This document shows positions 1 to 64,000 of a stretch of DNA of 64,000 nt, piece by piece; the stretch's first letter is position 1, and each line of letters starts with the position of its first letter. A program made the translations under genes and the position numbers. The DNA comes from Aphrocallistes beatrix (lineage: Eukaryota; Porifera; Hexactinellida; Sceptrulophora; Aphrocallistidae), in assembly GCA_963281255.1 (NCBI GenBank), contig OY725498.1, positions 682,001-746,000 on the forward strand, given 5' to 3'. Under the pieces are notes generated by a model. The model was not told the DNA's origin, searched no databases, and saw only the letters and a program-made list of their open reading frames with translations.

Positions 1-800
1 AAGAAACTGCACCTGAATGTGACATACAATATTGTTTTAGTTCAAATTTCAAAATGATCGAAAGAAATGACGACTTAAATAGCTTTACAAATGGAATGAC
101 TAATGCACTCAACAAACTAAGTTGCATTAGTAACGGAATATCAGCAATCGCAATACTAATTAACTTGGAAGAGATGTTCAATGAAGAGATCTACAATCAC
201 ATCATCAACCTCCCGAACACATACAACCTTGGAGACAAGTTGAAGCATAATTTCTGGGAATACGCGTGCATTGTGTTTAAGGCTCGAATGGACAGTAAGG
301 ACTTCGTGAGAAGACAGATCGAGGCTAATCCCAAACTGAAGAGTCTAGACAGAATGGTACAGTCGAGATACTGCTGGATCACCAGCAGGAGTATCCCAGA
401 GGAATGCTATGAGAGGTTAGGGAACTTGGTCAAGGAGGTTACCTCGTACAATAAACTGAAGATATACACTGATAGCAATGTAGTCACAGAGATGAGAGAT
501 ACAATGCAAGAGAGTTTTATGAACAGATATTCAAATGATAGAGAGACTCCTCCAGAAATAGAAAGGGAAGAGCTACTACCAGAAGGGAGATTGTGCCAGC
601 CCCTTTCACCTCGAAATGCTCTACTCTCCATCAATAACAGATTCTGGATTACAGAGCACACAGGTATATCTACACTAATCGGGTACTTTATTTGGAAAAA
701 CATAAATGCTGACATCGCTAAACAGTTCAAGATACGATACCCAGAAGCTGTTAGAATATCTGCCGATGCCTTTATAGATTTTTGGTTAGAATTTAAGTAA
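1..800 (+). CDS. AIG1-like two-domain GTPase, C-terminal part (cut by window start)
   Basis: The frame is open from base 3 to the stop at 798-800, so the gene begins outside the window. The visible 265 residues match the second half of the intact GTPases at 2837, 14798 and 23469: the degenerate second AIG1 domain (LNKLS, then ILINLEEMFNEEIY, then FWEYACIVFK), followed by the family's C-terminal tail ending in IGYFIWKNIN and a short acidic/basic stretch. The block around ECDIQYCF aligns with KYDVEYHFNPDL of the relatives, which shows that the Met codon at 54 is internal and not the true start. No P-loop is visible because that domain lies upstream. The tail keeps the K-x-YxDxxVxxEMRD pattern of its relatives. 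The gene is the first member of the cluster and has the same orientation as most others. Whether the missing half is intact cannot be told here. Confidence 0.8.
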   Translation, partial: ETAPECDIQYCFSSNFKMIERNDDLNSFTNGMTNALNKLSCISNGISAIAILINLEEMFNEEIYNHIINLPNTYNLGDKLKHNFWEYACIVFKARMDSKDFVRRQIEANPKLKSLDRMVQSRYCWITSRSIPEECYERLGNLVKEVTSYNKLKIYTDSNVVTEMRDTMQESFMNRYSNDRETPPEIEREELLPEGRLCQPLSPRNALLSINNRFWITEHTGISTLIGYFIWKNINADIAKQFKIRYPEAVRISADAFIDFWLEFK

Positions 801-1023
801 TGAATTACCTCTATTTACTCTCCCTTCTTGTGTCTATTCTGTCTCATTGTTTGATGTTTCATTGGCATCAACGTAAATTATAGAGTTTGTATTAACATGT
901 TCCTTAGCAAAGTGACAATTATACCACATTAAATAGACTGTAGTTAGTTACAAATTTAATTTCGCTTTATTTCGGGAGGATATAACCTCCAACAAGGAGT
1001 TGTTAACGTCATTTTAAGAATTA

Positions 1024-1517
1024 CAAGCGCGCTTCGCGCTTGCTTGCGCTGCGCAGCTGGCGGACACTTCGTGTCCGCCGGAGGCTCCCTTCGGTCGCCT
1101 GGAGTCACATTGGTTAATTATAAGGGAGATAACATCTCTAAATATGTCTGTTCTACTGTGCTAATCGATATCACTCGAAAAATCACCAAATTTGTCAATT
1201 TAAAAATTTTTGATGCGTAATGATGACGTCATAACAAAGTGATGAGTCATCATTTTTTGATGAAAGTCGCATCATATGTGAGGTATGTTAGTATACAGAT
1301 TCTATTAAAATTTCAGCCTTCTATCTCCTATAATGGCTTAGTTATGCCCGAATAACTGTGTTGCTTAACTTTTAAAAATGTGACAATGACGTCATAATTC
1401 CATGATGAGTCGACATTTTGCTCTGAACTCAGAACTTACTGGAGCCATAGCCAAAAGACTCTCACATGCCAAAAATCAGCCTTCTGCGCCCGGCAGTTTC
1501 TTCAATCAATTCGTTAC

Positions 1518-1552
<35 letters not shown>

Positions 1553-1576
1553 ATCATCGAGTTTTAATAGTAAGGA
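1024..1576 (-). mobile_element. Non-autonomous Helitron-like element
   Basis: Read on the minus strand, the element starts with TC (TCCTTACTATTAAAACTCGA) and ends in a GC-rich hairpin (AAGCGCGAAGCGCGCTT) closing with CTTG. It sits between an A and a T with no target duplication, as Helitrons do. It contains an AT microsatellite at about 1519-1549 and no coding capacity. Its middle is shared, in other orientations and truncated, with 28219-28664 and 58052-58495. The 3' hairpin type is shared with the elements ending at 9463 and 38325. Confidence 0.65.
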
Positions 1577-1808
1577 TATTGTATTAATTCTAAGAAAAAA
1601 GACCGAACTGCCACCATCACTAGTGCCAGCACAAAATATAAATGTACCCAAAACAGGAAGATAGACAGTTGTGAATATTGGAAAAATACAGAGAAAATCA
1701 GTTTAACTTCAATCAATAATAAATGTTAAATCTACTGCTTCGTTAGTTATCAAGACATGGACAACATATTGCAAAGGTTGCTCGATTGTGAGAAAGTTAG
1801 AAACATAG

Positions 1809-2009
1809 AACTCCATCAGCAGTTTGAATAATAGTGAAATTGAGATAAGAGAAGTCCTTAGAGTATTGAGCAGGATCGGTAGCACTAAATTGAGAGTAAT
1901 CATGATCAACATCAAAGAAGAGCAAACTCAAGAAATCTACAATAAATTATTGTATATCTTTAAAAACGAAGATTTCTGGAAGTGCGCACCCATTGCTTTT
2001 AAGGAACAG
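1809..2009 (+). pseudogene. Relic of an AIG1-like second domain
   Basis: A short open stretch reads NNSEIEIREVLRVLSRIG, then VIMINIKEEQTQEIYNKLL, then EDFWKCAPIAFKEQF. This follows the order of the degenerate second domain of the neighbouring GTPases (ITQALNKLSGIG, VMILLVSLEEMFSQEIYDLI, KDFWDYACILFK). There is no upstream G domain, an in-frame stop precedes it, and it runs into a GC-rich repeat at about 2040-2080. I read it as a decayed fragment rather than a gene. Confidence 0.55.
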
Positions 2010-2836
2010 TTTGAGAGAGAAGATCGTATCAGTAGTCATAGGCGCCGAACCCGGGGGGCTGGGGGGCTCGAGCCCCCCTAGATTCGAAGATGGCCCATGG
2101 ACGCAATACAAATTTTAGGGCTGAGCCTCCAATCAATGGCTCCAAGAGTCCAGAACTGAAAAGAACATCACTTAGCTCATTGTTATTAACCTCTTTGCCA
2201 ATTTTTCTCCCAAGACGAGTTCTTAACAATCATGAAAATTACGGAGATTTTCTCTGAAAATCGATACTGCGTCTTTTCTAATGCGATTTTAGTTCCATTC
2301 ATGCGGACATGATTGATAAGAAATTGAAGAAATAAAAATTGATCACCGCTCGGAATAGGGATCATTATAAACACATGTATGTAGTTCTAACATGAAGTGG
2401 CCGTTGTATACTGTTTTAGAGCCCGAAAATGGGTGGTCGCAGGCGCGTTGGGCAGATGATCGTTATACACACAGGTTCATTATTCTAGGCATCGGACGAG
2501 ATTGTTCTTAGATAATCTATCGAATAATGTTTTATTATACGTATAATATTCGTACGCAGATTTCAACTCTTTTTGATCAACTATTTTTCGATTTTCCTCT
2601 CAAATATTGAATATTCATAATTATTCCCCACATCACTGAATTAATCAACTTAGACTTTGGCTTGGATTAATGTATTAGGCTCTCATACGAGAAACAGTCG
2701 AACAATACCAGTTGTAGAAGTCATGGAAACAAGAGTAGAAATATTTATAAGCTAACAGTGTTCCATACTAGTATTTATTTCAAGTGTTGTTTACATTGTA
2801 TCCTTATATAAGGTTTTATTTCTTTAGATTCTCAAG
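2010..2836. other. Gene-free interval before the first intact GTPase
   Basis: It contains a GC-rich, partly self-complementary patch at about 2040-2085 (runs of G and C around GGGGGGCTCGAGCCCCCC), probably MITE debris. The rest is AT-rich. Just before the next gene a CCTTATATAAGG palindrome (about 2801-2812) could act as a TATA box, and a TTTCTTTAG acceptor-like site lies 10 bases before the ATG. I see no other gene. Confidence 0.4.
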
Positions 2837-4417
2837 ATGGGTAATTCCCCCCCACAAGCAACACACATCCGAGATTTCGATAGGAGCTTCATTTTAATCG
2901 GAAAAAGTAACAGCGGGAAAAGCACTTTAGGAAACTTGATTCTTGGAGATCCACAGAAGTTCGAAGTACACCTAATTCAAGAAGCTAAAGGACTTACGAA
3001 AAAAGTTAAATCAGGTGAAACTGTGGTAGATCCGAGAAATGTTTACGGCGAAAACTGTCCGATAAGAGAACAGTTGAAAATTCAAGTTCTAGATCAACCT
3101 GGTTGTAATGATGGCGATTTCACTCAAGAGAATTATTGTGATTTTCTGAAGCAATGCATCAGTGAATCGAAAGGAGAAATGTCCGCCACTTTTCTCATCC
3201 TTGTCAACCTCAAGTCGGGTTATCTATCGCCAGAGGAGTTCCTCACTCTCATGAACATTGCAGAGATATTGTCCAACAGCAGCTACAGTTTCTTTCCAAA
3301 TACGACAGTGGTATTTACACATGCAGATAAAATCTCTGAGAATTTGAATGAAGAAGTTCTTGAAGAGCATCTAGAAAATAAGGTCCAAATGGAAGAGTTC
3401 GCTTACATCAAGGACCTGATTAATTTAGTGGAGAAGAGATACATTTTCATAAACGGAGTCAATAATACAGCAGAAAACAGACATCGTATTATAAGGAAAC
3501 TTTTCCTAAAGAGCAGAACCAATTTGAATGTGTACGTAAACGGAAATACCGGATTCAAAGGAAACGAATTGAAAGTGTTATTCAGAGAAGATCCTGAAGC
3601 GAATACTTTCAAGAAAAATCTAATAAACTATGATGTAGAATATCATTTCAACCCAGATCTCAGTTTGTTTAGAAGATATAGAACTTTTGACCTACATCGA
3701 GAAATCAGTCAAGCCTTGAACAAACTAAGCGGAATCAGCAAAGGCGTATCAGTTATGATTCTGTTAATTAGCCTTGAAGAAATGTTCAATAAAGAAATTT
3801 ATAACCTCATTCATGATCTAGCAAACACTTACAGACTTGGTGAAGATTTCAAAAAAGATTACTGGAATTACTCTTGCATTGTTTTCAAGACACCAGTTGA
3901 CCAGGAAACATTTGTTTCAGATAATATTGAGGGTAACAAGGTTTTAAAAGAATTAGTTGAGAAAGTTAGACATAGATATAGTTGGGTAACCGAGATGACA
4001 ACACAAGAAGAATGTTCCCAACGAATTTTGGGTTTGATAAGAAGAGTGAAATACGATACTGAGGGGAAGACTTACATCGATAGCGTAGTGCTATCTGAAA
4101 TGAGGAGCAAGATAAAAACTTCTATCGAGCAGAAAAAAAATACTAGAAAAAAACAAATAACTATAGGGATAACTAATGAAGATCTAAAACGCGTGGGAGT
4201 ACCAATGTATAGATTAGAGGCAACGAGACAAGTTTTGATTGCCAACAACGACTTTTTCTGGGATGAATCCATATCATCTCAAATTGGGTTTTACCTCTTA
4301 AAAAACATAAACCCAGTCATCGCTCAACAATTCCAAGAAAGGTATCAGGATCCAAATCAAAGAATATCTACCCAAGACTATTCTGCATTCTGTCTTGAAT
4401 CTTTCAAAAAGATGTGA
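2837..4417 (+). CDS. AIG1/GIMAP-like two-domain GTPase
   Basis: This single open reading frame encodes 526 residues and is the clearest reference member of the cluster. The first domain carries the P-loop GKSNSGKS at residues 22-29, GLTKKV (about 52-57) in the switch I area, a DQPG Walker B/G3 motif at 86-89, VVFTHAD (158-164) where G4 is expected, and FINGVN near 204-209 as G5. This order and spacing are those of AIG1-type GTPases (IAN/GIMAP in animals and plants). A second, degenerate AIG1 domain follows at about 230-425: NGNTGF (235-240) sits where the P-loop would be and no GKS remains, but the RYSWV strand near G5 is kept. A tail of about 100 residues ends in IGFYLLKNIN and a lysine-rich end. 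The protein starts MGN, so N-myristoylation is possible. It is followed 1.2 kb later by a stand-alone degenerate domain. The cellular role is not known from sequence; GIMAP relatives act at membranes in immune cells. Confidence 0.9.
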   Translation: MGNSPPQATHIRDFDRSFILIGKSNSGKSTLGNLILGDPQKFEVHLIQEAKGLTKKVKSGETVVDPRNVYGENCPIREQLKIQVLDQPGCNDGDFTQENYCDFLKQCISESKGEMSATFLILVNLKSGYLSPEEFLTLMNIAEILSNSSYSFFPNTTVVFTHADKISENLNEEVLEEHLENKVQMEEFAYIKDLINLVEKRYIFINGVNNTAENRHRIIRKLFLKSRTNLNVYVNGNTGFKGNELKVLFREDPEANTFKKNLINYDVEYHFNPDLSLFRRYRTFDLHREISQALNKLSGISKGVSVMILLISLEEMFNKEIYNLIHDLANTYRLGEDFKKDYWNYSCIVFKTPVDQETFVSDNIEGNKVLKELVEKVRHRYSWVTEMTTQEECSQRILGLIRRVKYDTEGKTYIDSVVLSEMRSKIKTSIEQKKNTRKKQITIGITNEDLKRVGVPMYRLEATRQVLIANNDFFWDESISSQIGFYLLKNINPVIAQQFQERYQDPNQRISTQDYSAFCLESFKKM

Positions 4418-4784
4418 TCATTGAGCACTAAACGTGTGAAACCCCCAATTTACTCATACGTCCCCAATGATTTATAATGGCAAGTACGTTCCTTTTTTTG
4501 AATATGACTATTTAAGATATTATTTAATAGAGTAATATTATTTTTTATTGCAGTTTATCTACATACTTTCGTTCGCTCTTTCGTATACGCGATTCTTCGA
4601 AATTTAACTATCCGATGTCTCTACGATCAAATTTGACAAATGGGATCCATATGTACGTATATAGCTGAGTTTGAATCGGTTCCACTTTTCACAACTCGGC
4701 TAGCCCAGACCCTAATTCTAACTCTACCACACATAATAGCTTTTAAAATTTCATTTTTGGTATTTTCAAAGTATAATCCATATA

Positions 4785-4965
4785 CAGTGAGGGTCGCTTA
4801 TTATGAACCCGCTTAATATGAACATTCGTTTATTATGAACTAACCTCCTGGCCTGAATTCGTTTTTAGATATCATTTGTATTGAATCAAGTTCGCTTAGT
4901 ACGAAGTATCTCTATTATGAACAGATTTTTGTCCCCCGGTGGTTCACAATAAGCAACCCCGGCTG
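4785..4965. mobile_element. pogo/Tc1-type MITE (GGGTCGCTTATT family)
   Basis: This 181-bp element is flanked by TA, starts CAGTGAGGGTCGCTTATTATG and ends with an approximate inverse (AATAAGCAACCCCGGCTG). Its internal sequence matches the elements at 57376-57543 and, broken, at 34356-34483. It has no coding capacity. Confidence 0.7.
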
Positions 4966-5591
4966 TATATTCATATTTTACACCAAAAAAGTTTTGCTCA
5001 AAAATATGAATAATATCTCAACGTCAGATATGCCATTTCACATGTACATTCTGATTTTGTTTTGAAATCGAAAGCTTGATCAGTTATAAAAAGGGTTTCC
5101 GTCGGAATAAAAATACAATTCTCAATTTCCCGCCTAATTCCCATTCCCACCCCATGGCAACCCTGGTTATAAATCATTGAATAGTGTACATATAGATTCC
5201 TTATGCTTGACATTATTTTTGAACTACACTGCTCTACTAATTTGATTAGAGTTCTTGAGTTGTCAATAAAAAGCGTTCTAGGACAATTTCTCATTGAATA
5301 TTCCCCCTGTCAATGAATGATACAACCTGGCAATTCTCCCTGAAAATTGTGTTTTGTACAATTAGCTGTCATGGCTCAAAACTAAACAATTAAGTTTAAA
5401 TTCCGCCAAAGAGCTCAAAATTTGAAAATTCCAAGATTATTTTTGGCAAAAAGGTGCTAAAATCATCTTTGAGGATTTTATTTCACCTCAAATTCCCGCT
5501 TGGATCTTAGTTGTAATACTAGCGCAAGCCTGATTTAATAATTGATTTTTCTCGATTGATAAATATTAAATATTAATTCTCAGCTGTAGAA
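4966..5591. other. Gene-free interval with hAT-like MITE remnant
   Basis: AT-rich and without a convincing gene. At about 5135-5165 lies one terminus of a GTTGCCATGGGAATGGGAAT repeat (reverse orientation) that is complete at 25256-25373. The 3' end of the interval holds a TTCTCAG acceptor-like site 8 bases before the ATG at 5592. Confidence 0.4.
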
Positions 5592-6158
5592 ATGGCTACA
5601 CAATTTCCCAAACAAGAATTCCAAATATTTATTCATGGAAACAATGATTTTAAATGTTCTGAACTCCTTGGAAAACTATGCATTTTTCAACCTCAAAATT
5701 CTTTTGATGTTAGAATGAAATTTTTCGTATTCTCTGACTTAAACTTATTCCAGCCATATACACCTATTGAACCTCCTAGTAACCATGAAGTAAATGTTAA
5801 AGATGCATCAGCGATATTGGTACTCATAAGTCAAACAGCAATATTCAGTGACGGAATGAGGAGATTAATCGTCAATTTACCTTACAACCAATTTTACGGA
5901 TTGAATCAAACAAATGAAAAGGTGTGGTGGAAACGTGTAATAGTGGTATTTTCATTGGGAGAGAATGAAGGTGGAAATAAATTGATCAAACAGTCGATAT
6001 CAGGAAATAGAAGTCTAAAAGAAATAGTTGATAAAGCTGGAGGGAGATATATTTGGATGTCAGATAATACTAGATGTGAAGACTTCGCTGCAGATCTGCA
6101 TGCGAAAGTGACACACCTATCTAAGGTATTATTTGTCGGATACTCAGATCAGAGGTAA
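5592..6158 (+). CDS. Stand-alone degenerate AIG1-like domain (pseudo-GTPase)
   Basis: This 188-residue protein is homologous to the second domain of the neighbouring GTPases and not to their catalytic first domain. The P-loop position reads IHGNNDF (about residues 14-20). It is followed by SDLNLF (about 50-55), SAILVLISQTAIFSDGM (about 75-91), WWKRVIVVFSLGENEGG (about 115-131) and IVDKAGGRYIWMS (about 147-159), the last being the AIG1 region near G5. No GKS, DxxG or TKxD is present, so nucleotide binding is unlikely. Unlike its paralogues it has no membrane segment or CaaX box. The stop follows closely after the domain, and the final codons overlap a possible splice donor (AGAG before GTAACT), so an anchor exon could be missing from this model. 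The start is supported by the HGNN spacing seen in the paralogues. Confidence 0.75.
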   Translation: MATQFPKQEFQIFIHGNNDFKCSELLGKLCIFQPQNSFDVRMKFFVFSDLNLFQPYTPIEPPSNHEVNVKDASAILVLISQTAIFSDGMRRLIVNLPYNQFYGLNQTNEKVWWKRVIVVFSLGENEGGNKLIKQSISGNRSLKEIVDKAGGRYIWMSDNTRCEDFAADLHAKVTHLSKVLFVGYSDQR

Positions 6159-6210
6159 CTTATTATTATAGAATTAATCATGTACTATAACATAATATAA
6201 CAATAAACGC

Positions 6211-6345
6211 ATACATGCCAACCCTCCCGCTTTTCTCACTTTTCTGAGTTAATTTTGAGTGTTTACATGAAATTACCCCATCATGTCCAGGAAAATTAAT
6301 GAATGCGCTCTGCTTTTATCATGGCTCAAGTTGCCATATATATAT
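6211..6345. mobile_element. Short MITE, ATGCCAACC terminus family
   Basis: The stretch begins with CATGCCAACCCTCCCGCTTT and ends near GGCTCAAGTTGCCATATA, followed by a TA microsatellite. Similar termini occur at 16597-16777 and 39176-39331, which together suggest a MITE family of 130-180 bp. The copy is degraded. Confidence 0.4.
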
Positions 6346-6805
6346 ATATATACACCTGTATTATAAACTGAAAGGTACAAACAGGGGCTAAAAGTCAAAA
6401 TCTAGGTAGTTTGTTTCTCAATCAGCTTTTTTAGATTTTGATTATTCATTTTAAAATAATTTCCATTATTGGCCCCGCCATAATTCTCATAACCTTATTA
6501 CATATTTTTAAATACGAAAATTAAATTCTTAAATTTCTTTACTAGTTGAGTTAGATTTCAAATCAATACCCATTAGAAAATGCCTTAATAAAAATAAGGA
6601 AGTTTCATATCTTTTTAAAGAGATTATCCCCATCTTTTTAGGCTAATGAATGCCTCTATATACAAATAGTTTTTGAATAATTTTGATTGTATTATACATA
6701 TAAAAGTCTCAAATATACGTACGATACCACCGCTTAGGAGTAGATAAATCAAAATGTTATAATGGACCGATTTTTAATGACAAAATTCAAATATTATTTA
6801 GTGTA
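6346..6805. other. AT-rich gene-free interval
   Basis: I see no gene or clear repeat apart from a short TA run at its start. The last bases carry an ATTATTTAG acceptor-like site 4 bases before the ATG at 6806. Confidence 0.3.
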
Positions 6806-8110
6806 ATGGTGATTCCTGGATTTCAAGATAAAATTAAAAAAGTTAAACTCGTTGGAGAGATCAAATTTGAACACACTTTCATACTGTTTGGAGGCATTAA
6901 TTCTGGCAAAAGTACTCTTGGAAATCTATTATTGGGACCTCGAAAATCTCCGCCTTTCGAGACACATCTTTTCAAGGAACATTTCGGGTTGACAAAGGAC
7001 TTGAAAAAATTCGACACTAAAATAAATGAAAAAGTATTATATGGCGACGACAATCACTCAAACAAAGATGTTAGAATTCAAATAGTGGATCAGCCTGGAT
7101 TTGACCGCTTGGATCCTAAGGTACATGACAGGAAATATGGTGAAATTTTAGCAGAATGCATGTATGAAACTACAAAAACAAAACATACAACTTTCCTTCT
7201 TTTAATCGATGTTCATTTTGAGGATATTCAAACAGAATATTTTGAAAAATTGATTGAAGTTACACGAGTTTTATCAGACTGGATAGCATCAAACCCTGGT
7301 ATAAACTCATTGTCATCCCAAAACGAGAATGCTTTCTTTTCAAATGCTATTTTCATCTTTACACGTGCAGATGAGCTACATTGGAAGATGGACAAAAATA
7401 TTTTGGAATAAAAACTTCAAAGAAAATTAAAGGAAGAATCATCTTTGAACCTTAGAATGCTCTTACAATATGCGAATCAAAGACATATCTTTATAAATGG
7501 AGCGAATAATGCTGAACAAAACAGAAATTGGATCTTAAGAAAAGTCGTTAAAACTATGACCGAAGGGAAAGAATCCACAAATCGTTCTATTCCTATTAAT
7601 GATATCAATAATGAGAAAATACATTTAGACAAAAATCTCAGCGATGCCTTGAACAAGCTGAGCAAAATTACTCAGGAAATGCCACTATTTGTTTTACTGA
7701 TTTGTCCTGAATATACCAGAAACGAAAAGCTGTATAATTTCATTTTATGCCCTGTCAAGAATTCAGATTTCCAGAAAACTGTGAAGGTGATTTTGGATAA
7801 GGATTTCTGGGATCACACCTGCATCGTTTTGAAGGGCAAGAGAGAATCGTACCCTGAAGACAAACAGTTAGAAGAATTGATTGGAAAAGTGAAGTTTGGA
7901 CATTTTTATGTTGAAGAAAATGCATCTTCAGATGAAATTTACGAAGAGTTTTCCAAATTGGTTTGTCAAACTGATCTAAAACCAAACGAAAAGCAAGAGT
8001 CAATCTTCGAGCATCACGAAAAAGAATTACGTGAAAATATGGATGAAGATATCTCTTGTACAATAGATGTAGACATAAATTCTAAAGAACTGACAAATGC
8101 AGATAATTAG
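6806..8110 (+). pseudogene. Divergent AIG1-like GTPase with one in-frame stop
   Basis: Two open stretches, 6806-7411 and 7412-8110, lie in the same frame and are separated only by a TAA at 7409-7411. Across the stop the family alignment continues (NILE, stop, KLQRKLKEES against ERLEQELSK of the 23469 gene), so this is one gene with a nonsense codon rather than two genes. The first domain has the P-loop GGINSGKS (about residues 30-37), DQPG in the motif VDQPGFD, FIFTRAD in place of G4, and FINGANN as G5. The second domain is shortened: the NGNNGF entry strand is absent, but the LNKLSK, LLICPEY and KDFWDHTCIVLK blocks remain. The C-terminal tail is unrelated to the other members and very charged. 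It could be a fresh pseudogene, a null allele, a sequencing error or a stop with readthrough. No intron with good sites removes the stop. Confidence 0.65.
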
Positions 8111-9112
8111 ATAAATAACGAATGCGTTTTTACTGTGTCTACTAATTAGTTTGGTAATAATGTGAACAATTCTTCTCATTTGAATTCCCTTACTATACTT
8201 CTAATTCTAGTATATAATAGATAGCTTTGATGAAAGAGTGATTGTTTGAACTCGGTTAGTATTTTGCATGTATAGTAAGTATTACAAGTAATTATAGAAT
8301 TTTGAGATTAATTTACCAGTATTTATACGTACTATAATGTGTGCAGCATTTGTTGGGAACGTTGAGTTCTGAAATGTGAGCTCTATCACAACTTTGATCT
8401 ATATCACATCCTTAGTACACACGGTATTGTAAGGATGTGTATTATATTTCACTGATATTATATTTCACTGATAATAGAAACTGGAAGTAGTTCATTAGGC
8501 TCCTCCGTCACTACTGTATTAATTTAGTCCTACTAATGAGGATAATTATATGTACAATGGGGGCGTACATCATTATACATCTTGCCAGTTTTTAGTAGAA
8601 ATTTTTTAGCCAATTATAAATCAAATTATCAACTTTGTGTAAAAAATAATTGGACTCTGATAGTGAAAATCTGCTCATTCGCTGTCCAATGAGGCCCTTT
8701 TAGAGCTGAAATAAATTTTTTACTAACTTGGTCTTAAAGAAGAGTCATATGAAAACATAAATTAAATGCACAAACGTGAATTCCTACATGTACATCATAA
8801 AATTAAAGAATCTCATTCATAACTTCGAGCTAGGGAATTATGATCTTGCGATTATTTATCGCTCGATCACGATCGAGATACTTTAGTATTTTTCAACCAT
8901 TGATTGAGGATCGTCGAATTTTTAAAAATATCTGATAGACGATCAATATCTTTTTTACCAACATTATTTCGATCATTAATAAGAAGCTATCGATCTTTTT
9001 CCTTCTCATCGTCATTTTCTTATTTGCTATTGAGTAATTTATTAAAGTATTACTAGTTATTTTTAGTTTTTACAGATTGATTAAGTTAGAACTATTGACA
9101 GTACATGCGAAT
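8111..9112. other. Gene-free interval
   Basis: AT-rich sequence without a recognisable gene or full repeat. A small self-complementary patch around TCGCTCGATCACGATCGAGA (about 8860-8880) is the only structure I noticed. A TTTTTACAG acceptor-like site lies about 37 bases before the ATG at 9113. Confidence 0.3.
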
Positions 9113-10106
9113 ATGGGAGGTTATTTCAGCAGTGAAACAGAACCTTCTTCAACTCCTGAAGCACTTCCTAAAGCAACACGAATCAGGGATTTTGATCGAA
9201 CTTTTATTCTATTCGGAAAGGTAAATAGTGGAAAAATTTATTAATGGGAATTCGCGATAGAGCTCACTTCGAAACACATCCATTCCTCCAGCCATCAGGC
9301 CTCACTAAAGTGGTTAAGTCGGGCGAAGCGGAGTTAGACGCGAGTATCGTGTACGGAGAAGAGTGCCAGTCAAACGATCTTTTGAAAATTCAAATTCTAG
9401 ATCAGCCAGGCTCCAACGACTGTGACTTCGATTCTGAAAATTATGGTGAATTTTTAATGAAACAAGCACGCTTCGCTTGCTTGCGCTGCGTGTCCGCAGA
9501 GTCACCCTGCGGGCACCTGGAGTTACTCAATCTAACATATTTTGGGATTTTTTCCTTTATGTAAATATTTTAAAAAAGGTCAACGAAAAATTTTTCATAT
9601 GGATCCGAGAATATAATATTCGGATTCTACAGCACTAAAAACCCCATGTCAACCGTTGGAAGCTAGTCTCTAGCCCGTTTTTGTAATTTGTTTACTTTAT
9701 GTATCTATTTCAAATAAAAGTAAACAAATAATTTATCATATAGATCTGAAAATATGATATTCGAAATCTACACCCCTGAAAACCCCATGTTAACCATTGA
9801 AAGCAAGTTTCTAGCCTATTTTTGTAATTTGTTTACTTTATATATCTATTGTAAACAAAAGTAAACAATTAATTTATCATATCGATCTGAAAATATGATA
9901 TTCGAAATCTACACCCCTAAAAACCCCATGTCAACCGTTGAAAGCTAGTCTCTAGCATTATTTTCAAAATTCATCAAATGGTGTGAAAATATGTATATAA
10001 AGGTGTGAAAATATGCAGATAATCTTTTTTATAGCCATACACTAAATATATTTCAGATATCAAACATAAGTTGTGGCTTTGAAGTATTAATAACAATGAC
10101 GATCTA

Positions 10107-11371
10107 CAGTATGTCCAATAATTATTGCAACACATCATTATTTCTATTTCAACCACTGCTATAGTTCTATTTGATAAGTAGTAGTTATTGTACTAATATA
10201 GAAAGTTAATTGGTATCTATTTGAAAATAAATCTGGGTAAACACACAATGGGATTATATATTTGCTAATGAGGGATGACGTCATAATATACGATGCCGTC
10301 ATCATTTTAGTACCTTTCATCATAAATTAGAAAATTCTCTTACCTTTTAGCTGAATAATTTAGTATTTAGCGTTGATATGCCTCAAGAGGTGATGAGAGA
10401 AAAGATCAAAACTCTATTGATTGGCGATAAACATACACCTACTGAAATCTCACGCATTTTAGATGTTAACCGAGGGACAGTTTACAGGGTCAAAAAAAGG
10501 CTCCAAACAAATATGACCCTTAAACACAAAAGAGGCTGTGGTAGACCAAATTTACTCAGCGATTCAATAAAATATACAGCTGCTCAGTTCATCAAATCGG
10601 ATCCAGAGACTAGTGTACGTAAACTTACAACCAGGATAGCTAAAACAAAGAAACTGACTGTCAGTAAAAGTATAGTCCATCTTACTCTTCAGAAACTGAA
10701 ATACTCTAAGCCATTTCCTGTCCAGATTCCATTGCTGTCTGAAAAAAACCGTCTCTTCAGAATTGAATGGGCACAGAAAAACAAATTTAAACTGTGGTGT
10801 AGAGCTGTGTTTGCAGATGAAGCCTCTTTCTGGCTTAATCGTGGGAAGGTTCGAATGTGGACAAAATCTGAAAAAAAAACGATCACAAAAAACTACCAAA
10901 CACTCACCGAAATTACACATATGGGCTGCATTTTCGTCTTTCGGTACCTTCCCATTGTGCATTTTTCGTCAGAATTTGGATGCACAATTCTTTGTTAAGA
11001 TCCTTGAATGGCATCTTCTTACACAGGCTGAAACTTTCCACGGAAATAGATGGTTTCTCGTCCAGGATAATGATCCAAAGCACCGGTCAAAATTAGCCCA
11101 ACAATGGATCTCAGAAAAAATGCCAAATAATGTCTTTCAATGGCCCAGTCAATCACCTTTCTCTCATACCCGAATTTTTGGCACCTTATTGGAAGTCTAT
11201 GAGGCGTAGATGTCAGATGGTCGTAGAAAACGATGGAAATAAGATCAAATATTAATCTCTAGTGTATTCTCAACAAGTAGACAAAAAACTAGATCATATA
11301 CTTTCATATTTATTGTTTCTGGGTTACACTAAGAAATCTCCCTAGTGTTGCAATAAATATTGGACATATTG
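10107..11371 (+). mobile_element. Tc1/mariner element nested in the Helitron
   Basis: The 1265-bp element is flanked by TA at 10105-10106 and 11372-11373. The termini are inverted repeats: CAGTATGTCCAATAATTATT on the left and the complement of CAATATGTCCAATATTTATT on the right. Length, TA target and terminal repeats are typical of Tc1-like elements. The transposase gene inside is broken, so it is no longer autonomous. Confidence 0.9.
10378..11209 (+). pseudogene. Tc1-like transposase pseudogene
   Basis: The N-terminus has a helix-turn-helix (PTEISRILDVNRGTVYRVKK) and a second basic region, as in Tc1 transposases. The first catalytic aspartate is seen in VFADEASFW and the second in VQDNDPKHRSK. 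The frame shifts near 10900, where the product passes from the frame of 10378 to that of 10763. The third catalytic region reads WPSQSPFSHTR, so the expected D of the WPSQSPDLNP motif is lost. The final segment ends early. The protein is therefore inactive for at least two reasons. Confidence 0.85.
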
Positions 11372-12605
11372 TATTTATTGTAGTGTCGTACTTGTACAAT
11401 GATTTCTATTGTAATAGTGTAGTCATTTATTTTGTATAGAAAAGGTGCGAAAAATTGTTTTCCATTTTTTTTGCAGAGATGTTAAAATTTCGCTTAGATC
11501 TTAGAACTTAATCGTAGGCATATCATTTGACACCTACATGCAAATTTTCACACCTCTACGACTTCCCAATTCTTCAATCAATTCGGACAAACACACAAAC
11601 AAAAAACAAACAAATCCTAGCATTTTAATATATAAGATGCATCGCCGAGGCAAAATCGGAAATGTCCGCTACATTTCTCATTCTTATCGACCTAACATCT
11701 AATTATTTTTCCATGGAAGAAATTCTCACTTTCCTAAACATCGCCCAAATTATGTCCAATAGTTGTTACAGTTTCTTTCCTAATGCGACAATTGTATTCA
11801 CACACGAAGACCTATTGGTTGGGAATTCAGGGAAAAGTTCAGAACAAATATGATGGGAGAAGTTAGAACAAGAAGCCTACGCTTCTATACAGGAGCTGAT
11901 GAATCTTGTAGATCAAAGATACATATTCATAAACGGAGTAAATCAAAGTGAGGTAAACCGAAGTAACATTCTGAAGAAACTCTTTCAGCTGACCAGACCC
12001 AATTTGGGTGTGTACGTTAACGGGAATAATGGATTCGAAGGGAGAGAATTGAAGAGGCTATTAGGAGCCGAAGCTGATGATGAGAGCTTCACAATTAGTT
12101 CACTTAAGTACGATGTAGCATACCATTTCAACCCAGATCTGAATCTGTTTAGAAAATACGACACAATTAATCTTGAAACTAGCATTCGGAATATCCTTAA
12201 CAAATTGAGTGGAATCAGTAAAGGAGTATCGGTCATGGTTCTCTTGATTTTTAAACTTTCATACATCAATTTAAGAATGTAATAAGTATATTTATCATAT
12301 TTGTGTCATTGTTGTATTAAACAGAAGTAGTGCTATCTTAAAATGAAATTACATGAAAATTATATCCTTGTCATGATTCCATTCAAAACTGTAGTAGAGA
12401 AGCAGAGTTTTCATTGCTAAATGATGGGACCTCTGAGGACTACGTCTATGGAGCGTCTTCGAGGTTTGAATTTAGGGAAGTTCAGGTGACCCCAGTCCCC
12501 CAGGATTCGACACTTATGCTATGGCAATGGAATATATTCAATGTCTGCTAAATATTTGAAAAAATCTTAAATGATCTACAACGTATTTGTAGCCGAATTT
12601 ATATA

Positions 12606-12793
12606 CAGTCGACTCCGCTTAATAGGGCCACATCGGTCAGAGGACATTTTGCCCCGATTAAGCGGAGGACCCTATTAACCGAAAATATTTTGTATTAGCT
12701 TCTATGTGTGAGAGCTATTCCGGTCCTGCCAAAAGTGGCCCGATTAAGCGGCTGACCCGATTAAACAGTGGCCCTATTAAGCGGAGTCGACTG
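12606..12793. mobile_element. pogo/Tc1-type MITE (CAGTCGACTCCGCTTAA family)
   Basis: A 188-bp element flanked by TA with terminal inverted repeats CAGTCGACTCCGCTTAATAG and its complement at the other end. The internal part is shared with 28055-28209. Related but shorter or diverged copies lie at 26499-26571, 33877-34028 and 39136-39173. Confidence 0.85.
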
Positions 12794-14057
12794 TATATGC
12801 CTATTTTAATTTAACAGATAGTTTTGAAACATAAATAAGAACAATATTATATAAAGTCAGAAATATACTACTTTGGAGACAATAATGTATGATCATAACT
12901 GGGACAGTCCCAGACGAGAAAGCACAGTTAGAACGGGACACACATAACATACAGTAAACAGTATGTTTGCAAATATTTATTGATAGAAGGATGTCAGTAT
13001 CAGGATAGAAATAGAAGTCATTAGGATATGAAAGAATCTCAAGATTAAAGGTATTTCCAAACAGGTCTTCTTAAATTTTTTTAATTCGAGGCCGCTAAGT
13101 GCTATAAATCGAGCATCTGCTACTGAGACAATGTTGTCTTAAACTTGTATTAATCTAAGTTTATGGCTCTCCCGACCAAAATGACTTTAAATTTATTCTA
13201 GAAAATATTTTCTTAATAATAATCAGGAATAGTATGTTCACATCGAATTATGTTACTAGGATAATGTTCTTAAACCCCATTAATACATGAGTCACACTTG
13301 AAGCATGTATTGTGTTAGCTTTCTCAAACATTTCTGCCAATGGAATGATATCAGTTCAAATAGCAAAACAATTTTAAAATTAGGTTTAGCCTAATCATAG
13401 GCCAACCAGCATACATAATGTGTATCACTTATCTCTGACTAGAACATTCTATTAGACTTGCTTATAATAATTATGACCAAAGTGTAGTGTTACACTCCTA
13501 TCTCTGTTCATATATATAGGTAGTATCTCTAAAATATTTACAAGACAGTACAAATACAATTTAACATTACCAGTGATCTAATAGTGAGTTCTCGATATCA
13601 AAGGTATTTACTATTTAATTATTTATGTATATTGTAAATATACAAATCATTTCCACATAGGAATATGGAGTTAAATTCTATGCCTAATGAGATTCAAAAT
13701 TTGTTCAATCGAATAGAAATAATGTGACTCTACTGGCCACCATTTGCTTTTCGACGCTGCGAGATCGCATGAAGTGTAAGGGAATAGCTTCGCCAGGCAA
13801 TAATGACGTCCTCCGGCGTGCTGCAAACTTACGCAAGCCTAAATACACATGTTAGATATTATTCAATGCAGTAGATGGTAAACCAAGTTGCAGATGGTAA
13901 ACCAAGTGTAGATCAACCCACTTTTCGTCAGAACATTAAGTGCTCCTCAAAATTATGAGCACAATCCTGCTCCGCGCTGCTCTATGCTACGTTCCTTTAT
14001 TATTTTTTGAAAAAATTGCTTCCAAAATTTAACTTTCTACATTGGAATTAATTATAG
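12794..14057. other. Gene-free interval
   Basis: About 1.3 kb of AT-rich sequence with no coding signal I trust. A more GC-rich patch at about 13735-13830 (around GCGAGATCGCATGAAGTG) may be old repeat debris. Confidence 0.3.
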
Positions 14058-14571
14058 CCTACTGTATATAATGCCTCACAGTAACTTGCGGGTTTGGGAC
14101 TAGGGATGCGGTGGAAGACCGTTGAACTAATTCATGAGCTGCCTTAAATTATTTACAAAGTACAATAGAATTTAGGAATGTATTAAATGTAACATTTTTC
14201 GCATAGAACTGATATGTGAATGAGTTAATACGAAAAATTCCGAATTTTTCGTATTAACTCATCCACATATCAGTTCTATGCGAAAAATTTTAGAATAAAA
14301 ACTTGGAAGTGCCCCTAAACGGCCTCTGAAAATCACCAAATTTGTCACAAATATAACCTATTGCGCAACCATATGGTGACTAATCAAAATTTTGACAACG
14401 GATATAGGTACTTTGATACCATATTTATACTTGTATATGCTGGTAATACATTCCTAAACTCTATTGTGCTTTGTAAATGATTTAAGGCAGCTCATGAATT
14501 AGTTCAACGGTATTCCACCGCATCCCTAGTCCCAAATCCGCAAGTTACTGTGAGGCCTTATATACAGTAGG
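14058..14571. repeat. Foldback element with inner palindrome
   Basis: The outer arms (14058 to about 14185 and about 14445 to 14571) are inverted copies starting CCTACTGTATATAA. Between them, 14195-14290 is a second near-perfect palindrome (GCATAGAACTGATATGTG and its complement around a short centre). The element has no coding capacity. A TA flanks each end approximately. Confidence 0.8.
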
Positions 14572-14797
14572 ATATGAATTATTTAAAATTTGTTAATAAA
14601 AAAAATGAAAGATTTGAAAAATAAGTGACATAGATGTCAATTTTTAAAAATATCCATTTACTACCAACTTAAATTTTGTCTACATTTCCTTTAGTGAGTA
14701 AACATAGAGAAAAATTCATAGGATAGCTGGGGAAATTGTGGGGATGCACATTAGTTTAATCCCTATTTGATTTATAATTATTAACTAAATATTAGTA

Positions 14798-16381
14798 ATG
14801 GGAAATTGGTACACACCACCGCCAGCAACAAAAATCAGAGATTTCGATCGCAGTTTCATTCTATTCGGAAAGGCCAGTAGCGGAAAAAGTACTCTAGGAA
14901 ACTTGATACTGTGGGATCCAAAATTTAAGGTACATAAGGGACCAGAAGCGTTTGGTCTCACAAAAGAAGTGCAGTCAGGTGATACAGAGATAGATCCAAG
15001 AATCGTATATGGCAAGGATTGTGGAATAGTAGATAAATTAAAAATTCAGGTGCTCGATCAACCTGGATGCAATGATTCTGATTTTATACAAGAAAATTAT
15101 TGCAAATTTCTGATAGAATGTATTGCTGAATCTAAAGGAGAAATGTGCACTAATTTTCTCATTCTCATAAAATTTAAAAAAAAAGCCGGTTATTTGTCTC
15201 CAGAGGAATTCCTCACAATCTTGAACATAGCTGAAATTCTGTCGAGCAACAATTATAGTTTCTTTTCAAACGCAGTGCTAGTATTCACACATGCTGACAT
15301 AATCGATCCCAATCTTAATGAAGATGAGTTAGAGCAAGAGTTAAGAGAGATCATTAGAGGAGAAAATTTTGCATACATAAAAGAGTTAATAAATCTAGTG
15401 GACGGAAGATATATCTTCATCAATGGAGCAAATCGTACAGAGCAAAACAGATATGCCATTTTGGAAAAACTTGTCCAATTAACAAGGCCAAATTTGAAAG
15501 TTTACATTAATGGATACCATGGGTTTCCTGGGAATGAATTCAAAACGTTATTCAAGCAAGATCCGAGTGTTAGCAGCTTTGAGAGTAACTTACTCAAATA
15601 CAATGTTGAGTACCAATTCAACCCAGATCTTAACCTGTTTAGGAAACATGACAAACTGGATATCGGAAAGGAAATATCTCAAGCTTTGGATAGATTAAGC
15701 GGGATTGGTAAGGGAGTATCAGTCATGATTTTGTTGGTCAGTCTTGAAGAGACATTTAATAAAGAAGTCTACAATCTCATCCTCAATCTACCAGAAACAT
15801 ACGGACTTGGTGATAAATTCAAACAAGATTTCTGGGACTATGCTTGTATCCTTTTTAAGGGGCCTTATGATACTGATGAATTTGTTAAACAAAATATCGA
15901 TGCAATTCCTCTTCTAAAAGAATTTGTAGAAAAGGTTAAAAGGAGATATAGCTCAGTGAGTGAACAAACTTCTATAGAAGAATGCTCAATGAGAATTCTA
16001 GGTTTAGTAAGGAAAGTGAAACTAGACACTGAGGGAAAAACTTACATTGATCAAACCGTTCTAGCAGAGATGAATAATACAATAAAAGACTCAATGAAAC
16101 AAAGAAGAGAATGCAAATACCAAAAACAAATGCTAGATAATTCAAATTTAAACCGGGTTGGGATTGAACTTTTCGAAGCTAAAAAAACGCCAGACAAAGT
16201 GTCAGTGTCACTCAATAACTTCTTCTTGAATCAAAAGTACATTTCGCCCCAAATTGGTTACTTCATTTTGAAAAACATCAACCCAGATAAAGCAGAGGAA
16301 TTCAAAGCTGAATACTCAGAACAACGATCAGTGACAGCTGAAGAATTCTCAAACTATTATCATAAAGCGTTGAAAAAGTAA
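14798..16381 (+). CDS. AIG1/GIMAP-like two-domain GTPase
   Basis: This intact frame of 527 residues is close to the 2837 gene over its whole length. P-loop GKASSGKS is at residues 24-31, GLTKEV follows, DQPG lies in VLDQPGCND (about 86-94), VFTHAD marks the G4 position and FINGAN the G5 position. The second domain has NGYHGF instead of a P-loop, then YQFNPDLNLFRKHD, VSVMILLVSLEETFNKEVYN and QDFWDYACILFKG. The tail has the conserved TEGKTYIDQTVLAEM and IGYFILKNIN blocks. The start is MGNWYT, a good N-myristoylation context (Gly2, Thr6), and an AATATTAG acceptor-like site lies 2 bases upstream. A small in-frame KFKKKAG insertion in the first domain is the only oddity. It heads a run with three stand-alone degenerate domains (17346, 19017, 20189). 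Confidence 0.9.
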   Translation: MGNWYTPPPATKIRDFDRSFILFGKASSGKSTLGNLILWDPKFKVHKGPEAFGLTKEVQSGDTEIDPRIVYGKDCGIVDKLKIQVLDQPGCNDSDFIQENYCKFLIECIAESKGEMCTNFLILIKFKKKAGYLSPEEFLTILNIAEILSSNNYSFFSNAVLVFTHADIIDPNLNEDELEQELREIIRGENFAYIKELINLVDGRYIFINGANRTEQNRYAILEKLVQLTRPNLKVYINGYHGFPGNEFKTLFKQDPSVSSFESNLLKYNVEYQFNPDLNLFRKHDKLDIGKEISQALDRLSGIGKGVSVMILLVSLEETFNKEVYNLILNLPETYGLGDKFKQDFWDYACILFKGPYDTDEFVKQNIDAIPLLKEFVEKVKRRYSSVSEQTSIEECSMRILGLVRKVKLDTEGKTYIDQTVLAEMNNTIKDSMKQRRECKYQKQMLDNSNLNRVGIELFEAKKTPDKVSVSLNNFFLNQKYISPQIGYFILKNINPDKAEEFKAEYSEQRSVTAEEFSNYYHKALKK

Positions 16382-16596
16382 ACTCCTCCCCCAATGTTTG
16401 AATTGACTTTAGAACTTCTAAACATTCCACAGTTGATCCATTTACTATTTTAGGATATCGCTAGTATTCATAGATGTGTGTTAAAACAACTTTTTTGATA
16501 CTTCTCCCTACCTTAGTTTAGGTTGTTAAAAATATATTTTATAACAATCTAATTTCTAACACTAAACTTTTGATAATCTTTTTCTATATTCATACA

Positions 16597-16777
16597 TGCC
16601 TACCGTCCTGCTCTTTTCAATCTTCTATTGAGCTAATTCTCGCGAGTGTCCCGTTTTTTACATGAAATTTCTCTATTATGTATTTTTATCCCATGTATAA
16701 TACCTATTGTGTCCCGCCACGTCCAGGGAAGTTCAACGTCGCGTTTCGCTTTAAAAATGGCCCGAGTTGACATACAT
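16597..16777. mobile_element. Short MITE, ATGCCAACC terminus family
   Basis: The termini are ACATGCCTACCGTCCTGCTC and, inverted, GGCCCGAGTTGACATACAT. The inner part has GTCCCGCCACGTCCAGGGAA, which resembles 39176-39331 in the opposite orientation. No coding capacity. Confidence 0.5.
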
Positions 16778-17345
16778 ATAATCTGGGAGTTACAATGAAA
16801 TATGATAATGAGTGAATAACATTGTTTCAAAATTTTAAATTCATCAATGCAATAAACTCTGTTTGTAATCCTCTGCTTAAAACTACTCCAATAATGGATT
16901 TTCTTTTTTATATAAAGCATTGTAAATAATCCAAATAATTCATGCTTGGATAAATACCTTTGGTTAAGATACATGCAATTTTATTTCCAAAACATATATA
17001 TGTGGGTTTGTTATTATGTTAAAACATGTCTTGTTTGTAGCAAAAGTGAAAAAAATCGATCATTTGAGTAATGAGAATTTGTATAAGAATGTTAAGGTTT
17101 TGCTATAAGTACGAGTTTTATGTTATCAAGAATAAATTATTATTAGAATTCTGTGATCTCAAAATAGTGGTATGATATATTACAACGCATCTAACATTAC
17201 ACAGCAGTAGCATAATTTTCCTTAATAATCAAATAATAAATGCTTAAAATCATAATTTAAATAATACTCCTGAATATATTTACTTAATACAATATTTCAA
17301 AACAAAGTTTGAGCTTTCAAATTAGATACTGTTCTCTTATCAATA
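16778..17345. other. AT-rich gene-free interval
   Basis: I see no gene. The 3' end carries a TTTCAAATTAG acceptor-like site at about 17315-17325, about 20 bases before the ATG; the same string precedes the two next genes. Confidence 0.35.
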
Positions 17346-18032
17346 ATGCAAGGTTCAACCAAAACGTTTCAAATCATAACGCATGGGAATAATGGATTCG
17401 AATCTTCCCAAATCTTAAAACAGTTGGGAATCAGGTCAGAAAACTACACTCTGGACATAAAAATAAGTCAAGATGAAAACGTCAAGATGAAATTCTTCCC
17501 ATTCTCAGATCTAAACTTGTTCAATCAAAATATTCCTATTAAACCTTTAATCGCACATACACCGAAAGAAGTAGAAGCATCATCTATTTTAGTACTCATC
17601 AGTCTGACAGAGATATTCAGTGAAGGAATGCGTAAAATGATACTAAATCTACCTTCCAATGAATTCTACGGTAAAACGACAAAGAAAGAATGGTGGGAAC
17701 GTGTTATTATCGTATTTTCATTTGGAGAATGTGAAGGTGAACTGGAAAAGATTCAAGAGACGATTACAAGGAATCGTGGAATTAGAGAAATAGTTGGTAA
17801 AGTTAGAGACAGGTACATTTGGATGTCAGATCTTACCACACCTGAAGAGCTTATCAATAAGTTGCATATGTCTATTGAAAAGATTAAAGGAAGTCCGTTC
17901 GTAGATAAACCAACAGATGGAGATATACAGGTAGTAAGCAAACAACCAACTTGCGATACTAGCAAAGAAAAGGAAAACTTACTACAGCCCTCTGCCCCTA
18001 AGAAATTCCCGAAATGTTGCATTTTCTTTTGA
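17346..18032 (+). CDS. Stand-alone degenerate AIG1-like domain with C-terminal CaaX box
   Basis: The 228-residue product is a single degenerate second-type domain: THGNNGF (about residues 12-18), FFPFSDLNLF (about 49-58), SSILVLISLTEIFSEGM (about 79-95), EWWERVIIVFSFGE (about 117-130) and IREIVGKVRDRYIWMS (about 146-161). No GKS or G4 motif is present. After the domain comes a polar linker and then the end KKFPKCCIFF-stop. The last four residues, CIFF, fit a CaaX prenylation box, with a basic stretch just before and a second cysteine next to it. Phe at the last position would favour geranylgeranylation. The paralogues at 19017 and 20189 instead have hydrophobic segments at this place, so the prenyl group would be an alternative membrane anchor. 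Prenylation is inferred from the motif only. Confidence 0.85.
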   Translation: MQGSTKTFQIITHGNNGFESSQILKQLGIRSENYTLDIKISQDENVKMKFFPFSDLNLFNQNIPIKPLIAHTPKEVEASSILVLISLTEIFSEGMRKMILNLPSNEFYGKTTKKEWWERVIIVFSFGECEGELEKIQETITRNRGIREIVGKVRDRYIWMSDLTTPEELINKLHMSIEKIKGSPFVDKPTDGDIQVVSKQPTCDTSKEKENLLQPSAPKKFPKCCIFF

Positions 18033-18224
18033 CTTTTACCGCTGCTTGGAAAATAGAGCTTAGATCTATATCTACTAACAAAAATTGAATTAGATTACCA
18101 TTGAATTATATACTATTTTTATTTCCTAAAACAATTTATAAAACAATACTATATTTCTAATATCACGCATTCCTAGTTCTTTAATTTGTACCAAACCGCT
18201 ACTATATTAGCAGCATGCACGACT

Positions 18225-18482
18225 CAGTGGCGTAGCCAGACCCGGGCGTCAGCCTTGTGCTCCTGGCTAAGCTTTCGAATTTTCGAAGATATGTGTTAAC
18301 TACGAGTATAGTACTATAATTCTATATTTATACTGTGCTTTGACATAATTAATTAATCAAACTAAGTACCAAAATTCGAATTCAGGATTCAAAACTTTAG
18401 CTGAACAAGCAAAGACACATAAAATTTTTCTTGGACCATGGAAGCAGGCCCGGGCATTACTAACGCTCTGGCTACGCCACTG
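18225..18482. mobile_element. hAT-like MITE with CAGTGGCGTAGCCAGA termini
   Basis: A 258-bp element with inverted termini: CAGTGGCGTAGCCAGA on the left and TCTGGCTACGCCACTG on the right. Subtermini (CCCGGGC) are also inverted. I could not find a clean 8-bp target duplication. A degraded relative may lie at 62497-62694. Confidence 0.75.
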
Positions 18483-18983
18483 ATGCACGTACGTACATGT
18501 GTCTCGTTATTAGTATACAAATTTCACAAATTTCTCTAGTTACTTTTAATGCCGAAAATAACAATTCATTAACTGGTAAAGAGTTGGATACATCCTGAAC
18601 TATCCCATTTCTAAATGAAATAACAAAAATATTATCCAAGTTGCTTCATTAATGATCTACTATACGTATTAGGACAGTATACCAATTAAATGATTTTTGA
18701 CTGATGATTAAATTTTGAATTTTAATTTCCATAAAAGCATATTAGAACTGCAAAATATTCAACATTACATATAATACTATTATCAATCCCTCAAGTTCCC
18801 ATTTATATACGTACTTTGATGTCTAATCACTTTACAATGTAATTTTGAAGTAATACACACTCTCGTAAACTACGAAATTCGCGCGCAATGTATATCTATT
18901 GTTTGAAACTTACAATCTTATATGATTAATTATTAATATTTTAAGAATCATCATGTGAAGAAGACCTATATTTAAACACATTT
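18483..18983. other. Gene-free interval upstream of the 19017 gene
   Basis: No gene or complete repeat is seen. The segment at its end, with TATTTAAACACA and the TTTCAAATTAG acceptor-like site (to 19000), is duplicated upstream of the 20189 gene. Confidence 0.3.
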
Positions 18984-19016
18984 TTGAGTTTTCAAATTAG
19001 CTATTTCTTTCAACTA

Positions 19017-19877
19017 ATGACGGAGATACAAGATTCTATCAAAACGAACCGTATCATAATACATGGAAACAACGGATTCAAATCTTCACAACTTCTAGAA
19101 CAGATAAACATTACTCCAGAAAGATACTCTCTAGAAACAGAAAATGGTCGATTTGAATTCTTCCCATTCACAGACCTAAACTCATTTAATAAGTATTTAC
19201 CCATTCAACCATGCACTGAAATGGCCAGGTTAATCGAACAATCAGAACAAGGCGTAGACATATCAGCTATTTTGGTACTCATCAGTCAAACAGAGATATT
19301 CAGCCAAGGAATGCATAATTTGATTTCAAAGATACCACACAAGGACGACAAATTCGGTTATAGATTCGGAAATGAGAAGGAGTGGTGGAGTCACGTGATA
19401 ATAGTATTCTCATTTGGAGAGAATGAAGGTGGAGATGAAAGAGTTAGAAAATCAATTGTAGGAAACAGTGGAATTCGGGAAATAGTTGCAAAAGCTGGAG
19501 ACAGGTACATGAGTGTCTCAAACAATACCACAACCGAAGAATTTATAGGGAATTTGCATAAAATATTAACTCAACAATTGAAACAAAAGAAAATAATCTT
19601 AGGAATCGATTTATCACAGAAAATACAAGATAATTACGCGGATAAGATACCAACAGAGCCATCTCTACGAGAAAAACTAATCCTACTGCTGACCTGTTTT
19701 GGATTCATTCTGTTATTAATTGGAGTTTACTACTACTCTCTAATCTCTACGGTAATACTACTTGTGGTGTGGCTATTTATAGTATGCACCCTTCCATGGA
19801 TCCTGGGGACGGCTACCATCACGACTATCCTACGGAAGCATAGCGTTATGATGCGTGGCTGGCTGAATACACCGTAG
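19017..19877 (+). CDS. Stand-alone degenerate AIG1-like domain with C-terminal membrane segments
   Basis: I start the gene at the ATG at 19017 (MTEIQDSIKTNRIIIHGNNGF), because the open frame upstream of it has no ATG and contains the TTTCAAATTAG acceptor-like site. The domain carries IHGNNGF (about residues 14-20), FFPFTDLNSF, SAILVLISQTEIFSQGM, EWWSHVIIVFSFGENEGG and IREIVAKAGDRYMSVS, with no nucleotide-binding motifs. The last 70 residues are hydrophobic in two blocks (LILLLTCFGFILLLIGVYYY and VILLVVWLFIVCTLPWIL), predicted as a two-pass or hairpin membrane anchor, and end with basic residues. The first ~190 residues are nearly identical to those of the next gene, but the tails do not align. 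Confidence 0.85.
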   Translation: MTEIQDSIKTNRIIIHGNNGFKSSQLLEQINITPERYSLETENGRFEFFPFTDLNSFNKYLPIQPCTEMARLIEQSEQGVDISAILVLISQTEIFSQGMHNLISKIPHKDDKFGYRFGNEKEWWSHVIIVFSFGENEGGDERVRKSIVGNSGIREIVAKAGDRYMSVSNNTTTEEFIGNLHKILTQQLKQKKIILGIDLSQKIQDNYADKIPTEPSLREKLILLLTCFGFILLLIGVYYYSLISTVILLVVWLFIVCTLPWILGTATITTILRKHSVMMRGWLNTP

Positions 19878-20188
19878 CACTGTCCATGGTACTTATTGAG
19901 AGATGTGGTACAGTGTTTTTACAAGATATCATAGATACATGTAGATAAATCATGATTCGCATTTAATTAAGATGAGTACGTGTTATAATGTATTGCATTA
20001 TGTATGTACGTATGAATTAATAAAAACAAAAAATGCATTTTCAATTTAGGATGGGACCGAGTGGGTAGTCTTGTGGCACGGTGACTTTCATATAGGGTAA
20101 AAAGATCTATTAAGAATTATCTCTTGTAAGAATAAGAACTATATTAAAAAACAATCTTGAGTTTCAAATTAGCTATTTATTTCAACTG
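19878..20188. other. Short intergenic region between two tandem pseudo-GTPase genes
   Basis: AT-rich. Its last 60 bases (TCAAATTAGCTATTTATTTC) are a copy of the sequence just before the 19017 gene, which shows that the duplication unit began upstream of the start codon. Confidence 0.4.
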
Positions 20189-20950
20189 ATGATACAGATA
20201 CAAGATTCTAACAAAACGTATCGTATCATAATACATGGAAACAACGGATTCAAATCTTCACAACTTCTAGAACAGATAAACATTACTCCAGAAAGCAACT
20301 CTTTAGAAACAGAAAATGGCCGCTTTGAATTCTTCCCATTCACAGACCTAAACTTATTCAATAAGTATTTACCCATTCAACCATGCACTGAGATGACAAA
20401 GTTAATCGAACAATCAGAACAAGGCGTAGACATATCAGCTATTTTGGTACTCATCAGTCAAACAGAGATATTCAGCCAAGGAATGCATAATTTGATATCA
20501 AAGTTACCTTACAAGGACGACGAATTCGGTTATAGATTCGGAAATGAGAAGGAGTGGTGGAGTCACGTGATAATAGTATTCTCATTTGGAGAGAATGAAG
20601 GTGGAGATGAAAGAGTTAGAGAATCGATCGCAGGAAACAGTGGAATTCGAGAAATAGTTGCAAAAGCTGGAGACAGGTACATGAGTGTCTCAAACAGTAC
20701 CACAACTGAAGAATTTACAGAAAATTTGCATAAAATAATAACTGAAAGATTAAAAAGCCACCCACCCGAAGAAAGAGTCGAATCCTCCAGCATAAGAACA
20801 TTCCTAATATTATTCATTTGGTTATCCATTGGAATTCTCGCCATTCCAATATTAATAGTCCTGTTTTCATCATTACTATGCATTCTTCCATTGATGCTGT
20901 GCATCTTTGTGCTGCCATGGTGTAGTTTGCGGAGGGGCAAGCCAGCATAG
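20189..20950 (+). CDS. Stand-alone degenerate AIG1-like domain with C-terminal membrane segment
   Basis: The 253-residue product is a recent tandem copy of the 19017 gene over its domain (IHGNNGF, FFPFTDLNLF, SAILVLISQTEIFSQGM, EWWSHVIIVFSFGENEGG, GDRYMSVSNSTTTEEF). From about residue 195 it departs completely. A short polar linker (HPPEERVESS) leads to two adjoining hydrophobic stretches (FLILFIWLSIGILAIPILIV and SSLLCILPLMLCIFVLPWC) and a basic end. Both copies therefore keep a membrane anchor of similar size but unrelated sequence. A hexanucleotide repeat starts at the stop codon. Confidence 0.85.
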   Translation: MIQIQDSNKTYRIIIHGNNGFKSSQLLEQINITPESNSLETENGRFEFFPFTDLNLFNKYLPIQPCTEMTKLIEQSEQGVDISAILVLISQTEIFSQGMHNLISKLPYKDDEFGYRFGNEKEWWSHVIIVFSFGENEGGDERVRESIAGNSGIREIVAKAGDRYMSVSNSTTTEEFTENLHKIITERLKSHPPEERVESSSIRTFLILFIWLSIGILAIPILIVLFSSLLCILPLMLCIFVLPWCSLRRGKPA

Positions 20951-20986
20951 ATACAGATACAGATACAGATACAGATACAGATACAG
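20950..20986 (+). repeat. GATACA hexanucleotide repeat
   Basis: About six perfect copies of GATACA follow the stop codon of the 20189 gene directly. Confidence 0.9.
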
Positions 20987-21159
20987 TAGTTGTGCTCTCA
21001 AAGTTGGAAAAAATGGATTTACTTAAATAATTACTTAAGTAGTAACTCGTTATATTTGTATGTATTGAATTATGTATACATTCTATGGAAAAAGCAAATA
21101 TGTACTTGACTTTCCAGCTAACTCCATTTCTTCAATTTAAAAAAAGTTATTGTACACAG

Positions 21160-21290
21160 TTAGAGTGGAGTATGTAAAAAAGGGGTGAAAATGGGATTTT
21201 GATTGAAATAGGAAAGAGCGAAAGAGACTATTCAGGGGACGAAATTTTAGGAAAGAAAATTCCAGGAACGAAGGTTTCGCCATTCGTTAA
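21160..21290. repeat. Copy of a dispersed repeat (GGGGACGAAATTTCCGCC end)
   Basis: The stretch contains GTGGAGTATG, AGGGGTGAAAATG, TTTTGATTGA and TTCAGGGGACGAAATTTT in the same order as 27840-28003 and 48019-48210, which defines a dispersed repeat of about 150-190 bp with partly inverted ends (GGAATTTTCGT and ACGAAATTTCC). Confidence 0.5.
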
Positions 21291-22731
21291 CTAACTCTAC
21301 ATATAGAGAGTACCCTGGTAAACTTATATAGTGTTTAGTTGGCTCTGTTATTGCATTACCCAAGTTTTGCGGAGTGTGTCCAAGAAATTTAATGAGGTGA
21401 AATGTCTGACAAAACCCTAAATTTGGTGAGGAGAGTGAAATAGGACTGATTCGCAGCATTTTGTTTGCAAGTGAAATTTCTAAGCAATACGTTGATTTTA
21501 CTACTAAGAATCTCTAACAAACAGAAATATATTCATAAAATATCTTCAGTAATGCTATACTCCTGATGAGCTTTCTATTATGTTTTATTTGTATTTCTAG
21601 TCATTATTATAACTCGTAAATTGATTTGAGTTGAAACATTTTCATTATTAATATAATATAGTAGGTATTTACAACTTTTGCCAATAAACCCGCGATGATC
21701 AATCAATTTCATTCAGCCATGAGATTAAAATGGTTGGGCTAAAGACATGTATTGGGTGAGATTCTCACTCATTAAGAACCAGGAGTGTTGTCAAGTCCTG
21801 GTTGAAAAATCAGTAATTTACTAAACTGTACATAATTAGCTAAATTTGAACAAATTCTCGCTCCCCACATGGGGAGGGGGTCAAAACAAAACAAAGTGGG
21901 GCACCGTCCCCTCGCGCCGCATTGGCCATAAGATTACACCCCTCCTGTTTCCAGACTCTAGATCCGCCCCCTGGTGGATTCTGGTTGCCAAAAAACACCC
22001 TCGATCAGTAAATGTTCTACGTAGTTCTCATATCCTATATATAGTTACTAACAGCACTGTCCAATGTATACATACGAAGGCGCATTATGAAGATGTCAGA
22101 TCAATTTATGTAATATTGTTTCTGAATAAATCAGTATTGATTTGTTTAAACAATACTCCTTTATCATTTAGCGAAATAACTAATTGGTTAATTATATGCA
22201 ACATTTATTATCAGAACAGAACATTTCCGTCTGGATGGAGTCTGGTGATCTATGTTCCACTGTAATTGATAATTAAAATAATATTTTCTATATATCGAGT
22301 CAAAGGACAAAAGTATTCGACCATTCCTAATAATCTGTGAGAACAATTTTAAAATATTATTGAACCACAACACCTTACAAATCACTACGATACTATGTTT
22401 ATTATTTTGGAACTGTTAAACCCATCCATCCATTCACGTACTACATATATCTTTTTCACACTAATTAGCCTGCATTTTATGATTTAGAGTCGGGACGTCC
22501 CCAGAAAATTAGCTTTCAAGGTTTTCGTTGCTAAAGAATATAGTTAAATGTAACCAGACACCAACCTTGAATTAACAGCCATGAGAGAAAACCACGAAGG
22601 AAAGATAAGCACTCTTCAAAATCTCAAGTTCGCATTCAGAGAAGAATGGTGAAATATCTCAAAAGAGGTGTTGCACAAACTATATGCAAGCCTTCCTCAA
22701 AGGCTGAAGGCTACACCACTAAGTATTATAT
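21291..22731. other. Gene-free interval with possible MITE debris
   Basis: No coding signal that matches a family I know. A GC-richer block at about 21855-21990 (CTCCCCACATGGGGAGG and following) looks like repeat debris. A segment at 21475-21790 resembles sequence downstream of the 23469 gene (25080-25500: AAGAATCTCTAACAAACAG, GAGGTTCTCATTCGTTAAGA), so part of it is a duplicated 3' flank of a GTPase gene whose body is gone. Confidence 0.45.
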
Positions 22732-23254
22732 AGTACTGTTTCGTGCCAGGTTGATTCACGTGCCAGATTGATTCACTTGTATTAATGGACCATGGACACT
22801 GTAGTGTCGTGCCAGATTAATTCACTTGTATTACTGAACCATGGATGCTGAGTTACCGTACCAGATCGATTCATTGTTTGTGTAATTATGTGATACGAAC
22901 AATATGCATTGCTTACACAGTATCTGCACTTTATGAGGGAGTTACTGTATGATAATTATCACATTTTCGCATACGCAGCTAGTAATTCCGAATTTATTCA
23001 AAGGATTATCTTTCAAGGATTGGAATTGGTAAGCATTTCAACTACGTAGTTTCTGAAAATGGAATAATATTTGATTTTTATTCGTTAATCACTTATGCTG
23101 TCATACAAAGTTTGAATCAATCTGGTACGGTAACTCAGCATCCATGGTTCAGTAATACAAGTGAATTAATCTGGCACGACACTACAGTGTCCATGGTCCA
23201 TTAATACAAGTGAATCAATCTGGCACGTGAATCAACCTGGCACGAAACAGTACT
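22732..23254. repeat. Foldback element with 150-bp arms
   Basis: The left arm (22732 to about 22884) starts AGTACTGTTTCGTGCCAGGT and the right arm (about 23105 to 23254) is its inverse. The arms contain internal direct repeats of CGTGCCAGATTGATTCAC and CATGGACACTGTAGTG type. The 220-bp centre is AT-rich and non-coding. Confidence 0.85.
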
Positions 23255-23468
23255 CTCTCAAGACTATTATGTATGTAATACGTATACGTATAGTACTAGT
23301 ACATGGATTTCACAGTTTACGATAGTAGGTACCTATATCATATTCTTAACTATCATTTGTGCCAAAAAAGTTCTATTCTAAACGTATTTGAATACTTTTG
23401 TCCTGTGACTGTATGGCGTTTCGACAAGATTATAACTATTTCTTTATTTAGCATTAGAATATCCATAT

Positions 23469-25070
23469 ATGGCGTATTATATAAAAGAAATCATACGCTA
23501 TTTTACGGGTGGAGCAACTACAAACAGGGATTCTGATCGAAGTTTCATTCTATTGGGAAAAACCAACAGCGGTAAAAGTACTTTAGCGAACTTGCTACTT
23601 TGGAGAGAAGAGTTTGCCGTACACAAAATGCCTGAAGCATTTGGCCTTACTAAACATGTGAAGTCCTGTGATGCCAAGATAGACCCGAGTATAGTGTACG
23701 GTAAAGAAGTTGAGTTGAGTGTTCCATTAAAGATTCAAGTATTTGACCAACCTGGATCTAATGATAGGGATTTCACGGAGGAAGAGTATTGCAGCTTTTT
23801 GACAAAATGCATCGCTGAATCCAAAGGAGAAATGTCTGCAAATTTTCTCATCCTTATCAACTTAAGCTCTGACTATTTGTCTTCACAGGAAATTCTTACA
23901 ATCATGAACATTGCTGAAATTCTATCCAGAAGCAGTTACAGTTTTTTTCCGAATGCAACAATCGTATTCACACATTCCGATAAAGTTGATCCCAATCTAA
24001 ACGAAGAGAGGCTAGAGCAAGAGCTGAGTAAAATAGTCAAGGAGGTGGAATTCACATATATCGAGGAGTTGTTAAATTTGGTTGGCAGGAGACATATATT
24101 TGTTAACGGAGTGAATAAAACACCAGAAAACCGAAATGATATTCTGAGAAAGCTTTTCCAATTAAATCGAGTCATTTTGAATGTCTATGTTAACGGTAAC
24201 AACGGGTTCAAAGGAAAAGAGTTGAAAACGTTACTGGGAATAGATCCAGATGCTAAAAAATACAAAACTAGTTTTATCAAATACGATGTTGAGTATCAAT
24301 TCAACCCAGATCTAAACCTGTTCAGGAGATATGAAACACTGGATATCGGACACGAAATAACTCAAGCTTTGAATAAACTAAGCGGGATCGGAAAAGGAGT
24401 ATCAGTCATGATTCTATTGGTCAGTCTTGAAGAGATGTTCAGTCAAGAAATCTACGATCTTATTAGTAATCTGCCAGAAACATACAGACTAGGGGAAGAT
24501 TTCAAAAAAGATTTCTGGGACTATGCCTGCATTCTCTTCAAGAGTCCTGACGATAATGTTGATAATTTGAAAAGAAACATTAGTCACAACTCTCTGTTGG
24601 AACGATTAGTTGAAACCGTAAAATCAAGGTACGCTTTAGTTAGCAAATCCACTTCAGCGGAAGAATGCTCTGACAAAATCCTAGATTTGGTGAGGAGAGT
24701 GAAATTGGACACGGAAGGGAAAACCTACATTGACAGTACTGTGTTAAGAGAGATGCGAGACATGATACAGGAGTCAATGGAACAGAGAAAATCCACGTAC
24801 AAGAGTCAAGTAACAGAAGGGATAACGAACCAACGATTAATCAAAGATGGGATTCCTATTTACAAAACGATGACTGATTCTAAAGTTGTGCTAAAAACAA
24901 ACGATTTCTTCTGGAGTAGTGAGAACATTTCCCCTCGGATTGGATATTTCATTTTGAAAAACATGAATGCAGACAAAGCAATGGAATTCAAAGATAAATA
25001 CAAAAATCAGAGACTAATAAAAACTGAAGAATTCGCAGAGTTTTGTTTGAAAGTGATGGAGAAAATGTGA
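23469..25070 (+). CDS. AIG1/GIMAP-like two-domain GTPase
   Basis: The intact 533-residue frame has P-loop GKTNSGKS (about residues 30-37), GLTKHV, DQPG in VFDQPGSND, VFTHSD at the G4 position and FVNGVN as G5. The second domain carries VNGNNGF, YQFNPDLNLFRRYE, VSVMILLVSLEEMFSQEIYD, KDFWDYACILFKS and a tail with TEGKTYIDSTVLREM and IGYFILKNMN. It differs from its two closest relatives at the N-terminus: the MGN start and PPATKIRDF are replaced by MAYYIKEIIRYFTGG, so the myristoylation signal is absent, either through a sequence change or because an upstream exon supplies the true start. A TTCTTTATTTAG acceptor-like site lies about 17 bases upstream of the ATG. The genes that follow (26778-30216) are on the other strand. 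Confidence 0.9.
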   Translation: MAYYIKEIIRYFTGGATTNRDSDRSFILLGKTNSGKSTLANLLLWREEFAVHKMPEAFGLTKHVKSCDAKIDPSIVYGKEVELSVPLKIQVFDQPGSNDRDFTEEEYCSFLTKCIAESKGEMSANFLILINLSSDYLSSQEILTIMNIAEILSRSSYSFFPNATIVFTHSDKVDPNLNEERLEQELSKIVKEVEFTYIEELLNLVGRRHIFVNGVNKTPENRNDILRKLFQLNRVILNVYVNGNNGFKGKELKTLLGIDPDAKKYKTSFIKYDVEYQFNPDLNLFRRYETLDIGHEITQALNKLSGIGKGVSVMILLVSLEEMFSQEIYDLISNLPETYRLGEDFKKDFWDYACILFKSPDDNVDNLKRNISHNSLLERLVETVKSRYALVSKSTSAEECSDKILDLVRRVKLDTEGKTYIDSTVLREMRDMIQESMEQRKSTYKSQVTEGITNQRLIKDGIPIYKTMTDSKVVLKTNDFFWSSENISPRIGYFILKNMNADKAMEFKDKYKNQRLIKTEEFAEFCLKVMEKM

Positions 25071-25255
25071 ATTTCAACGTTGAGTTTCTAAGAATTTCTA
25101 ACAAACAGCATTTTATTCATAGTATACTATTCCAGTAATGGTATATTTCTAATAATAGGCTTTACGTTTTGCTTTATTTGGATATTTGTCATTTTAGAAA
25201 CTCGTAAATTGATCTGAATTGAAACATTTTCATAATTAATACTGTATACTAGACA

Positions 25256-25373
25256 GGGTTGCCGTGGGAATGGAATTTCAATTTCCACAGAAACCCACAG
25301 ATTCCTACAGATCTCTACAAGTGGGAATATACCTAGGGTTAATTAATGTCATTCCCATTCCCATGGCAAGCCT
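25256..25373. mobile_element. Small hAT-like MITE (CAGGGTTGCC termini)
   Basis: The 118-bp element has inverted termini CAGGGTTGCCGTGGGAATGG and the complement of CAGGCTTGCCATGGGAATGG. One terminus of the same family is at about 5135-5165. Confidence 0.7.
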
Positions 25374-25488
25374 GATAATATGTGTATATGTATACAACTG
25401 CTGCCAAATAAACCTGTTATCATCAATTAATTACTTATAGCCATTAGATCAAAACGATCGGGTAAAGGACCTGTGCGAGGTGAGGTTC

Positions 25489-26096
25489 TCATTCGTTAAG
25501 AGCCAGGAGATAAATGTTTAAATAAATAGCTAACTCTTGGCCTACGTATTTTGCAATGAATCTTAAAACTGTGGATTTTGGAAAGAGGTACTGTGCGCAA
25601 CGATTCTTAACACAAGTACATAACCCAATATAATATAAACTGAAAAGCACTAATACAGCCCAAAGTAAATACTTGTTAAAAGGTTTCGCATTGAGCAATG
25701 AAAGTTTCGATAACAAGATCTATTTTACTCAAAGGAACTGAATTCAATTTAAAGCAATCAGATTAACAATAAGTCATGTCACAACAAACCTTTGACGTAA
25801 AGATTAACGTTCTAAAATAATAAGTTGCAGGTTTAGGAATGTCTGATTTGCCTACTCTACACTTATATCACATCGACAAACTGAATGTCAAAAGTTGCCA
25901 AAACCAAGTTAATCATTGGCTGACTAGTTTTGTGAGTAAACAGTGTTACTAAGACAGAGAGTATGGTGAGTACGTAGTATATGTCTTCTACTACTACAGT
26001 GGAACCGGATATGACATTACTCTTTATAGCGGTTACCTGTACATAACGGGCATCGTTATAACAGGTTTCACACTTGAAAGTCTGCCGTGCACGCAT
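25489..26096 (-). CDS. Possible small membrane protein, exon structure unsure
   Basis: Two minus-strand open stretches are hydrophobic. 26096-25863 (77 residues, ATG start) begins MRARQTFKCETCYNDAR and has a segment IYYVLTILSVLVTLF. 25716-25489 has KYLLWAVLVLFSLYYIGLC followed by cysteines. Neither resembles a family I know. Both are on the same strand with about 150 bases between them, so they could be exons of one short gene, but I found no splice pair that joins them cleanly. Chance open frames in AT-rich DNA are often hydrophobic, so the call is weak. Confidence 0.2.
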
Positions 26097-26777
26097 TTTC
26101 TGAATCTCTGATCCTAGAGACTAATAAAAGACGATAGTAGAGACAGTAAAATCGAACATGGAAATAAGGAAGAATTTAGAAAGTTTCGCAGAGGTAATTT
26201 AGAAAGTTTCGCAGAGGATTAGGTACATCCCAGAAGTTTGAGCTTTCAAGGATAGGATCATCGGGAAATTCTAAATGCTCCACTTCACCACAAAAGTCTT
26301 GGCAACAAGTGAAGTGAGGAGTATGTCATGTGAACTAAGGCTGGTTTACTTCAATCGCCTGCTTAACTAGAAAATAAAAAGAACAGACCAACAACATTCT
26401 TTTTCAGGATGTTCTAGAAACGACTTGTCACCACTTTAGCAAAATAAAATTTCTTGATAAATAACTAATATTTGGAATGCTCATCGTATTTAATTTTACA
26501 GTCGACTCCGTATATTAATTGGGACACTTTTGACCCGACAAACTGGTGTCCCAATTAAGTGTAGTCAAATGTAAGTGGTTTTCTGTTCTTGATTAGTCAA
26601 ACAGGTATAACACTGCATGGTTGTGGATATAGAATCGATACAAAAATTTTAATCTTAGTCTAACAAAATAAAGATCAAATAATTAAATATTTGAAAACAC
26701 GTAACAAATCGTATCTAAAAGTTATCAGAATTCAAAATTTGATCCTATAATTTGATCCTATCAAGTGGAAATGTGAG
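25717..26777. other. Mostly gene-free interval between the + and - parts of the cluster
   Basis: Apart from the doubtful open frame at 25863-26096, I see only a tandem copy of a short string (GAATTTAGAAAGTTTCGCAG twice at about 26170-26215) and the MITE at 26499-26571. Confidence 0.35.
26499..26571. mobile_element. Short diverged MITE, CAGTCGACTCCG family
   Basis: Starts CAGTCGACTCCGTATATTAA after TA, ends TAGTCAAATG before TA, with inner inverted copies of AATTGGGACAC. Only 73 bp. Confidence 0.55.
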
Positions 26778-27584
26778 TCATGTAGTCATAAAAGCAATAC
26801 CAATTATAGATAATGAAGTTATTAGAGTAACAGAGACAGCTGAAATGGCAATAGACTGTAAAATAGACGATAATAAAGATGTAAGAGGATTCATGGGTAG
26901 GAACTCTATCAATTTATTTTGTTTGTTAATCGGGAGAGCAGGTTTTCTTTCAATGAAAGAAAGTGCCGCTGACGTTGATACCAACAATCCAATCAGAAGT
27001 TTAAAAAGAAATGTGTCCCTAGTATGCCGTGGGTTTGGTGGCGGTGATGGTGATGGTAAAGGAATATCTGTCTTTTCTAAAATCTCAGTGAATCGAAGTA
27101 AAAACTGTTGCCTCGTGAATTGTGGCACATATGTATATCTCCCTCCAACTCTCTCTACCACTTCTCTGATTCCTGAGTTGTTATCGATTGTCTGTTGAAT
27201 AACTTGATCGTGATCCTGATGACCTCCCACATAGAACACAACCACTGCTTTGTGCCAGAAGAAATTCTCTCTACTAGGATCGAGTCCGTAGCGTCCAGGA
27301 ATGGAATAGATCAGAGACAGCATGCTGCTACTGAAAATAACTTCCAATCCGATCAGAATTACAAATCGAGATTCTTCTAGTTTTGTTAGAGAATTATCGA
27401 AATCAAGATTGTCGTATTGATGGAACAAGTTCAGATCTTCAGTGTAGAGGAAATGAAATATATATTTGGAATACTGTGTAGGGCCATGTCCTAACAGTTC
27501 TTGCATCTTTTTACTTGAGAAGTCATTGTTTCCATGAAACGCAATTGTGAAAGATTTTAGATAGTTATCCTGTTGTTGAGCCAT
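26778..27584 (-). CDS. Stand-alone degenerate AIG1-like domain with C-terminal membrane segments
   Basis: The 268-residue minus-strand product starts at the ATG complementary to 27582-27584, one base after a GTATTTAG acceptor-like site. The domain has AFHGNNDF (about residues 14-21), HFLYTEDLNLFHQYDNLDF, RFVILIGLEVIFSSSML, FFWHKAVVVFYVGGHQ and IREVVERVGGRYTYVP, all without G1, G3 or G4 residues. After residue ~180 the chain is proline-rich and then hydrophobic in two places (FKLLIGLLVSTSAALSF and LQSIAISAVSVTLITSLSII), likely a membrane anchor. The domain part is nearly identical to the copies at 28750 and 29410 while the tails differ. Confidence 0.85.
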   Translation of the reverse strand: MAQQQDNYLKSFTIAFHGNNDFSSKKMQELLGHGPTQYSKYIFHFLYTEDLNLFHQYDNLDFDNSLTKLEESRFVILIGLEVIFSSSMLSLIYSIPGRYGLDPSRENFFWHKAVVVFYVGGHQDHDQVIQQTIDNNSGIREVVERVGGRYTYVPQFTRQQFLLRFTEILEKTDIPLPSPSPPPNPRHTRDTFLFKLLIGLLVSTSAALSFIERKPALPINKQNKLIEFLPMNPLTSLLSSILQSIAISAVSVTLITSLSIIGIAFMTT

Positions 27585-27839
27585 TCTAAATACAAACTCA
27601 AATAAATAGTCATTTGGAGTAAATAGATTATAGAAATGATATCGATAAAATTCGATACTATTACACGATATAATATATATTTGTATTGTTTATGTTTGCT
27701 TGTCTGTTCAGAATAAATTGGGAAAACCATACGCCATAGAAAGCTGTAAGTTGTGGAGTATGGATTTCAGTTTTGGGATTATTCTGGAAAATAACCTTAT
27801 TGATACACTTTATATACATAATTTTCATTTCCCGAAATT

Positions 27840-28003
27840 ATTTTCATGGGAATTTCGTTTCGAAGGAGATTAAAATAAATGAGCACTAATATGGAAAGGG
27901 CAAAAGTTGAGGATTTTGGAGTGGAGTAGATAGAAGAATAAGATGAATGGGGGGGGCTTTTGATTGACAAAGGGGCATTCAGGGGACGAAATTTCCGCTT
28001 TTA
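27840..28003. repeat. Copy of a dispersed repeat (GGGGACGAAATTTCCGC end)
   Basis: Begins ATGGGAATTTCGTTTCGAAG and ends TTCAGGGGACGAAATTTCCG, with the same inner order (AAATAAATGAGCAC, TTTTGGAGTGGAGTA, TTTTGATTGA) as 48019-48210. Confidence 0.6.
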
Positions 28004-28054
28004 AAGTACTGGTGCTACATCCTTACTATTAAAACTCGATTTATATACTATATA

Positions 28055-28209
28055 CAGTCGACTCCGCTTAATAGGGTCACATCGGTCAGAGGACATTTTG
28101 CCCCGATTAAGCGGAGAACCCTATTAACCGAAAATATTTTGTATTAGCTTCTATATATGAGAGCTTTTCCGGTCCTGCCAAAAGTGACCCGATTAAGCGG
28201 AGTCGACTG
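28055..28209. mobile_element. pogo/Tc1-type MITE (CAGTCGACTCCGCTTAA family)
   Basis: 155 bp, flanked by TA on both sides, termini identical to 12606-12793, with a deletion near the right end. Confidence 0.85.
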
Positions 28210-28218
28210 TACTATACG

Positions 28219-28664
28219 TGTATATATATATATATAACGAAATGATTGAAGAAACTGCCAGGCGCAGAAAGCTGATTTTTGGCATGTGGGAGTATTTTGG
28301 CTATGGCTCCAATAAGTTCTGAGCTCAGACGAAAATGTCGAATCATCGTGGAATTATGACGTTATTGTCACCTTTTTTATAATTTGAAATTTCAGTTTTT
28401 GCCCATAACTCAGCCATTTTAGGTGATAGAATACTGAAATTTTAATAGAATGTGTATATTAATATATCACACATATGCGAATTCGATTATAACAGCAGAC
28501 AGACGTGTTTAGTTACGTTATCTCCTTTATAATTAATCAATGTGACCCTAGGCCCCTAAAGTGCCCCTCTGGTGGACACAAAGCTTCCGCCAGCCCCGCA
28601 TATATATATATACACATATATATACGTACATACACAAACATTAATCGAGTTTTAATAGTAAGGA
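28219..28664. mobile_element. Rearranged Helitron-like copies joined in TA repeats
   Basis: A plus-oriented body (from about 28232, ACGAAATGATTGAAGAAACT, to about 28600, TGGACACAAAGCTTCCGCC) is fused through TA microsatellites to a minus-oriented 5' end (28640-28664, ending AGTAAGGA). Both parts belong to the family at 1024-1576. The complete 3' hairpin is missing. Confidence 0.55.
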
Positions 28665-28749
28665 TATTTCTGGACTAAAAGTAATCAACATATCCACATT
28701 AATAAATCTCACAAAAGTTTATAAGCTTTCGAAACAGAATAAAATTATC

Positions 28750-29327
28750 TCACAGCCTCAATGCATAAATAAAAATCTTCTTAATGGAATTAGTCACGAA
28801 AAGGAACAGAGTTTTCAAAAATTTTGCAGAAAAAACAATTGTATACCAGCTCCAAACAAAGATATCCGAGATATAGAAGAGAAATGGAAGCAGAAATAAT
28901 GGCAAATTAAGACGCGTATATACCAGGCCTCTTCTCGCATTGAACTTTATTTTTGTAATTTCGGTCTTATCACAATCTCTAATTCTAACAAGTACTTCTC
29001 CCAACTTCTCAAGAAAATCTTCCTTTCTCATGGATTGGGACACATGTGTGTATCTCCCTCCAACTCTCTCCACCACTTCTCTGATTCCTGAGTTGTTATT
29101 GATTGCCAGTTGAATAACTTGATCGTGATCCTGATGATCTCCCACATAGAACACAACCAATGCTCTGTGCCAGAAGAAATTCTCTTGATTGAGTCCGTAG
29201 CGTCCAGGAATGGAATAGATCAGAGACTGCATGCTGCTACTGAAAATAACTTCCAATCCGATCAGAATTACAAACCGAGATTCTTCTAGTTTTGTTAGAG
29301 AATTATCGAAATCAAGATCGTCGTATT
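28750..29327 (-). pseudogene. 5'-truncated pseudo-GTPase copy
   Basis: The open frame matches the 29410 gene from QYDDLDFDNSLTKLEESRF through VVERVGGRYTHVS and has its own hydrophobic tail (LFLLPFLFYISDIFVWSWY and the following stretch). The first ~55 residues, including the HGNNDF strand, are missing and no ATG opens the frame; a TAA lies just before the homology begins. At 29327 the homology stops abruptly and the sequence continues as the 3' flank of the next gene (CAACATATC, TTAATAAATC, CACAAAA, also found at 28690-28720). This is the junction of a tandem duplication that cut off the 5' end. Confidence 0.75.
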
Positions 29328-29409
29328 GAAATTATTCAACATATCTATTAATAAATCCCACAAAATATTTCGAAACAATAAAACAATAAATTGAAATTAA
29401 TACTGTTTC

Positions 29410-30216
29410 CTAAAATTCTGGAGAGTTGTATTTAGTTTTAAGATTTAGTATCAATTTCGCATCAAGAGATTCTAATAATAAAGAGAAAATGAAACATGTC
29501 TTCTTCAGACTGGCACATTTACTTCTTGCCATCTTCTTAATGGAAATAGTTATGAAAGAGAATTTTATTTTTGGCAAAATTCCAGGCAAAAAGGATTTAC
29601 AGAAAAAAAATATGAGCAAAAATATAATCATAAAGTGAGGCAGCAGGCTAAACTTTCTCGCATTGGAATTCTTTTCAATAATTTCCGTTTTGTTACAATC
29701 TCCCATTATAATAAGTATTTCGTCCAACTTGTCAAAAAAATCTTCCTCCGATTGTGGTACATGTGTGTATCTCCCTCCAACTCTCTCCACCACTTCTCTG
29801 ATTCCTGAGTTGTTATTGATTGCCAGTTGAATAACTTGATCGTGATCCTGATGATCTCCCACATAGAACACAACCACTGCTCTGTGCCAGAAGAAATTCT
29901 CTCTACTAGGATCGAGTCCGTAGCGTCCAGGAATGGAATAGATCAGAGACAGCATGCTGCTACTGAAAATAACTTCCAATCCGATCAGAATTACAAATCG
30001 AGATTCTTCTAGTTTTGTTAGAGAATTATCGAAATCAAGATTGTCGTATTGATGGAACAAGTTCAGATCTTTAGTGTAGAGGAAATGAAATCTGTTGGAA
30101 TACGGTGTAGGGACGTCTCTTAACAGTGTTTTCATCTTTTCACTTGAGAAGTCATTGTTTCCATGAAACGCAACTGTTAAAGATTGAGGTGGCACTTGAT
30201 CTGTCACTCTTTTCAT
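29410..30216 (-). CDS. Stand-alone degenerate AIG1-like domain with C-terminal hydrophobic tail
   Basis: The 268-residue product opens with an ATG (complement of 30214-30216) one base after a TTGTGTTAG acceptor-like site. Domain blocks are AFHGNNDF (about residues 16-23), HFLYTKDLNLFHQYDNLDF, RFVILIGLEVIFSSSML, FFWHRAVVVFYVGDHQ and IREVVERVGGRYTHVP. The tail has a strongly hydrophobic segment (FMIIFLLIFFFCKSFLPGIL) and then basic and mixed residues; only one clear membrane pass is seen. The gene diverges from the GTPase at 30833, and the two share a 617-bp intergenic region. Confidence 0.85.
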   Translation of the reverse strand: MKRVTDQVPPQSLTVAFHGNNDFSSEKMKTLLRDVPTPYSNRFHFLYTKDLNLFHQYDNLDFDNSLTKLEESRFVILIGLEVIFSSSMLSLIYSIPGRYGLDPSRENFFWHRAVVVFYVGDHQDHDQVIQLAINNNSGIREVVERVGGRYTHVPQSEEDFFDKLDEILIIMGDCNKTEIIEKNSNARKFSLLPHFMIIFLLIFFFCKSFLPGILPKIKFSFITISIKKMARSKCASLKKTCFIFSLLLESLDAKLILNLKTKYNSPEF

Positions 30217-30832
30217 TCTAACACAATTGTTCTCAATACTAAATATTTGGAGATTTCAAATTAATCGCAACATTAAATTCTCGCCATTTAAAAAGGATTG
30301 TAATTAATAACCTTGTTCTTACACCATAATACTGCCATGCTGTAGTATAGTCGAGCCCAGTTATTGCAGTTTCTGTGCTCAACACTATACTTGCTTAGCA
30401 TCAAAGCATGTTGTGGAGACGTCATGATGATAACTCAATGAGAAAAGTGGAGGCAAATATTTATTTAAAATTTAAATAATTGCGTTTATATACCCTAATT
30501 AATACCCAGGAAAAACTTATTATGCTTACGGTACTCATTTTCGGTTTAAGCTATTTTGGGCGGGGAAGCCGTATACATTTGGGGTCATTACTATAAATAG
30601 GAATGGTCCCCAAGTTGTCCCTGGGTTTAATTAATTATGCATTCAATTTAGCTCAGTACAACGCTTGATGAAAATAAAGGTTGATGGCTACAAAGGTAAT
30701 CTACTAGTTAAAGACTCCTACACCTACAACCTAGCACTAAGATCCTTGTACGAACAGTATTATCAGCAGTGTATAGTGTTACCAACTCAATATGAATAAA
30801 TAACACAGAACAATGTGCTCTTGCAATCCACT
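30217..30832. promoter_or_regulatory. Divergent intergenic region between a pseudo-GTPase and a GTPase gene
   Basis: The genes on both sides point away from this 616-bp region, so it should hold promoters for both. I see no clear TATA box or repeated operator. The arrangement would allow joint expression; this is inference. Confidence 0.4.
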
Positions 30833-32470
30833 ATGGGGAACAAGCAAGCTGTCCATCGGAGTTTCATTCTCATCGGGAGAATGGGAGACGGCAAGAGTAC
30901 GCTAGGAAACCTGATCGCTGGTACGGATGACCAACCACGACCGTTCGTACAGCATCAAACTGAAGAGGCAGTTGGAGAGACGTCTCGAGTCGAATCAAAA
31001 GAGACAGTATTACAGCCTGGAGACATTTACGGAGGCGAGGAGGTGAGAATAGAAGTATTCGACCAACCCGGGCTAAACGATCCGAACATCAAAATTGTGC
31101 ACCACAGCAGGAACTTAATGGAATGCATTCGCAGATCGAAACCTTTGTTCTCTGTAACATTCTTGATTGTCGTGAATCTCGCTGCGGTAACGATCGAGCC
31201 AGATCTTGTCAAATCGATCCTTTCCCTCGCGGAACACCTCGCACGCTCCTCGTACAGTTTCTTCAACAACGCAGTCATAGTATTCACGCACATTGACGAA
31301 GCGTTAGAAGAGGGAGTAGGAATCAATCATGAAAATTTAGACCAGAAACTAACCGAGAAATGCGGGACAGAAAGATGGAAATGGTTCCGATATATCTTGG
31401 ACTGGGTGGATGGTAGGTACATCTTTGTAAATGCTACCCAGCGGAATCAGGCTCAAAGATTACAAATAATCAAAGATTTATTTGAACACTCAAAACCTAT
31501 GTTACGCGTTCTGTTCCATGGAAATACACACTTCAGAGGCTGTGAGATGCAGAGGCATTTGGGAGTCGAGGAAGAGAATAACAGAGATCTCCTCAGGTAT
31601 CGAGTTGAATTCATTTTCAATGAAGACTTGGAACCCCATAGGGAAAGAGAAATCAATATTGAGGAAGAAATTAAAAAGGTTGGGACATTTTTAAAGGAAA
31701 TCGGACAAGGAATTTCAGTAATGGTCGTGCTTATCAGTCTAACAGCTGGGTTTACAGATGAGACAGGGGATCGAATCAGGGGTCTACCTGCTAGCTACGG
31801 GCTCGATCAAAACGAGTGGAAATGGTGGGACTATACAGTCGTCATTTTCAAAGTTAGAAGTCAGGAACAAAGTGAGGCTGACATCACAAGGAACTTGGGG
31901 AATATCGGAATTAATAAGATATTGAAAAGAGCAGGAGGTAGGTACACTTGGGTAGCTACAGAGCATTTAGAGGAAAGGGATCAACAGAGAAAGACAGCGT
32001 TCCAGGAAGCATGTGTCCAACGAGTTGTCACTCAATGCCTAGAAGTTAAGCAGTCTTCAGAAGGGAGAGCTTACATTGACAGGCTGGTGCTGATGGAAAT
32101 GGAAGGAATGATCGATGAAATGAAATACAAGCAAGCGTCTCCCATGAAAAAAATTGGCATGGAAATGGCGAAAGGAATCGGGCCAGTGGTCGCAGGGGGT
32201 TTGGGAGGAGCGGTTGCGATTGGTGCAGTCGGAGTTATCGGCGGACCGATCACAATGATTGTTGGGGGTGTGGTCGGGGGGCTAATGGGTGCCACTGGGG
32301 GAATCTCGGTGAGACTCGCGTACCATATTCTCAAGAAGTTCAAGCCTCATGTGGTAGCGGATTTCAAGAAGAAATTCCCAAACGAAGAGAATAGAATAGC
32401 CAAAGAAGACTTTTACGAGTTTTTTATTGGAAAAATGATGCGTAATGATAATCTTGATGATTTGCAATAA
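30833..32470 (+). CDS. Divergent AIG1-like two-domain GTPase with glycine-rich hydrophobic hairpin
   Basis: I choose the ATG at 30833 (MGNKQAVHRSFILIG) because upstream in-frame codons have no ATG and MGN matches the paralogues. The protein has 545 residues. P-loop GRMGDGKS is at 15-22, DQPG at 77-80 and FTHID at 151-155, with FVNAT as a G5-like strand. The second domain has LFHGNTHF in place of the P-loop, FNEDLEPH, ISVMVVLISLTAGF and GGRYTWV. Between it and the conserved C-terminus (LAYHILKKFKPHVVADFKKK) is an insertion absent from the other members: residues about 445-490 are made of Gly, Ala, Val and Ile with repeated GG and GxxxG spacing (GGLGGAVAIGAVGVIGG, then MIVGGVVGGLMGATGG). This resembles a membrane-inserting or oligomerising glycine zipper. 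Base composition is more GC-rich than its neighbours, which suggests an older, slower-evolving member. Confidence 0.9.
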   Translation: MGNKQAVHRSFILIGRMGDGKSTLGNLIAGTDDQPRPFVQHQTEEAVGETSRVESKETVLQPGDIYGGEEVRIEVFDQPGLNDPNIKIVHHSRNLMECIRRSKPLFSVTFLIVVNLAAVTIEPDLVKSILSLAEHLARSSYSFFNNAVIVFTHIDEALEEGVGINHENLDQKLTEKCGTERWKWFRYILDWVDGRYIFVNATQRNQAQRLQIIKDLFEHSKPMLRVLFHGNTHFRGCEMQRHLGVEEENNRDLLRYRVEFIFNEDLEPHREREINIEEEIKKVGTFLKEIGQGISVMVVLISLTAGFTDETGDRIRGLPASYGLDQNEWKWWDYTVVIFKVRSQEQSEADITRNLGNIGINKILKRAGGRYTWVATEHLEERDQQRKTAFQEACVQRVVTQCLEVKQSSEGRAYIDRLVLMEMEGMIDEMKYKQASPMKKIGMEMAKGIGPVVAGGLGGAVAIGAVGVIGGPITMIVGGVVGGLMGATGGISVRLAYHILKKFKPHVVADFKKKFPNEENRIAKEDFYEFFIGKMMRNDNLDDLQ

Positions 32471-32887
32471 TAATGCAAACACTTTTTATGAGATTTTCAA
32501 CAAAAAAATACTTTTTACATAGTATCTCAATATTTTAAGCTAAATACTAAAGGAAATATCATAGTAAATGTACAAAATGTTATATACCGTAATGAAATGT
32601 TATGTAGTAATTTAAAAAATAATATTCTGATAATATGAAAAAAACATTTTTTGCATTCTCTAATATCTATTTCTATTTGATAGAATAATCTGAAACATAT
32701 TCTTGATCGCTGATACGAATTTGGTTCTCCCAAATGCGGATATTAAATAATAAATGTTATTGAAACTCGACAATGCGCAATATCTCACTAATGAAACGTT
32801 ATAAATAAGCTACATTTACGTGTATTGGTCTAATATAGACTAAAAGCTAAGATTCCGAGATGCTAACTACCAGAAGGGAACTCATTA
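32471..32887. other. Intergenic region between convergent genes
   Basis: The GTPase gene (+) and the aconitase gene (-) converge here. The interval is very AT-rich and should contain both polyadenylation sites. No gene is seen. Confidence 0.35.
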
Positions 32888-35800
32888 CTACAACATCTGT
32901 CTGGTCATGTAGTTGAGGATGCCTCCGTGTCTGAAATAAGTCAGCTCCACATCTGTATCGAACCTAGCAACAGCTCGGAATGTCTGTCCAGTGCTCATAA
33001 CCACTGCAACCTCTTGACCGGGAGTCAGGTCTTGCGGTATTTCCACTGAATACTGCTCCTTACCGGCCAGGCCAAGAAAACCTGCATTTTCGCCCGGCAT
33101 GAACTGGAGCGGGATGATCCCCATCCCCACCAGGTTGGACCGGTGGATCCGCTCGTAGCTCTCGGCGATGACGGCACGGACGCCGAGAATGAACGGTCCC
33201 TTGGCCGCCCAGTCCCGGGAAGACCCGGACCCGTACTCCTTCCCGGCGACGATGATCAGCTGACGGTTCTCAGACCGGTAGCGCTCTGACGCGTCGAAAA
33301 TATCCATCTCGTCTCCAGAAGGAATGTGGACGGTCTTGGGACCGGGCTTGGAGATGAGCTTGTTCACCAATCGAATGTTCGCAAAAGTACCTAAAAATAG
33401 AATGCAGAACCTATATAAATAAGAGCTTAGTTGTAGATAGAAATACAAACTTGATTCCTGAAATTGCTGAGATCGAGAAAAAAGTTTGAATAATCAAAGT
33501 TATATAACAAACGAGTTTGAATTCTATTCAAAGCTTAATTTAGAACTTGGTCTATTTATAGTCTAGCACCTCTAGCCATGATGGCGTCGTTTCCCCGCCT
33601 AGATCCGTAGGAGTTGAACTCCCGCGGAGTCAGACCCTTCGACCCCAGCAGTCGCGCCGCCGGACTGTTCCTAGCAACCGATCCCGCGGGAGAAATGTGG
33701 TCTGTTGTCACCGAGTCGCCTAGCAGCAGCAGACAGTGCGCCTCTTTCACACCTGCGACAGGAAGTGGTTCCCGCCCCATCGTCTGGAAGAAGGGAGGGT
33801 TCTTGATGTAGGTGGAGCTCTCGTCCCACGGGTAGAGCAGGGAATCTGACGCCTAGAATGACACACCAATTCAATACAGTCGACTCTGCTTAATCAGGAC
33901 AAACGGTTAATTTGGGTAAGTCTCCAGGAACAGAATTGTTCCCATACAAAGAAGCTAATACTAAATTTCATCGGTTAATCGGGACAAAATATCCGGGACC
34001 AAAATGTCCCGATTAAGTGGAGTCACCTATATTATGAATAATTGATTGAAAATTAACTAATTTTCAGAATTGTTACATAATACAAAATTTGTTAACTTTA
34101 TTGGCAATCTTCAATACCTTCACACGAATTAGTATAGTATTGCAGGGAGGGGTTTATCTAGGTGCTCAGCCGGCACTTATAGGTGCCAGCCTGGTATCAT
34201 CTGAGGAGCTTAGGTGCTCGCAGTGTGATTCGATTTTGGTGCTGAGTTGCTACCACCCATGGTATTACAAGAAAAACCCCTGTTTGGGTGCCATATAACT
34301 ATCATCACCTTCAAAAAAGTGCCGAACTGGGAAATCCTAGATAAACCCATGATTGCAGGGTCGGTTGTGTGAACCACCAGGGGACCAAAAATATGTTCAT
34401 AATAGAGATACTTCATATTAAGCAAACTTGATTCAATACAAATCATATCTAAAATGAAATTAGGACCAGGAGGTTAGTTCATCTTATATATTAAAACTCT
34501 AGGATTTTTGTTTGTTTGTTTGTTTGTCCGAATTGATTGAAGAATTGGCAAGTTGTAGAGATACGAAAATTGCCATGTAGGTGTCAAATGATGAATCTAG
34601 GATTAAGTTCGAAGATCTAAGCAAAATTTTCACACCTCGCCGAGATAGGTGACAAAATGTGCTGACCAATCAAATTCGATTATTTTATAATTCAAATACA
34701 TTGCAAAAAATAGTAGTGACTTATGCATACAATCAAAAGAACTATTTGTGAGCACGCTCTCGACCTGCTCTTGACTTAAGAGCATGCTCTCGACCTAAGA
34801 GCATGCTCTCGACCTAAGAGCATGCTCTTGACTTAAGAGCATGCTCTTGACCTAAGAGCATGCTCTCGACCTAAGAGCATGCTCTTGACTTAAGAGCATG
34901 CTATTGACTTAAGAGCATGCTCTCGACCTAAGAGCATGCTCTTGACTTAAGAGCATGCTCTCGACCTAAGAGCATGCTCTTGACTTAAGAGCATGCTCTC
35001 GACCTAAGAGCATGCTCTCGACCTAAGAGCATGCTCTCGACCTAAGAGCATGCTCTTGACTTAAGAGCATGCTATTGACTTAAGAGCATGCTCTCGACCT
35101 AAGAGCATGCTCTTGACTTAAGAGCATGCTCTCGACCTAAGAGCATGCTCTTGACTTAAGAGCATGCTCTCGACCTAAGAGCATGCTCTTGACTTAAGAG
35201 CATGCTCTCGACCTAAGAGCATGCTCTTGACCTAAGAGCATGCTCTCGACCTAAGAGCATGCTCTTGACTTAAGAGCATGCTATTGACTTAAGAGCATGC
35301 TCTCGACCTAAGAGCATGCTCTTGACCTAAGAGCATGCTCTCGACCTAAGAGCATGCTCTTGACTTAAGAGCATGCTCTCGACCTAAGAGCATGCTCTTG
35401 ACCTAAGAGCATGCTCTCGACCTAAGAGCATGCTCTTGACTTAAGAGCATGCTCTCGACCTAAGAGCATGCTCTTGACCTAAGAGCATGCTCTCGACCTA
35501 AGAGCATGCTCTTGACTTAAGAGCATGCTCTCGACCTAAGAGCATGCTCTCGACCTAAGAGCATGCTCTCGACCTAAGAGCATGCTCTTGACTTAAGAGC
35601 ATGCTATTGACTTAAGAGCATGCTCTCGACCTAAGAGCATGCTCTTGACTTAAGAGCATGCTCTCGACCTAAGAGCATGCTCTTGACCTAAGAGCATGCT
35701 CTTGACTTAAGAGCATGCTATTGACTTAAGAGCATGCTCTCGACCTAAGAGCATGCTCTTGACTTAAGAGCATGCTCTCGACCTAAGAGCATGCTCTTGA

Positions 35801-38800
35801 CCTAAGAGCATGCTCTCGACCTAAGAGCATGCTCTTGACTTAAGAGCATGCTCTTGACCTAAGAGCATGCTCTCGACCTAAGAGCATGCTCTTGACTTAA
35901 GAGCATGCTCTCGACCTAAGAGCATGCTCTTGACTTAAGAGCATGCTATTGACTTAAGAGCATGCTCTCGACCTAAGAGCATGCTATTGACTTAAGAGCA
36001 TGCTCTCGACCTAAGAGCATGCTCTTGACCTAAGAGCATGCTCTCGACCTAAGAGCATGCTCTTGACTTAAGAGCATGCTCTCGACCTAAGAGCATGCTC
36101 TTGACCTAAGAGCATGCTCTCGACCTAAGAGCATGCTCTTGACTTAAGAGCATGCTCTTGACCTAAGAGCATGCTCTTGACTTAAGAGCATGCTCTCGAC
36201 CTAAGAGCATGCTCTTGACTTAAGAGCATGCTCTCGACCTAAGAGCATGCTCTTGACCTAAGAGCATGCTCTCGACCTAAGAGCATGCTCTTGACTTAAG
36301 AGCATGCTCTCGACCTAAGAGCATGCTCTTGACCTAAGAGCATGCTCTCGACCTAAGAGCATGCTCTTGACTTAAGAGCATGCTCTTGACTTAAGAGCAT
36401 GCTATTGACTTAAGAGCATGCTCTCGACCTAAGAGCATGCTCTTGACCTAAGAGCATGCTCTTGACCTAAGAGCATGCTCTTGACTTAAGAGCATGCTCT
36501 CGACCTAAGAGCATGCTCCCGACCTAAGAGCATGCTCTTGACTTAAGAGCATGCTCTTGACCTAAGAGCATGCTTTCGACCTAAGAGTTGAGTATTATCA
36601 ACCCTGTAATTAAAAAAATTAATACGACAAAGTTCGGTTGTATTCTCCTCACCTCCAGACTATTCCACCTCGCATTCCCTTCCGTGATTTTCGAGTAGAC
36701 CTCCCGGAACATTCCCGGAACGACGAACTTCTCCTCTGCGGTTTGAATCTCCTCCCGACTGGGCCAGATGTCCCGTAGGAACACAGGTTGTCCCGAGCTG
36801 TCCTGTCCGATGGTTTCAGTCTCGAAGTCAATGCAGACAGTTCCTGCCAGAGCGTAGGCTATCACCAGCAGAGGAGACGCGAGGTAGTTAGCTCGAGTTA
36901 GAGGATGGATGCGACCCTCAAAGTTCCTACACAGCAACAGTAATACTGATAATAGTACCATGCCATACCCCATGTTAAGGAGTAGGAATCCATTCTAAGT
37001 ATGAACTTTTTGCCTTGTTTTATATTTACAGACTTAATCGCATATTTATATTATTTTATCTATGATTTGCGGTTCAAATACCTGTGGATATCTGAGAGTT
37101 TCATTCAACTTAATTATGACAAAGTCACCTCTTAGGGCCAAAGTCGGCCCAGTTTACGGTATTTTAAACTGTTCACTTAGTCCAGTGGTTTACTTTGCAA
37201 TTACATTCTCACTAATCTTGACTACTGAGTTAATTTATAGTCAAAAATATCAGCTAAGATCTTAATGGTGGCATTACTCAAAAATAAAATAGGCTTATTA
37301 CCTGTTTCCAGACAGAACACCACACGCCACGAGGTCTCCCTTCTCGATAGCCTCAACCACAGGATCAGGGAGAGGTCCACTGTTCCCTATACACGTCATG
37401 CACCCATAGCCCGCCAGATGGAACCCTAGCTTGTCCAAGTAAGGAACCACTCCGCTCTCCTTCAGGTAGTAGGTCACCACTCCGGATCCTGGGGACAGAC
37501 TGGACTTGATGAAGGGCTGAACGCTCAATCCTTTCTCCACGGCTCTCTTCGCCAGGAGCCCAGCTCCTAGCATCACGGACGGATTGCTGGTGTTTGTGCA
37601 GGAGGTGATGGCGGCTATCACGACAGATCCGTGCCTGAGGATGTGGCTGACTCCTTCAAGGGAGAATGGGACTTCTGTGCTGCGAGCCTCAGCTGGGATG
37701 CTGTAGCCTTTAAATCCTACCTACACACCTCTCTCAGTCACAAGCTTGATTCACAGGCACATAAGTTATACAATACGCGGATATATACTTCATGATAAAT
37801 CGATTTATTGTCGAAAAACGAATGGATTAGAATGAATATATAATACTTCAAAGCCACAACTTATGTTTGATATCTTAAATGTATTATAGTGTATGGCAAT
37901 AAAAAAGATTATCTGCATATTTTCACACCTATATATACATATTTTCACACCATTTGATGAATTTTGAAAATAATGCTAGAGACTAGCTTCCAACGGGTGA
38001 CATGGGGTTTTCAGAGGTGTAGATTTCGAATATCATATTTTCGAGTAAATTTGATGATCAATTTGTTTACTTTTGTTCACAATAGATACATAAAGTAAAC
38101 AAATCTCAAAAAAATGCTAGAAACCTGCTTTCAACGGTTGACATGGGTTTTTTAGTGCTGTAGATTTCGAATATTATATTTTCGGATCCATATGAGAAAT
38201 TATTCGTTGACCTTTGTTTACAATATTTATATAAAGGGAAAAATTCCCAAAATATGTTAGATTGAGTAACCCCAGGCGACGCAGTGTCCGCAAGCCGCGC
38301 CGCGGAAGCAAGCGAAGCGTGCTTGTAATAATTATATAATAATTATACAATAATTATTAAATAATTATTATTTAATTATTAATATACAAGTTTAAATATA
38401 TAAGATTAGCCTTGCTGGGTAGTAAATTCTTAAGTTAGTACTCACAGGATTGCTGAGACATTTCAAGAAGTCCGCCTTCATTTCTGAGACAGGAACTCTG
38501 TCCTGCGGTCTCTTCGGTCCAGACACACAGTTCACGATGCTGCTCAGATCTAGAGAATGCGTCTCGGAGAATACAGGATCCTAAATATAGGGACAAAATA
38601 AATCAGCTGTTGAGTTCAGTTCTAAGGAAATTTCAGGAGAATAATTCAAAAGTGACAACTGACAGAGCAAAATGATACTTGTATACAAGTGAAGTGCACA
38701 TTCCTAACCTCCTTCGCGTTGCTATAGTCCCTGTACATGCCGACAGCCTTGAGGTAGGCCTCTATCTTCCTGACCGCCGTCTCCTCTCGCCCCGTCTGTC

Positions 38801-40778
38801 TCAGGTACTCCACACTCCTGGCGTCCACCGGGAAGTAGCCCACGGTGGCGCCGTACTCGGGACACATGTTGGAGATGGTCGCGCGGTCCGCTATGGACAG
38901 ACTGGAGACTCCAGGCCCGTAGAACTCGATGAACTTGCCGACCACTCCGATCTGTCTGAGGTTGCGGGTGATGGTGAGGACGAGGTCTGTGCTGGTGGCG
39001 AAGGAGCACAGCTCTCCTTCCAGCTTGTACCCCACCACTCTATACGTAGCAGCGAGGAGGAGAGCATCGTGAGGAAACAACGACAAAATAGTAAACAGAG
39101 AAATACAAATACGCATCATATATATATACTATATAGGTGACTCCGCTTAATCAGGACACTTTGGAGTTGACTGTACATGCCAATTTTAGCTACGGTAAAA
39201 GTGGGACGCAGCGTGAATTTCGCGGGACATGGCGGGACGCAATAGAAAGTATTATATAAATTAAAAAAAAGCGGGAAATAATAGTTAAATTTCAAGTAAA
39301 AGCGGGAAGCAGGACGGTTGGCATGTAGGCTGAAATACAACTACGTGTATACGCATGAGGAAATACGGTATATAATAATATACATTTAGCAGGCACTCAA
39401 ATAATCGCCCTCCCCATCGAGGATACTGAAATATTATATTTATATTGTTTAAGCCTCGAGCAACTTGGCATATTGAAAATGAAAATGAAAGTTAATTGAA
39501 AGTTAATTGAAAGTGAAAATGAAAGTGGGGTCATTTCTATTTATACCTTTGACCCCAAGTCATTCCAGGGTTAACAAAGAACTCACTGAGGCAGCACCAT
39601 ACTGATGGACTGTCCTAGCATCACAGCTTCCGCTTCTATGCCCCCGACTCCCCAGCCCACCACTCCCAGCCCGTTGATCATAGTGGTGTGCGAGTCCGTG
39701 CCCACAAGACTGTCCGGGAACAGCAGCTCCTTGCCCCCGGACACTTCCTGCTGGAACACCACGCGGGCCAGGAACTCCAGGTTCACTTGGTGGACAATGC
39801 CAGAGCCCGGTGGGACTATCAGCATGTTGTGGAAGGCACGAGCTCCCCACTTCAAGAACTGGAAGCGCTCTCTGTTCCGCTCGAACTCTACCTCCTGATT
39901 CTTCTCCAATGCGTCTTTACCAGCGAAATCAACCTACACCAAACACTCATCCTGAACAGCAGAAGTGTGCTCATCCCACAGCACACAGAATCCCAGCAGA
40001 TAAACTCGCTCAGAACTCTTGCTAGGAGATGTACCATGGATATGGAATGGGCAGTGTGTGAATCTGAATATTGAGCGATGCTCATGGGAACACGAATAAT
40101 GACATAATATATATGTTAAAATGTTAAATTTTGAATTGAAACATAAAAGCGTAAAAAGTGATCTATTTGAATGTGAGGAAATTATCCGTAAAGTAAAAGT
40201 CAGAGTGTATCTGAGAGCATTTGAGACAATTAGTTAGTGCAATGGAGGCTTACCTGTACTGAATGGTCTATAACGAGGTCTGCGGGACAAATCGGGTTAA
40301 TCTTGGCAGGATCTCCTCCCAGTCTCTTCACCGCATCTCTCATACTCGCCAGATCCACCACAGCAGGAACTCCAGTGAAGTCCTGGAGGATGACACGGCT
40401 AGGCTTGAACGGAATCTCAACAGCAGATCCTGACTGCAGTTTCTCCCAGTCCAGGATCCTATCCACATCGGAGGACTTCACCTACAATGGAGCATCATGG
40501 CATTACCATAAATGGGCATAACTTATCCAAAAGCTTAAATTCTCAGAACACACAATATTATACAAATTACAGGAATAAAGTATTTGTACAATTTGACTGA
40601 CTTGGAACTCATCACAGTTGCGGACAGCTGATTCGAGCAGAACACGAATGGAGAAGGGAAGACGGGAGTATCTGGGATCTGAGAGTGTCTGTAGATTGTA
40701 GAAGTGACACTTCTCTAAACCAGGAGCTTCTAAGCCCTGTAGCAAGGTGTCAAAAGGATTAGCGCACCTCACAGCCAT
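32888..40778 (-). CDS. ACO1: Cytosolic aconitase / iron regulatory protein 1, nine exons
   Basis: Exons on the minus strand: 40778-40602, 40481-40254, 39933-39587, 39039-38709, 38580-38446, 37720-37302, 36926-36653, 33852-33570 and 33390-32888. All introns are GT-AG and phases agree, giving 2697 bases or 898 residues (human ACO1 has 889). The product isomerises citrate to isocitrate with a 4Fe-4S cluster, and in animals the apo-form binds iron-responsive elements. The three cluster cysteines are present in [13 protein letters not shown] and [15 protein letters not shown]. Active-site regions [24 protein letters not shown] and [18 protein letters not shown] are intact, and the IRP1-type end [10 protein letters not shown]...GGILNYM is kept. 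The family is clear from these blocks; that this one acts as an RNA-binding IRP is inference. Intron 7 (36652-33853) is swollen by a satellite and nested elements; introns 5 and 6 carry a Helitron and a MITE fragment. The start has a CTGTAG acceptor-like site two bases upstream. Confidence 0.95.
33877..34028. mobile_element. MITE in aconitase intron 7 (CAGTCGACTC family)
   Basis: Starts CAGTCGACTCTGCTTAATCA after TA and ends with the diverged inverse (CCCGATTAAGTGGAGTCACC). The inner part has TCGGTTAATCGGGACAAAAT. Confidence 0.7.
34142..34357. mobile_element. hAT-like MITE in aconitase intron 7
   Basis: Inverted termini GCAGGGAGGGGTTTATCTAG and the complement of CTAGATAAACCCATGATTGC. It abuts the next element at 34356 directly. 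Confidence 0.6.
34484..34748 (+). mobile_element. Helitron 5' end in aconitase intron 7
   Basis: Begins TCTTATATATTAAAACTCTA right after A, then several GTTT units and GTCCGAATTGATTGAAGAAT, matching the 5' end of the Helitron at 9463-11637 (read on its own strand). No hairpin 3' end is visible; the satellite begins where the rest would be. Confidence 0.6.
34749..36592. repeat. 19-bp palindromic satellite, about 97 units
   Basis: The array repeats GAGCATGCTCTYGACYTAA with a period of 19 bases for about 1.84 kb inside intron 7 of the aconitase gene. The core GAGCATGCTC is a perfect 10-bp palindrome. Units alternate between three spacer types (TCGACCTAA, TTGACTTAA and an ATTGACTTAA form that also changes the last core base), and the same orders of types recur, so a higher-order structure exists. 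The first units at 34749-34780 are less regular, and TTTCGACC and CCCGACC variants occur near the end. Confidence 0.95.
37095..37159. mobile_element. MITE fragment in aconitase intron 6 (CCGTAAACTGGGCC end)
   Basis: The stretch (GAGAGTTTCATTCAA, then GACAAAGTCACCTCTTAGGG, then AGTTTACGG) is an internally deleted copy of the complete element at 49419-49654. Confidence 0.65.
37848..38325 (+). mobile_element. 5'-truncated Helitron in aconitase intron 5
   Basis: Matches the 3' half of the Helitron at 9463-11637 in the inverse orientation (GAATTTTGAAAATAATGCTA, then two blocks around GTAGATTTCGAATATCATAT) and ends in the hairpin GCAAGCGAAGCGTGC followed by CTTG. Confidence 0.7.
39136..39173. mobile_element. 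Tiny MITE remnant (GTGACTCCGCTTAATC)
   Basis: Only the two inverted ends of the CAGTCGACTCC family remain, separated by a few bases, within aconitase intron 3. Confidence 0.4.
39176..39331. mobile_element. Short MITE, ATGCCAACC terminus family
   Basis: Inverted ends ACATGCCAATTTTAGC and AGGACGGTTGGCATGT, inner GCGGGACATGGCGGGACGCA. Located in aconitase intron 3. Confidence 0.55.
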
Positions 40779-41136
40779 TGCTACAGATGCTGATAAGCAT
40801 CACATTATCAGATAAACACACGAAAGAGCAACATAGGAACCGATCAGCTGATACTGGAAAGAGCGGACAAGCAATCATTACTTAACACCATGGTTACCCT
40901 TGGAATGTGTCGCGTTATTTCCGGTTTAAGCGATTTATAAATAGAAAAATCCCAGAGTCAACCATGGGAACAGAAGTTAACACGAAAATATAAACAATTA
41001 GGTAGTTTCGAAATAAGATACAATAAAATAATGTAAAGTTCACACGATGAGTATGAAAAGTAGAAATAATAGTTTAGAGAATCAATACTTCTAAAGAATG
41101 TAGCCTAACAATACTATAAATAAACTAATACTAAAG

Positions 41137-42357
41137 TCAGAATAGTTGGATGCAATGATTGGGATTCTTAGAGGCTATTATTATTCTATCTTCAGAGTCT
41201 AGAGCTATGCCTTGAACACCTCTATCTTTTCCCTTCTGACCAAATTTGTGTATCAATTCTCCTGTGTTAGAGAAGATTAACACACAATTAGTAGCTTCAT
41301 CCGTCATTAGAATGTTGTTAGCTTTATCTACACAGAAGCAGCATGGATATATCACTAAGTCCCCTTCTCCACGAGGTATTATCTGTCTGATGAGCTGGTT
41401 AGAATAATTGTAGAGACGAACACAAGGATCTCCTGATGTCAACACTACAACCTCATCAGAAGTGAGCTTAACATCCATGGGAGAGGGAATATCTTCAATG
41501 AATGAATGGAATGTAAGATCCAAGTTTAAACATTGAATTCTACCATTATCTTTGTCACAAATATAAATTCTTTTCATCTCATTTGATACAGCAACTCCTC
41601 TAGGCCTATCAAATTCTAGTTTTCCTTTCCCTCTCTTCCCAACAGATTCTAAGAGTTTCCTTGTACTATACAAATTCAGGGAATGGATCCCTGTCTGAGT
41701 AACATAGACTTTGCTATGGTTGATACAGATACCAACAGGGCAATCCATCTTCTCTTTGAAATCAAAAATGAATTCCAGATTTTTAGTAAACACTTGTACA
41801 CGATTGTTCCCTGAATCACAAATGTAAACATTGTCAGTTTCAGAATCTATTGCGATTGATCTAGGATAGAAGAACACTCCGGGAGATGTAGATTGACTAG
41901 AACTGTGTTTACAAGCTACCATGAGGGGGTTTCCTCTATATTCATAGGGAGGAACATCACTCACTTCGATTGATCCTATCTTGCTCAGTTTGTCGAGCAC
42001 ACACTCATCCCACTTCAACACTACTCTCCGCATGCTAGCGAGATCTCTCTCAAACTTAGCTCTTATCTCTCTCACGCGTTCTTCCAACACAGACACAATC
42101 TTCTTCAAAGTTTCTTTGTTTTCGTTTTCCTTCACAGAGGATAGTTGAGACTCTTTCAAACGGTTCAGCTCTTCAATCTGTTGGTTGACTCCTTCCCCCC
42201 TGTACCTAACCACCAGCTCATCCAGCTCTGACAATAGAGTGGCTTCCCTCTCCACTAACACCTGATGAGATCTCTGGAATTTTGTGGCTATTTCCCTCCT
42301 CACTCTCTCCACCTGAGAGAGGAATGAATCACTTCTCAACACATTAGCACTAGCCAT
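41137..42357 (-). CDS. Coiled-coil / NHL-repeat protein (RING-less TRIM-NHL-like)
   Basis: The single exon encodes 406 residues. Residues about 1-130 form a long charged helix (RREIATKFQRSHQVLVEREA, then NRLKESQLSSVKENENKE, then VREIRAKFERDLASMRR), predicted coiled coil. From about 150 to the end come NHL-type repeats that should form a beta-propeller: PRSIAIDSETDNVYICDSGN-NRVQVF, PVGICINHSKVYVT, PRGVAVSNEMKRIYICDKDN-GRIQCL, PMDVKLTSDEVVVL, PCCFCVDKANNILMTDEATN and VQGIALDSEDRIIIASKNPN-HCIQLF. No RING or B-box precedes it, so ubiquitin-ligase activity is not supported; a protein- or RNA-binding scaffold is plausible. It is the only intact member of three tandem copies. Compared with the copies it lacks a few residues between GKDRG and VQGI. 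The ATG has a CACATTAG acceptor-like site three bases upstream. Confidence 0.9.
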   Translation of the reverse strand: MASANVLRSDSFLSQVERVRREIATKFQRSHQVLVEREATLLSELDELVVRYRGEGVNQQIEELNRLKESQLSSVKENENKETLKKIVSVLEERVREIRAKFERDLASMRRVVLKWDECVLDKLSKIGSIEVSDVPPYEYRGNPLMVACKHSSSQSTSPGVFFYPRSIAIDSETDNVYICDSGNNRVQVFTKNLEFIFDFKEKMDCPVGICINHSKVYVTQTGIHSLNLYSTRKLLESVGKRGKGKLEFDRPRGVAVSNEMKRIYICDKDNGRIQCLNLDLTFHSFIEDIPSPMDVKLTSDEVVVLTSGDPCVRLYNYSNQLIRQIIPRGEGDLVIYPCCFCVDKANNILMTDEATNCVLIFSNTGELIHKFGQKGKDRGVQGIALDSEDRIIIASKNPNHCIQLF

Positions 42358-42434
42358 TTCCTAATGTGGATTTACAATCAAATCGGAGTTTAGAATAAAG
42401 TCAAATTATAATTGTACAAATACATTGATTTGGT

Positions 42435-42450
42435 CTATAAATACTCTTTG
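42435..42450 (-). promoter_or_regulatory. Conserved AT-rich TATA-like block upstream of NHL gene
   Basis: The string GTCTATAAATACTCTT (plus-strand reading), about 80 bases before the start codon, is repeated before the two broken copies (about 44538-44552 and 47676-47690). Conservation beyond the coding part suggests a core promoter, but common descent explains it as well. Confidence 0.35.
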
Positions 42451-42529
42451 AATTGTGATAGAGTGAACAGATCAAGTTTCATTTTGATCTGACACAATAG
42501 CACTGAGGGGCGATCTCATCTTCACAACT

Positions 42530-43376
42530 AATCCAAAAAATGTACGTTAGAACCACAAAACAAAACAAGAAAGTAGAGTTGGAAGATAGTAAGTCCGTCG
42601 ATATAGAGCCAGTCCATGTTCCTATAACTATAAAACGACCTCCGACATATAATATCCCAGAAAAAAACAACTAACAACGAGATTGAATACCTCAGCAAAA
42701 TCTCCACGAATCTCCACGATCCAAACTACACCCGTTGACTTCAAAGTTCAGCTAAAAGAATACAATCCGAATGAACCTCAGAAGTGTCACAACAGAGCAA
42801 GTGAGTGTATGTGTAAACGGACTTCGTCTCAGACATTTCATCTTCTGAACATTAGTTACCGGATATGTGTAGCGGAATTTCCGCCTTGTTTCACGGGAAT
42901 TTCGCTCATTAGAGACTAAAATAAACGGGTACTAACGTAGTCCAGTAACTAATGTCCAGAGGATGAAATGTCCATGCAACGAAATGTCTACGCGATGAAG
43001 TGTCGCCATTCATGTGTTCGTTATGTTCGTAGGACTAGCAATTGAATTCTCAAGTTTGCGAAGAGTTACTCGGATTCTGTTCAGTCCCAACGATAGATGA
43101 TACTAGTATTACTGTGTGCAATTGCTACTCTTACAAAAAGTTTCAGATTGACACGGAGAAATTGGTTGGGAAAGGATTTGATGGAGCTACAAACATGAGT
43201 TCGTCTCAAGGTATCTGTACGGCATATTTATAAGCGGCTCTATCCAAATGCAAAGTATTCTACTCACCGTCATAATCATGCTCTCAATCTGGTGATTGTC
43301 CCCTGCAACAGTGTCCCACATGTTAGCACCTTCAAAGAAGCACTAAAGGAGCTCACTCTATTCTATATTAATCAGC
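42530..43376 (+). repeat. Duplicated block with MITE and hAT debris
   Basis: The block from ACAAAACAAGAAAGTAGAG to ATTCTGTTCAGTCCCA (to about 43082) recurs at about 45270-45838. It contains a MITE at about 42835-42972 with inverted ends CATTTCATCTTCTGAACATT and its complement, into which a GGAATTTCCGCC repeat piece appears inserted. Confidence 0.55.
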
Positions 43377-43380
43377 ACTA
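43027..43380 (+). pseudogene. hAT-type transposase fragment (ZMYM1/DUF4371-like)
   Basis: In two frames the stretch reads EELLGFCSVPTIDDTSITVC, LVGKGFDGATNMSSSQG and, after a stop, RLYPNAKYSTHRHNHALNLV. The blocks LVGxGxDGAxxMSG and YxHxxxHxLNLV are those of hAT-like transposases and their domesticated ZMYM/DUF4371 relatives. Only the central part survives, with an in-frame stop at about 43231. The duplicate at 45838 is cut off just after the first block. Confidence 0.65.
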
Positions 43381-44463
43381 AGTTTGATTGGTATTCTTAG
43401 AAGCTACTATTATTCTATCTTCAGAGTCTACAGCTATTCCTGTAACTTCAAAGAACTCTCCTCTATTTTCTCCTTCTCGACCGAATTTGTGCACCAATTC
43501 TCCGCTGTTAGAGAATATTAACACACAATTAGTAGCAGTATCCGTCATTAGAATGTTGTTAGCTCTATCTATATAGAAGTAGGATGGAGTTATCACTAGG
43601 TTCCCTTTTCCACGAGGTATTATCTGTCTGATGAGCTGGTGGGAATAATTGTAGTAACAAACACACGGATCTCCTAATGTCAACACTCATTTGATACAAC
43701 AACTGCTCTAGGTCCATAAAATTCGAGTTTTCCTCTCCCTTTCTTCCCGACAGAGTTTAAGAATTTCCCTTCAATACTATACACATTCAGAGAATTGCTC
43801 CCGTACTGCGTAACATAGACTTTTTTAAGGTTGATACAGATACCTTCTGGCCGATTCCCCCCGAAATAAAAAATGAATTCCATATTCTTAGTAAACACTT
43901 GTACACGATAGTACCCGAAATCGCATATGTTAACATTGTCAGTTTCAGAATCTATTGCGATTGATCCAGGATTGCAGAACACTCCGGGTGATGTAGATTC
44001 ACTATAACTGTGATTATAAGCTACCATGAGGGGGGTCTCCTTTATATTCATAGGGAGGGAGATCACTCACTTCGATCGATCCTACCTCGCTCAGTTGATC
44101 GAACACACACTCATCCCACTTCAACACTACTCTCCGCATGCTAGCGAGATCTCTCTCAAACTTAGCTCTTATCTCTCTCACGCGTTCTTCCAACACAGAC
44201 ACACTCTTCTTCACAGTTTCTTTATTTTCGTTTTCCTTCACAGAGAATAGTTGCGACTCTTTCAAACGGTTTATCTCCTCAACCTGTTGGTTGACTCCTT
44301 CCCCCCTGTACCTAACCACCAGCTCATCCAGCTCTGACAATAGAATGGCTTCCCTCTCCACTAACACCTGATGAGATCTCTGGATCTTTGTGGCTATTTC
44401 CCTCCTCACTCTCTCCACCTGAGAGAGGAATGAATCACTTCTCAACACATTAGCACTAGCCAT
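43378..44463 (-). pseudogene. Broken copy of the coiled-coil/NHL gene (copy 2)
   Basis: 44463-44014 encodes the coiled coil nearly identical to the intact copy. Then one extra base in a C/G run (six instead of five, at about 44030) shifts the frame; the propeller continues in the frame of 44066-43680. At about 43683 a deletion of roughly 130 bases removes the part between VSNE and VLTLGDPC and shifts the frame again. The last repeats (43686-43378) are well preserved, including RGEFFEVTGIAVDSED, which the intact copy has shortened. Confidence 0.85.
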
Positions 44464-44566
44464 TTCCTAATGTTGGATTTACAATCAGAGTTTAGAATGA
44501 AGTAAAATTATATAATTGTACAAATAATTTGATTTTGTCTATAAATACTCTTCTAGTAGAATTCTA

Positions 44567-44638
44567 CATATATTTAAAATATTTTAGCGCATGCGCTAAA
44601 GTAAAACAGCGCATGCGCTAAAATATTTTAAATACCTC
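44567..44638. mobile_element. 72-bp foldback insertion with 8-bp target duplication
   Basis: Perfect 27-bp arms (44571-44597 and 44608-44634) with a 10-base loop; each arm contains AGCGCATGCGCT. The element is flanked by GAATTCTA at 44559-44566 and 44639-44646. The corresponding site upstream of NHL copy 3 (about 47697-47710) is empty and has a single near-copy of that octamer. An 8-bp duplication fits a hAT-type MITE. Confidence 0.85.
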
Positions 44639-44862
44639 GAATTCTAATAGAATGAGAACAGATCGAGTTTCATTTCTGATCTGATACGTATATCGTTATA
44701 ATTCACTTGATTTTCTGACCTTCATTCATTTAATATTTGGAATAATCCTAGAATTCTAGCGGGATGTAAAGAAGTGAACAGGACAGAATGTCGAGTCAGA
44801 TGCTCAATTAAGTGGACTCAACTCAATTGTAAATGAAATAAATTATAAAATTTTCAGAAATA

Positions 44863-45115
44863 CAGTTGAACGTCAGTCATCCGAACATGCTGGAAACAAA
44901 GAACTTTTATGTAATTTGGTTGAGTAAATTTTGCATTAAGACAAGCCATTCGGGCCAGTTCGCTGTCCATTATTCGGAATTCGGAGTTGTCCGCTTCTCG
45001 AAGACTGCTTCAGTATTACATGCTTGGCAAATTCAATGCGTGCCACGAAGTTTGTCCGTTGTAGGGGGTTGTCCGCTTCTCGGAGTGTCCGTTTTGGGAA
45101 ACTCCACTGAGTACT
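44863..45115. mobile_element. MITE remnant with CAGTTGAACGTCAGTCATCC end
   Basis: Starts after TA with CAGTTGAACGTCAGTCATCC, typical of Tigger/pogo-type ends, and finishes near GGGAAACTCCACTG. Inner text has two copies of TTGTCCGCTTCTCG. A fragment of the same terminus lies inverted at about 48955-49008. Confidence 0.55.
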
Positions 45116-45269
45116 GAGCTGTGATCTCAGCTCCACAACTCACCCATAAATGAAGTTATTAGTCTCCTGACATACAAATTAATCTATCATCATTTTGATC
45201 CAGAAATCAATAGTTGATGAATGCAATGCTTCGCTTTTTGGGGTGAAATGGCTGAAGAATCAACAGAAC

Positions 45270-45838
45270 CACAAAACCAAACAAGAAAGTAGAGCAAATG
45301 TTAGAAGATAGTAAGTCCGTCGATATAGAATCAGTCTAGCTCCTCTAACTATAATCAACGACCTCAGACATGTAACCTCCGAGACGAAGCAACTTACAAC
45401 GAGATTGAATACCTCCGCAAAATCTCCACGATCCAAACTACACTCGTTGACTTCAAAGTTAAGCTAAAAGAATACAATCCGAATGAATCTCAGAGCAAGT
45501 GAGTGTATGTGTTCGGGTAAATGGACACTTCGTCGCGGACATTTCGTACTCTGAACATTAGTTACCGGATACGTGTAGCGGAATTTCCGTCTCTGTTTCA
45601 CGGGAATATCGCCTCATTAGAGACTAAAATAAACGGGTACAAACGTTGTCCAGTAACTAATGTTCAGAGGATGAAATGCCCATGCGACGAAATATCCATG
45701 CGACGAAATATGCATGCAACGAAATATCCATGCGACGAAGTGTGCGCCATTCATGTGTTCGTTATGTTCGTTATGTAGGACTAGCAATTGAATTCTCGAA
45801 GTTTGTGAAGAGTTATTCGGATTCTGTTCAGTCCCAAT
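45270..45838 (+). repeat. Second copy of the duplicated MITE/hAT block
   Basis: Matches 42530-43082 from the AACAAGAAAGTAGAG string on. It contains an expanded set of CATGCGACGAAATATC direct repeats (45685-45740) and ends in the hAT fragment at TTCTGTTCAGTCCCA. Confidence 0.65.
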
Positions 45839-46079
45839 GATTCTGACTCTTTTCAATCGGCTATTGTCATTTGACTTTTCAAATCGATACACACGAGTTT
45901 CTGGTCTTAAACTACCCACTCAATAATTAGTCACCCACCCCAACCGAATGCCAGTCTAATAATAGGTAGCAAATAAAACAAAATAGTGAATAAGTACAAC
46001 TAAAAGTAGAGTGAAGGAAATAAAGTATCAAGTAACCTGTTGGGGAAAAGTCTACAACTTTTTGCAATACGGGAATACC

Positions 46080-46366
46080 TGCAACATTAAACTAGTAGCA
46101 TTGCCATAAATGGGCATAACGACATATCTAAATGCTTTAATTTTCAAAACACAATTTCATACGTATATATTACATGAATTAAGTATTCATAGACAAGCAT
46201 TTGTCAAGGTCAAAATATAAAAAATATAAAAAATATTTTGAATAAGATACAATAAAATAAAATAAAGTTCACAAAATGATAATGAAAAGTAGAAATATAG
46301 TTTAGAGAGAATCAATACTTCTAAAGAATATAGCCTAACAATACTATAAATAAACTAATGCTAAAG
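46080..46366 (-). repeat. Duplicated aconitase intron 1 plus NHL 3' flank
   Basis: 46080-46190 (GCCATAAATGGGCATAAC and following) is a diverged copy of aconitase intron 1 (about 40500-40600). 46235-46366 copies the region downstream of the intact NHL gene (41000-41136: AGATACAATAAAATAA, then CAATACTTCTAAAGAAT). Aconitase exon 1 and the stretch between are missing from the copy. Confidence 0.7.
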
Positions 46367-47602
46367 TCAGAATAGTTGGATGCAATGATCGGGGTTCTTA
46401 GAAGCTACTATTATTCTATCTTCAGAGCCTAGAGCTATTCCTCTAACATTAATAAACTCTCCTCTACCTCTTCCTTCCTGACCGAATTTGCATATCAATT
46501 CTCCTCTGTTAGAGAAGATTAACACATAATTAGTAGCTGAATCCGTCATTAGAATATTGCTAGCTTTATCTATACAGAAGTGCCATGGATTTATCACTAG
46601 GTTTTCTTCTCCACGAGGTATTATCTGTCTGATGAGCTGGTGAGAATAATTGTCGAGACGAACACAAGTATCTCCTGATGTCAACACTACAACCTCATCA
46701 GAAGTCAGCTTAACATCTCTGGGATAGTCAATATCCTCAATGAATGTATGGAATGTAAGATCCAAGTTTAAACATTGGATTCTATGATTACCACTATCAC
46801 AAATGTAAATTATTTCCTTCTTATTTGATACAGCAACGCCTCTAGGCCAATTAAATTCTAGTTTTCCTTTCCCGTACTCCCAACAGAGTTTAAGAATTTC
46901 CTTTTGGTACTATACACATTCAGGGAATCGCTCTTTACCTGCGTAACATAGATTTTGCTATGGTTGATACAGATACCAGCTGGCTGAGCCATATTCGTTT
47001 CGAAATCAGATATGAATTCTAGATTTTTAGTAAACACTTGTACACGATCGTTTCCAAAATCACAGATGTAAACATTGTCAGTTTCAGAATCTATTATGAT
47101 TGATTGAGGAAAGTGGAACACTCCAGGTAATGTAGATTCGCTATAACTGAGTTTACAAGCTACCATGAGGGGGGTCTCCTTTCTCTTCATAGGGAGGGAC
47201 ATCACTCACTTCGATCGATCCTATCTTGCTCAGTTTGTCGAGCACACACTCATCCCACTTCAACACTATACTTCGCATGCTAGCGAGATCTCTCTCAAAC
47301 TTAGCTCTTATCTCTCTCACGCGTTCTTCCAACACAGACACAATCTTCTTCACAGTTTCTTTATTTTCGTTTTCCTTCACAGAGGATAGTTGAGACTCTT
47401 TCAAACGATTCAGCTCCTCAATCTGTTGGTTGACTCCTTCCCCCATGTACCTAACCACCAGCTCATCCAGCTCTGACAATAGAGTGGCTTCCCTCTCCAC
47501 TAACACCTGATGAGATCTCTGGAATTTTGTGGCTATTTCCCTCCTCACTCTCTCCACCTGAGAGAGGAATGAATCACTTCTCAACACATTAGCACTAGCC
47601 AT
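46367..47602 (-). pseudogene. Broken copy of the coiled-coil/NHL gene (copy 3)
   Basis: 47602-47153 encodes the coiled coil; the same one-base expansion of a C/G run as in copy 2 (at about 47170) shifts the frame. The propeller continues at 47205-46858 until a second shift near 46870 (FLNSVGSTGKEN, then stop). The rest (about 46850-46367) is open in a third reading and ends like the intact gene with KNPDHCIQLF. No internal deletion as in copy 2. Confidence 0.85.
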
Positions 47603-48350
47603 TTTCTAATATTGGATTTATAATCGGAGTTTAGAATAAAGTCAAATTATAATTGTTACAAATTAGTTGATTTTGTCTATAAATACTTTTCTAGTAGAAT
47701 TGTAATAGAATGAACAGATCAAGTTTCGTTTCGATCTGATACTACATCATTATAAGTCATTTGCTGTCATGGACATTTATTCACTTTATATTTGAAATAA
47801 TTCCAGAATTCTAGCGGAGTAGAAAAGCCAATCAGGGCAGAATGTCGAGTCAGATGATCAATTAAACTTGAGTAACACTCATTTCAAAAGTAACGAAACG
47901 AACCAGGAATGTTCTATGTTAAATAATGCTTATAATAAAAAGTCGAGAGAGCATGCTCGTTAAGTCGAGAGAGCATGCTCGTTAGGTCGAGAGAGCATGC
48001 TCCTTATATACTGGGGTAAGCAGAACTTTCGTCCCTGGAATTTTTGTCTCATTAGAGACTAAAATAAACGGGCACGAATATGTAAGGAACGGAAATTGAG
48101 GCTTTTGGAGTGGAGTATGTTTGAAAAAAAGGGTGAAAATGAGGCATTTTGATTGAGAAATCAATAGGTGCGAAAAGGGCATTTCAGGGGACGAAAGTTC
48201 CGCCATTCCTCCATTGGTTACCAGCATCATACCTAGACATATTTTGCTGCAGATTGTTTTTTTCATGTTTCTACTATAGAATTTCCATCGGGTTTTTTTG
48301 ACACTGGGTTTATTTGACAATTGTTGGTGTAAAAATCTGAGTTTTATGTA

Positions 48351-48646
48351 CAGTTGACACCGTGTTGTTTTGACACTCAATTTTCAGCAATTAGTTCATG
48401 ACATCCATAACAAAACAGAAACGTCTGACACTGACGGAAAGGCACGAGATAGTCCTGCGTCTCGACAAGGGTCACCCTCTGACGGAAATTGCCAACGACT
48501 ACGGAGTCAAAAATTAACCTTTACATACTTAATAATTCTTACTATGACCTCTAAAATATATTTTCTTCGTAGTGGGATGCGCAACACTGGGTTTTTTTGA
48601 CATTTTTTCGTGCAAATGGGGTGTCAAAAAAACCCGGTTTCAACTG
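48351..48646 (+). mobile_element. pogo/Tigger-type MITE with transposase remnant
   Basis: 296 bp flanked by TA (48349-48350 and 48647-48648). Ends are CAGTTGACACCGTGTTGTTT and, inverted, CAGTTGAAACCGGGTTTTTT. It encloses the start of a pogo-like transposase. Confidence 0.8.
48398..48517 (+). pseudogene. N-terminal helix-turn-helix of a pogo/CENP-B-like transposase
   Basis: An ATG opens 39 codons that read KQKRLTLTERHEIVLRLDKG and then HPLTEIANDYGV before a stop. This is the N-terminal DNA-binding helix-turn-helix of Tigger/pogo transposases (CENP-B type). The rest of the transposase is absent, as expected for a deletion derivative that kept the first exon region. Confidence 0.75.
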
Positions 48647-49170
48647 TAGTAGATTCAAATCAGTAAATACTTGTACCTTTTTTGAACATAAAGAAGGTAT
48701 AAATGTAAGGAGCATGCTCTCTCGACCTAATGGGCATGCTCTCTCGACCTAATGAGCATGCTCTCTGGACTTAACGAGCATGCTCTCTCGACTTTTCAAT
48801 ACCTCAAATAATGAGTACATTAAATAAGTAATTTTTAGTCCGATTTACAGCATATAATGAATGTGTCTTATCAGGAGTGGTTACAAATTATTTGGTGTTT
48901 TCAAATCTTTTGACTCTTGTAGGACCATTTCCAAATTTTATACGCGTTCGGTTTTGTCAATCGAGGAGTTCGGATAACAAAGTGATCGTATGACTGAAGT
49001 TCCACTATACAGTTTAATCAGAAACAAGACTATATTACATAATTATATAGTTATATAATTTATAATATTATAATTAATTATTATAATTAAAATATAGAAA
49101 TGGAATAGGATTGTCTCAAATGGATTTAACAAACAAACAATAATTGCGAATATATTTCACTGTCTCCAAC

Positions 49171-50223
49171 TCAGATGTCCAATTTATCGCAAATGTATTT
49201 TCCATCAAACTTTGTTTCAGAGTTCCAATCGAGAGATCGAATCAATTTGCAAATTTCACTCGTGTCTGGCAACAGATTAGTGTCACAGGAATTCGCTACT
49301 TCTGTCATTGAATCTTTCTCTACTAACAGTGCAGACATCAACTAAAAGAAACAAAAATACAAACATCTTTAAAACATAATCATTCATTGGTCAATCAGAA
49401 TAATGAGAATTATTAGTACTGTAAACTGGGGCGACTTTGGCCCTAAGAGGTGACTTTGTCCCACAATAGCAATTTTAATAAAATATACTCAAACTTATGA
49501 ATCAATGTAATCACATTGATAGTGTGTTGAATGAAACTCTCAAATTATCCAAAGGTACTTAAACTGCAGTATTTCTAAGTTTGAGTATATTTTATTAAAA
49601 TTGTTATTGTGGGACAAAGTCACCTCTTAGGGACAAAGTCGCCCCAGTTTACGGTAGTTAGATATTCGGTGTTCGATTCTAATCTTGACAGAATAAACTA
49701 ATGACTCTACCTTCTCACAAGAGAGCTCATCTCGTGGAATGGAGTTGATGGGAACACTCAGTAACCTAGCAATGACCTCCAGCTGTCTCTCTAAGGACAC
49801 TCTACCATCTGCATCCTCACCTCGGTACGTGCAGTAACCGAGGGAAGAACAAATCTTCTCTTCACTTGGAACCGTTTTACCACTCTCAGATAGATTAATG
49901 ATGTAGTCACATATCCTATCAACTATTGCATCACATGAGGTGTTGCTGCCCTTTTCACATAGTTCTTGTTCCAATTCTCCTTCCTCTTCTTCATCTGGTT
50001 CCTTTCTACATTCTGCTGCTACGTAGAGACAGAACTCACAATTATTAGAATTTGAAACTCTCAGCTCCTTGCATAGATCATGACGGTTGCATTCCAATAC
50101 TAGTTCAGGGTTGTCAAGACAATGTGTTGAGGTGAGAAGGTTACAATTAATCACATTGTGAGTTGGAAGAGGGAGTGTGACAGTAATTGTAGAAAGTATC
50201 AAGAAAATACACAGCTGATTCAT
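49171..50223 (-). CDS. Secreted cysteine-rich protein, perhaps saposin-like, two exons
   Basis: Exon 1 is 50223-49711 and exon 2 is 49341-49171, joined by a GT-AG intron in phase 0, giving 227 residues. The N-terminus (MNQLCIFLILSTITVTLPLP) is a signal peptide. The mature part has many cysteines: a CEFCLYVAAECRK motif, an acidic insert, LCEKGSNTSC and DRICDYI, then a second set (KICSSLGYC, LSCEK) that continues into exon 2 with CDTNLLP, EICKLIRSL and YICDKLDI. Paired CxxC-helix-C spacing suggests saposin B-type domains, which bind lipids or lyse membranes, but several spacings deviate, so the family is tentative. The exon 1 frame runs past the donor for 27 codons, which are probably not used. 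The intron contains a complete MITE. Secretion or lysosomal location is inferred. Confidence 0.65.
49419..49654. mobile_element. MITE with ACTGTAAACTGGGGCGACTT ends
   Basis: 236 bp flanked by TA, with long inverted ends (CYGTAAACTGGGGCGACTTT and GTGACTTTGTCCCACAATA) that make up about 75 bases per side. It lies in the intron of the secreted-protein gene. A deleted copy is in aconitase intron 6. Confidence 0.85.
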
Positions 50224-50802
50224 TTCACTAATTCAATAACAGAAAAGTAAGATAAGATATATGATGTCAGTTATGACACTCCTACCCGTACACTCTATAT
50301 GTGCACATCTAAATACAAAATTGTTTGTTCATTGATAGTATCTGTACGCATCAAGAGCTAGTGTAGAAAAGTACTTATAAACGTGAAACTAACTCACACA
50401 ATTACTGCGCTTGGACATATAGCTAGATCACAAGGATGCATTGGATAAGTTTCCATTGCACGATACATGTCACGAACTAATTCTACGTACTGAATGAGAA
50501 AAGGATATTAATAGAAAATCAGTTGTGTTGAGTGACAACTGATTTTATATTAATTAATATCCATCATATGCTCTCTATATAGATATCCAGGAAATATACA
50601 CCAACTGGTCTATACAAATAATTAATTATATAGTAATACGCTCTAAAGCTTATACGTATAACATAATAGACATTATTCTGAAACCAAAAACTGTACACAG
50701 CTGAGATCCTATATAAGCTTATGCCTGTGCTAGAAGAGAATTACTCTTCTAGACTAGCACAATCTTCCTCGCGAGCATACAATGGTTTGACTAACATGCA
50801 TC
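50224..50802. promoter_or_regulatory. Divergent intergenic region with a TATA box
   Basis: The genes at 50223 (-) and 50803 (+) point away from this region. A good TATA box, CTATATAAGC, lies at 50709-50718, 86-94 bases before the plus-strand ATG. A pair of inverted strings around 50508-50550 (AGAAAATCAGTTGT and CAACTGATTTTAT, then TTAATTAATA) forms a small hairpin. Confidence 0.5.
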
Positions 50803-51057
50803 ATGGTTCCACTCCTTGTGTGGATGTGGACATCAGTTATCCCCAAAATTAAGCAGAAGCTACCAAGCTTAGTTGAGTGGTTCTTCCCGAAAATGACGGA
50901 GCAGCAGCTAAGGGACTACGACCCAAGCGCAATGGCCTGTCCGCTAGCGGCACTTCTACCCGGGCGGGCTTTGGATGACGAAGATTTAACTGAACCTGAG
51001 CCTGAGACTGGAATGAGAAGACTGGTGAGTTGGAGGACCAAGTTGGTGTCAAGGTAA
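50803..51057 (+). CDS. Small protein with N-terminal hydrophobic stretch, unknown
   Basis: 84 residues: MVPLLVWMWTSVIPKIKQKL at the start could be a short membrane or amphipathic helix, followed by VEWFFPK, an acidic stretch DDEDLTEPEPETG and a basic end. Codon use and base composition are more GC-rich than the surroundings, and a TATA box stands at the right distance, which favours a real gene. The general plan is reminiscent of the small UPF0729/C18orf32 proteins, but I cannot show homology. A two-codon upstream reading frame (ATG at 50781) precedes it. A longer gene with introns is possible. Confidence 0.5.
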   Translation: MVPLLVWMWTSVIPKIKQKLPSLVEWFFPKMTEQQLRDYDPSAMACPLAALLPGRALDDEDLTEPEPETGMRRLVSWRTKLVSR

Positions 51058-51308
51058 AGGAAGATTAGGCATGAGTGAAGCATTATCTTACTTGTGAAGG
51101 TTTGTATGGAAACTCAATTGGGTAGTGCAAACTTGATTTTTCTAGATGATGTCATCACTTCATTTCATAATTGATTCTTTCCTTGTATGCAGTGCATTGA
51201 TACATATAATTATGCCAAGAAAATTAAAATGTAGTCATATTTAATAGTGAATTATTGGGGACATTATCAATTGATGTCGAAATTCTATAAATTCATATGA
51301 ACCTAGTA

Positions 51309-51476
51309 GGAGCGATCCCAGGGGGGGACATCCGGGGCGTTTGCCCCGATTTTGATTCTGCGGCCCCGGATTTCATTCGACCACTTAAGCCCAAATCATA
51401 GAAAGGCCCCCCGGATTTTTTTCTTTGGCCCCGCCTCGCCGGTATTGGAAAATTCCTGTGACTGCCCCTGGAGCCA
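51309..51476. mobile_element. GC-rich MITE remnant
   Basis: Inverted ends AGGAGCGATCCCAGGGGGG and the complement of GCTCCAGGGGCAGTCACAGG; inner GGCCCCGGATTT and GGCCCCCCGGATTT are also opposed. A local GC island in AT-rich DNA. Confidence 0.5.
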
Positions 51477-51790
51477 AGGGAATTGTTCACAAGAAATCAA
51501 CTAAGATTTAACCATTATGAACAAACCCCGAAATGCAATGCTCTATGATAGCCTATCTGCATGCTAGGAATATGCCTATTCCTTTGCTACAACCAAACTT
51601 GTGAAAAATTCATTACATCTACTTGGGTGTGCAAGTCTAAATCAAGTGCGATTTTCAAGTCTGTTAACTGACAGTCATTAAATTGTAATTCATCAATAGG
51701 CACTGAAATACCTAAATTAATAAACCCTATACGTATAATCAAGCTTACCAAATTGTACACAAAACGTTTTGTTAAGAATTTATACAAACA

Positions 51791-53332
51791 ATGAAGCAAC
51801 TGCATATTCTACTATTTGTGGTAGTATTTTATTGCTTTTTCACACATTTATGTGACACAATTAATGTCAAATTAATTCCTGAATTTATATGGGGGGATCA
51901 TCGTGGGAGGAAAGCAGAGTGTGACATTCCATGTGAGTTCTCGGCCAACCCTGAGAACGCAGATGCTGAGTACTATATCGCAATGGGTGATGGAGATGTG
52001 CGGAATGCCGTAAGTAAGAATTCAAAGAATCCAATCAAGATTCTTGGATCTCGAGAGCCCCAGCACTATTACCCTCTCCTCAAAATGGATTACCTGAAAC
52101 AGCACTTCCAAGGTACATCTCTATTTGACAGGCATTCAGATATCCCATGGGCGAAGATACCAAATATGGATAAAGTTAAGATGATAGAGATGCCAACAAA
52201 TGCCAAACCTAAAGCGACTTATGTAGCCAGGAATTGCAATCCAAAGAATAACCGTCATGACTATATAAGGGCAATTGACGAAGCGATCGGCGTGCTAGCT
52301 CCTAGCACCTGCTTCCACAACATGCCGTGGCCACAATGCAATGGAAGGGTGTGTACCAAAGCGGAGACGATTCGAGACTATAAAATACACCTCGCTTTCG
52401 AAAACGGAGACTCTCCAGGATTTATAACCGACAAGATCTACACGACAATGGAGGCTGCTGTCCTACCTGTCTGGATGGGTACAAGAGACATAGCTGAAGC
52501 CGTGCCTAAAGGCTCCTATGTCGATGTGGCAGACTTCGACTCACCTCGTGACGTAGCTAATTATTTGAAAATGCTCCTAGAAAACGAGACAATGTACAAC
52601 AGTTACTTTGAATGGAAGCATAAGTCGTTTGATCCAGAGTTTGAGGCAGTCAATCGAGTTCTGTGGGAAGTGGATCATTACTGTCGAGTGTGTTACTACG
52701 TGGATGCAATGAAAAGAGGAGTGGAGTGGGACCATTTTCACCAGACAGCTGTGGATAGAATTCCTGGAGAAACTGCTCCAACTAACCCAACTGATGGAAT
52801 TGAAGGAATTGTACCGGAAAAAGAAGTTGAAGAAATAGCCCCAGAAAAGAAAGTTGAAGAAATAGCCCCAGAAAAGAAAGTTGAAGAAATAGCCCCGGAC
52901 AAGAAAGCTGAAGAAATAGCTCCAGAAAAGAAAGTTGAAGAAATAGCCCCAGAAAAGAAAGTTGAAGAAATAGCCCCAGAAAAGAAAGTTGAAGAAATAG
53001 CCCCAGAAAAGAAAGTTGAAGAAATAGCCCCAGAAAAGAAAGTTGAAGAAATCAATCCAGAAAATAAGATTGAAGAAATAGCCCCAGAAAAGAAAGTTGA
53101 AGAAATAACCCCAGAAAAGAAAGTTGAAGAAATCAATCCAGAAAATAAGATTGAGGAAAACGGACTCAATTTACATGTCGCCTATAAACCGGGTAGACGT
53201 CTTAACTTGAAGATACCCAAGGATAACTTTCTTAAGCGGACTCTCCTCGTGATAGCGGTAATAATGGCATTAGGTGTAGCCCTTATGTATGGGAGGGTTT
53301 TCAAGAAGTGTCGATTAAATAGGATTTTATAA
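51791..53332 (+). CDS. Alpha-1,3-fucosyltransferase-like (GT10) protein with repeat stalk and C-terminal TM
   Basis: 513 residues in one exon. Residues 1-23 form a signal peptide (HILLFVVVFYCFFTHL). The catalytic part, about 30-320, contains YVARNCNPKNNRHDYIRAI (144-162) and FENGDSPGFITDKIYTTM (203-220) followed by AAVLPVWMG, the acceptor/donor motif of GT10 fucosyltransferases (FENS...YVTEK...PVYLG). Four cysteines near 174-188 could form disulfides. Residues 340-456 are 13 copies of a nine-residue repeat, IAPEKKVEE and variants, a charged stalk. A hydrophobic segment near 486-503 (LLVIAVIMALGVALMYG) and a basic end would anchor it with the catalytic domain in the lumen. Typical animal fucosyltransferases are anchored at the N-terminus, so this topology is unusual. 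Substrate is unknown; transfer of fucose to glycans is inferred from family membership. Confidence 0.85.
   Translation: MKQLHILLFVVVFYCFFTHLCDTINVKLIPEFIWGDHRGRKAECDIPCEFSANPENADAEYYIAMGDGDVRNAVSKNSKNPIKILGSREPQHYYPLLKMDYLKQHFQGTSLFDRHSDIPWAKIPNMDKVKMIEMPTNAKPKATYVARNCNPKNNRHDYIRAIDEAIGVLAPSTCFHNMPWPQCNGRVCTKAETIRDYKIHLAFENGDSPGFITDKIYTTMEAAVLPVWMGTRDIAEAVPKGSYVDVADFDSPRDVANYLKMLLENETMYNSYFEWKHKSFDPEFEAVNRVLWEVDHYCRVCYYVDAMKRGVEWDHFHQTAVDRIPGETAPTNPTDGIEGIVPEKEVEEIAPEKKVEEIAPEKKVEEIAPDKKAEEIAPEKKVEEIAPEKKVEEIAPEKKVEEIAPEKKVEEIAPEKKVEEINPENKIEEIAPEKKVEEITPEKKVEEINPENKIEENGLNLHVAYKPGRRLNLKIPKDNFLKRTLLVIAVIMALGVALMYGRVFKKCRLNRIL
52808..53158 (+). repeat. Coding minisatellite, 13 units of 27 bp
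   Basis: The unit ATAGCCCCAGAAAAGAAAGT-TGAAGAA encodes IAPEKKVEE. Five successive units (5-9) encode an identical peptide; two units are an INPENKIEE variant. Unit number should vary between individuals. The antisense open frame here is a by-product. Confidence 0.95.
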
Positions 53333-53856
53333 GTAATTTTTATTCCACTTTTCAGAATCAGTATTTTGTTGCTGTAGCCCATTAAATTACACGATTAGGA
53401 AAAGCCTTGAAGAGGTATTATTAGTGTTGATTATTAATAAACGTATATTATACTATACGCACTTTTTCACACCTCTACGCCGTTTGTCTCACGTGTGAGT
53501 GCGCCAGGGGGAGGACACAGGAGTACGAGGGGTTCATAATGTATAATTAACAGAGTAAGAATGTCAATTATATTATATAACAAAGTCAGGAGTGAAGTAA
53601 AATGATTGATCTAATTCTCGAAAGAATTGAATAAGAATTGAGAAAAATATAAAATATGGAATTCTTTAGAAGCCAAATACCCCAAAATTATCTGAAAATC
53701 ATACTGTACTAAGTAAAGTTTTCTTCGTAAATTTGGGGTGTGAACTCTTAGAATTTATATATTTACAAGTTTAATAGCGTGAAAATACTCAATCAACATC
53801 GAGATGTACAAATATCATGAAATATTCTAGACTATTTCGACATCTTTGCTACTCTT
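53333..53856. other. Intergenic region between convergent genes
   Basis: The fucosyltransferase-like gene (+) and AP-4 epsilon gene (-) converge here. AATAAA-like signals occur (for example TTAATAAAC near 53435). Nothing else is recognised. Confidence 0.35.
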
Positions 53857-56800
53857 TCATTTGATTGATTTCTCTAGAAAGTGAGCAATTGAGTCGGTTA
53901 AAAGCTGATTCTTACTGAGAACAGCTACTTCTGCAGAGGCTAGCTTATCATTAACGGTGACATGAAAAAGAGATTTAACGTTTGAAATAAAAATCCCTGC
54001 AAACAAGAGTTCGTTCCCTTTCCTGTCCACTTCTTGTATATTCACTCTCTGCCTGAATAAAGTGCTGAAATCAGTGACACCTGTAACGCCACTTGGCCAC
54101 ATAAGAGCCACTTTTCTCTTCTTGAACATGAGAGAAGAAGACCACTCCTTCTCAAACTCAGGAGATGTCAGTGGGAGCGGACGCATCAGGTCTCTCGCAG
54201 AGACGATCAGGTTGAAGAAGAGTCTCTGCTGAGTTCTCCTCCCGTCCCGATAGCTCAGCTCCCCTGAGACAGTGGGGTTCATGGCCGGAGCGGTACACCG
54301 CAGCTCCAGTGTCTCCGAATAGGAACAGAACCCGTCCAGAGAACCCAGCTTAATCGAGTTAACAGCGTCGCTCTGTGAGTGTCTGATGTTAGAAGGAAAC
54401 TGATACTTGAACAGCAGTTCTGTCAGCTGATCTTGAATCTGATTGGTTATGACGAGGAATAGGACTAGCGTGCTGGGTTTAAATACTTTGACATAAGTCA
54501 CACGGATATTTGCATCTGAAACTAAGAAGTTCTGTTCGTCCCGTGGGAATTCTGTGAGTTCAGGACTCAACTCCGGAGCTCTGTTTCCTTCCAAATGCGC
54601 TAACGGAAAAGATTCTTTGATAAACGCGAATCCGCTGTCTTCAGTGCCAGCCTGTAACACCTCGGACAACTCAGAGTGGGTGGTCAGTTCCGGTGGTTCC
54701 GGTGTTAGTTCCATATTGGCGGGTGTGGTGTGGTTTTCCTGGAGGAGAGTGTCGGAGAGGAGCGAGTTCGTGGTAGGTTCGATTTTCTCAGGTTCGAAAT
54801 CTGATATGAGTGGTTCCAGCTGTGAGAAAGCTGAAACTATGTGAGGTGTTACTTCCGGTTGTGAGGGGACAGAGTTCTCCTGAGACTCGTACTTGATCAG
54901 CGACACATCTTCAAGTGGCGGAGTGGGATTTTTAATAGGAACTATATTTTCGTGAGATTTCCTCGGTTTTCTTTCTGTCTGAGACAAAATTCCACCGCCG
55001 CCCTGTTTTGGCGCTAAATGTCCAAAAATAGAATGGGCTTCGCGGCTTTTCGGGTCCTCTTGGGTGCTGATGGTGGCGTCAGCTGTGATGTTAGAAACAG
55101 CTGTGTCGGGCTCGGAACTAGCGAAGTTGGAACTGAGTTTATCGGGGGTGAATTCTCGCTGTCGAATTTCCGTAGCTGAAGTATCTTGGAAGTTGTTGAC
55201 ATGTTTATAGCCCTGGGTGGACCATGGACGCCGATTGGCTCTGCTAGGTGCTGGAACAGAATTTTCTAGAGGCTCGGGGGGAGGAATGGGAGGTGTGAAT
55301 GTCTCCTTTTTAGGCGCCAGACTGAGAACAGGTGGCGGGACTAAGACTTGTCTAGGCGCCGGTTTTATTGGCGGTTCATAGGGCTTGTATTTGATCTCAG
55401 AGGACTTGGTTTGTTTGTGCGGGGAGCCCAGTTGGTTGCGGAGATGGAGCGGTTGGTAGGACGGAGCTCCGCGCTTCTGAGCCTCAGACACGAAACTAGA
55501 AAGGAAGGACAGCGAGGTGTCTACGCCCAACTCCTCACAGCTACCGTCACGAGGGTGCAACGCATCGTAAGAGAACTCCGAACTCAACATTCCATTGAAC
55601 TCATTCCATCTCTGCTGAGAGTCCAGGTCTAGGTAGAGGTTCGATTGTGCGAAGAGAGTGTGGACAGAAGTGCGGACGGATTCGTTGTGCAGAGCCAGCT
55701 TAATCACGGATTGGAGGACCCAGTTGCAGGTGAGAGGAGGCCGCTTCCCTTCTCGGAATATTTTAGCCAGTCGGGACGCCGTGTCTAGAGGGGACAGGTT
55801 GGGGCAGACGTAGATGTACTCCGAGAGAACCCAGGCTGTGATCCGAACCAGCGCATCGGGCATACTCGCGTCTGCCTCCATCTCCACGAGGATGTTGTGG
55901 AAGAGAGCGACAGCCTTCTCTCGGAACTCCCGCTCCGTTCTCTCGTCCTCGCTGTCGATTCCTTCCGCGATTAACCGCAGCAGGTTGTTCGCTACGTGGG
56001 GGTCCACCAGGTCACCTGCCAGGCGGAACACGCGCGACACGGTCACGAGGAACCAGTCGTGATCTGGCGCGTGCTTCTCAGCCAGGAGCGTGATCTTCTT
56101 GGCCAAGTCCCCCCGGATGAACTGGTCTGTCACGTGCTCCAGGTATTCCGTCAGCTTGGAGCAGATAGCGGACACGTTTTCTGGTCCTGTGATGCGGCAG
56201 AGCAGTTCCAGCGTCTTACGTTTCAGAGTATCGTCTGGGTCTCCCAGACACCGCATTATGATCTCCTGGTGCTCTAGCGCGTGTTGAGGATCCACCTACA
56301 CAGGTACAGCACAAATAATAACACAGCATTCTAACACTAAGGCAGTCTATTCAAACTGAGGTACAACGAGGTACAAGCTCTTAAAATGTTATATCTCAAC
56401 ATAGTATTATTAATAATAGCATGAGCTAACTGTTGGGGGAACACATACAGTTAAACAACAGTCTGGGGGGTATGCTTGAAAAAAGTTTGAAGATCACTGT
56501 ACTAAGGCAATGGAGTTAAAGTTTTTTTGAAAACCTTGAAACATAATATATACCATTTGTTTGATAATGCTTTGAAATGAGAACAGTTCTGTACATGGTG
56601 AGTTAGCTGTGTGGTTAGATATAAGTAATGACTTACCTGCACGAGCAATGATAGAGCAGTAATACCGAAATATTTGATGTTGTTGCTAGGAGACGATAGG
56701 AACTTCCCCACTACACACGCCGACTTCCTGATGAGCTCAGACTCTGGGTAGATGGAGCTGATGGTCCTCACGCACTCGAAGATGAGTGCTTTCCCGATCA

Positions 56801-59261
56801 GCTGTCCCACCTCAAGATTCGCCTTGGCTAGACAGATGTCCAACACTTCGTACATCCGCTTTGAAATGTTCAAATCGTCCTTTCCTAGAACGGCCAGGAT
56901 TTGTAGCATCTTTATTTGTGTCCAGGGAAGTGGTACGGAGTGGTATTCAAAGTCAGGCGACACTTTGAGTGAAATTATCTAGAAACGACCCAATTAATCG
57001 AATTAAAAGCTTTAGAGATAAGTGTATAGATATTTTTAGATACATATACGTACTAATACAGGCCTCATCTAACGTATATAAACATAAATAATATAATTAG
57101 GAAAGCAAAGTTAGAGGCAAACGTCCATATTCTATATTAGAAATACAACGTCCATATTCTATATTAGAAATACTCTATATTAGAAATACTCCAGACATAG
57201 AAGATCTGATGACTAGTCGTCCAGATTCTAACTTTCGGGGAGATCGAACAAGCGAAAAGGGATATACAGTAGATATTGGTTATAGTGATAATCTGGACAA
57301 AAATTCCCTTTCCTCGGCGTTTATCATAAAATCTAATATCTACTTTAATGGCATATGTCACAAATAACATGTATACAGTAGGGTCGCTTATTGTGAACCA
57401 CTAGGGGACAAAAAATATGTTCATAATAGAGATACTTCATATTAAGCGAATTTGATTCAATACAAATCCTATCTAAAAAATGAAATTTGGACCAGGAGGT
57501 TAGTTCATAAGAAACGAATGTTCATATTAAGCGACCCTGACTGCATGTTCCCAGGAGGAGAATTTCTATGTCCTATCATACAATGGTGAGCATTTACAGA
57601 TTCTAAGAACAATTTCAGTTCGTATTGTCTCTGACCTGTTTGAGAATACTGACCATGCTGTCGATGAGTCCTTTAAACTTGACTGGATCCTCCAGCACCA
57701 GTTTGTAGAGCACGGAGAGGCCAGAAGACATCACCCCCGGGTCTTTATCAGAGAGACAGCGCTCTACCAGAGACACGAGCGGAGCTGATTCGAGCGTCAG
57801 GACGCTAGCAGCTCCTTCGTTCAGGTTCTGGACTCGGTAGAGCTTGTAGAGAACCACGATGGCTTTCTTCCGTACGATCTCTTTGGGGTGCGAGAGGGAG
57901 TCCTTCACGAGGGGGAGCGCTACTGGGAGCATCTCAGGAGTTATCGTGTGTCCCAGACAGACCAGCGCCATGCAGACCTGTCAGAATGTACAGAACTGAT
58001 CTATAAATAGAACTCATTCCAGATTGGTTTAGTGAAAGTTTCAAATGTAACGAATTGATTGAAGAAACTGCCAGACGGAGAAAGCTGATTTATGGCATGT
58101 GGGATTCTTTTGGCTATGGCTCCACTAAGTTCTGAGCTCAGACGAAAATGTCGACTCATCATGGAATTATGACGTCATTGACACTATTTTTATCATTAGA
58201 AAATTCAGTTTTTCGACCATAACTCAGTCATTTTAGGTGATAGAAGGCTGAAATTTTAATAGAAAGTGTATATTAATATTATTCACATATGATGCAACTA
58301 TCATCAAAAAATGATGACTCATCACTCTGTTATGACGTCATCATTATGCATCAAATTTTAAAAATTGACAAATTTGGTGATTTTTCGAGGGTTATTGATC
58401 ATAACAGTAGGACAGACGTATTTAGAGATGTTGTCTCCCTTATAATTAATCAATGTAACCCCAGGCGCCCACAGGGCGCCTCCGGTGGACACAGAGTGTA
58501 AAGAAAAGAGAAAAGTTAATGATCTCACAAACATTGTCCAGTAACAAGATAAAATTTATATTTCGCTTCTCTGAAGATATCGAGACTTGAGTCAATGGCA
58601 TTCAATTCTAAATTTAGAACAAACTCACCCGCATCGTGTCAGGACACTTGAGGTCTTTCTGCAGGGAGTTGACCAGCAGCATTCCCAGGTCTGGGTTCTT
58701 GTGTAGGAACATAGCACTGGCCATGTACCCCAGTCTCCTCGCCATCAGAGTAGCGTGCTGAGTCAGCTTCACAGCTTGGATGTACCCGAACGATGCATCA
58801 TGTCCTGTGACACATGTACCAGTGAAGAGAGGTTAGATGCATTTAGTGGTGAGCAATAGTATATAAGGGCTAACTAGCACAAATTTAAACCTTCTTTCAT
58901 CCAACTTAGTGGATTTCCTTAATCTGTCCCTACAACTACTAGCTCAACCAGGATGGCGTGAGACTATTGTCAATGGAGATTAATTTCACACCTTTTCACA
59001 TAGTTGTGTAATAAAACCGTTACCTAGCATCTCCACATAGATCATTCTGATAATGAACTCCATCAGCTGTTTGGGAGAAACTTCAGGCGCCATCAAATTC
59101 TGTCGCAGGAAAGTGACCTCCTTCGCCATTATCTTGTCCTCCTCGAATTTGGTTCTCGCCTCCCCGATGTGTCGTATCAGCAGCTGGAATGTCCGGGTGT
59201 GTCCTGGTAGCGGGATGATGCCCAACCCCAGCTCAGTCAGACGGCCTAACTGCTTGCTCAT
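53857..59261 (-). CDS. AP4E1: AP-4 adaptor complex epsilon subunit, five exons
   Basis: Exons on the minus strand: 59261-59024, 58804-58629, 57977-57636, 56978-56637 and 56295-53857. All junctions are GT-AG and phases agree; the protein has 1178 residues (human AP4E1 has 1137). The N-terminal two thirds of the trunk is an alpha-solenoid with the order of AP-4 epsilon: IRMIYVEMLGHDASFGYIQA, VCMALVCLGHTITPEMLPVA, SHPKEIVRKKAIVVLYKLYR, FEYHSVPLPWTQIKMLQILA and TLELLCRITGPENVSAICSK. These blocks match AP4E1 better than alpha, gamma or delta adaptins. A proline- and serine-rich hinge (about residues 640-900) leads to a C-terminal appendage. The subunit belongs to the clathrin-independent AP-4 coat that sorts cargo at the trans-Golgi network. 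Introns carry a MITE (57376-57543) and a Helitron body (58052-58495). A CTATCTAG acceptor-like site lies one base before the ATG. Confidence 0.92.
57376..57543. mobile_element. MITE in AP4E1 intron 3 (GGGTCGCTTATT family)
   Basis: Starts CAGTAGGGTCGCTTATTGTG after TA and ends TTCATATTAAGCGACCCTGA-CTG. It is the best copy for comparison with 4785-4965 and with the split copy at 34356-36608. Confidence 0.8.
58052..58495 (+). mobile_element. Helitron-like body in AP4E1 intron 2
   Basis: From AACGAATTGATTGAAGAAAC to GGCGCCTCCGGTGGACAC it matches the inverse of the element at 1024-1576. Both exact ends (5'-TC block and 3' hairpin) are missing. Confidence 0.65.
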
Positions 59262-59432
59262 GCTAGATAGCTACGGTATAATACAGCTGGTTTGTTACTA
59301 AGTTAAACTCGTCATTCAAATGAGCTGAGAGTTCTCAATAATTGTTAGGATTAGAAGGGCTGGCGACGAGAGAAATTAACCCCCCCCCCCCCGGTTATAA
59401 ATATGCCAGGGTTCCCTTCACATTCCCTAAAC

Positions 59433-59580
59433 CAGCGGTTTTCAACCTTTTTGGGCTGTGGATCCTCTATAAACATTTTTCTCTATTCTGTGGATCACCT
59501 CCTATCAACCCTAACACAATGGACCCCTTGATATTTTCTGTGGATCACTAAGGTTTCATGGACCCGGTTGGGAACCACTG
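59433..59580. mobile_element. hAT MITE with CAGCGGTTTTCAACC ends
   Basis: 148 bp with ends CAGCGGTTTTCAACCTTTTT and, inverted, CAGTGGTTCCCAACCGGGTC, the classic hAT terminus. Inside, TGTGGATC occurs three times. The flanks are only partly alike (CCCTAAAC and CAAACCGG). Confidence 0.85.
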
Positions 59581-59775
59581 CAAACCGGAAATCAATCGAT
59601 GAATTAAACAAATCCCAAAGGAAACTCCAGACTTGGCACTCGGCTAATAAAATAATAATAATAATATTACAATCTCAAAAAATATTCAAAAGGTCTACAT
59701 ACAATGAAGTTAGTAAGTGAAAAATCTAAGTGAAAAAGCGTTGGAAGATCGACTATATGCACTGTCATGGCTGAG

Positions 59776-60530
59776 ACTGAGTTAAGAAGGCCGCGGGCTG
59801 TGAGTATTGCTTCACCAAAGGCTGTGAGTATTGCTTCACCAGCTTCGCGCCTATATTGCGTAGTATGTAGTGAGTTCGTTATTTTGAATTGTTACTATGA
59901 TCCAAAAACTATTTAATGAGTTTTGCTCACATTTCTTTTTCGCCTGATAATGAGGAACTCCAAAATTCCTATTTCATGTTCCAGAAAGACAGGGACCTCC
60001 ATCTCCCAGCTCCCTCATCGCAGAGGAGCCCACACACGGACATCAGAAGCGGGAGTGTGGGCAAGGCCCCACTCGATAAGTCGGGGCACCAATACGCCGG
60101 TCCCCCGTCCAAAATTCAACATCTCGCCTGGAGGCAGAATTAGCTTTCTGTCAGATGAGCAGGCGAGACAAAAGGAGAAACTGGTCCTGCTGGATCGCAT
60201 GGCACAGCAGGACCAAAACATCCTGGAGAGAGAGGAATGCGAGGTATGCAGCCGCACTGTAGAACGCACAAGATCAGATCAACGATCTGATCTTGTGCGT
60301 TCTACAGTGCGGTTGCATACCTCGCATTCCTCTCCAAAAAATGTGAACAAAACTCATTGTTTCGTTTTATAGTTTTTGAATCAATTCAAAATGATGGACT
60401 GACTGCATATTATTACGTAACATAGGCGCCAAGTTTTGGAAATAGAATAAAACCTGGGGGAAAATGTAATTGAGAATATATTTAGACTCAATTAGCAAAA
60501 CTTTGGAGTTTAGTTGTAACCAGGGTATTA
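59776..60530 (+). mobile_element. Possible element with captured coding fragment (element A)
   Basis: Its left part (GAGTTAAGAAGGCCGCGGGC) resembles 61353-61385, and its right parts (ATGTGAACAAAACTCATTG and AAAACTTTGGAGTTTAGTTG) resemble 62333-62400. Inside, a GC-richer stretch encodes a helical peptide ISFLSDEQARQKEKLVLLDR and then MAQQDQNILEREE without a start of its own. It ends in a long hairpin (60230-60334). I read it as a transposable unit with a captured exon. Confidence 0.35.
60230..60334. repeat. 50-bp hairpin with 5-base loop
   Basis: The arms 60230-60279 and 60285-60334 are inverse copies with one mismatch, around loop CAACG. The left arm is the end of the captured coding fragment, so the right arm is a snap-back copy. 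Confidence 0.9.
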
Positions 60531-60855
60531 TACAGCACTCTAGAAATGCGCTCCTAATTTCAAACCTCCAACTTCAAATATAAAATCAAATGTGTCGTGG
60601 GGGATTTAGGATTGCGAGAATTAAAACCAAAATCAATATCATTGAATTATTATTTCCAAATCAATTATTTTTTAAAAAATGCCTGTAAAATTAGAATAAC
60701 TACGCGTACATTTACGGTCTAGATCTAGTGAAATAATTAAGTGAATTCCAAGCATAAAATACTACACTCTGTTACCGCAATTAACGTTTCAAAAGTACTG
60801 ATCAGTGATCACCCCCACCAATTTGATATTAAGTAACCACTGATGTGTTATTTAA

Positions 60856-61130
60856 TTACATATTCTCGAAATAGTCTCCCTTGACGCGAATACACTCCTT
60901 TAGACGGTCTACCCAGCAGCGGAATGTATTTTTATACTCCGTCTGTGGGATCGATTTCAGGTACTTATGAATGGCGAATCCGATCTCCATTCGACTAGTG
61001 AACTCCTTATCGGAGAGATGACTTTTCAGCTTTAAAACAACCAGAAGTCACAAGGACTTAGGTCAGGGGAATAGGGAGGGTGATTCAGTGTTTGCATCCC
61101 TGTATCCTCGATGTATGCGGCGACTTGTTT
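60856..61130 (-). pseudogene. Mariner transposase C-terminus
   Basis: The minus strand reads NHPPYSPDLSPCDFWLF, a stop, then LKSHLSDKEFTSRMEIGFAI, YLKSIPQTEYKNTFRCWVDR and LKECIRVKGDYFENM before TAA at 60856-60858. This is the last third of a mariner transposase, with the third catalytic aspartate in YSPDL. The N-terminal two thirds are absent and one in-frame stop is visible. Confidence 0.85.
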
Positions 61131-61379
61131 AGTTTTATATGTTTAAGTAGCCAAAACAGACAAGACTGAAATGATGATTATAAGAAAAATACTCATGCTA
61201 TCTTAAAATTTCTTTTTGATATTAGGAGAGAATGGGTAATGCTACCATCAGTACTTTTGAAATGACCGAAGTAAAATTTCAATCCACTCAAAATATAATA
61301 CAATCTGCAAATAACCGGATACTAAGTCCTGAGATGGAAGATCAGCTAATACTTGAGTTAAAAAGGTCGCGGGTTGTGA

Positions 61380-62290
61380 TTATTGCTCTTCAGCTATTTG
61401 ACAGTCGCTCGCAGAGGATGTCGACTCCATCCTGTCTCTTGCCTCTTGCTCCACTGAAATGTTCTCTGAGTCCGAGTCTACTGGCTGAGGGTCTATGATT
61501 TGATATGATGCGGTGTCATTAGAAGAATGTTGTAACCGTTGGACCGACGTGTTATCAACCGCGAGAGAGTCTTCCTCTGCCAAGCTCTGGATATGGGCTT
61601 CAAAGGTTTTCACATTTCGCTCTGTTCGCCTCAGCTCTTTCAGCAGGTTCTCTTTCCCCCCTCCACACGGTCCAGCTGTATACGCAGTTCGCTATTCTCT
61701 GCGTCCATGAGGTCAGCCTGGGAGAGCTGGTTGTTGAGTTGGACCTGCATTCGTTCTCTCAGTCTGCATTTTCGTCTTCCGTCGCCAAGAGTTGGTCTAG
61801 CAGATGTGTCAACTCTTCTCCCACGTTGTACAGCAGTCCACCAGCTTGTCCCCTAGCTCCCCAACCATCTCCTCTGCAGGAAATTGGGCGGGCGGCGTTT
61901 GAGCCAGTTCCTGTATTGCCGTGGAGATTTCTTCCGGTTCTCCGCTGTCCGGTATGACACCTACCAGGGTCTGGAGCTGCTCCAGCATCTGAGGGAAGTT
62001 GGGCTGCGCTAGTGTAGTGGACTCTCTCAGCTCTAGAATCTCCCGTTCCTTTTTCCTTATCGCCTCCTCCAGTTCTTGCGCCGGTTGTTCACACCTCTCC
62101 TCGCCTCCTCTGACTGCGCTAGTCGCTGATTCACCTGGTCAGCCTGGTCCGTGCCGATTATCTGAGACAGGTCGTGCTGCTCCTTTAAACGGACTAGCGG
62201 GCTGTGAGCTTCAGCTCAACTGTCACAGTGGACCGGCGGGCTTTCGGCCTCTCAATCAGAGCGGCACCAATGCCTACGGGGATCCTCCAC
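61380..62290 (-). pseudogene. Decayed coiled-coil gene fragment (element B cargo)
   Basis: Several minus-strand pieces in different frames read as heptad-rich helix: SPLVRLKEQHDLSQIIGTDQ, NQRLAQSEEARRG, LEEAIRKKEREILELREST, LEQLQTLVGVIPDSGEPEE, LNNQLSQADLMDAENSELRI and NVKTFEAHIQSLAEEDSLAV. At least four frame changes separate them and no introns are evident, so it is a dead, possibly reverse-transcribed or captured copy of a coiled-coil protein gene that I cannot name. Base composition is clearly more GC-rich than the flanks. Confidence 0.6.
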
Positions 62291-62496
62291 TCTATTTGAG
62301 TTCTTGACATCTGCCCGTACTTAGCTAAATAAAATGTGAACAAAATTCAATGTTTCGTTTATATAGCTTTTGAAAACTTTGGGGTTTAGTTGTGACCTAT
62401 AAGTTTGTATGGAGTCCTGCCAAACCACAGTTTCCTCCACTGCTCTATTTCCCAGCACCACGGACCCTACAGGCTCCAAACCTGGGGGGTATGTTC

Positions 62497-62694
62497 AGGG
62501 GCGTAATCATGGGGGGCAGGAGGGGGGCAGTGCCCCCCCCATTTCTTTATTATTGCCCCCCCCCCCCCCCCCATTTTTCTTGAACCTTATTAATTCATAG
62601 TATACATACTTGTTTTATTTTGAAATTCTATATAATTGCCCCCCCATTTATTGTGTTTTGCCCTCCCATAATTTTCATTTTGTTACGCCACTGG
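62497..62694. mobile_element. G/C-homopolymer-rich MITE remnant
   Basis: Ends AGGGGCGTAATCATGGGG and, inverted, CAGTGGCGTAACAAAATG. Contains C runs of 8 and 16 at about 62534 and 62557. Possibly related to the CAGTGGCGTAGCC element at 18225-18482. Confidence 0.5.
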
Positions 62695-62708
62695 GTATGT
62701 TACGCAAG

Positions 62709-63172
62709 GGATACAGACTTTTCGTGACAGGACTTTTCGTGACGAGACATTTCGTGACGGACATTTCGTGACAAGACTTTTCGTTACAAGATGGGTGCAC
62801 TATGTATGTATGTATATTCTATAATTGTTGTGGTAAGGCGAAGTCATGATAATTATCTGTGAAGATAAAATACAAGTGATATACGAAAAGTCTGTATCCC
62901 AGAAAGAATGCACTTCTCACTAATTTATATGGCACTGATAATGTAGGTGCAATATGTAATTTATCTTCACAGATAATTATCATGACTTCGCCTTACCACA
63001 ACAATTATAGAATATAGGTGTACCCATCTTGTCACGAAAAGTCTTGTCACGAAATGTCTTTGTCAGGAAAAGTCTTGTCACGAAATGTCCCTGTCACGAA
63101 AAGTCTTGTCACGAAATGTCCGTCACGAAATGTCTCGTCACGAAAAGTCCTGTAACGAAAAGTCTGTATCCC
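62709..63172. repeat. Foldback with TTTCGTGAC subterminal repeats
   Basis: Arms of about 150-200 bases: outer ends GGATACAGACTTTTCGT inverted at both sides, then repeated units of GACTTTTCGTGACAGG type (about four on the left, about nine on the right), then an inner inverted stretch (TATAATTGTTGTGGTAAGGC, continuing with GAAGTCATGATAATTATC). It directly precedes the transposase remnant at 63190 and could be that element's terminal repeat. Confidence 0.85.
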
Positions 63173-63189
63173 GTTATGCAATGGTCCAT

Positions 63190-64000
63190 TTCTTTTTTCC
63201 GAGGTTATAGCGTAGCATGTTCTCACTTCTCCATCAAAACTTACAAAACTTATTTGAAATGCGTTCTCTTCAGGGATGGTTGTAAAGCGACGGTGAAATT
63301 GCATATGGATACCTACTTGATTGCTCCGATTACTATACATAACCACGGTTTAAGAGAATACCAAAGTGCAGCTTATGAATTAAAATCGAAATGCAAAATT
63401 AAGGGCTCGAAATTCGCAAGATAGCTTACGGAAGATCTTAACGCATAACAAGAGAAGATACAGCTGGATCTAGTGTCTCATTTAGCGAATGTAAATCTGC
63501 CATGTATCGCTCCAGAATAATGTTACAGCCTAATATTCCAGCAAATGCTACAGAATTTTCAGAAATGTTATCGACTACGTACAACATTTGGGCAGTTCTG
63601 TAGAAGTAGTGTGTCTGTTGATAGCCATACTGCAATAATTTTTTTCTCCAATAAACTGAAAAATTTCTTACCAAATAAGAAGTATTCAATTTGATGGAAC
63701 CTTTTATACGGTACCTGTCCAATTTTTTAGCTGTGGACGATTTTTATAGCTGTTGGTCGATAATCTTTACCCGACATACATAAGGCAGTATTAAATAAGA
63801 TTGGCACCCTTGTACCCCAAATTAAACCTATAATATCAATGTCAGATTGGGAAGCAGCTCCAAGGAATGCATTCAAAGAAGTTTATCCAAATGTAAGACA
63901 TTTTGGATATTGTTTTATTTTACTCAGCATATTTGGCAGAAAACTCAAAAGTTCGGACTGGCACAGACATATAATGAAAATCACGAGTTTGCAAGATTAT
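63190..64000 (+). pseudogene. FLYWCH / Mutator-like transposase remnant, runs off window
   Basis: In plus-strand frames one reads LKCVLFRDGCKATVKLHMDT and then IAPITIHNHGLRE, a FLYWCH-type zinc finger (C, C, H, H). Further on, KKYSI, then FDGTFYTVP, then FQLWTIFIAVGR resemble the first catalytic part of MULE transposases (DGTFxxxP...QLxTIH). An open stretch from 63782 to the end follows with IKPIISMSDWEAAPRNAFKE and VYPNVRHFGYCFILL, the second catalytic block. Stops and frame changes between about 63424 and 63780 show decay, or unrecognised introns. Confidence 0.65.

Follow-up and report, generated by a model that had tools for sequence, protein, structure and literature searches.

A tandem array of modular AIG1/GIMAP-type GTPase and pseudo-GTPase genes in the glass sponge Aphrocallistes beatrix

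Results

Family loci in the window and extent of the array

The window analysed here is a 64,000-bp stretch of the Aphrocallistes beatrix genome (100.5 Mb, 28 contigs), corresponding to positions 682001–746000 of contig OY725498.1 (hereafter C12); coordinates without a contig prefix are window positions. Positions 1–32467 hold 15 family loci, relics included, in agreement with the original prediction of about 15 loci derived from one AIG1-type domain. That prediction had confined the cluster to 32 kb; profile annotation shows instead that the window covers the right end of an array of ~182 kb (C12:532–714.5 kb). The annotation used stop-to-stop ORFs of at least 50 codons from C12:505–746 kb and profiles built from the window proteins and their relatives. 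The resulting hand-made list comprises 52 loci, which by sequence represent three gene types composed of a GTPase (G) and a pseudo-GTPase (P) domain: 25 of type A, 13 of type BC and 13 of type D, plus one lone G-domain gene. The BC count includes C12:653981, which lacks a splice donor, and the decayed C12:687577 (window 5592), while the D count includes the truncated C12:710753 (window 28750). Genome-wide, at least 91 AIG1 matches were detected, many of them on contigs other than C12; closer study of the off-array matches covered three places on contig C1.

Type A genes are single ORFs of ~530 aa encoding an AIG1 GTPase domain, a P domain and a tail, and were scored as intact when one ORF holds all three parts (19/25). 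The four intact two-domain proteins originally proposed for the window were borne out, as all exceed the Pfam AIG1 cut-off of 27 bits: 2837–4414 (526 aa, 68.0 bits), 14798–16378 (527 aa, 56.5 bits), 23469–25067 (533 aa, 60.6 bits) and the divergent 30833–32467 (545 aa, 49.3 bits), each on the + strand; an A copy on C1 scores 57.5 bits. Positions 1–797 (+) carry the C-terminal half of a further intact G-P-tail gene, the 523-codon frame of which starts to the left of the window at C12:681229. The products of 2837–4414, 14798–16378 and 30833–32467 begin with MGN, and an MG start, which we take to be a possible N-myristoylation start, is found in 6 of the 19 intact array A proteins. Relics are frequent (6/25 A loci are broken). 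The one at 9038–12279 (+) survives as four pieces (9038–9241, 9229–9561, 11629–11850 and 11854–12279), inside which lie Tc1/mariner-like transposase ORFs (10351–11209, +), the first matching Pfam HTH_Tnp_Tc3_2. The tail of 30833–32467 contains a glycine-rich hydrophobic stretch at approximately residues 450–490; the hydropathy scan marked nothing comparable in the tails of the other 18 intact array A proteins. In the tree, the P domain of 30833–32467 clusters with the P domains of P0019 and P0020. This protein is also the only one of 10 window proteins to appear against Pfam Septin (13.5 bits, below the 26.2-bit cut-off), and the A profile finds septin chains as weak matches (E value 0.0005–0.0095).

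The degenerate domain was predicted to stand alone at seven window loci. All seven ORFs (starting at 5592, 17346, 19017, 20189, 26778, 28750 and 29410) do match the profile of the A second domain (E values 1e-20 to 1e-28 in a search space of those seven sequences), but only five are intact stand-alone genes: 5592–6155 (+) is an apparent decayed BC first exon and 28750–29331 (−) is a 5′-truncated relic. On the + strand, the intact genes are 17346–18029, ending in CIFF, and the D-type genes 19017–19874, with a hydrophobic C-terminus, and 20189–20947, with a C-terminal hydrophobic helix. On the − strand, 26778–27587 and 29410–30216 form, together with the 28750 relic, a lineage apart from the other D genes. 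Across the array, hydropathy identified a C-terminal hydrophobic stretch in 11 of the 12 intact D ORFs; the other is the CIFF-ending gene, the end of which is a possible prenylation box. The stretch was found in 0 of 11 P-only ORFs that bear a splice donor. Two P-only ORFs (653981 and 687577) have neither a donor nor a hydrophobic stretch and so break the donor-or-anchor rule.

Two further window loci contain BC-type or G-domain sequence. A third-exon relic at 1809–2078 (+) retains a P-like part (weak match to the P profile, E value 7e-4) that resembles by eye the third exon at C12:679749, and 6704–8110 (+) encodes a G domain with an adjoining P-like part, with an in-frame stop after 7408.

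Motif state of the G and P domains

The G1 (GxxxxGKS), G3 (DxxG, as DQPG) and G4 (TxxD, as T[HQ]xD) motifs are kept in the G domains of 25/25 aligned A proteins, an alignment comprising 16 of the 19 intact array proteins and nine database relatives, two of which are near-copies of the sponge's own genes; the remaining three intact array proteins likewise keep all three motifs. Among the P-only sequences, 21 of 26 were aligned, and none of the 21 carries the G1, G3 or G4 motif. These sequences share 15 invariant columns, and a conserved loop pattern peculiar to P ([HN]GNxxF, DLN) occupies the former G1 site. None of the six window P-only proteins scanned (of seven) passes the Pfam AIG1 cut-off, the best reaching 19.2 bits; the C1 copy scores 24.1 bits. 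No IRG family occurred among Pfam matches with E ≤ 1 for 10 window proteins, a search whose filters drop most weak matches.

Predicted splicing of the BC genes

Sequence signals suggest that BC genes have the order P-(predicted intron)-G; where the rest could be read, a P-like part and a tail come next. Thirteen P-only ORFs lie directly 5′ of a class-C G-domain ORF. In 11 of them the in-frame TAA belongs to a candidate donor, G|GTAAG, and an AG in matching phase precedes the next exon, so that 11 of the 26 array P-only ORFs are predicted first exons. The donor was absent from 19/19 A ORFs and from 15/15 other P-only ORFs. The two exceptions among the 13 are 653981, without a donor, and window 5592, which ends in GTAACT where its sisters have GTAAGT, lacks an in-phase AG ahead of the following exon and has a stop in its G frame. 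We do not claim the in-frame TAA as a designed switch, since a phase-2 intron starting with GTAAG follows the second base of a codon and creates it automatically.

In two BC genes a second predicted intron was worked out, giving spliced frames that stay open to an A-like tail (655 and 729 aa). The G frames of 532358, 586071 and 628623 reach an A-like tail without a second intron, and no continuation after G was found in several others (e.g. 560776, 612828, 654915 and 659924). The class-C G domains keep GxxxxGKS in 12/14 cases (exceptions 560776 and 586071), and the glycine of DxxG is lost in 12/14 (exceptions 586071 and 688704). A search with spliced-BC protein for transcripts across the P-G junction returned nothing at E ≤ 0.001; this search was insensitive, since no A protein came back either.

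Two oddities of BC exons were also recorded. The second exon at C12:555682–559524 carries a long acidic short-repeat array (PNDQHEEVPK-like) that its sister 532358 lacks, and the second and third exons at C12:678833 and 679749 open with similar words (RYQE.../SYQD...), hinting at exon-boundary duplication.

P-domain tree, gene order and relatives elsewhere

In the P-domain tree, 12 BC first exons and 11 of the 13 D genes form one group (100/99), the A-internal P domains form another, and the D genes 26778 and 29410 branch apart. P stands on either side of G, depending on the gene.

GTPase genes had been thought to be mostly followed or faced by solo P genes, as in a plain two-component array. 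Using the 52 hand-listed loci, relics counted, we found 12 cases of an A gene followed on the same strand by any P-first gene against a shuffled mean of 10.8 (p 0.35), so the general order is not above chance. Two specific successions were enriched, A then BC (10 against 5.4 expected, p 0.004) and D then D (7 against 2.6 expected, p 0.002), with p values that are too small because block duplication makes the loci non-independent. Since 11 of the 26 apparent solos are predicted first exons and the GTPase-solo order does not exceed chance, we reject the plain two-component array in favour of three gene types. For eight chosen units, seven BC-type (one decayed) and one D, the distances among A genes and among their downstream P-first genes run in parallel (r 0.75, with 0/5000 shuffles as high), a pattern that block duplication would produce and that is no demonstration of interaction.

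The combination of an A GTPase with a solo-type domain also occurs outside the array. An A+D pair lies at C1:11075135–11078461, with an A relic ~3 kb upstream, and a BC gene with a 5′-shortened first exon (C1:11566–11568 kb) shows the same donor and acceptor as the array copies. In P0018 from another assembly, the one relative in which the expected pairing was checked, a single predicted ORF reads G-P-tail-P-TM. P0018 has no near match in this genome, and since its identity to the sponge's own loci is 24–42 %, it probably comes from another species; as gene content varies, it may alternatively be a gene of the same species that is missing from this copy of the genome. The third P of P0018 is long-branched, and the tree program flags it as possibly misplaced. 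An alignment combining P0018 with A and D rows was dropped as a target for structure prediction, as its conserved columns show D aligned to the inner P. No relative was confirmed among viral contigs (66 pattern matches) or among prokaryotes sampled at one genome per species (84,980 species; 208 pattern matches).

Predicted structures

The one solo modelled, 20189–20947, gave a confident model with a predicted GIMAP fold, as anticipated for an AIG1-like domain; its GIMAP structural match makes an unrelated fold for the solo domains unlikely. A sequence search of solo P against solved structures returned 0 matches at E ≤ 10. The A protein 23469–25067 was modelled with both domains GIMAP-like; its first Foldseek match is the tandem GTPase YphC/EngA (E value 4.7e-9), not a GIMAP, and a mouse IRGB10 chain ranks 48. 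Toc34 and Toc33 appear among the structural matches. By Z, GIMAPs exceed Toc34 in both models, with GIMAP4 just above Toc34 for the solo.

Selection and variation in gene content

Pairwise dN/dS (NG86, pairs chosen as close) was 0.15–0.31 in six A pairs, 0.39–0.74 in six D pairs and 0.32–0.58 in four BC first-exon pairs. Within D genes, the P part lay at 0.17–0.48 for five of the pairs and reached 0.91 between 26778 and 29410; the tails ranged from 0.34 to 1.10, one being saturated and three of the six lying at 0.92–1.10; the tail exceeded its own P part in 5/6 pairs. The P-part value of 0.91 and the high tail values are compatible with relaxation.

Thirteen A proteins, each with its longest contig listed at 871,041 bases, were compared with those of this genome, broken own copies being included for 3 of the 13. 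Six are 98.9–100 % identical to intact own A proteins and seven are 54–94 % identical. If the equal length marks a single contig, the set of A genes thus appears to vary from one assembly or haplotype to another.

Discussion

Relation to known systems

IRG GTPases of the GKS and GMS classes are catalytic and regulatory members that act at membranes. The sponge array would share this division of roles in outline, and IRGB10 is among the structural matches of the A model; however, P lacks even a GMS-type P-loop, having lost all three G motifs checked, and no IRG Pfam match at E ≤ 1 was obtained for the 10 window proteins scanned. The Der/EngA (YphC) proteins, the first structural match of the A model, resemble type A in having two GTPase-fold domains per chain.

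Close parallels are found in GIMAPs, which share the predicted fold, the tandem clustering and a C-terminal TM in some members. GIMAPs form a tandem cluster with some C-terminally membrane-anchored members, GIMAP7 stimulates the membrane member GIMAP2 in heterotypic dimers and GIMAP8 has three G domains (PMC8201404, PMC4201521). In contrast, every sponge second domain checked lacks the G1, G3 and G4 motifs, and the sponge has stand-alone, predicted membrane-anchored copies of such a degenerate domain together with a predicted spliced P-G form, which makes the array more complex than the GTPase families that it recalls.

Among invertebrates, lancelet and snail proteins are described with two or three AIG1 domains, and the lancelet C-terminal domain clusters separately (PMC12373286, PMC7053062). 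The lancelet genes differ from the sponge genes in having CARD and HINT partners and show presence/absence between individuals (PMC12373286); the accessible portions of both sources state no degenerate or stand-alone domain. For glass sponges, the only paper found on AIG1 in Hexactinellida reports 75 AIG1 genes in Aphrocallistes vastus, 50 of them in tandem and 38 of those single-exon, and one AIG1 gene in Oopsacas minuta at a place syntenic to the A. vastus block (PMC10282587). The block may be this array itself or its equivalent; the description in the part of the paper available says of the proteins that they contain AIG1 domains, and mentions neither a pseudo-GTPase nor a stand-alone form nor the order of the domains. 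The main text of the O. minuta paper uses none of the terms AIG1, GIMAP and GTPase, and among the literature matches listed we found no published description of the present architecture, which adds a layer to the glass-sponge AIG1 expansion already reported.

Proposed function and alternatives

We read the array as a tandemly duplicated, modular AIG1/GIMAP-type system in which P is a regulatory partner of G, likely in cell-autonomous defence, and hold the case for this to be about evenly balanced. The gene types, lost motifs, splice signals, hydrophobic ends and fused ORF are read from the sequence and the folds from models; from these we infer splicing, GTPase-pseudo-GTPase complexes in cis and trans at membranes and an immune role. 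Without the usual GTP-binding motifs, P would be unable to bind GTP in that way and may serve as a fixed dimer partner, placed in cis beside G in type A. Membrane-anchored D would recruit or hold A in trans at a membrane and gate its cycling through GTP, in the way that GIMAP7 does for GIMAP2, and BC could be a form that binds GTP and hydrolyses it poorly. The system would likely be used to defend the cell at its internal membranes, and the array would diversify as genes are duplicated and lost. A fuller version of this proposal, which we put forward tentatively and consider rather unlikely, is a glass-sponge defence that combines GTPase and pseudo-GTPase parts of three kinds. In it, the nucleotide-free, GIMAP-fold P with its own conserved loop would be a membrane-bound docking and sensing subunit, swapped between proteins as a free tail-anchored chain, an N-terminal spliced exon or a C-terminal fusion, with haplotypes differing in gene content.

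An ordinary lineage-specific tandem expansion of AIG1 genes, with the extra P domains as decaying by-products without a regulatory role, is a possibility that we take seriously while thinking it the lesser prospect. Such expansions have precedent in the 50-gene block of A. vastus (PMC10282587) and in snails, which also have dual-AIG1 proteins and TM forms (PMC7053062). The six broken A loci, the partly random gene order, the three D tails with dN/dS near 1 and the single P part at 0.91 point the same way. Decay sits poorly, however, with 15 invariant columns across 21 P-only sequences, frames that are kept open, P-part dN/dS of 0.17–0.48 in 5/6 D pairs and a confident predicted fold in the solo modelled; moreover, the A+D combination recurs on C1 and a fused ORF occurs in another assembly. 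P could instead be a recognition or adaptor part whose altered loop binds a non-nucleotide ligand (a protein or lipid of microbial origin), while the GTPase provides the output. The distinct loop pattern at the old G1 site, the attachment of P to either side of G in different genes and the excess of D-tail over P-part dN/dS are all in keeping with this; yet the putative ligand has no known candidate, and dN/dS of the P part is below 1 in 6/6 D pairs and so falls short of a clear case of diversifying selection; we regard the adaptor role as unlikely. Very improbable, and the least likely of these readings, is a membrane-trafficking family comparable to the Toc34/Toc159 receptors. Hydrophobic C-termini and the Toc34 and Toc33 structural matches would suit it, but GIMAPs rank above Toc34 by Z, and the A-gene set appears to differ between two assemblies, which counts for defence, where such differences would be expected, over housekeeping.

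If P is indeed a regulatory partner of G, the array bears on a wider question. Immune GTPases of vertebrates form networks in which active members work with regulatory ones, and the origin of such networks is open. Here, one array presents a GTPase fold that has been duplicated, stripped of its nucleotide motifs, often supplied with a predicted membrane anchor and combined with the active enzyme in various architectures, so that the array, in what seems to be an early-branching animal, offers a compact test case for the path from pseudo-enzyme to regulator.

Other genes in the window and mitochondrial code

To the right of the array, three tandem genes of one kind lie at 41140–47605 (−), each with a coiled-coil-looking start and NHL repeats. 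The copy at 41140–42354 has NHL repeats and no RING match in Pfam, and the other two copies are split over frames. A GT10 fucosyltransferase is encoded at 51776–53329 (+), its C-terminal part being a run of EKKVEEIAP-like repeats. The mitochondrial code agrees with the one used by glass sponges (Hexactinellida): on the mitochondrial contig, COX1 contains internal TGA, read as Trp, and AGR codons where serine is expected.
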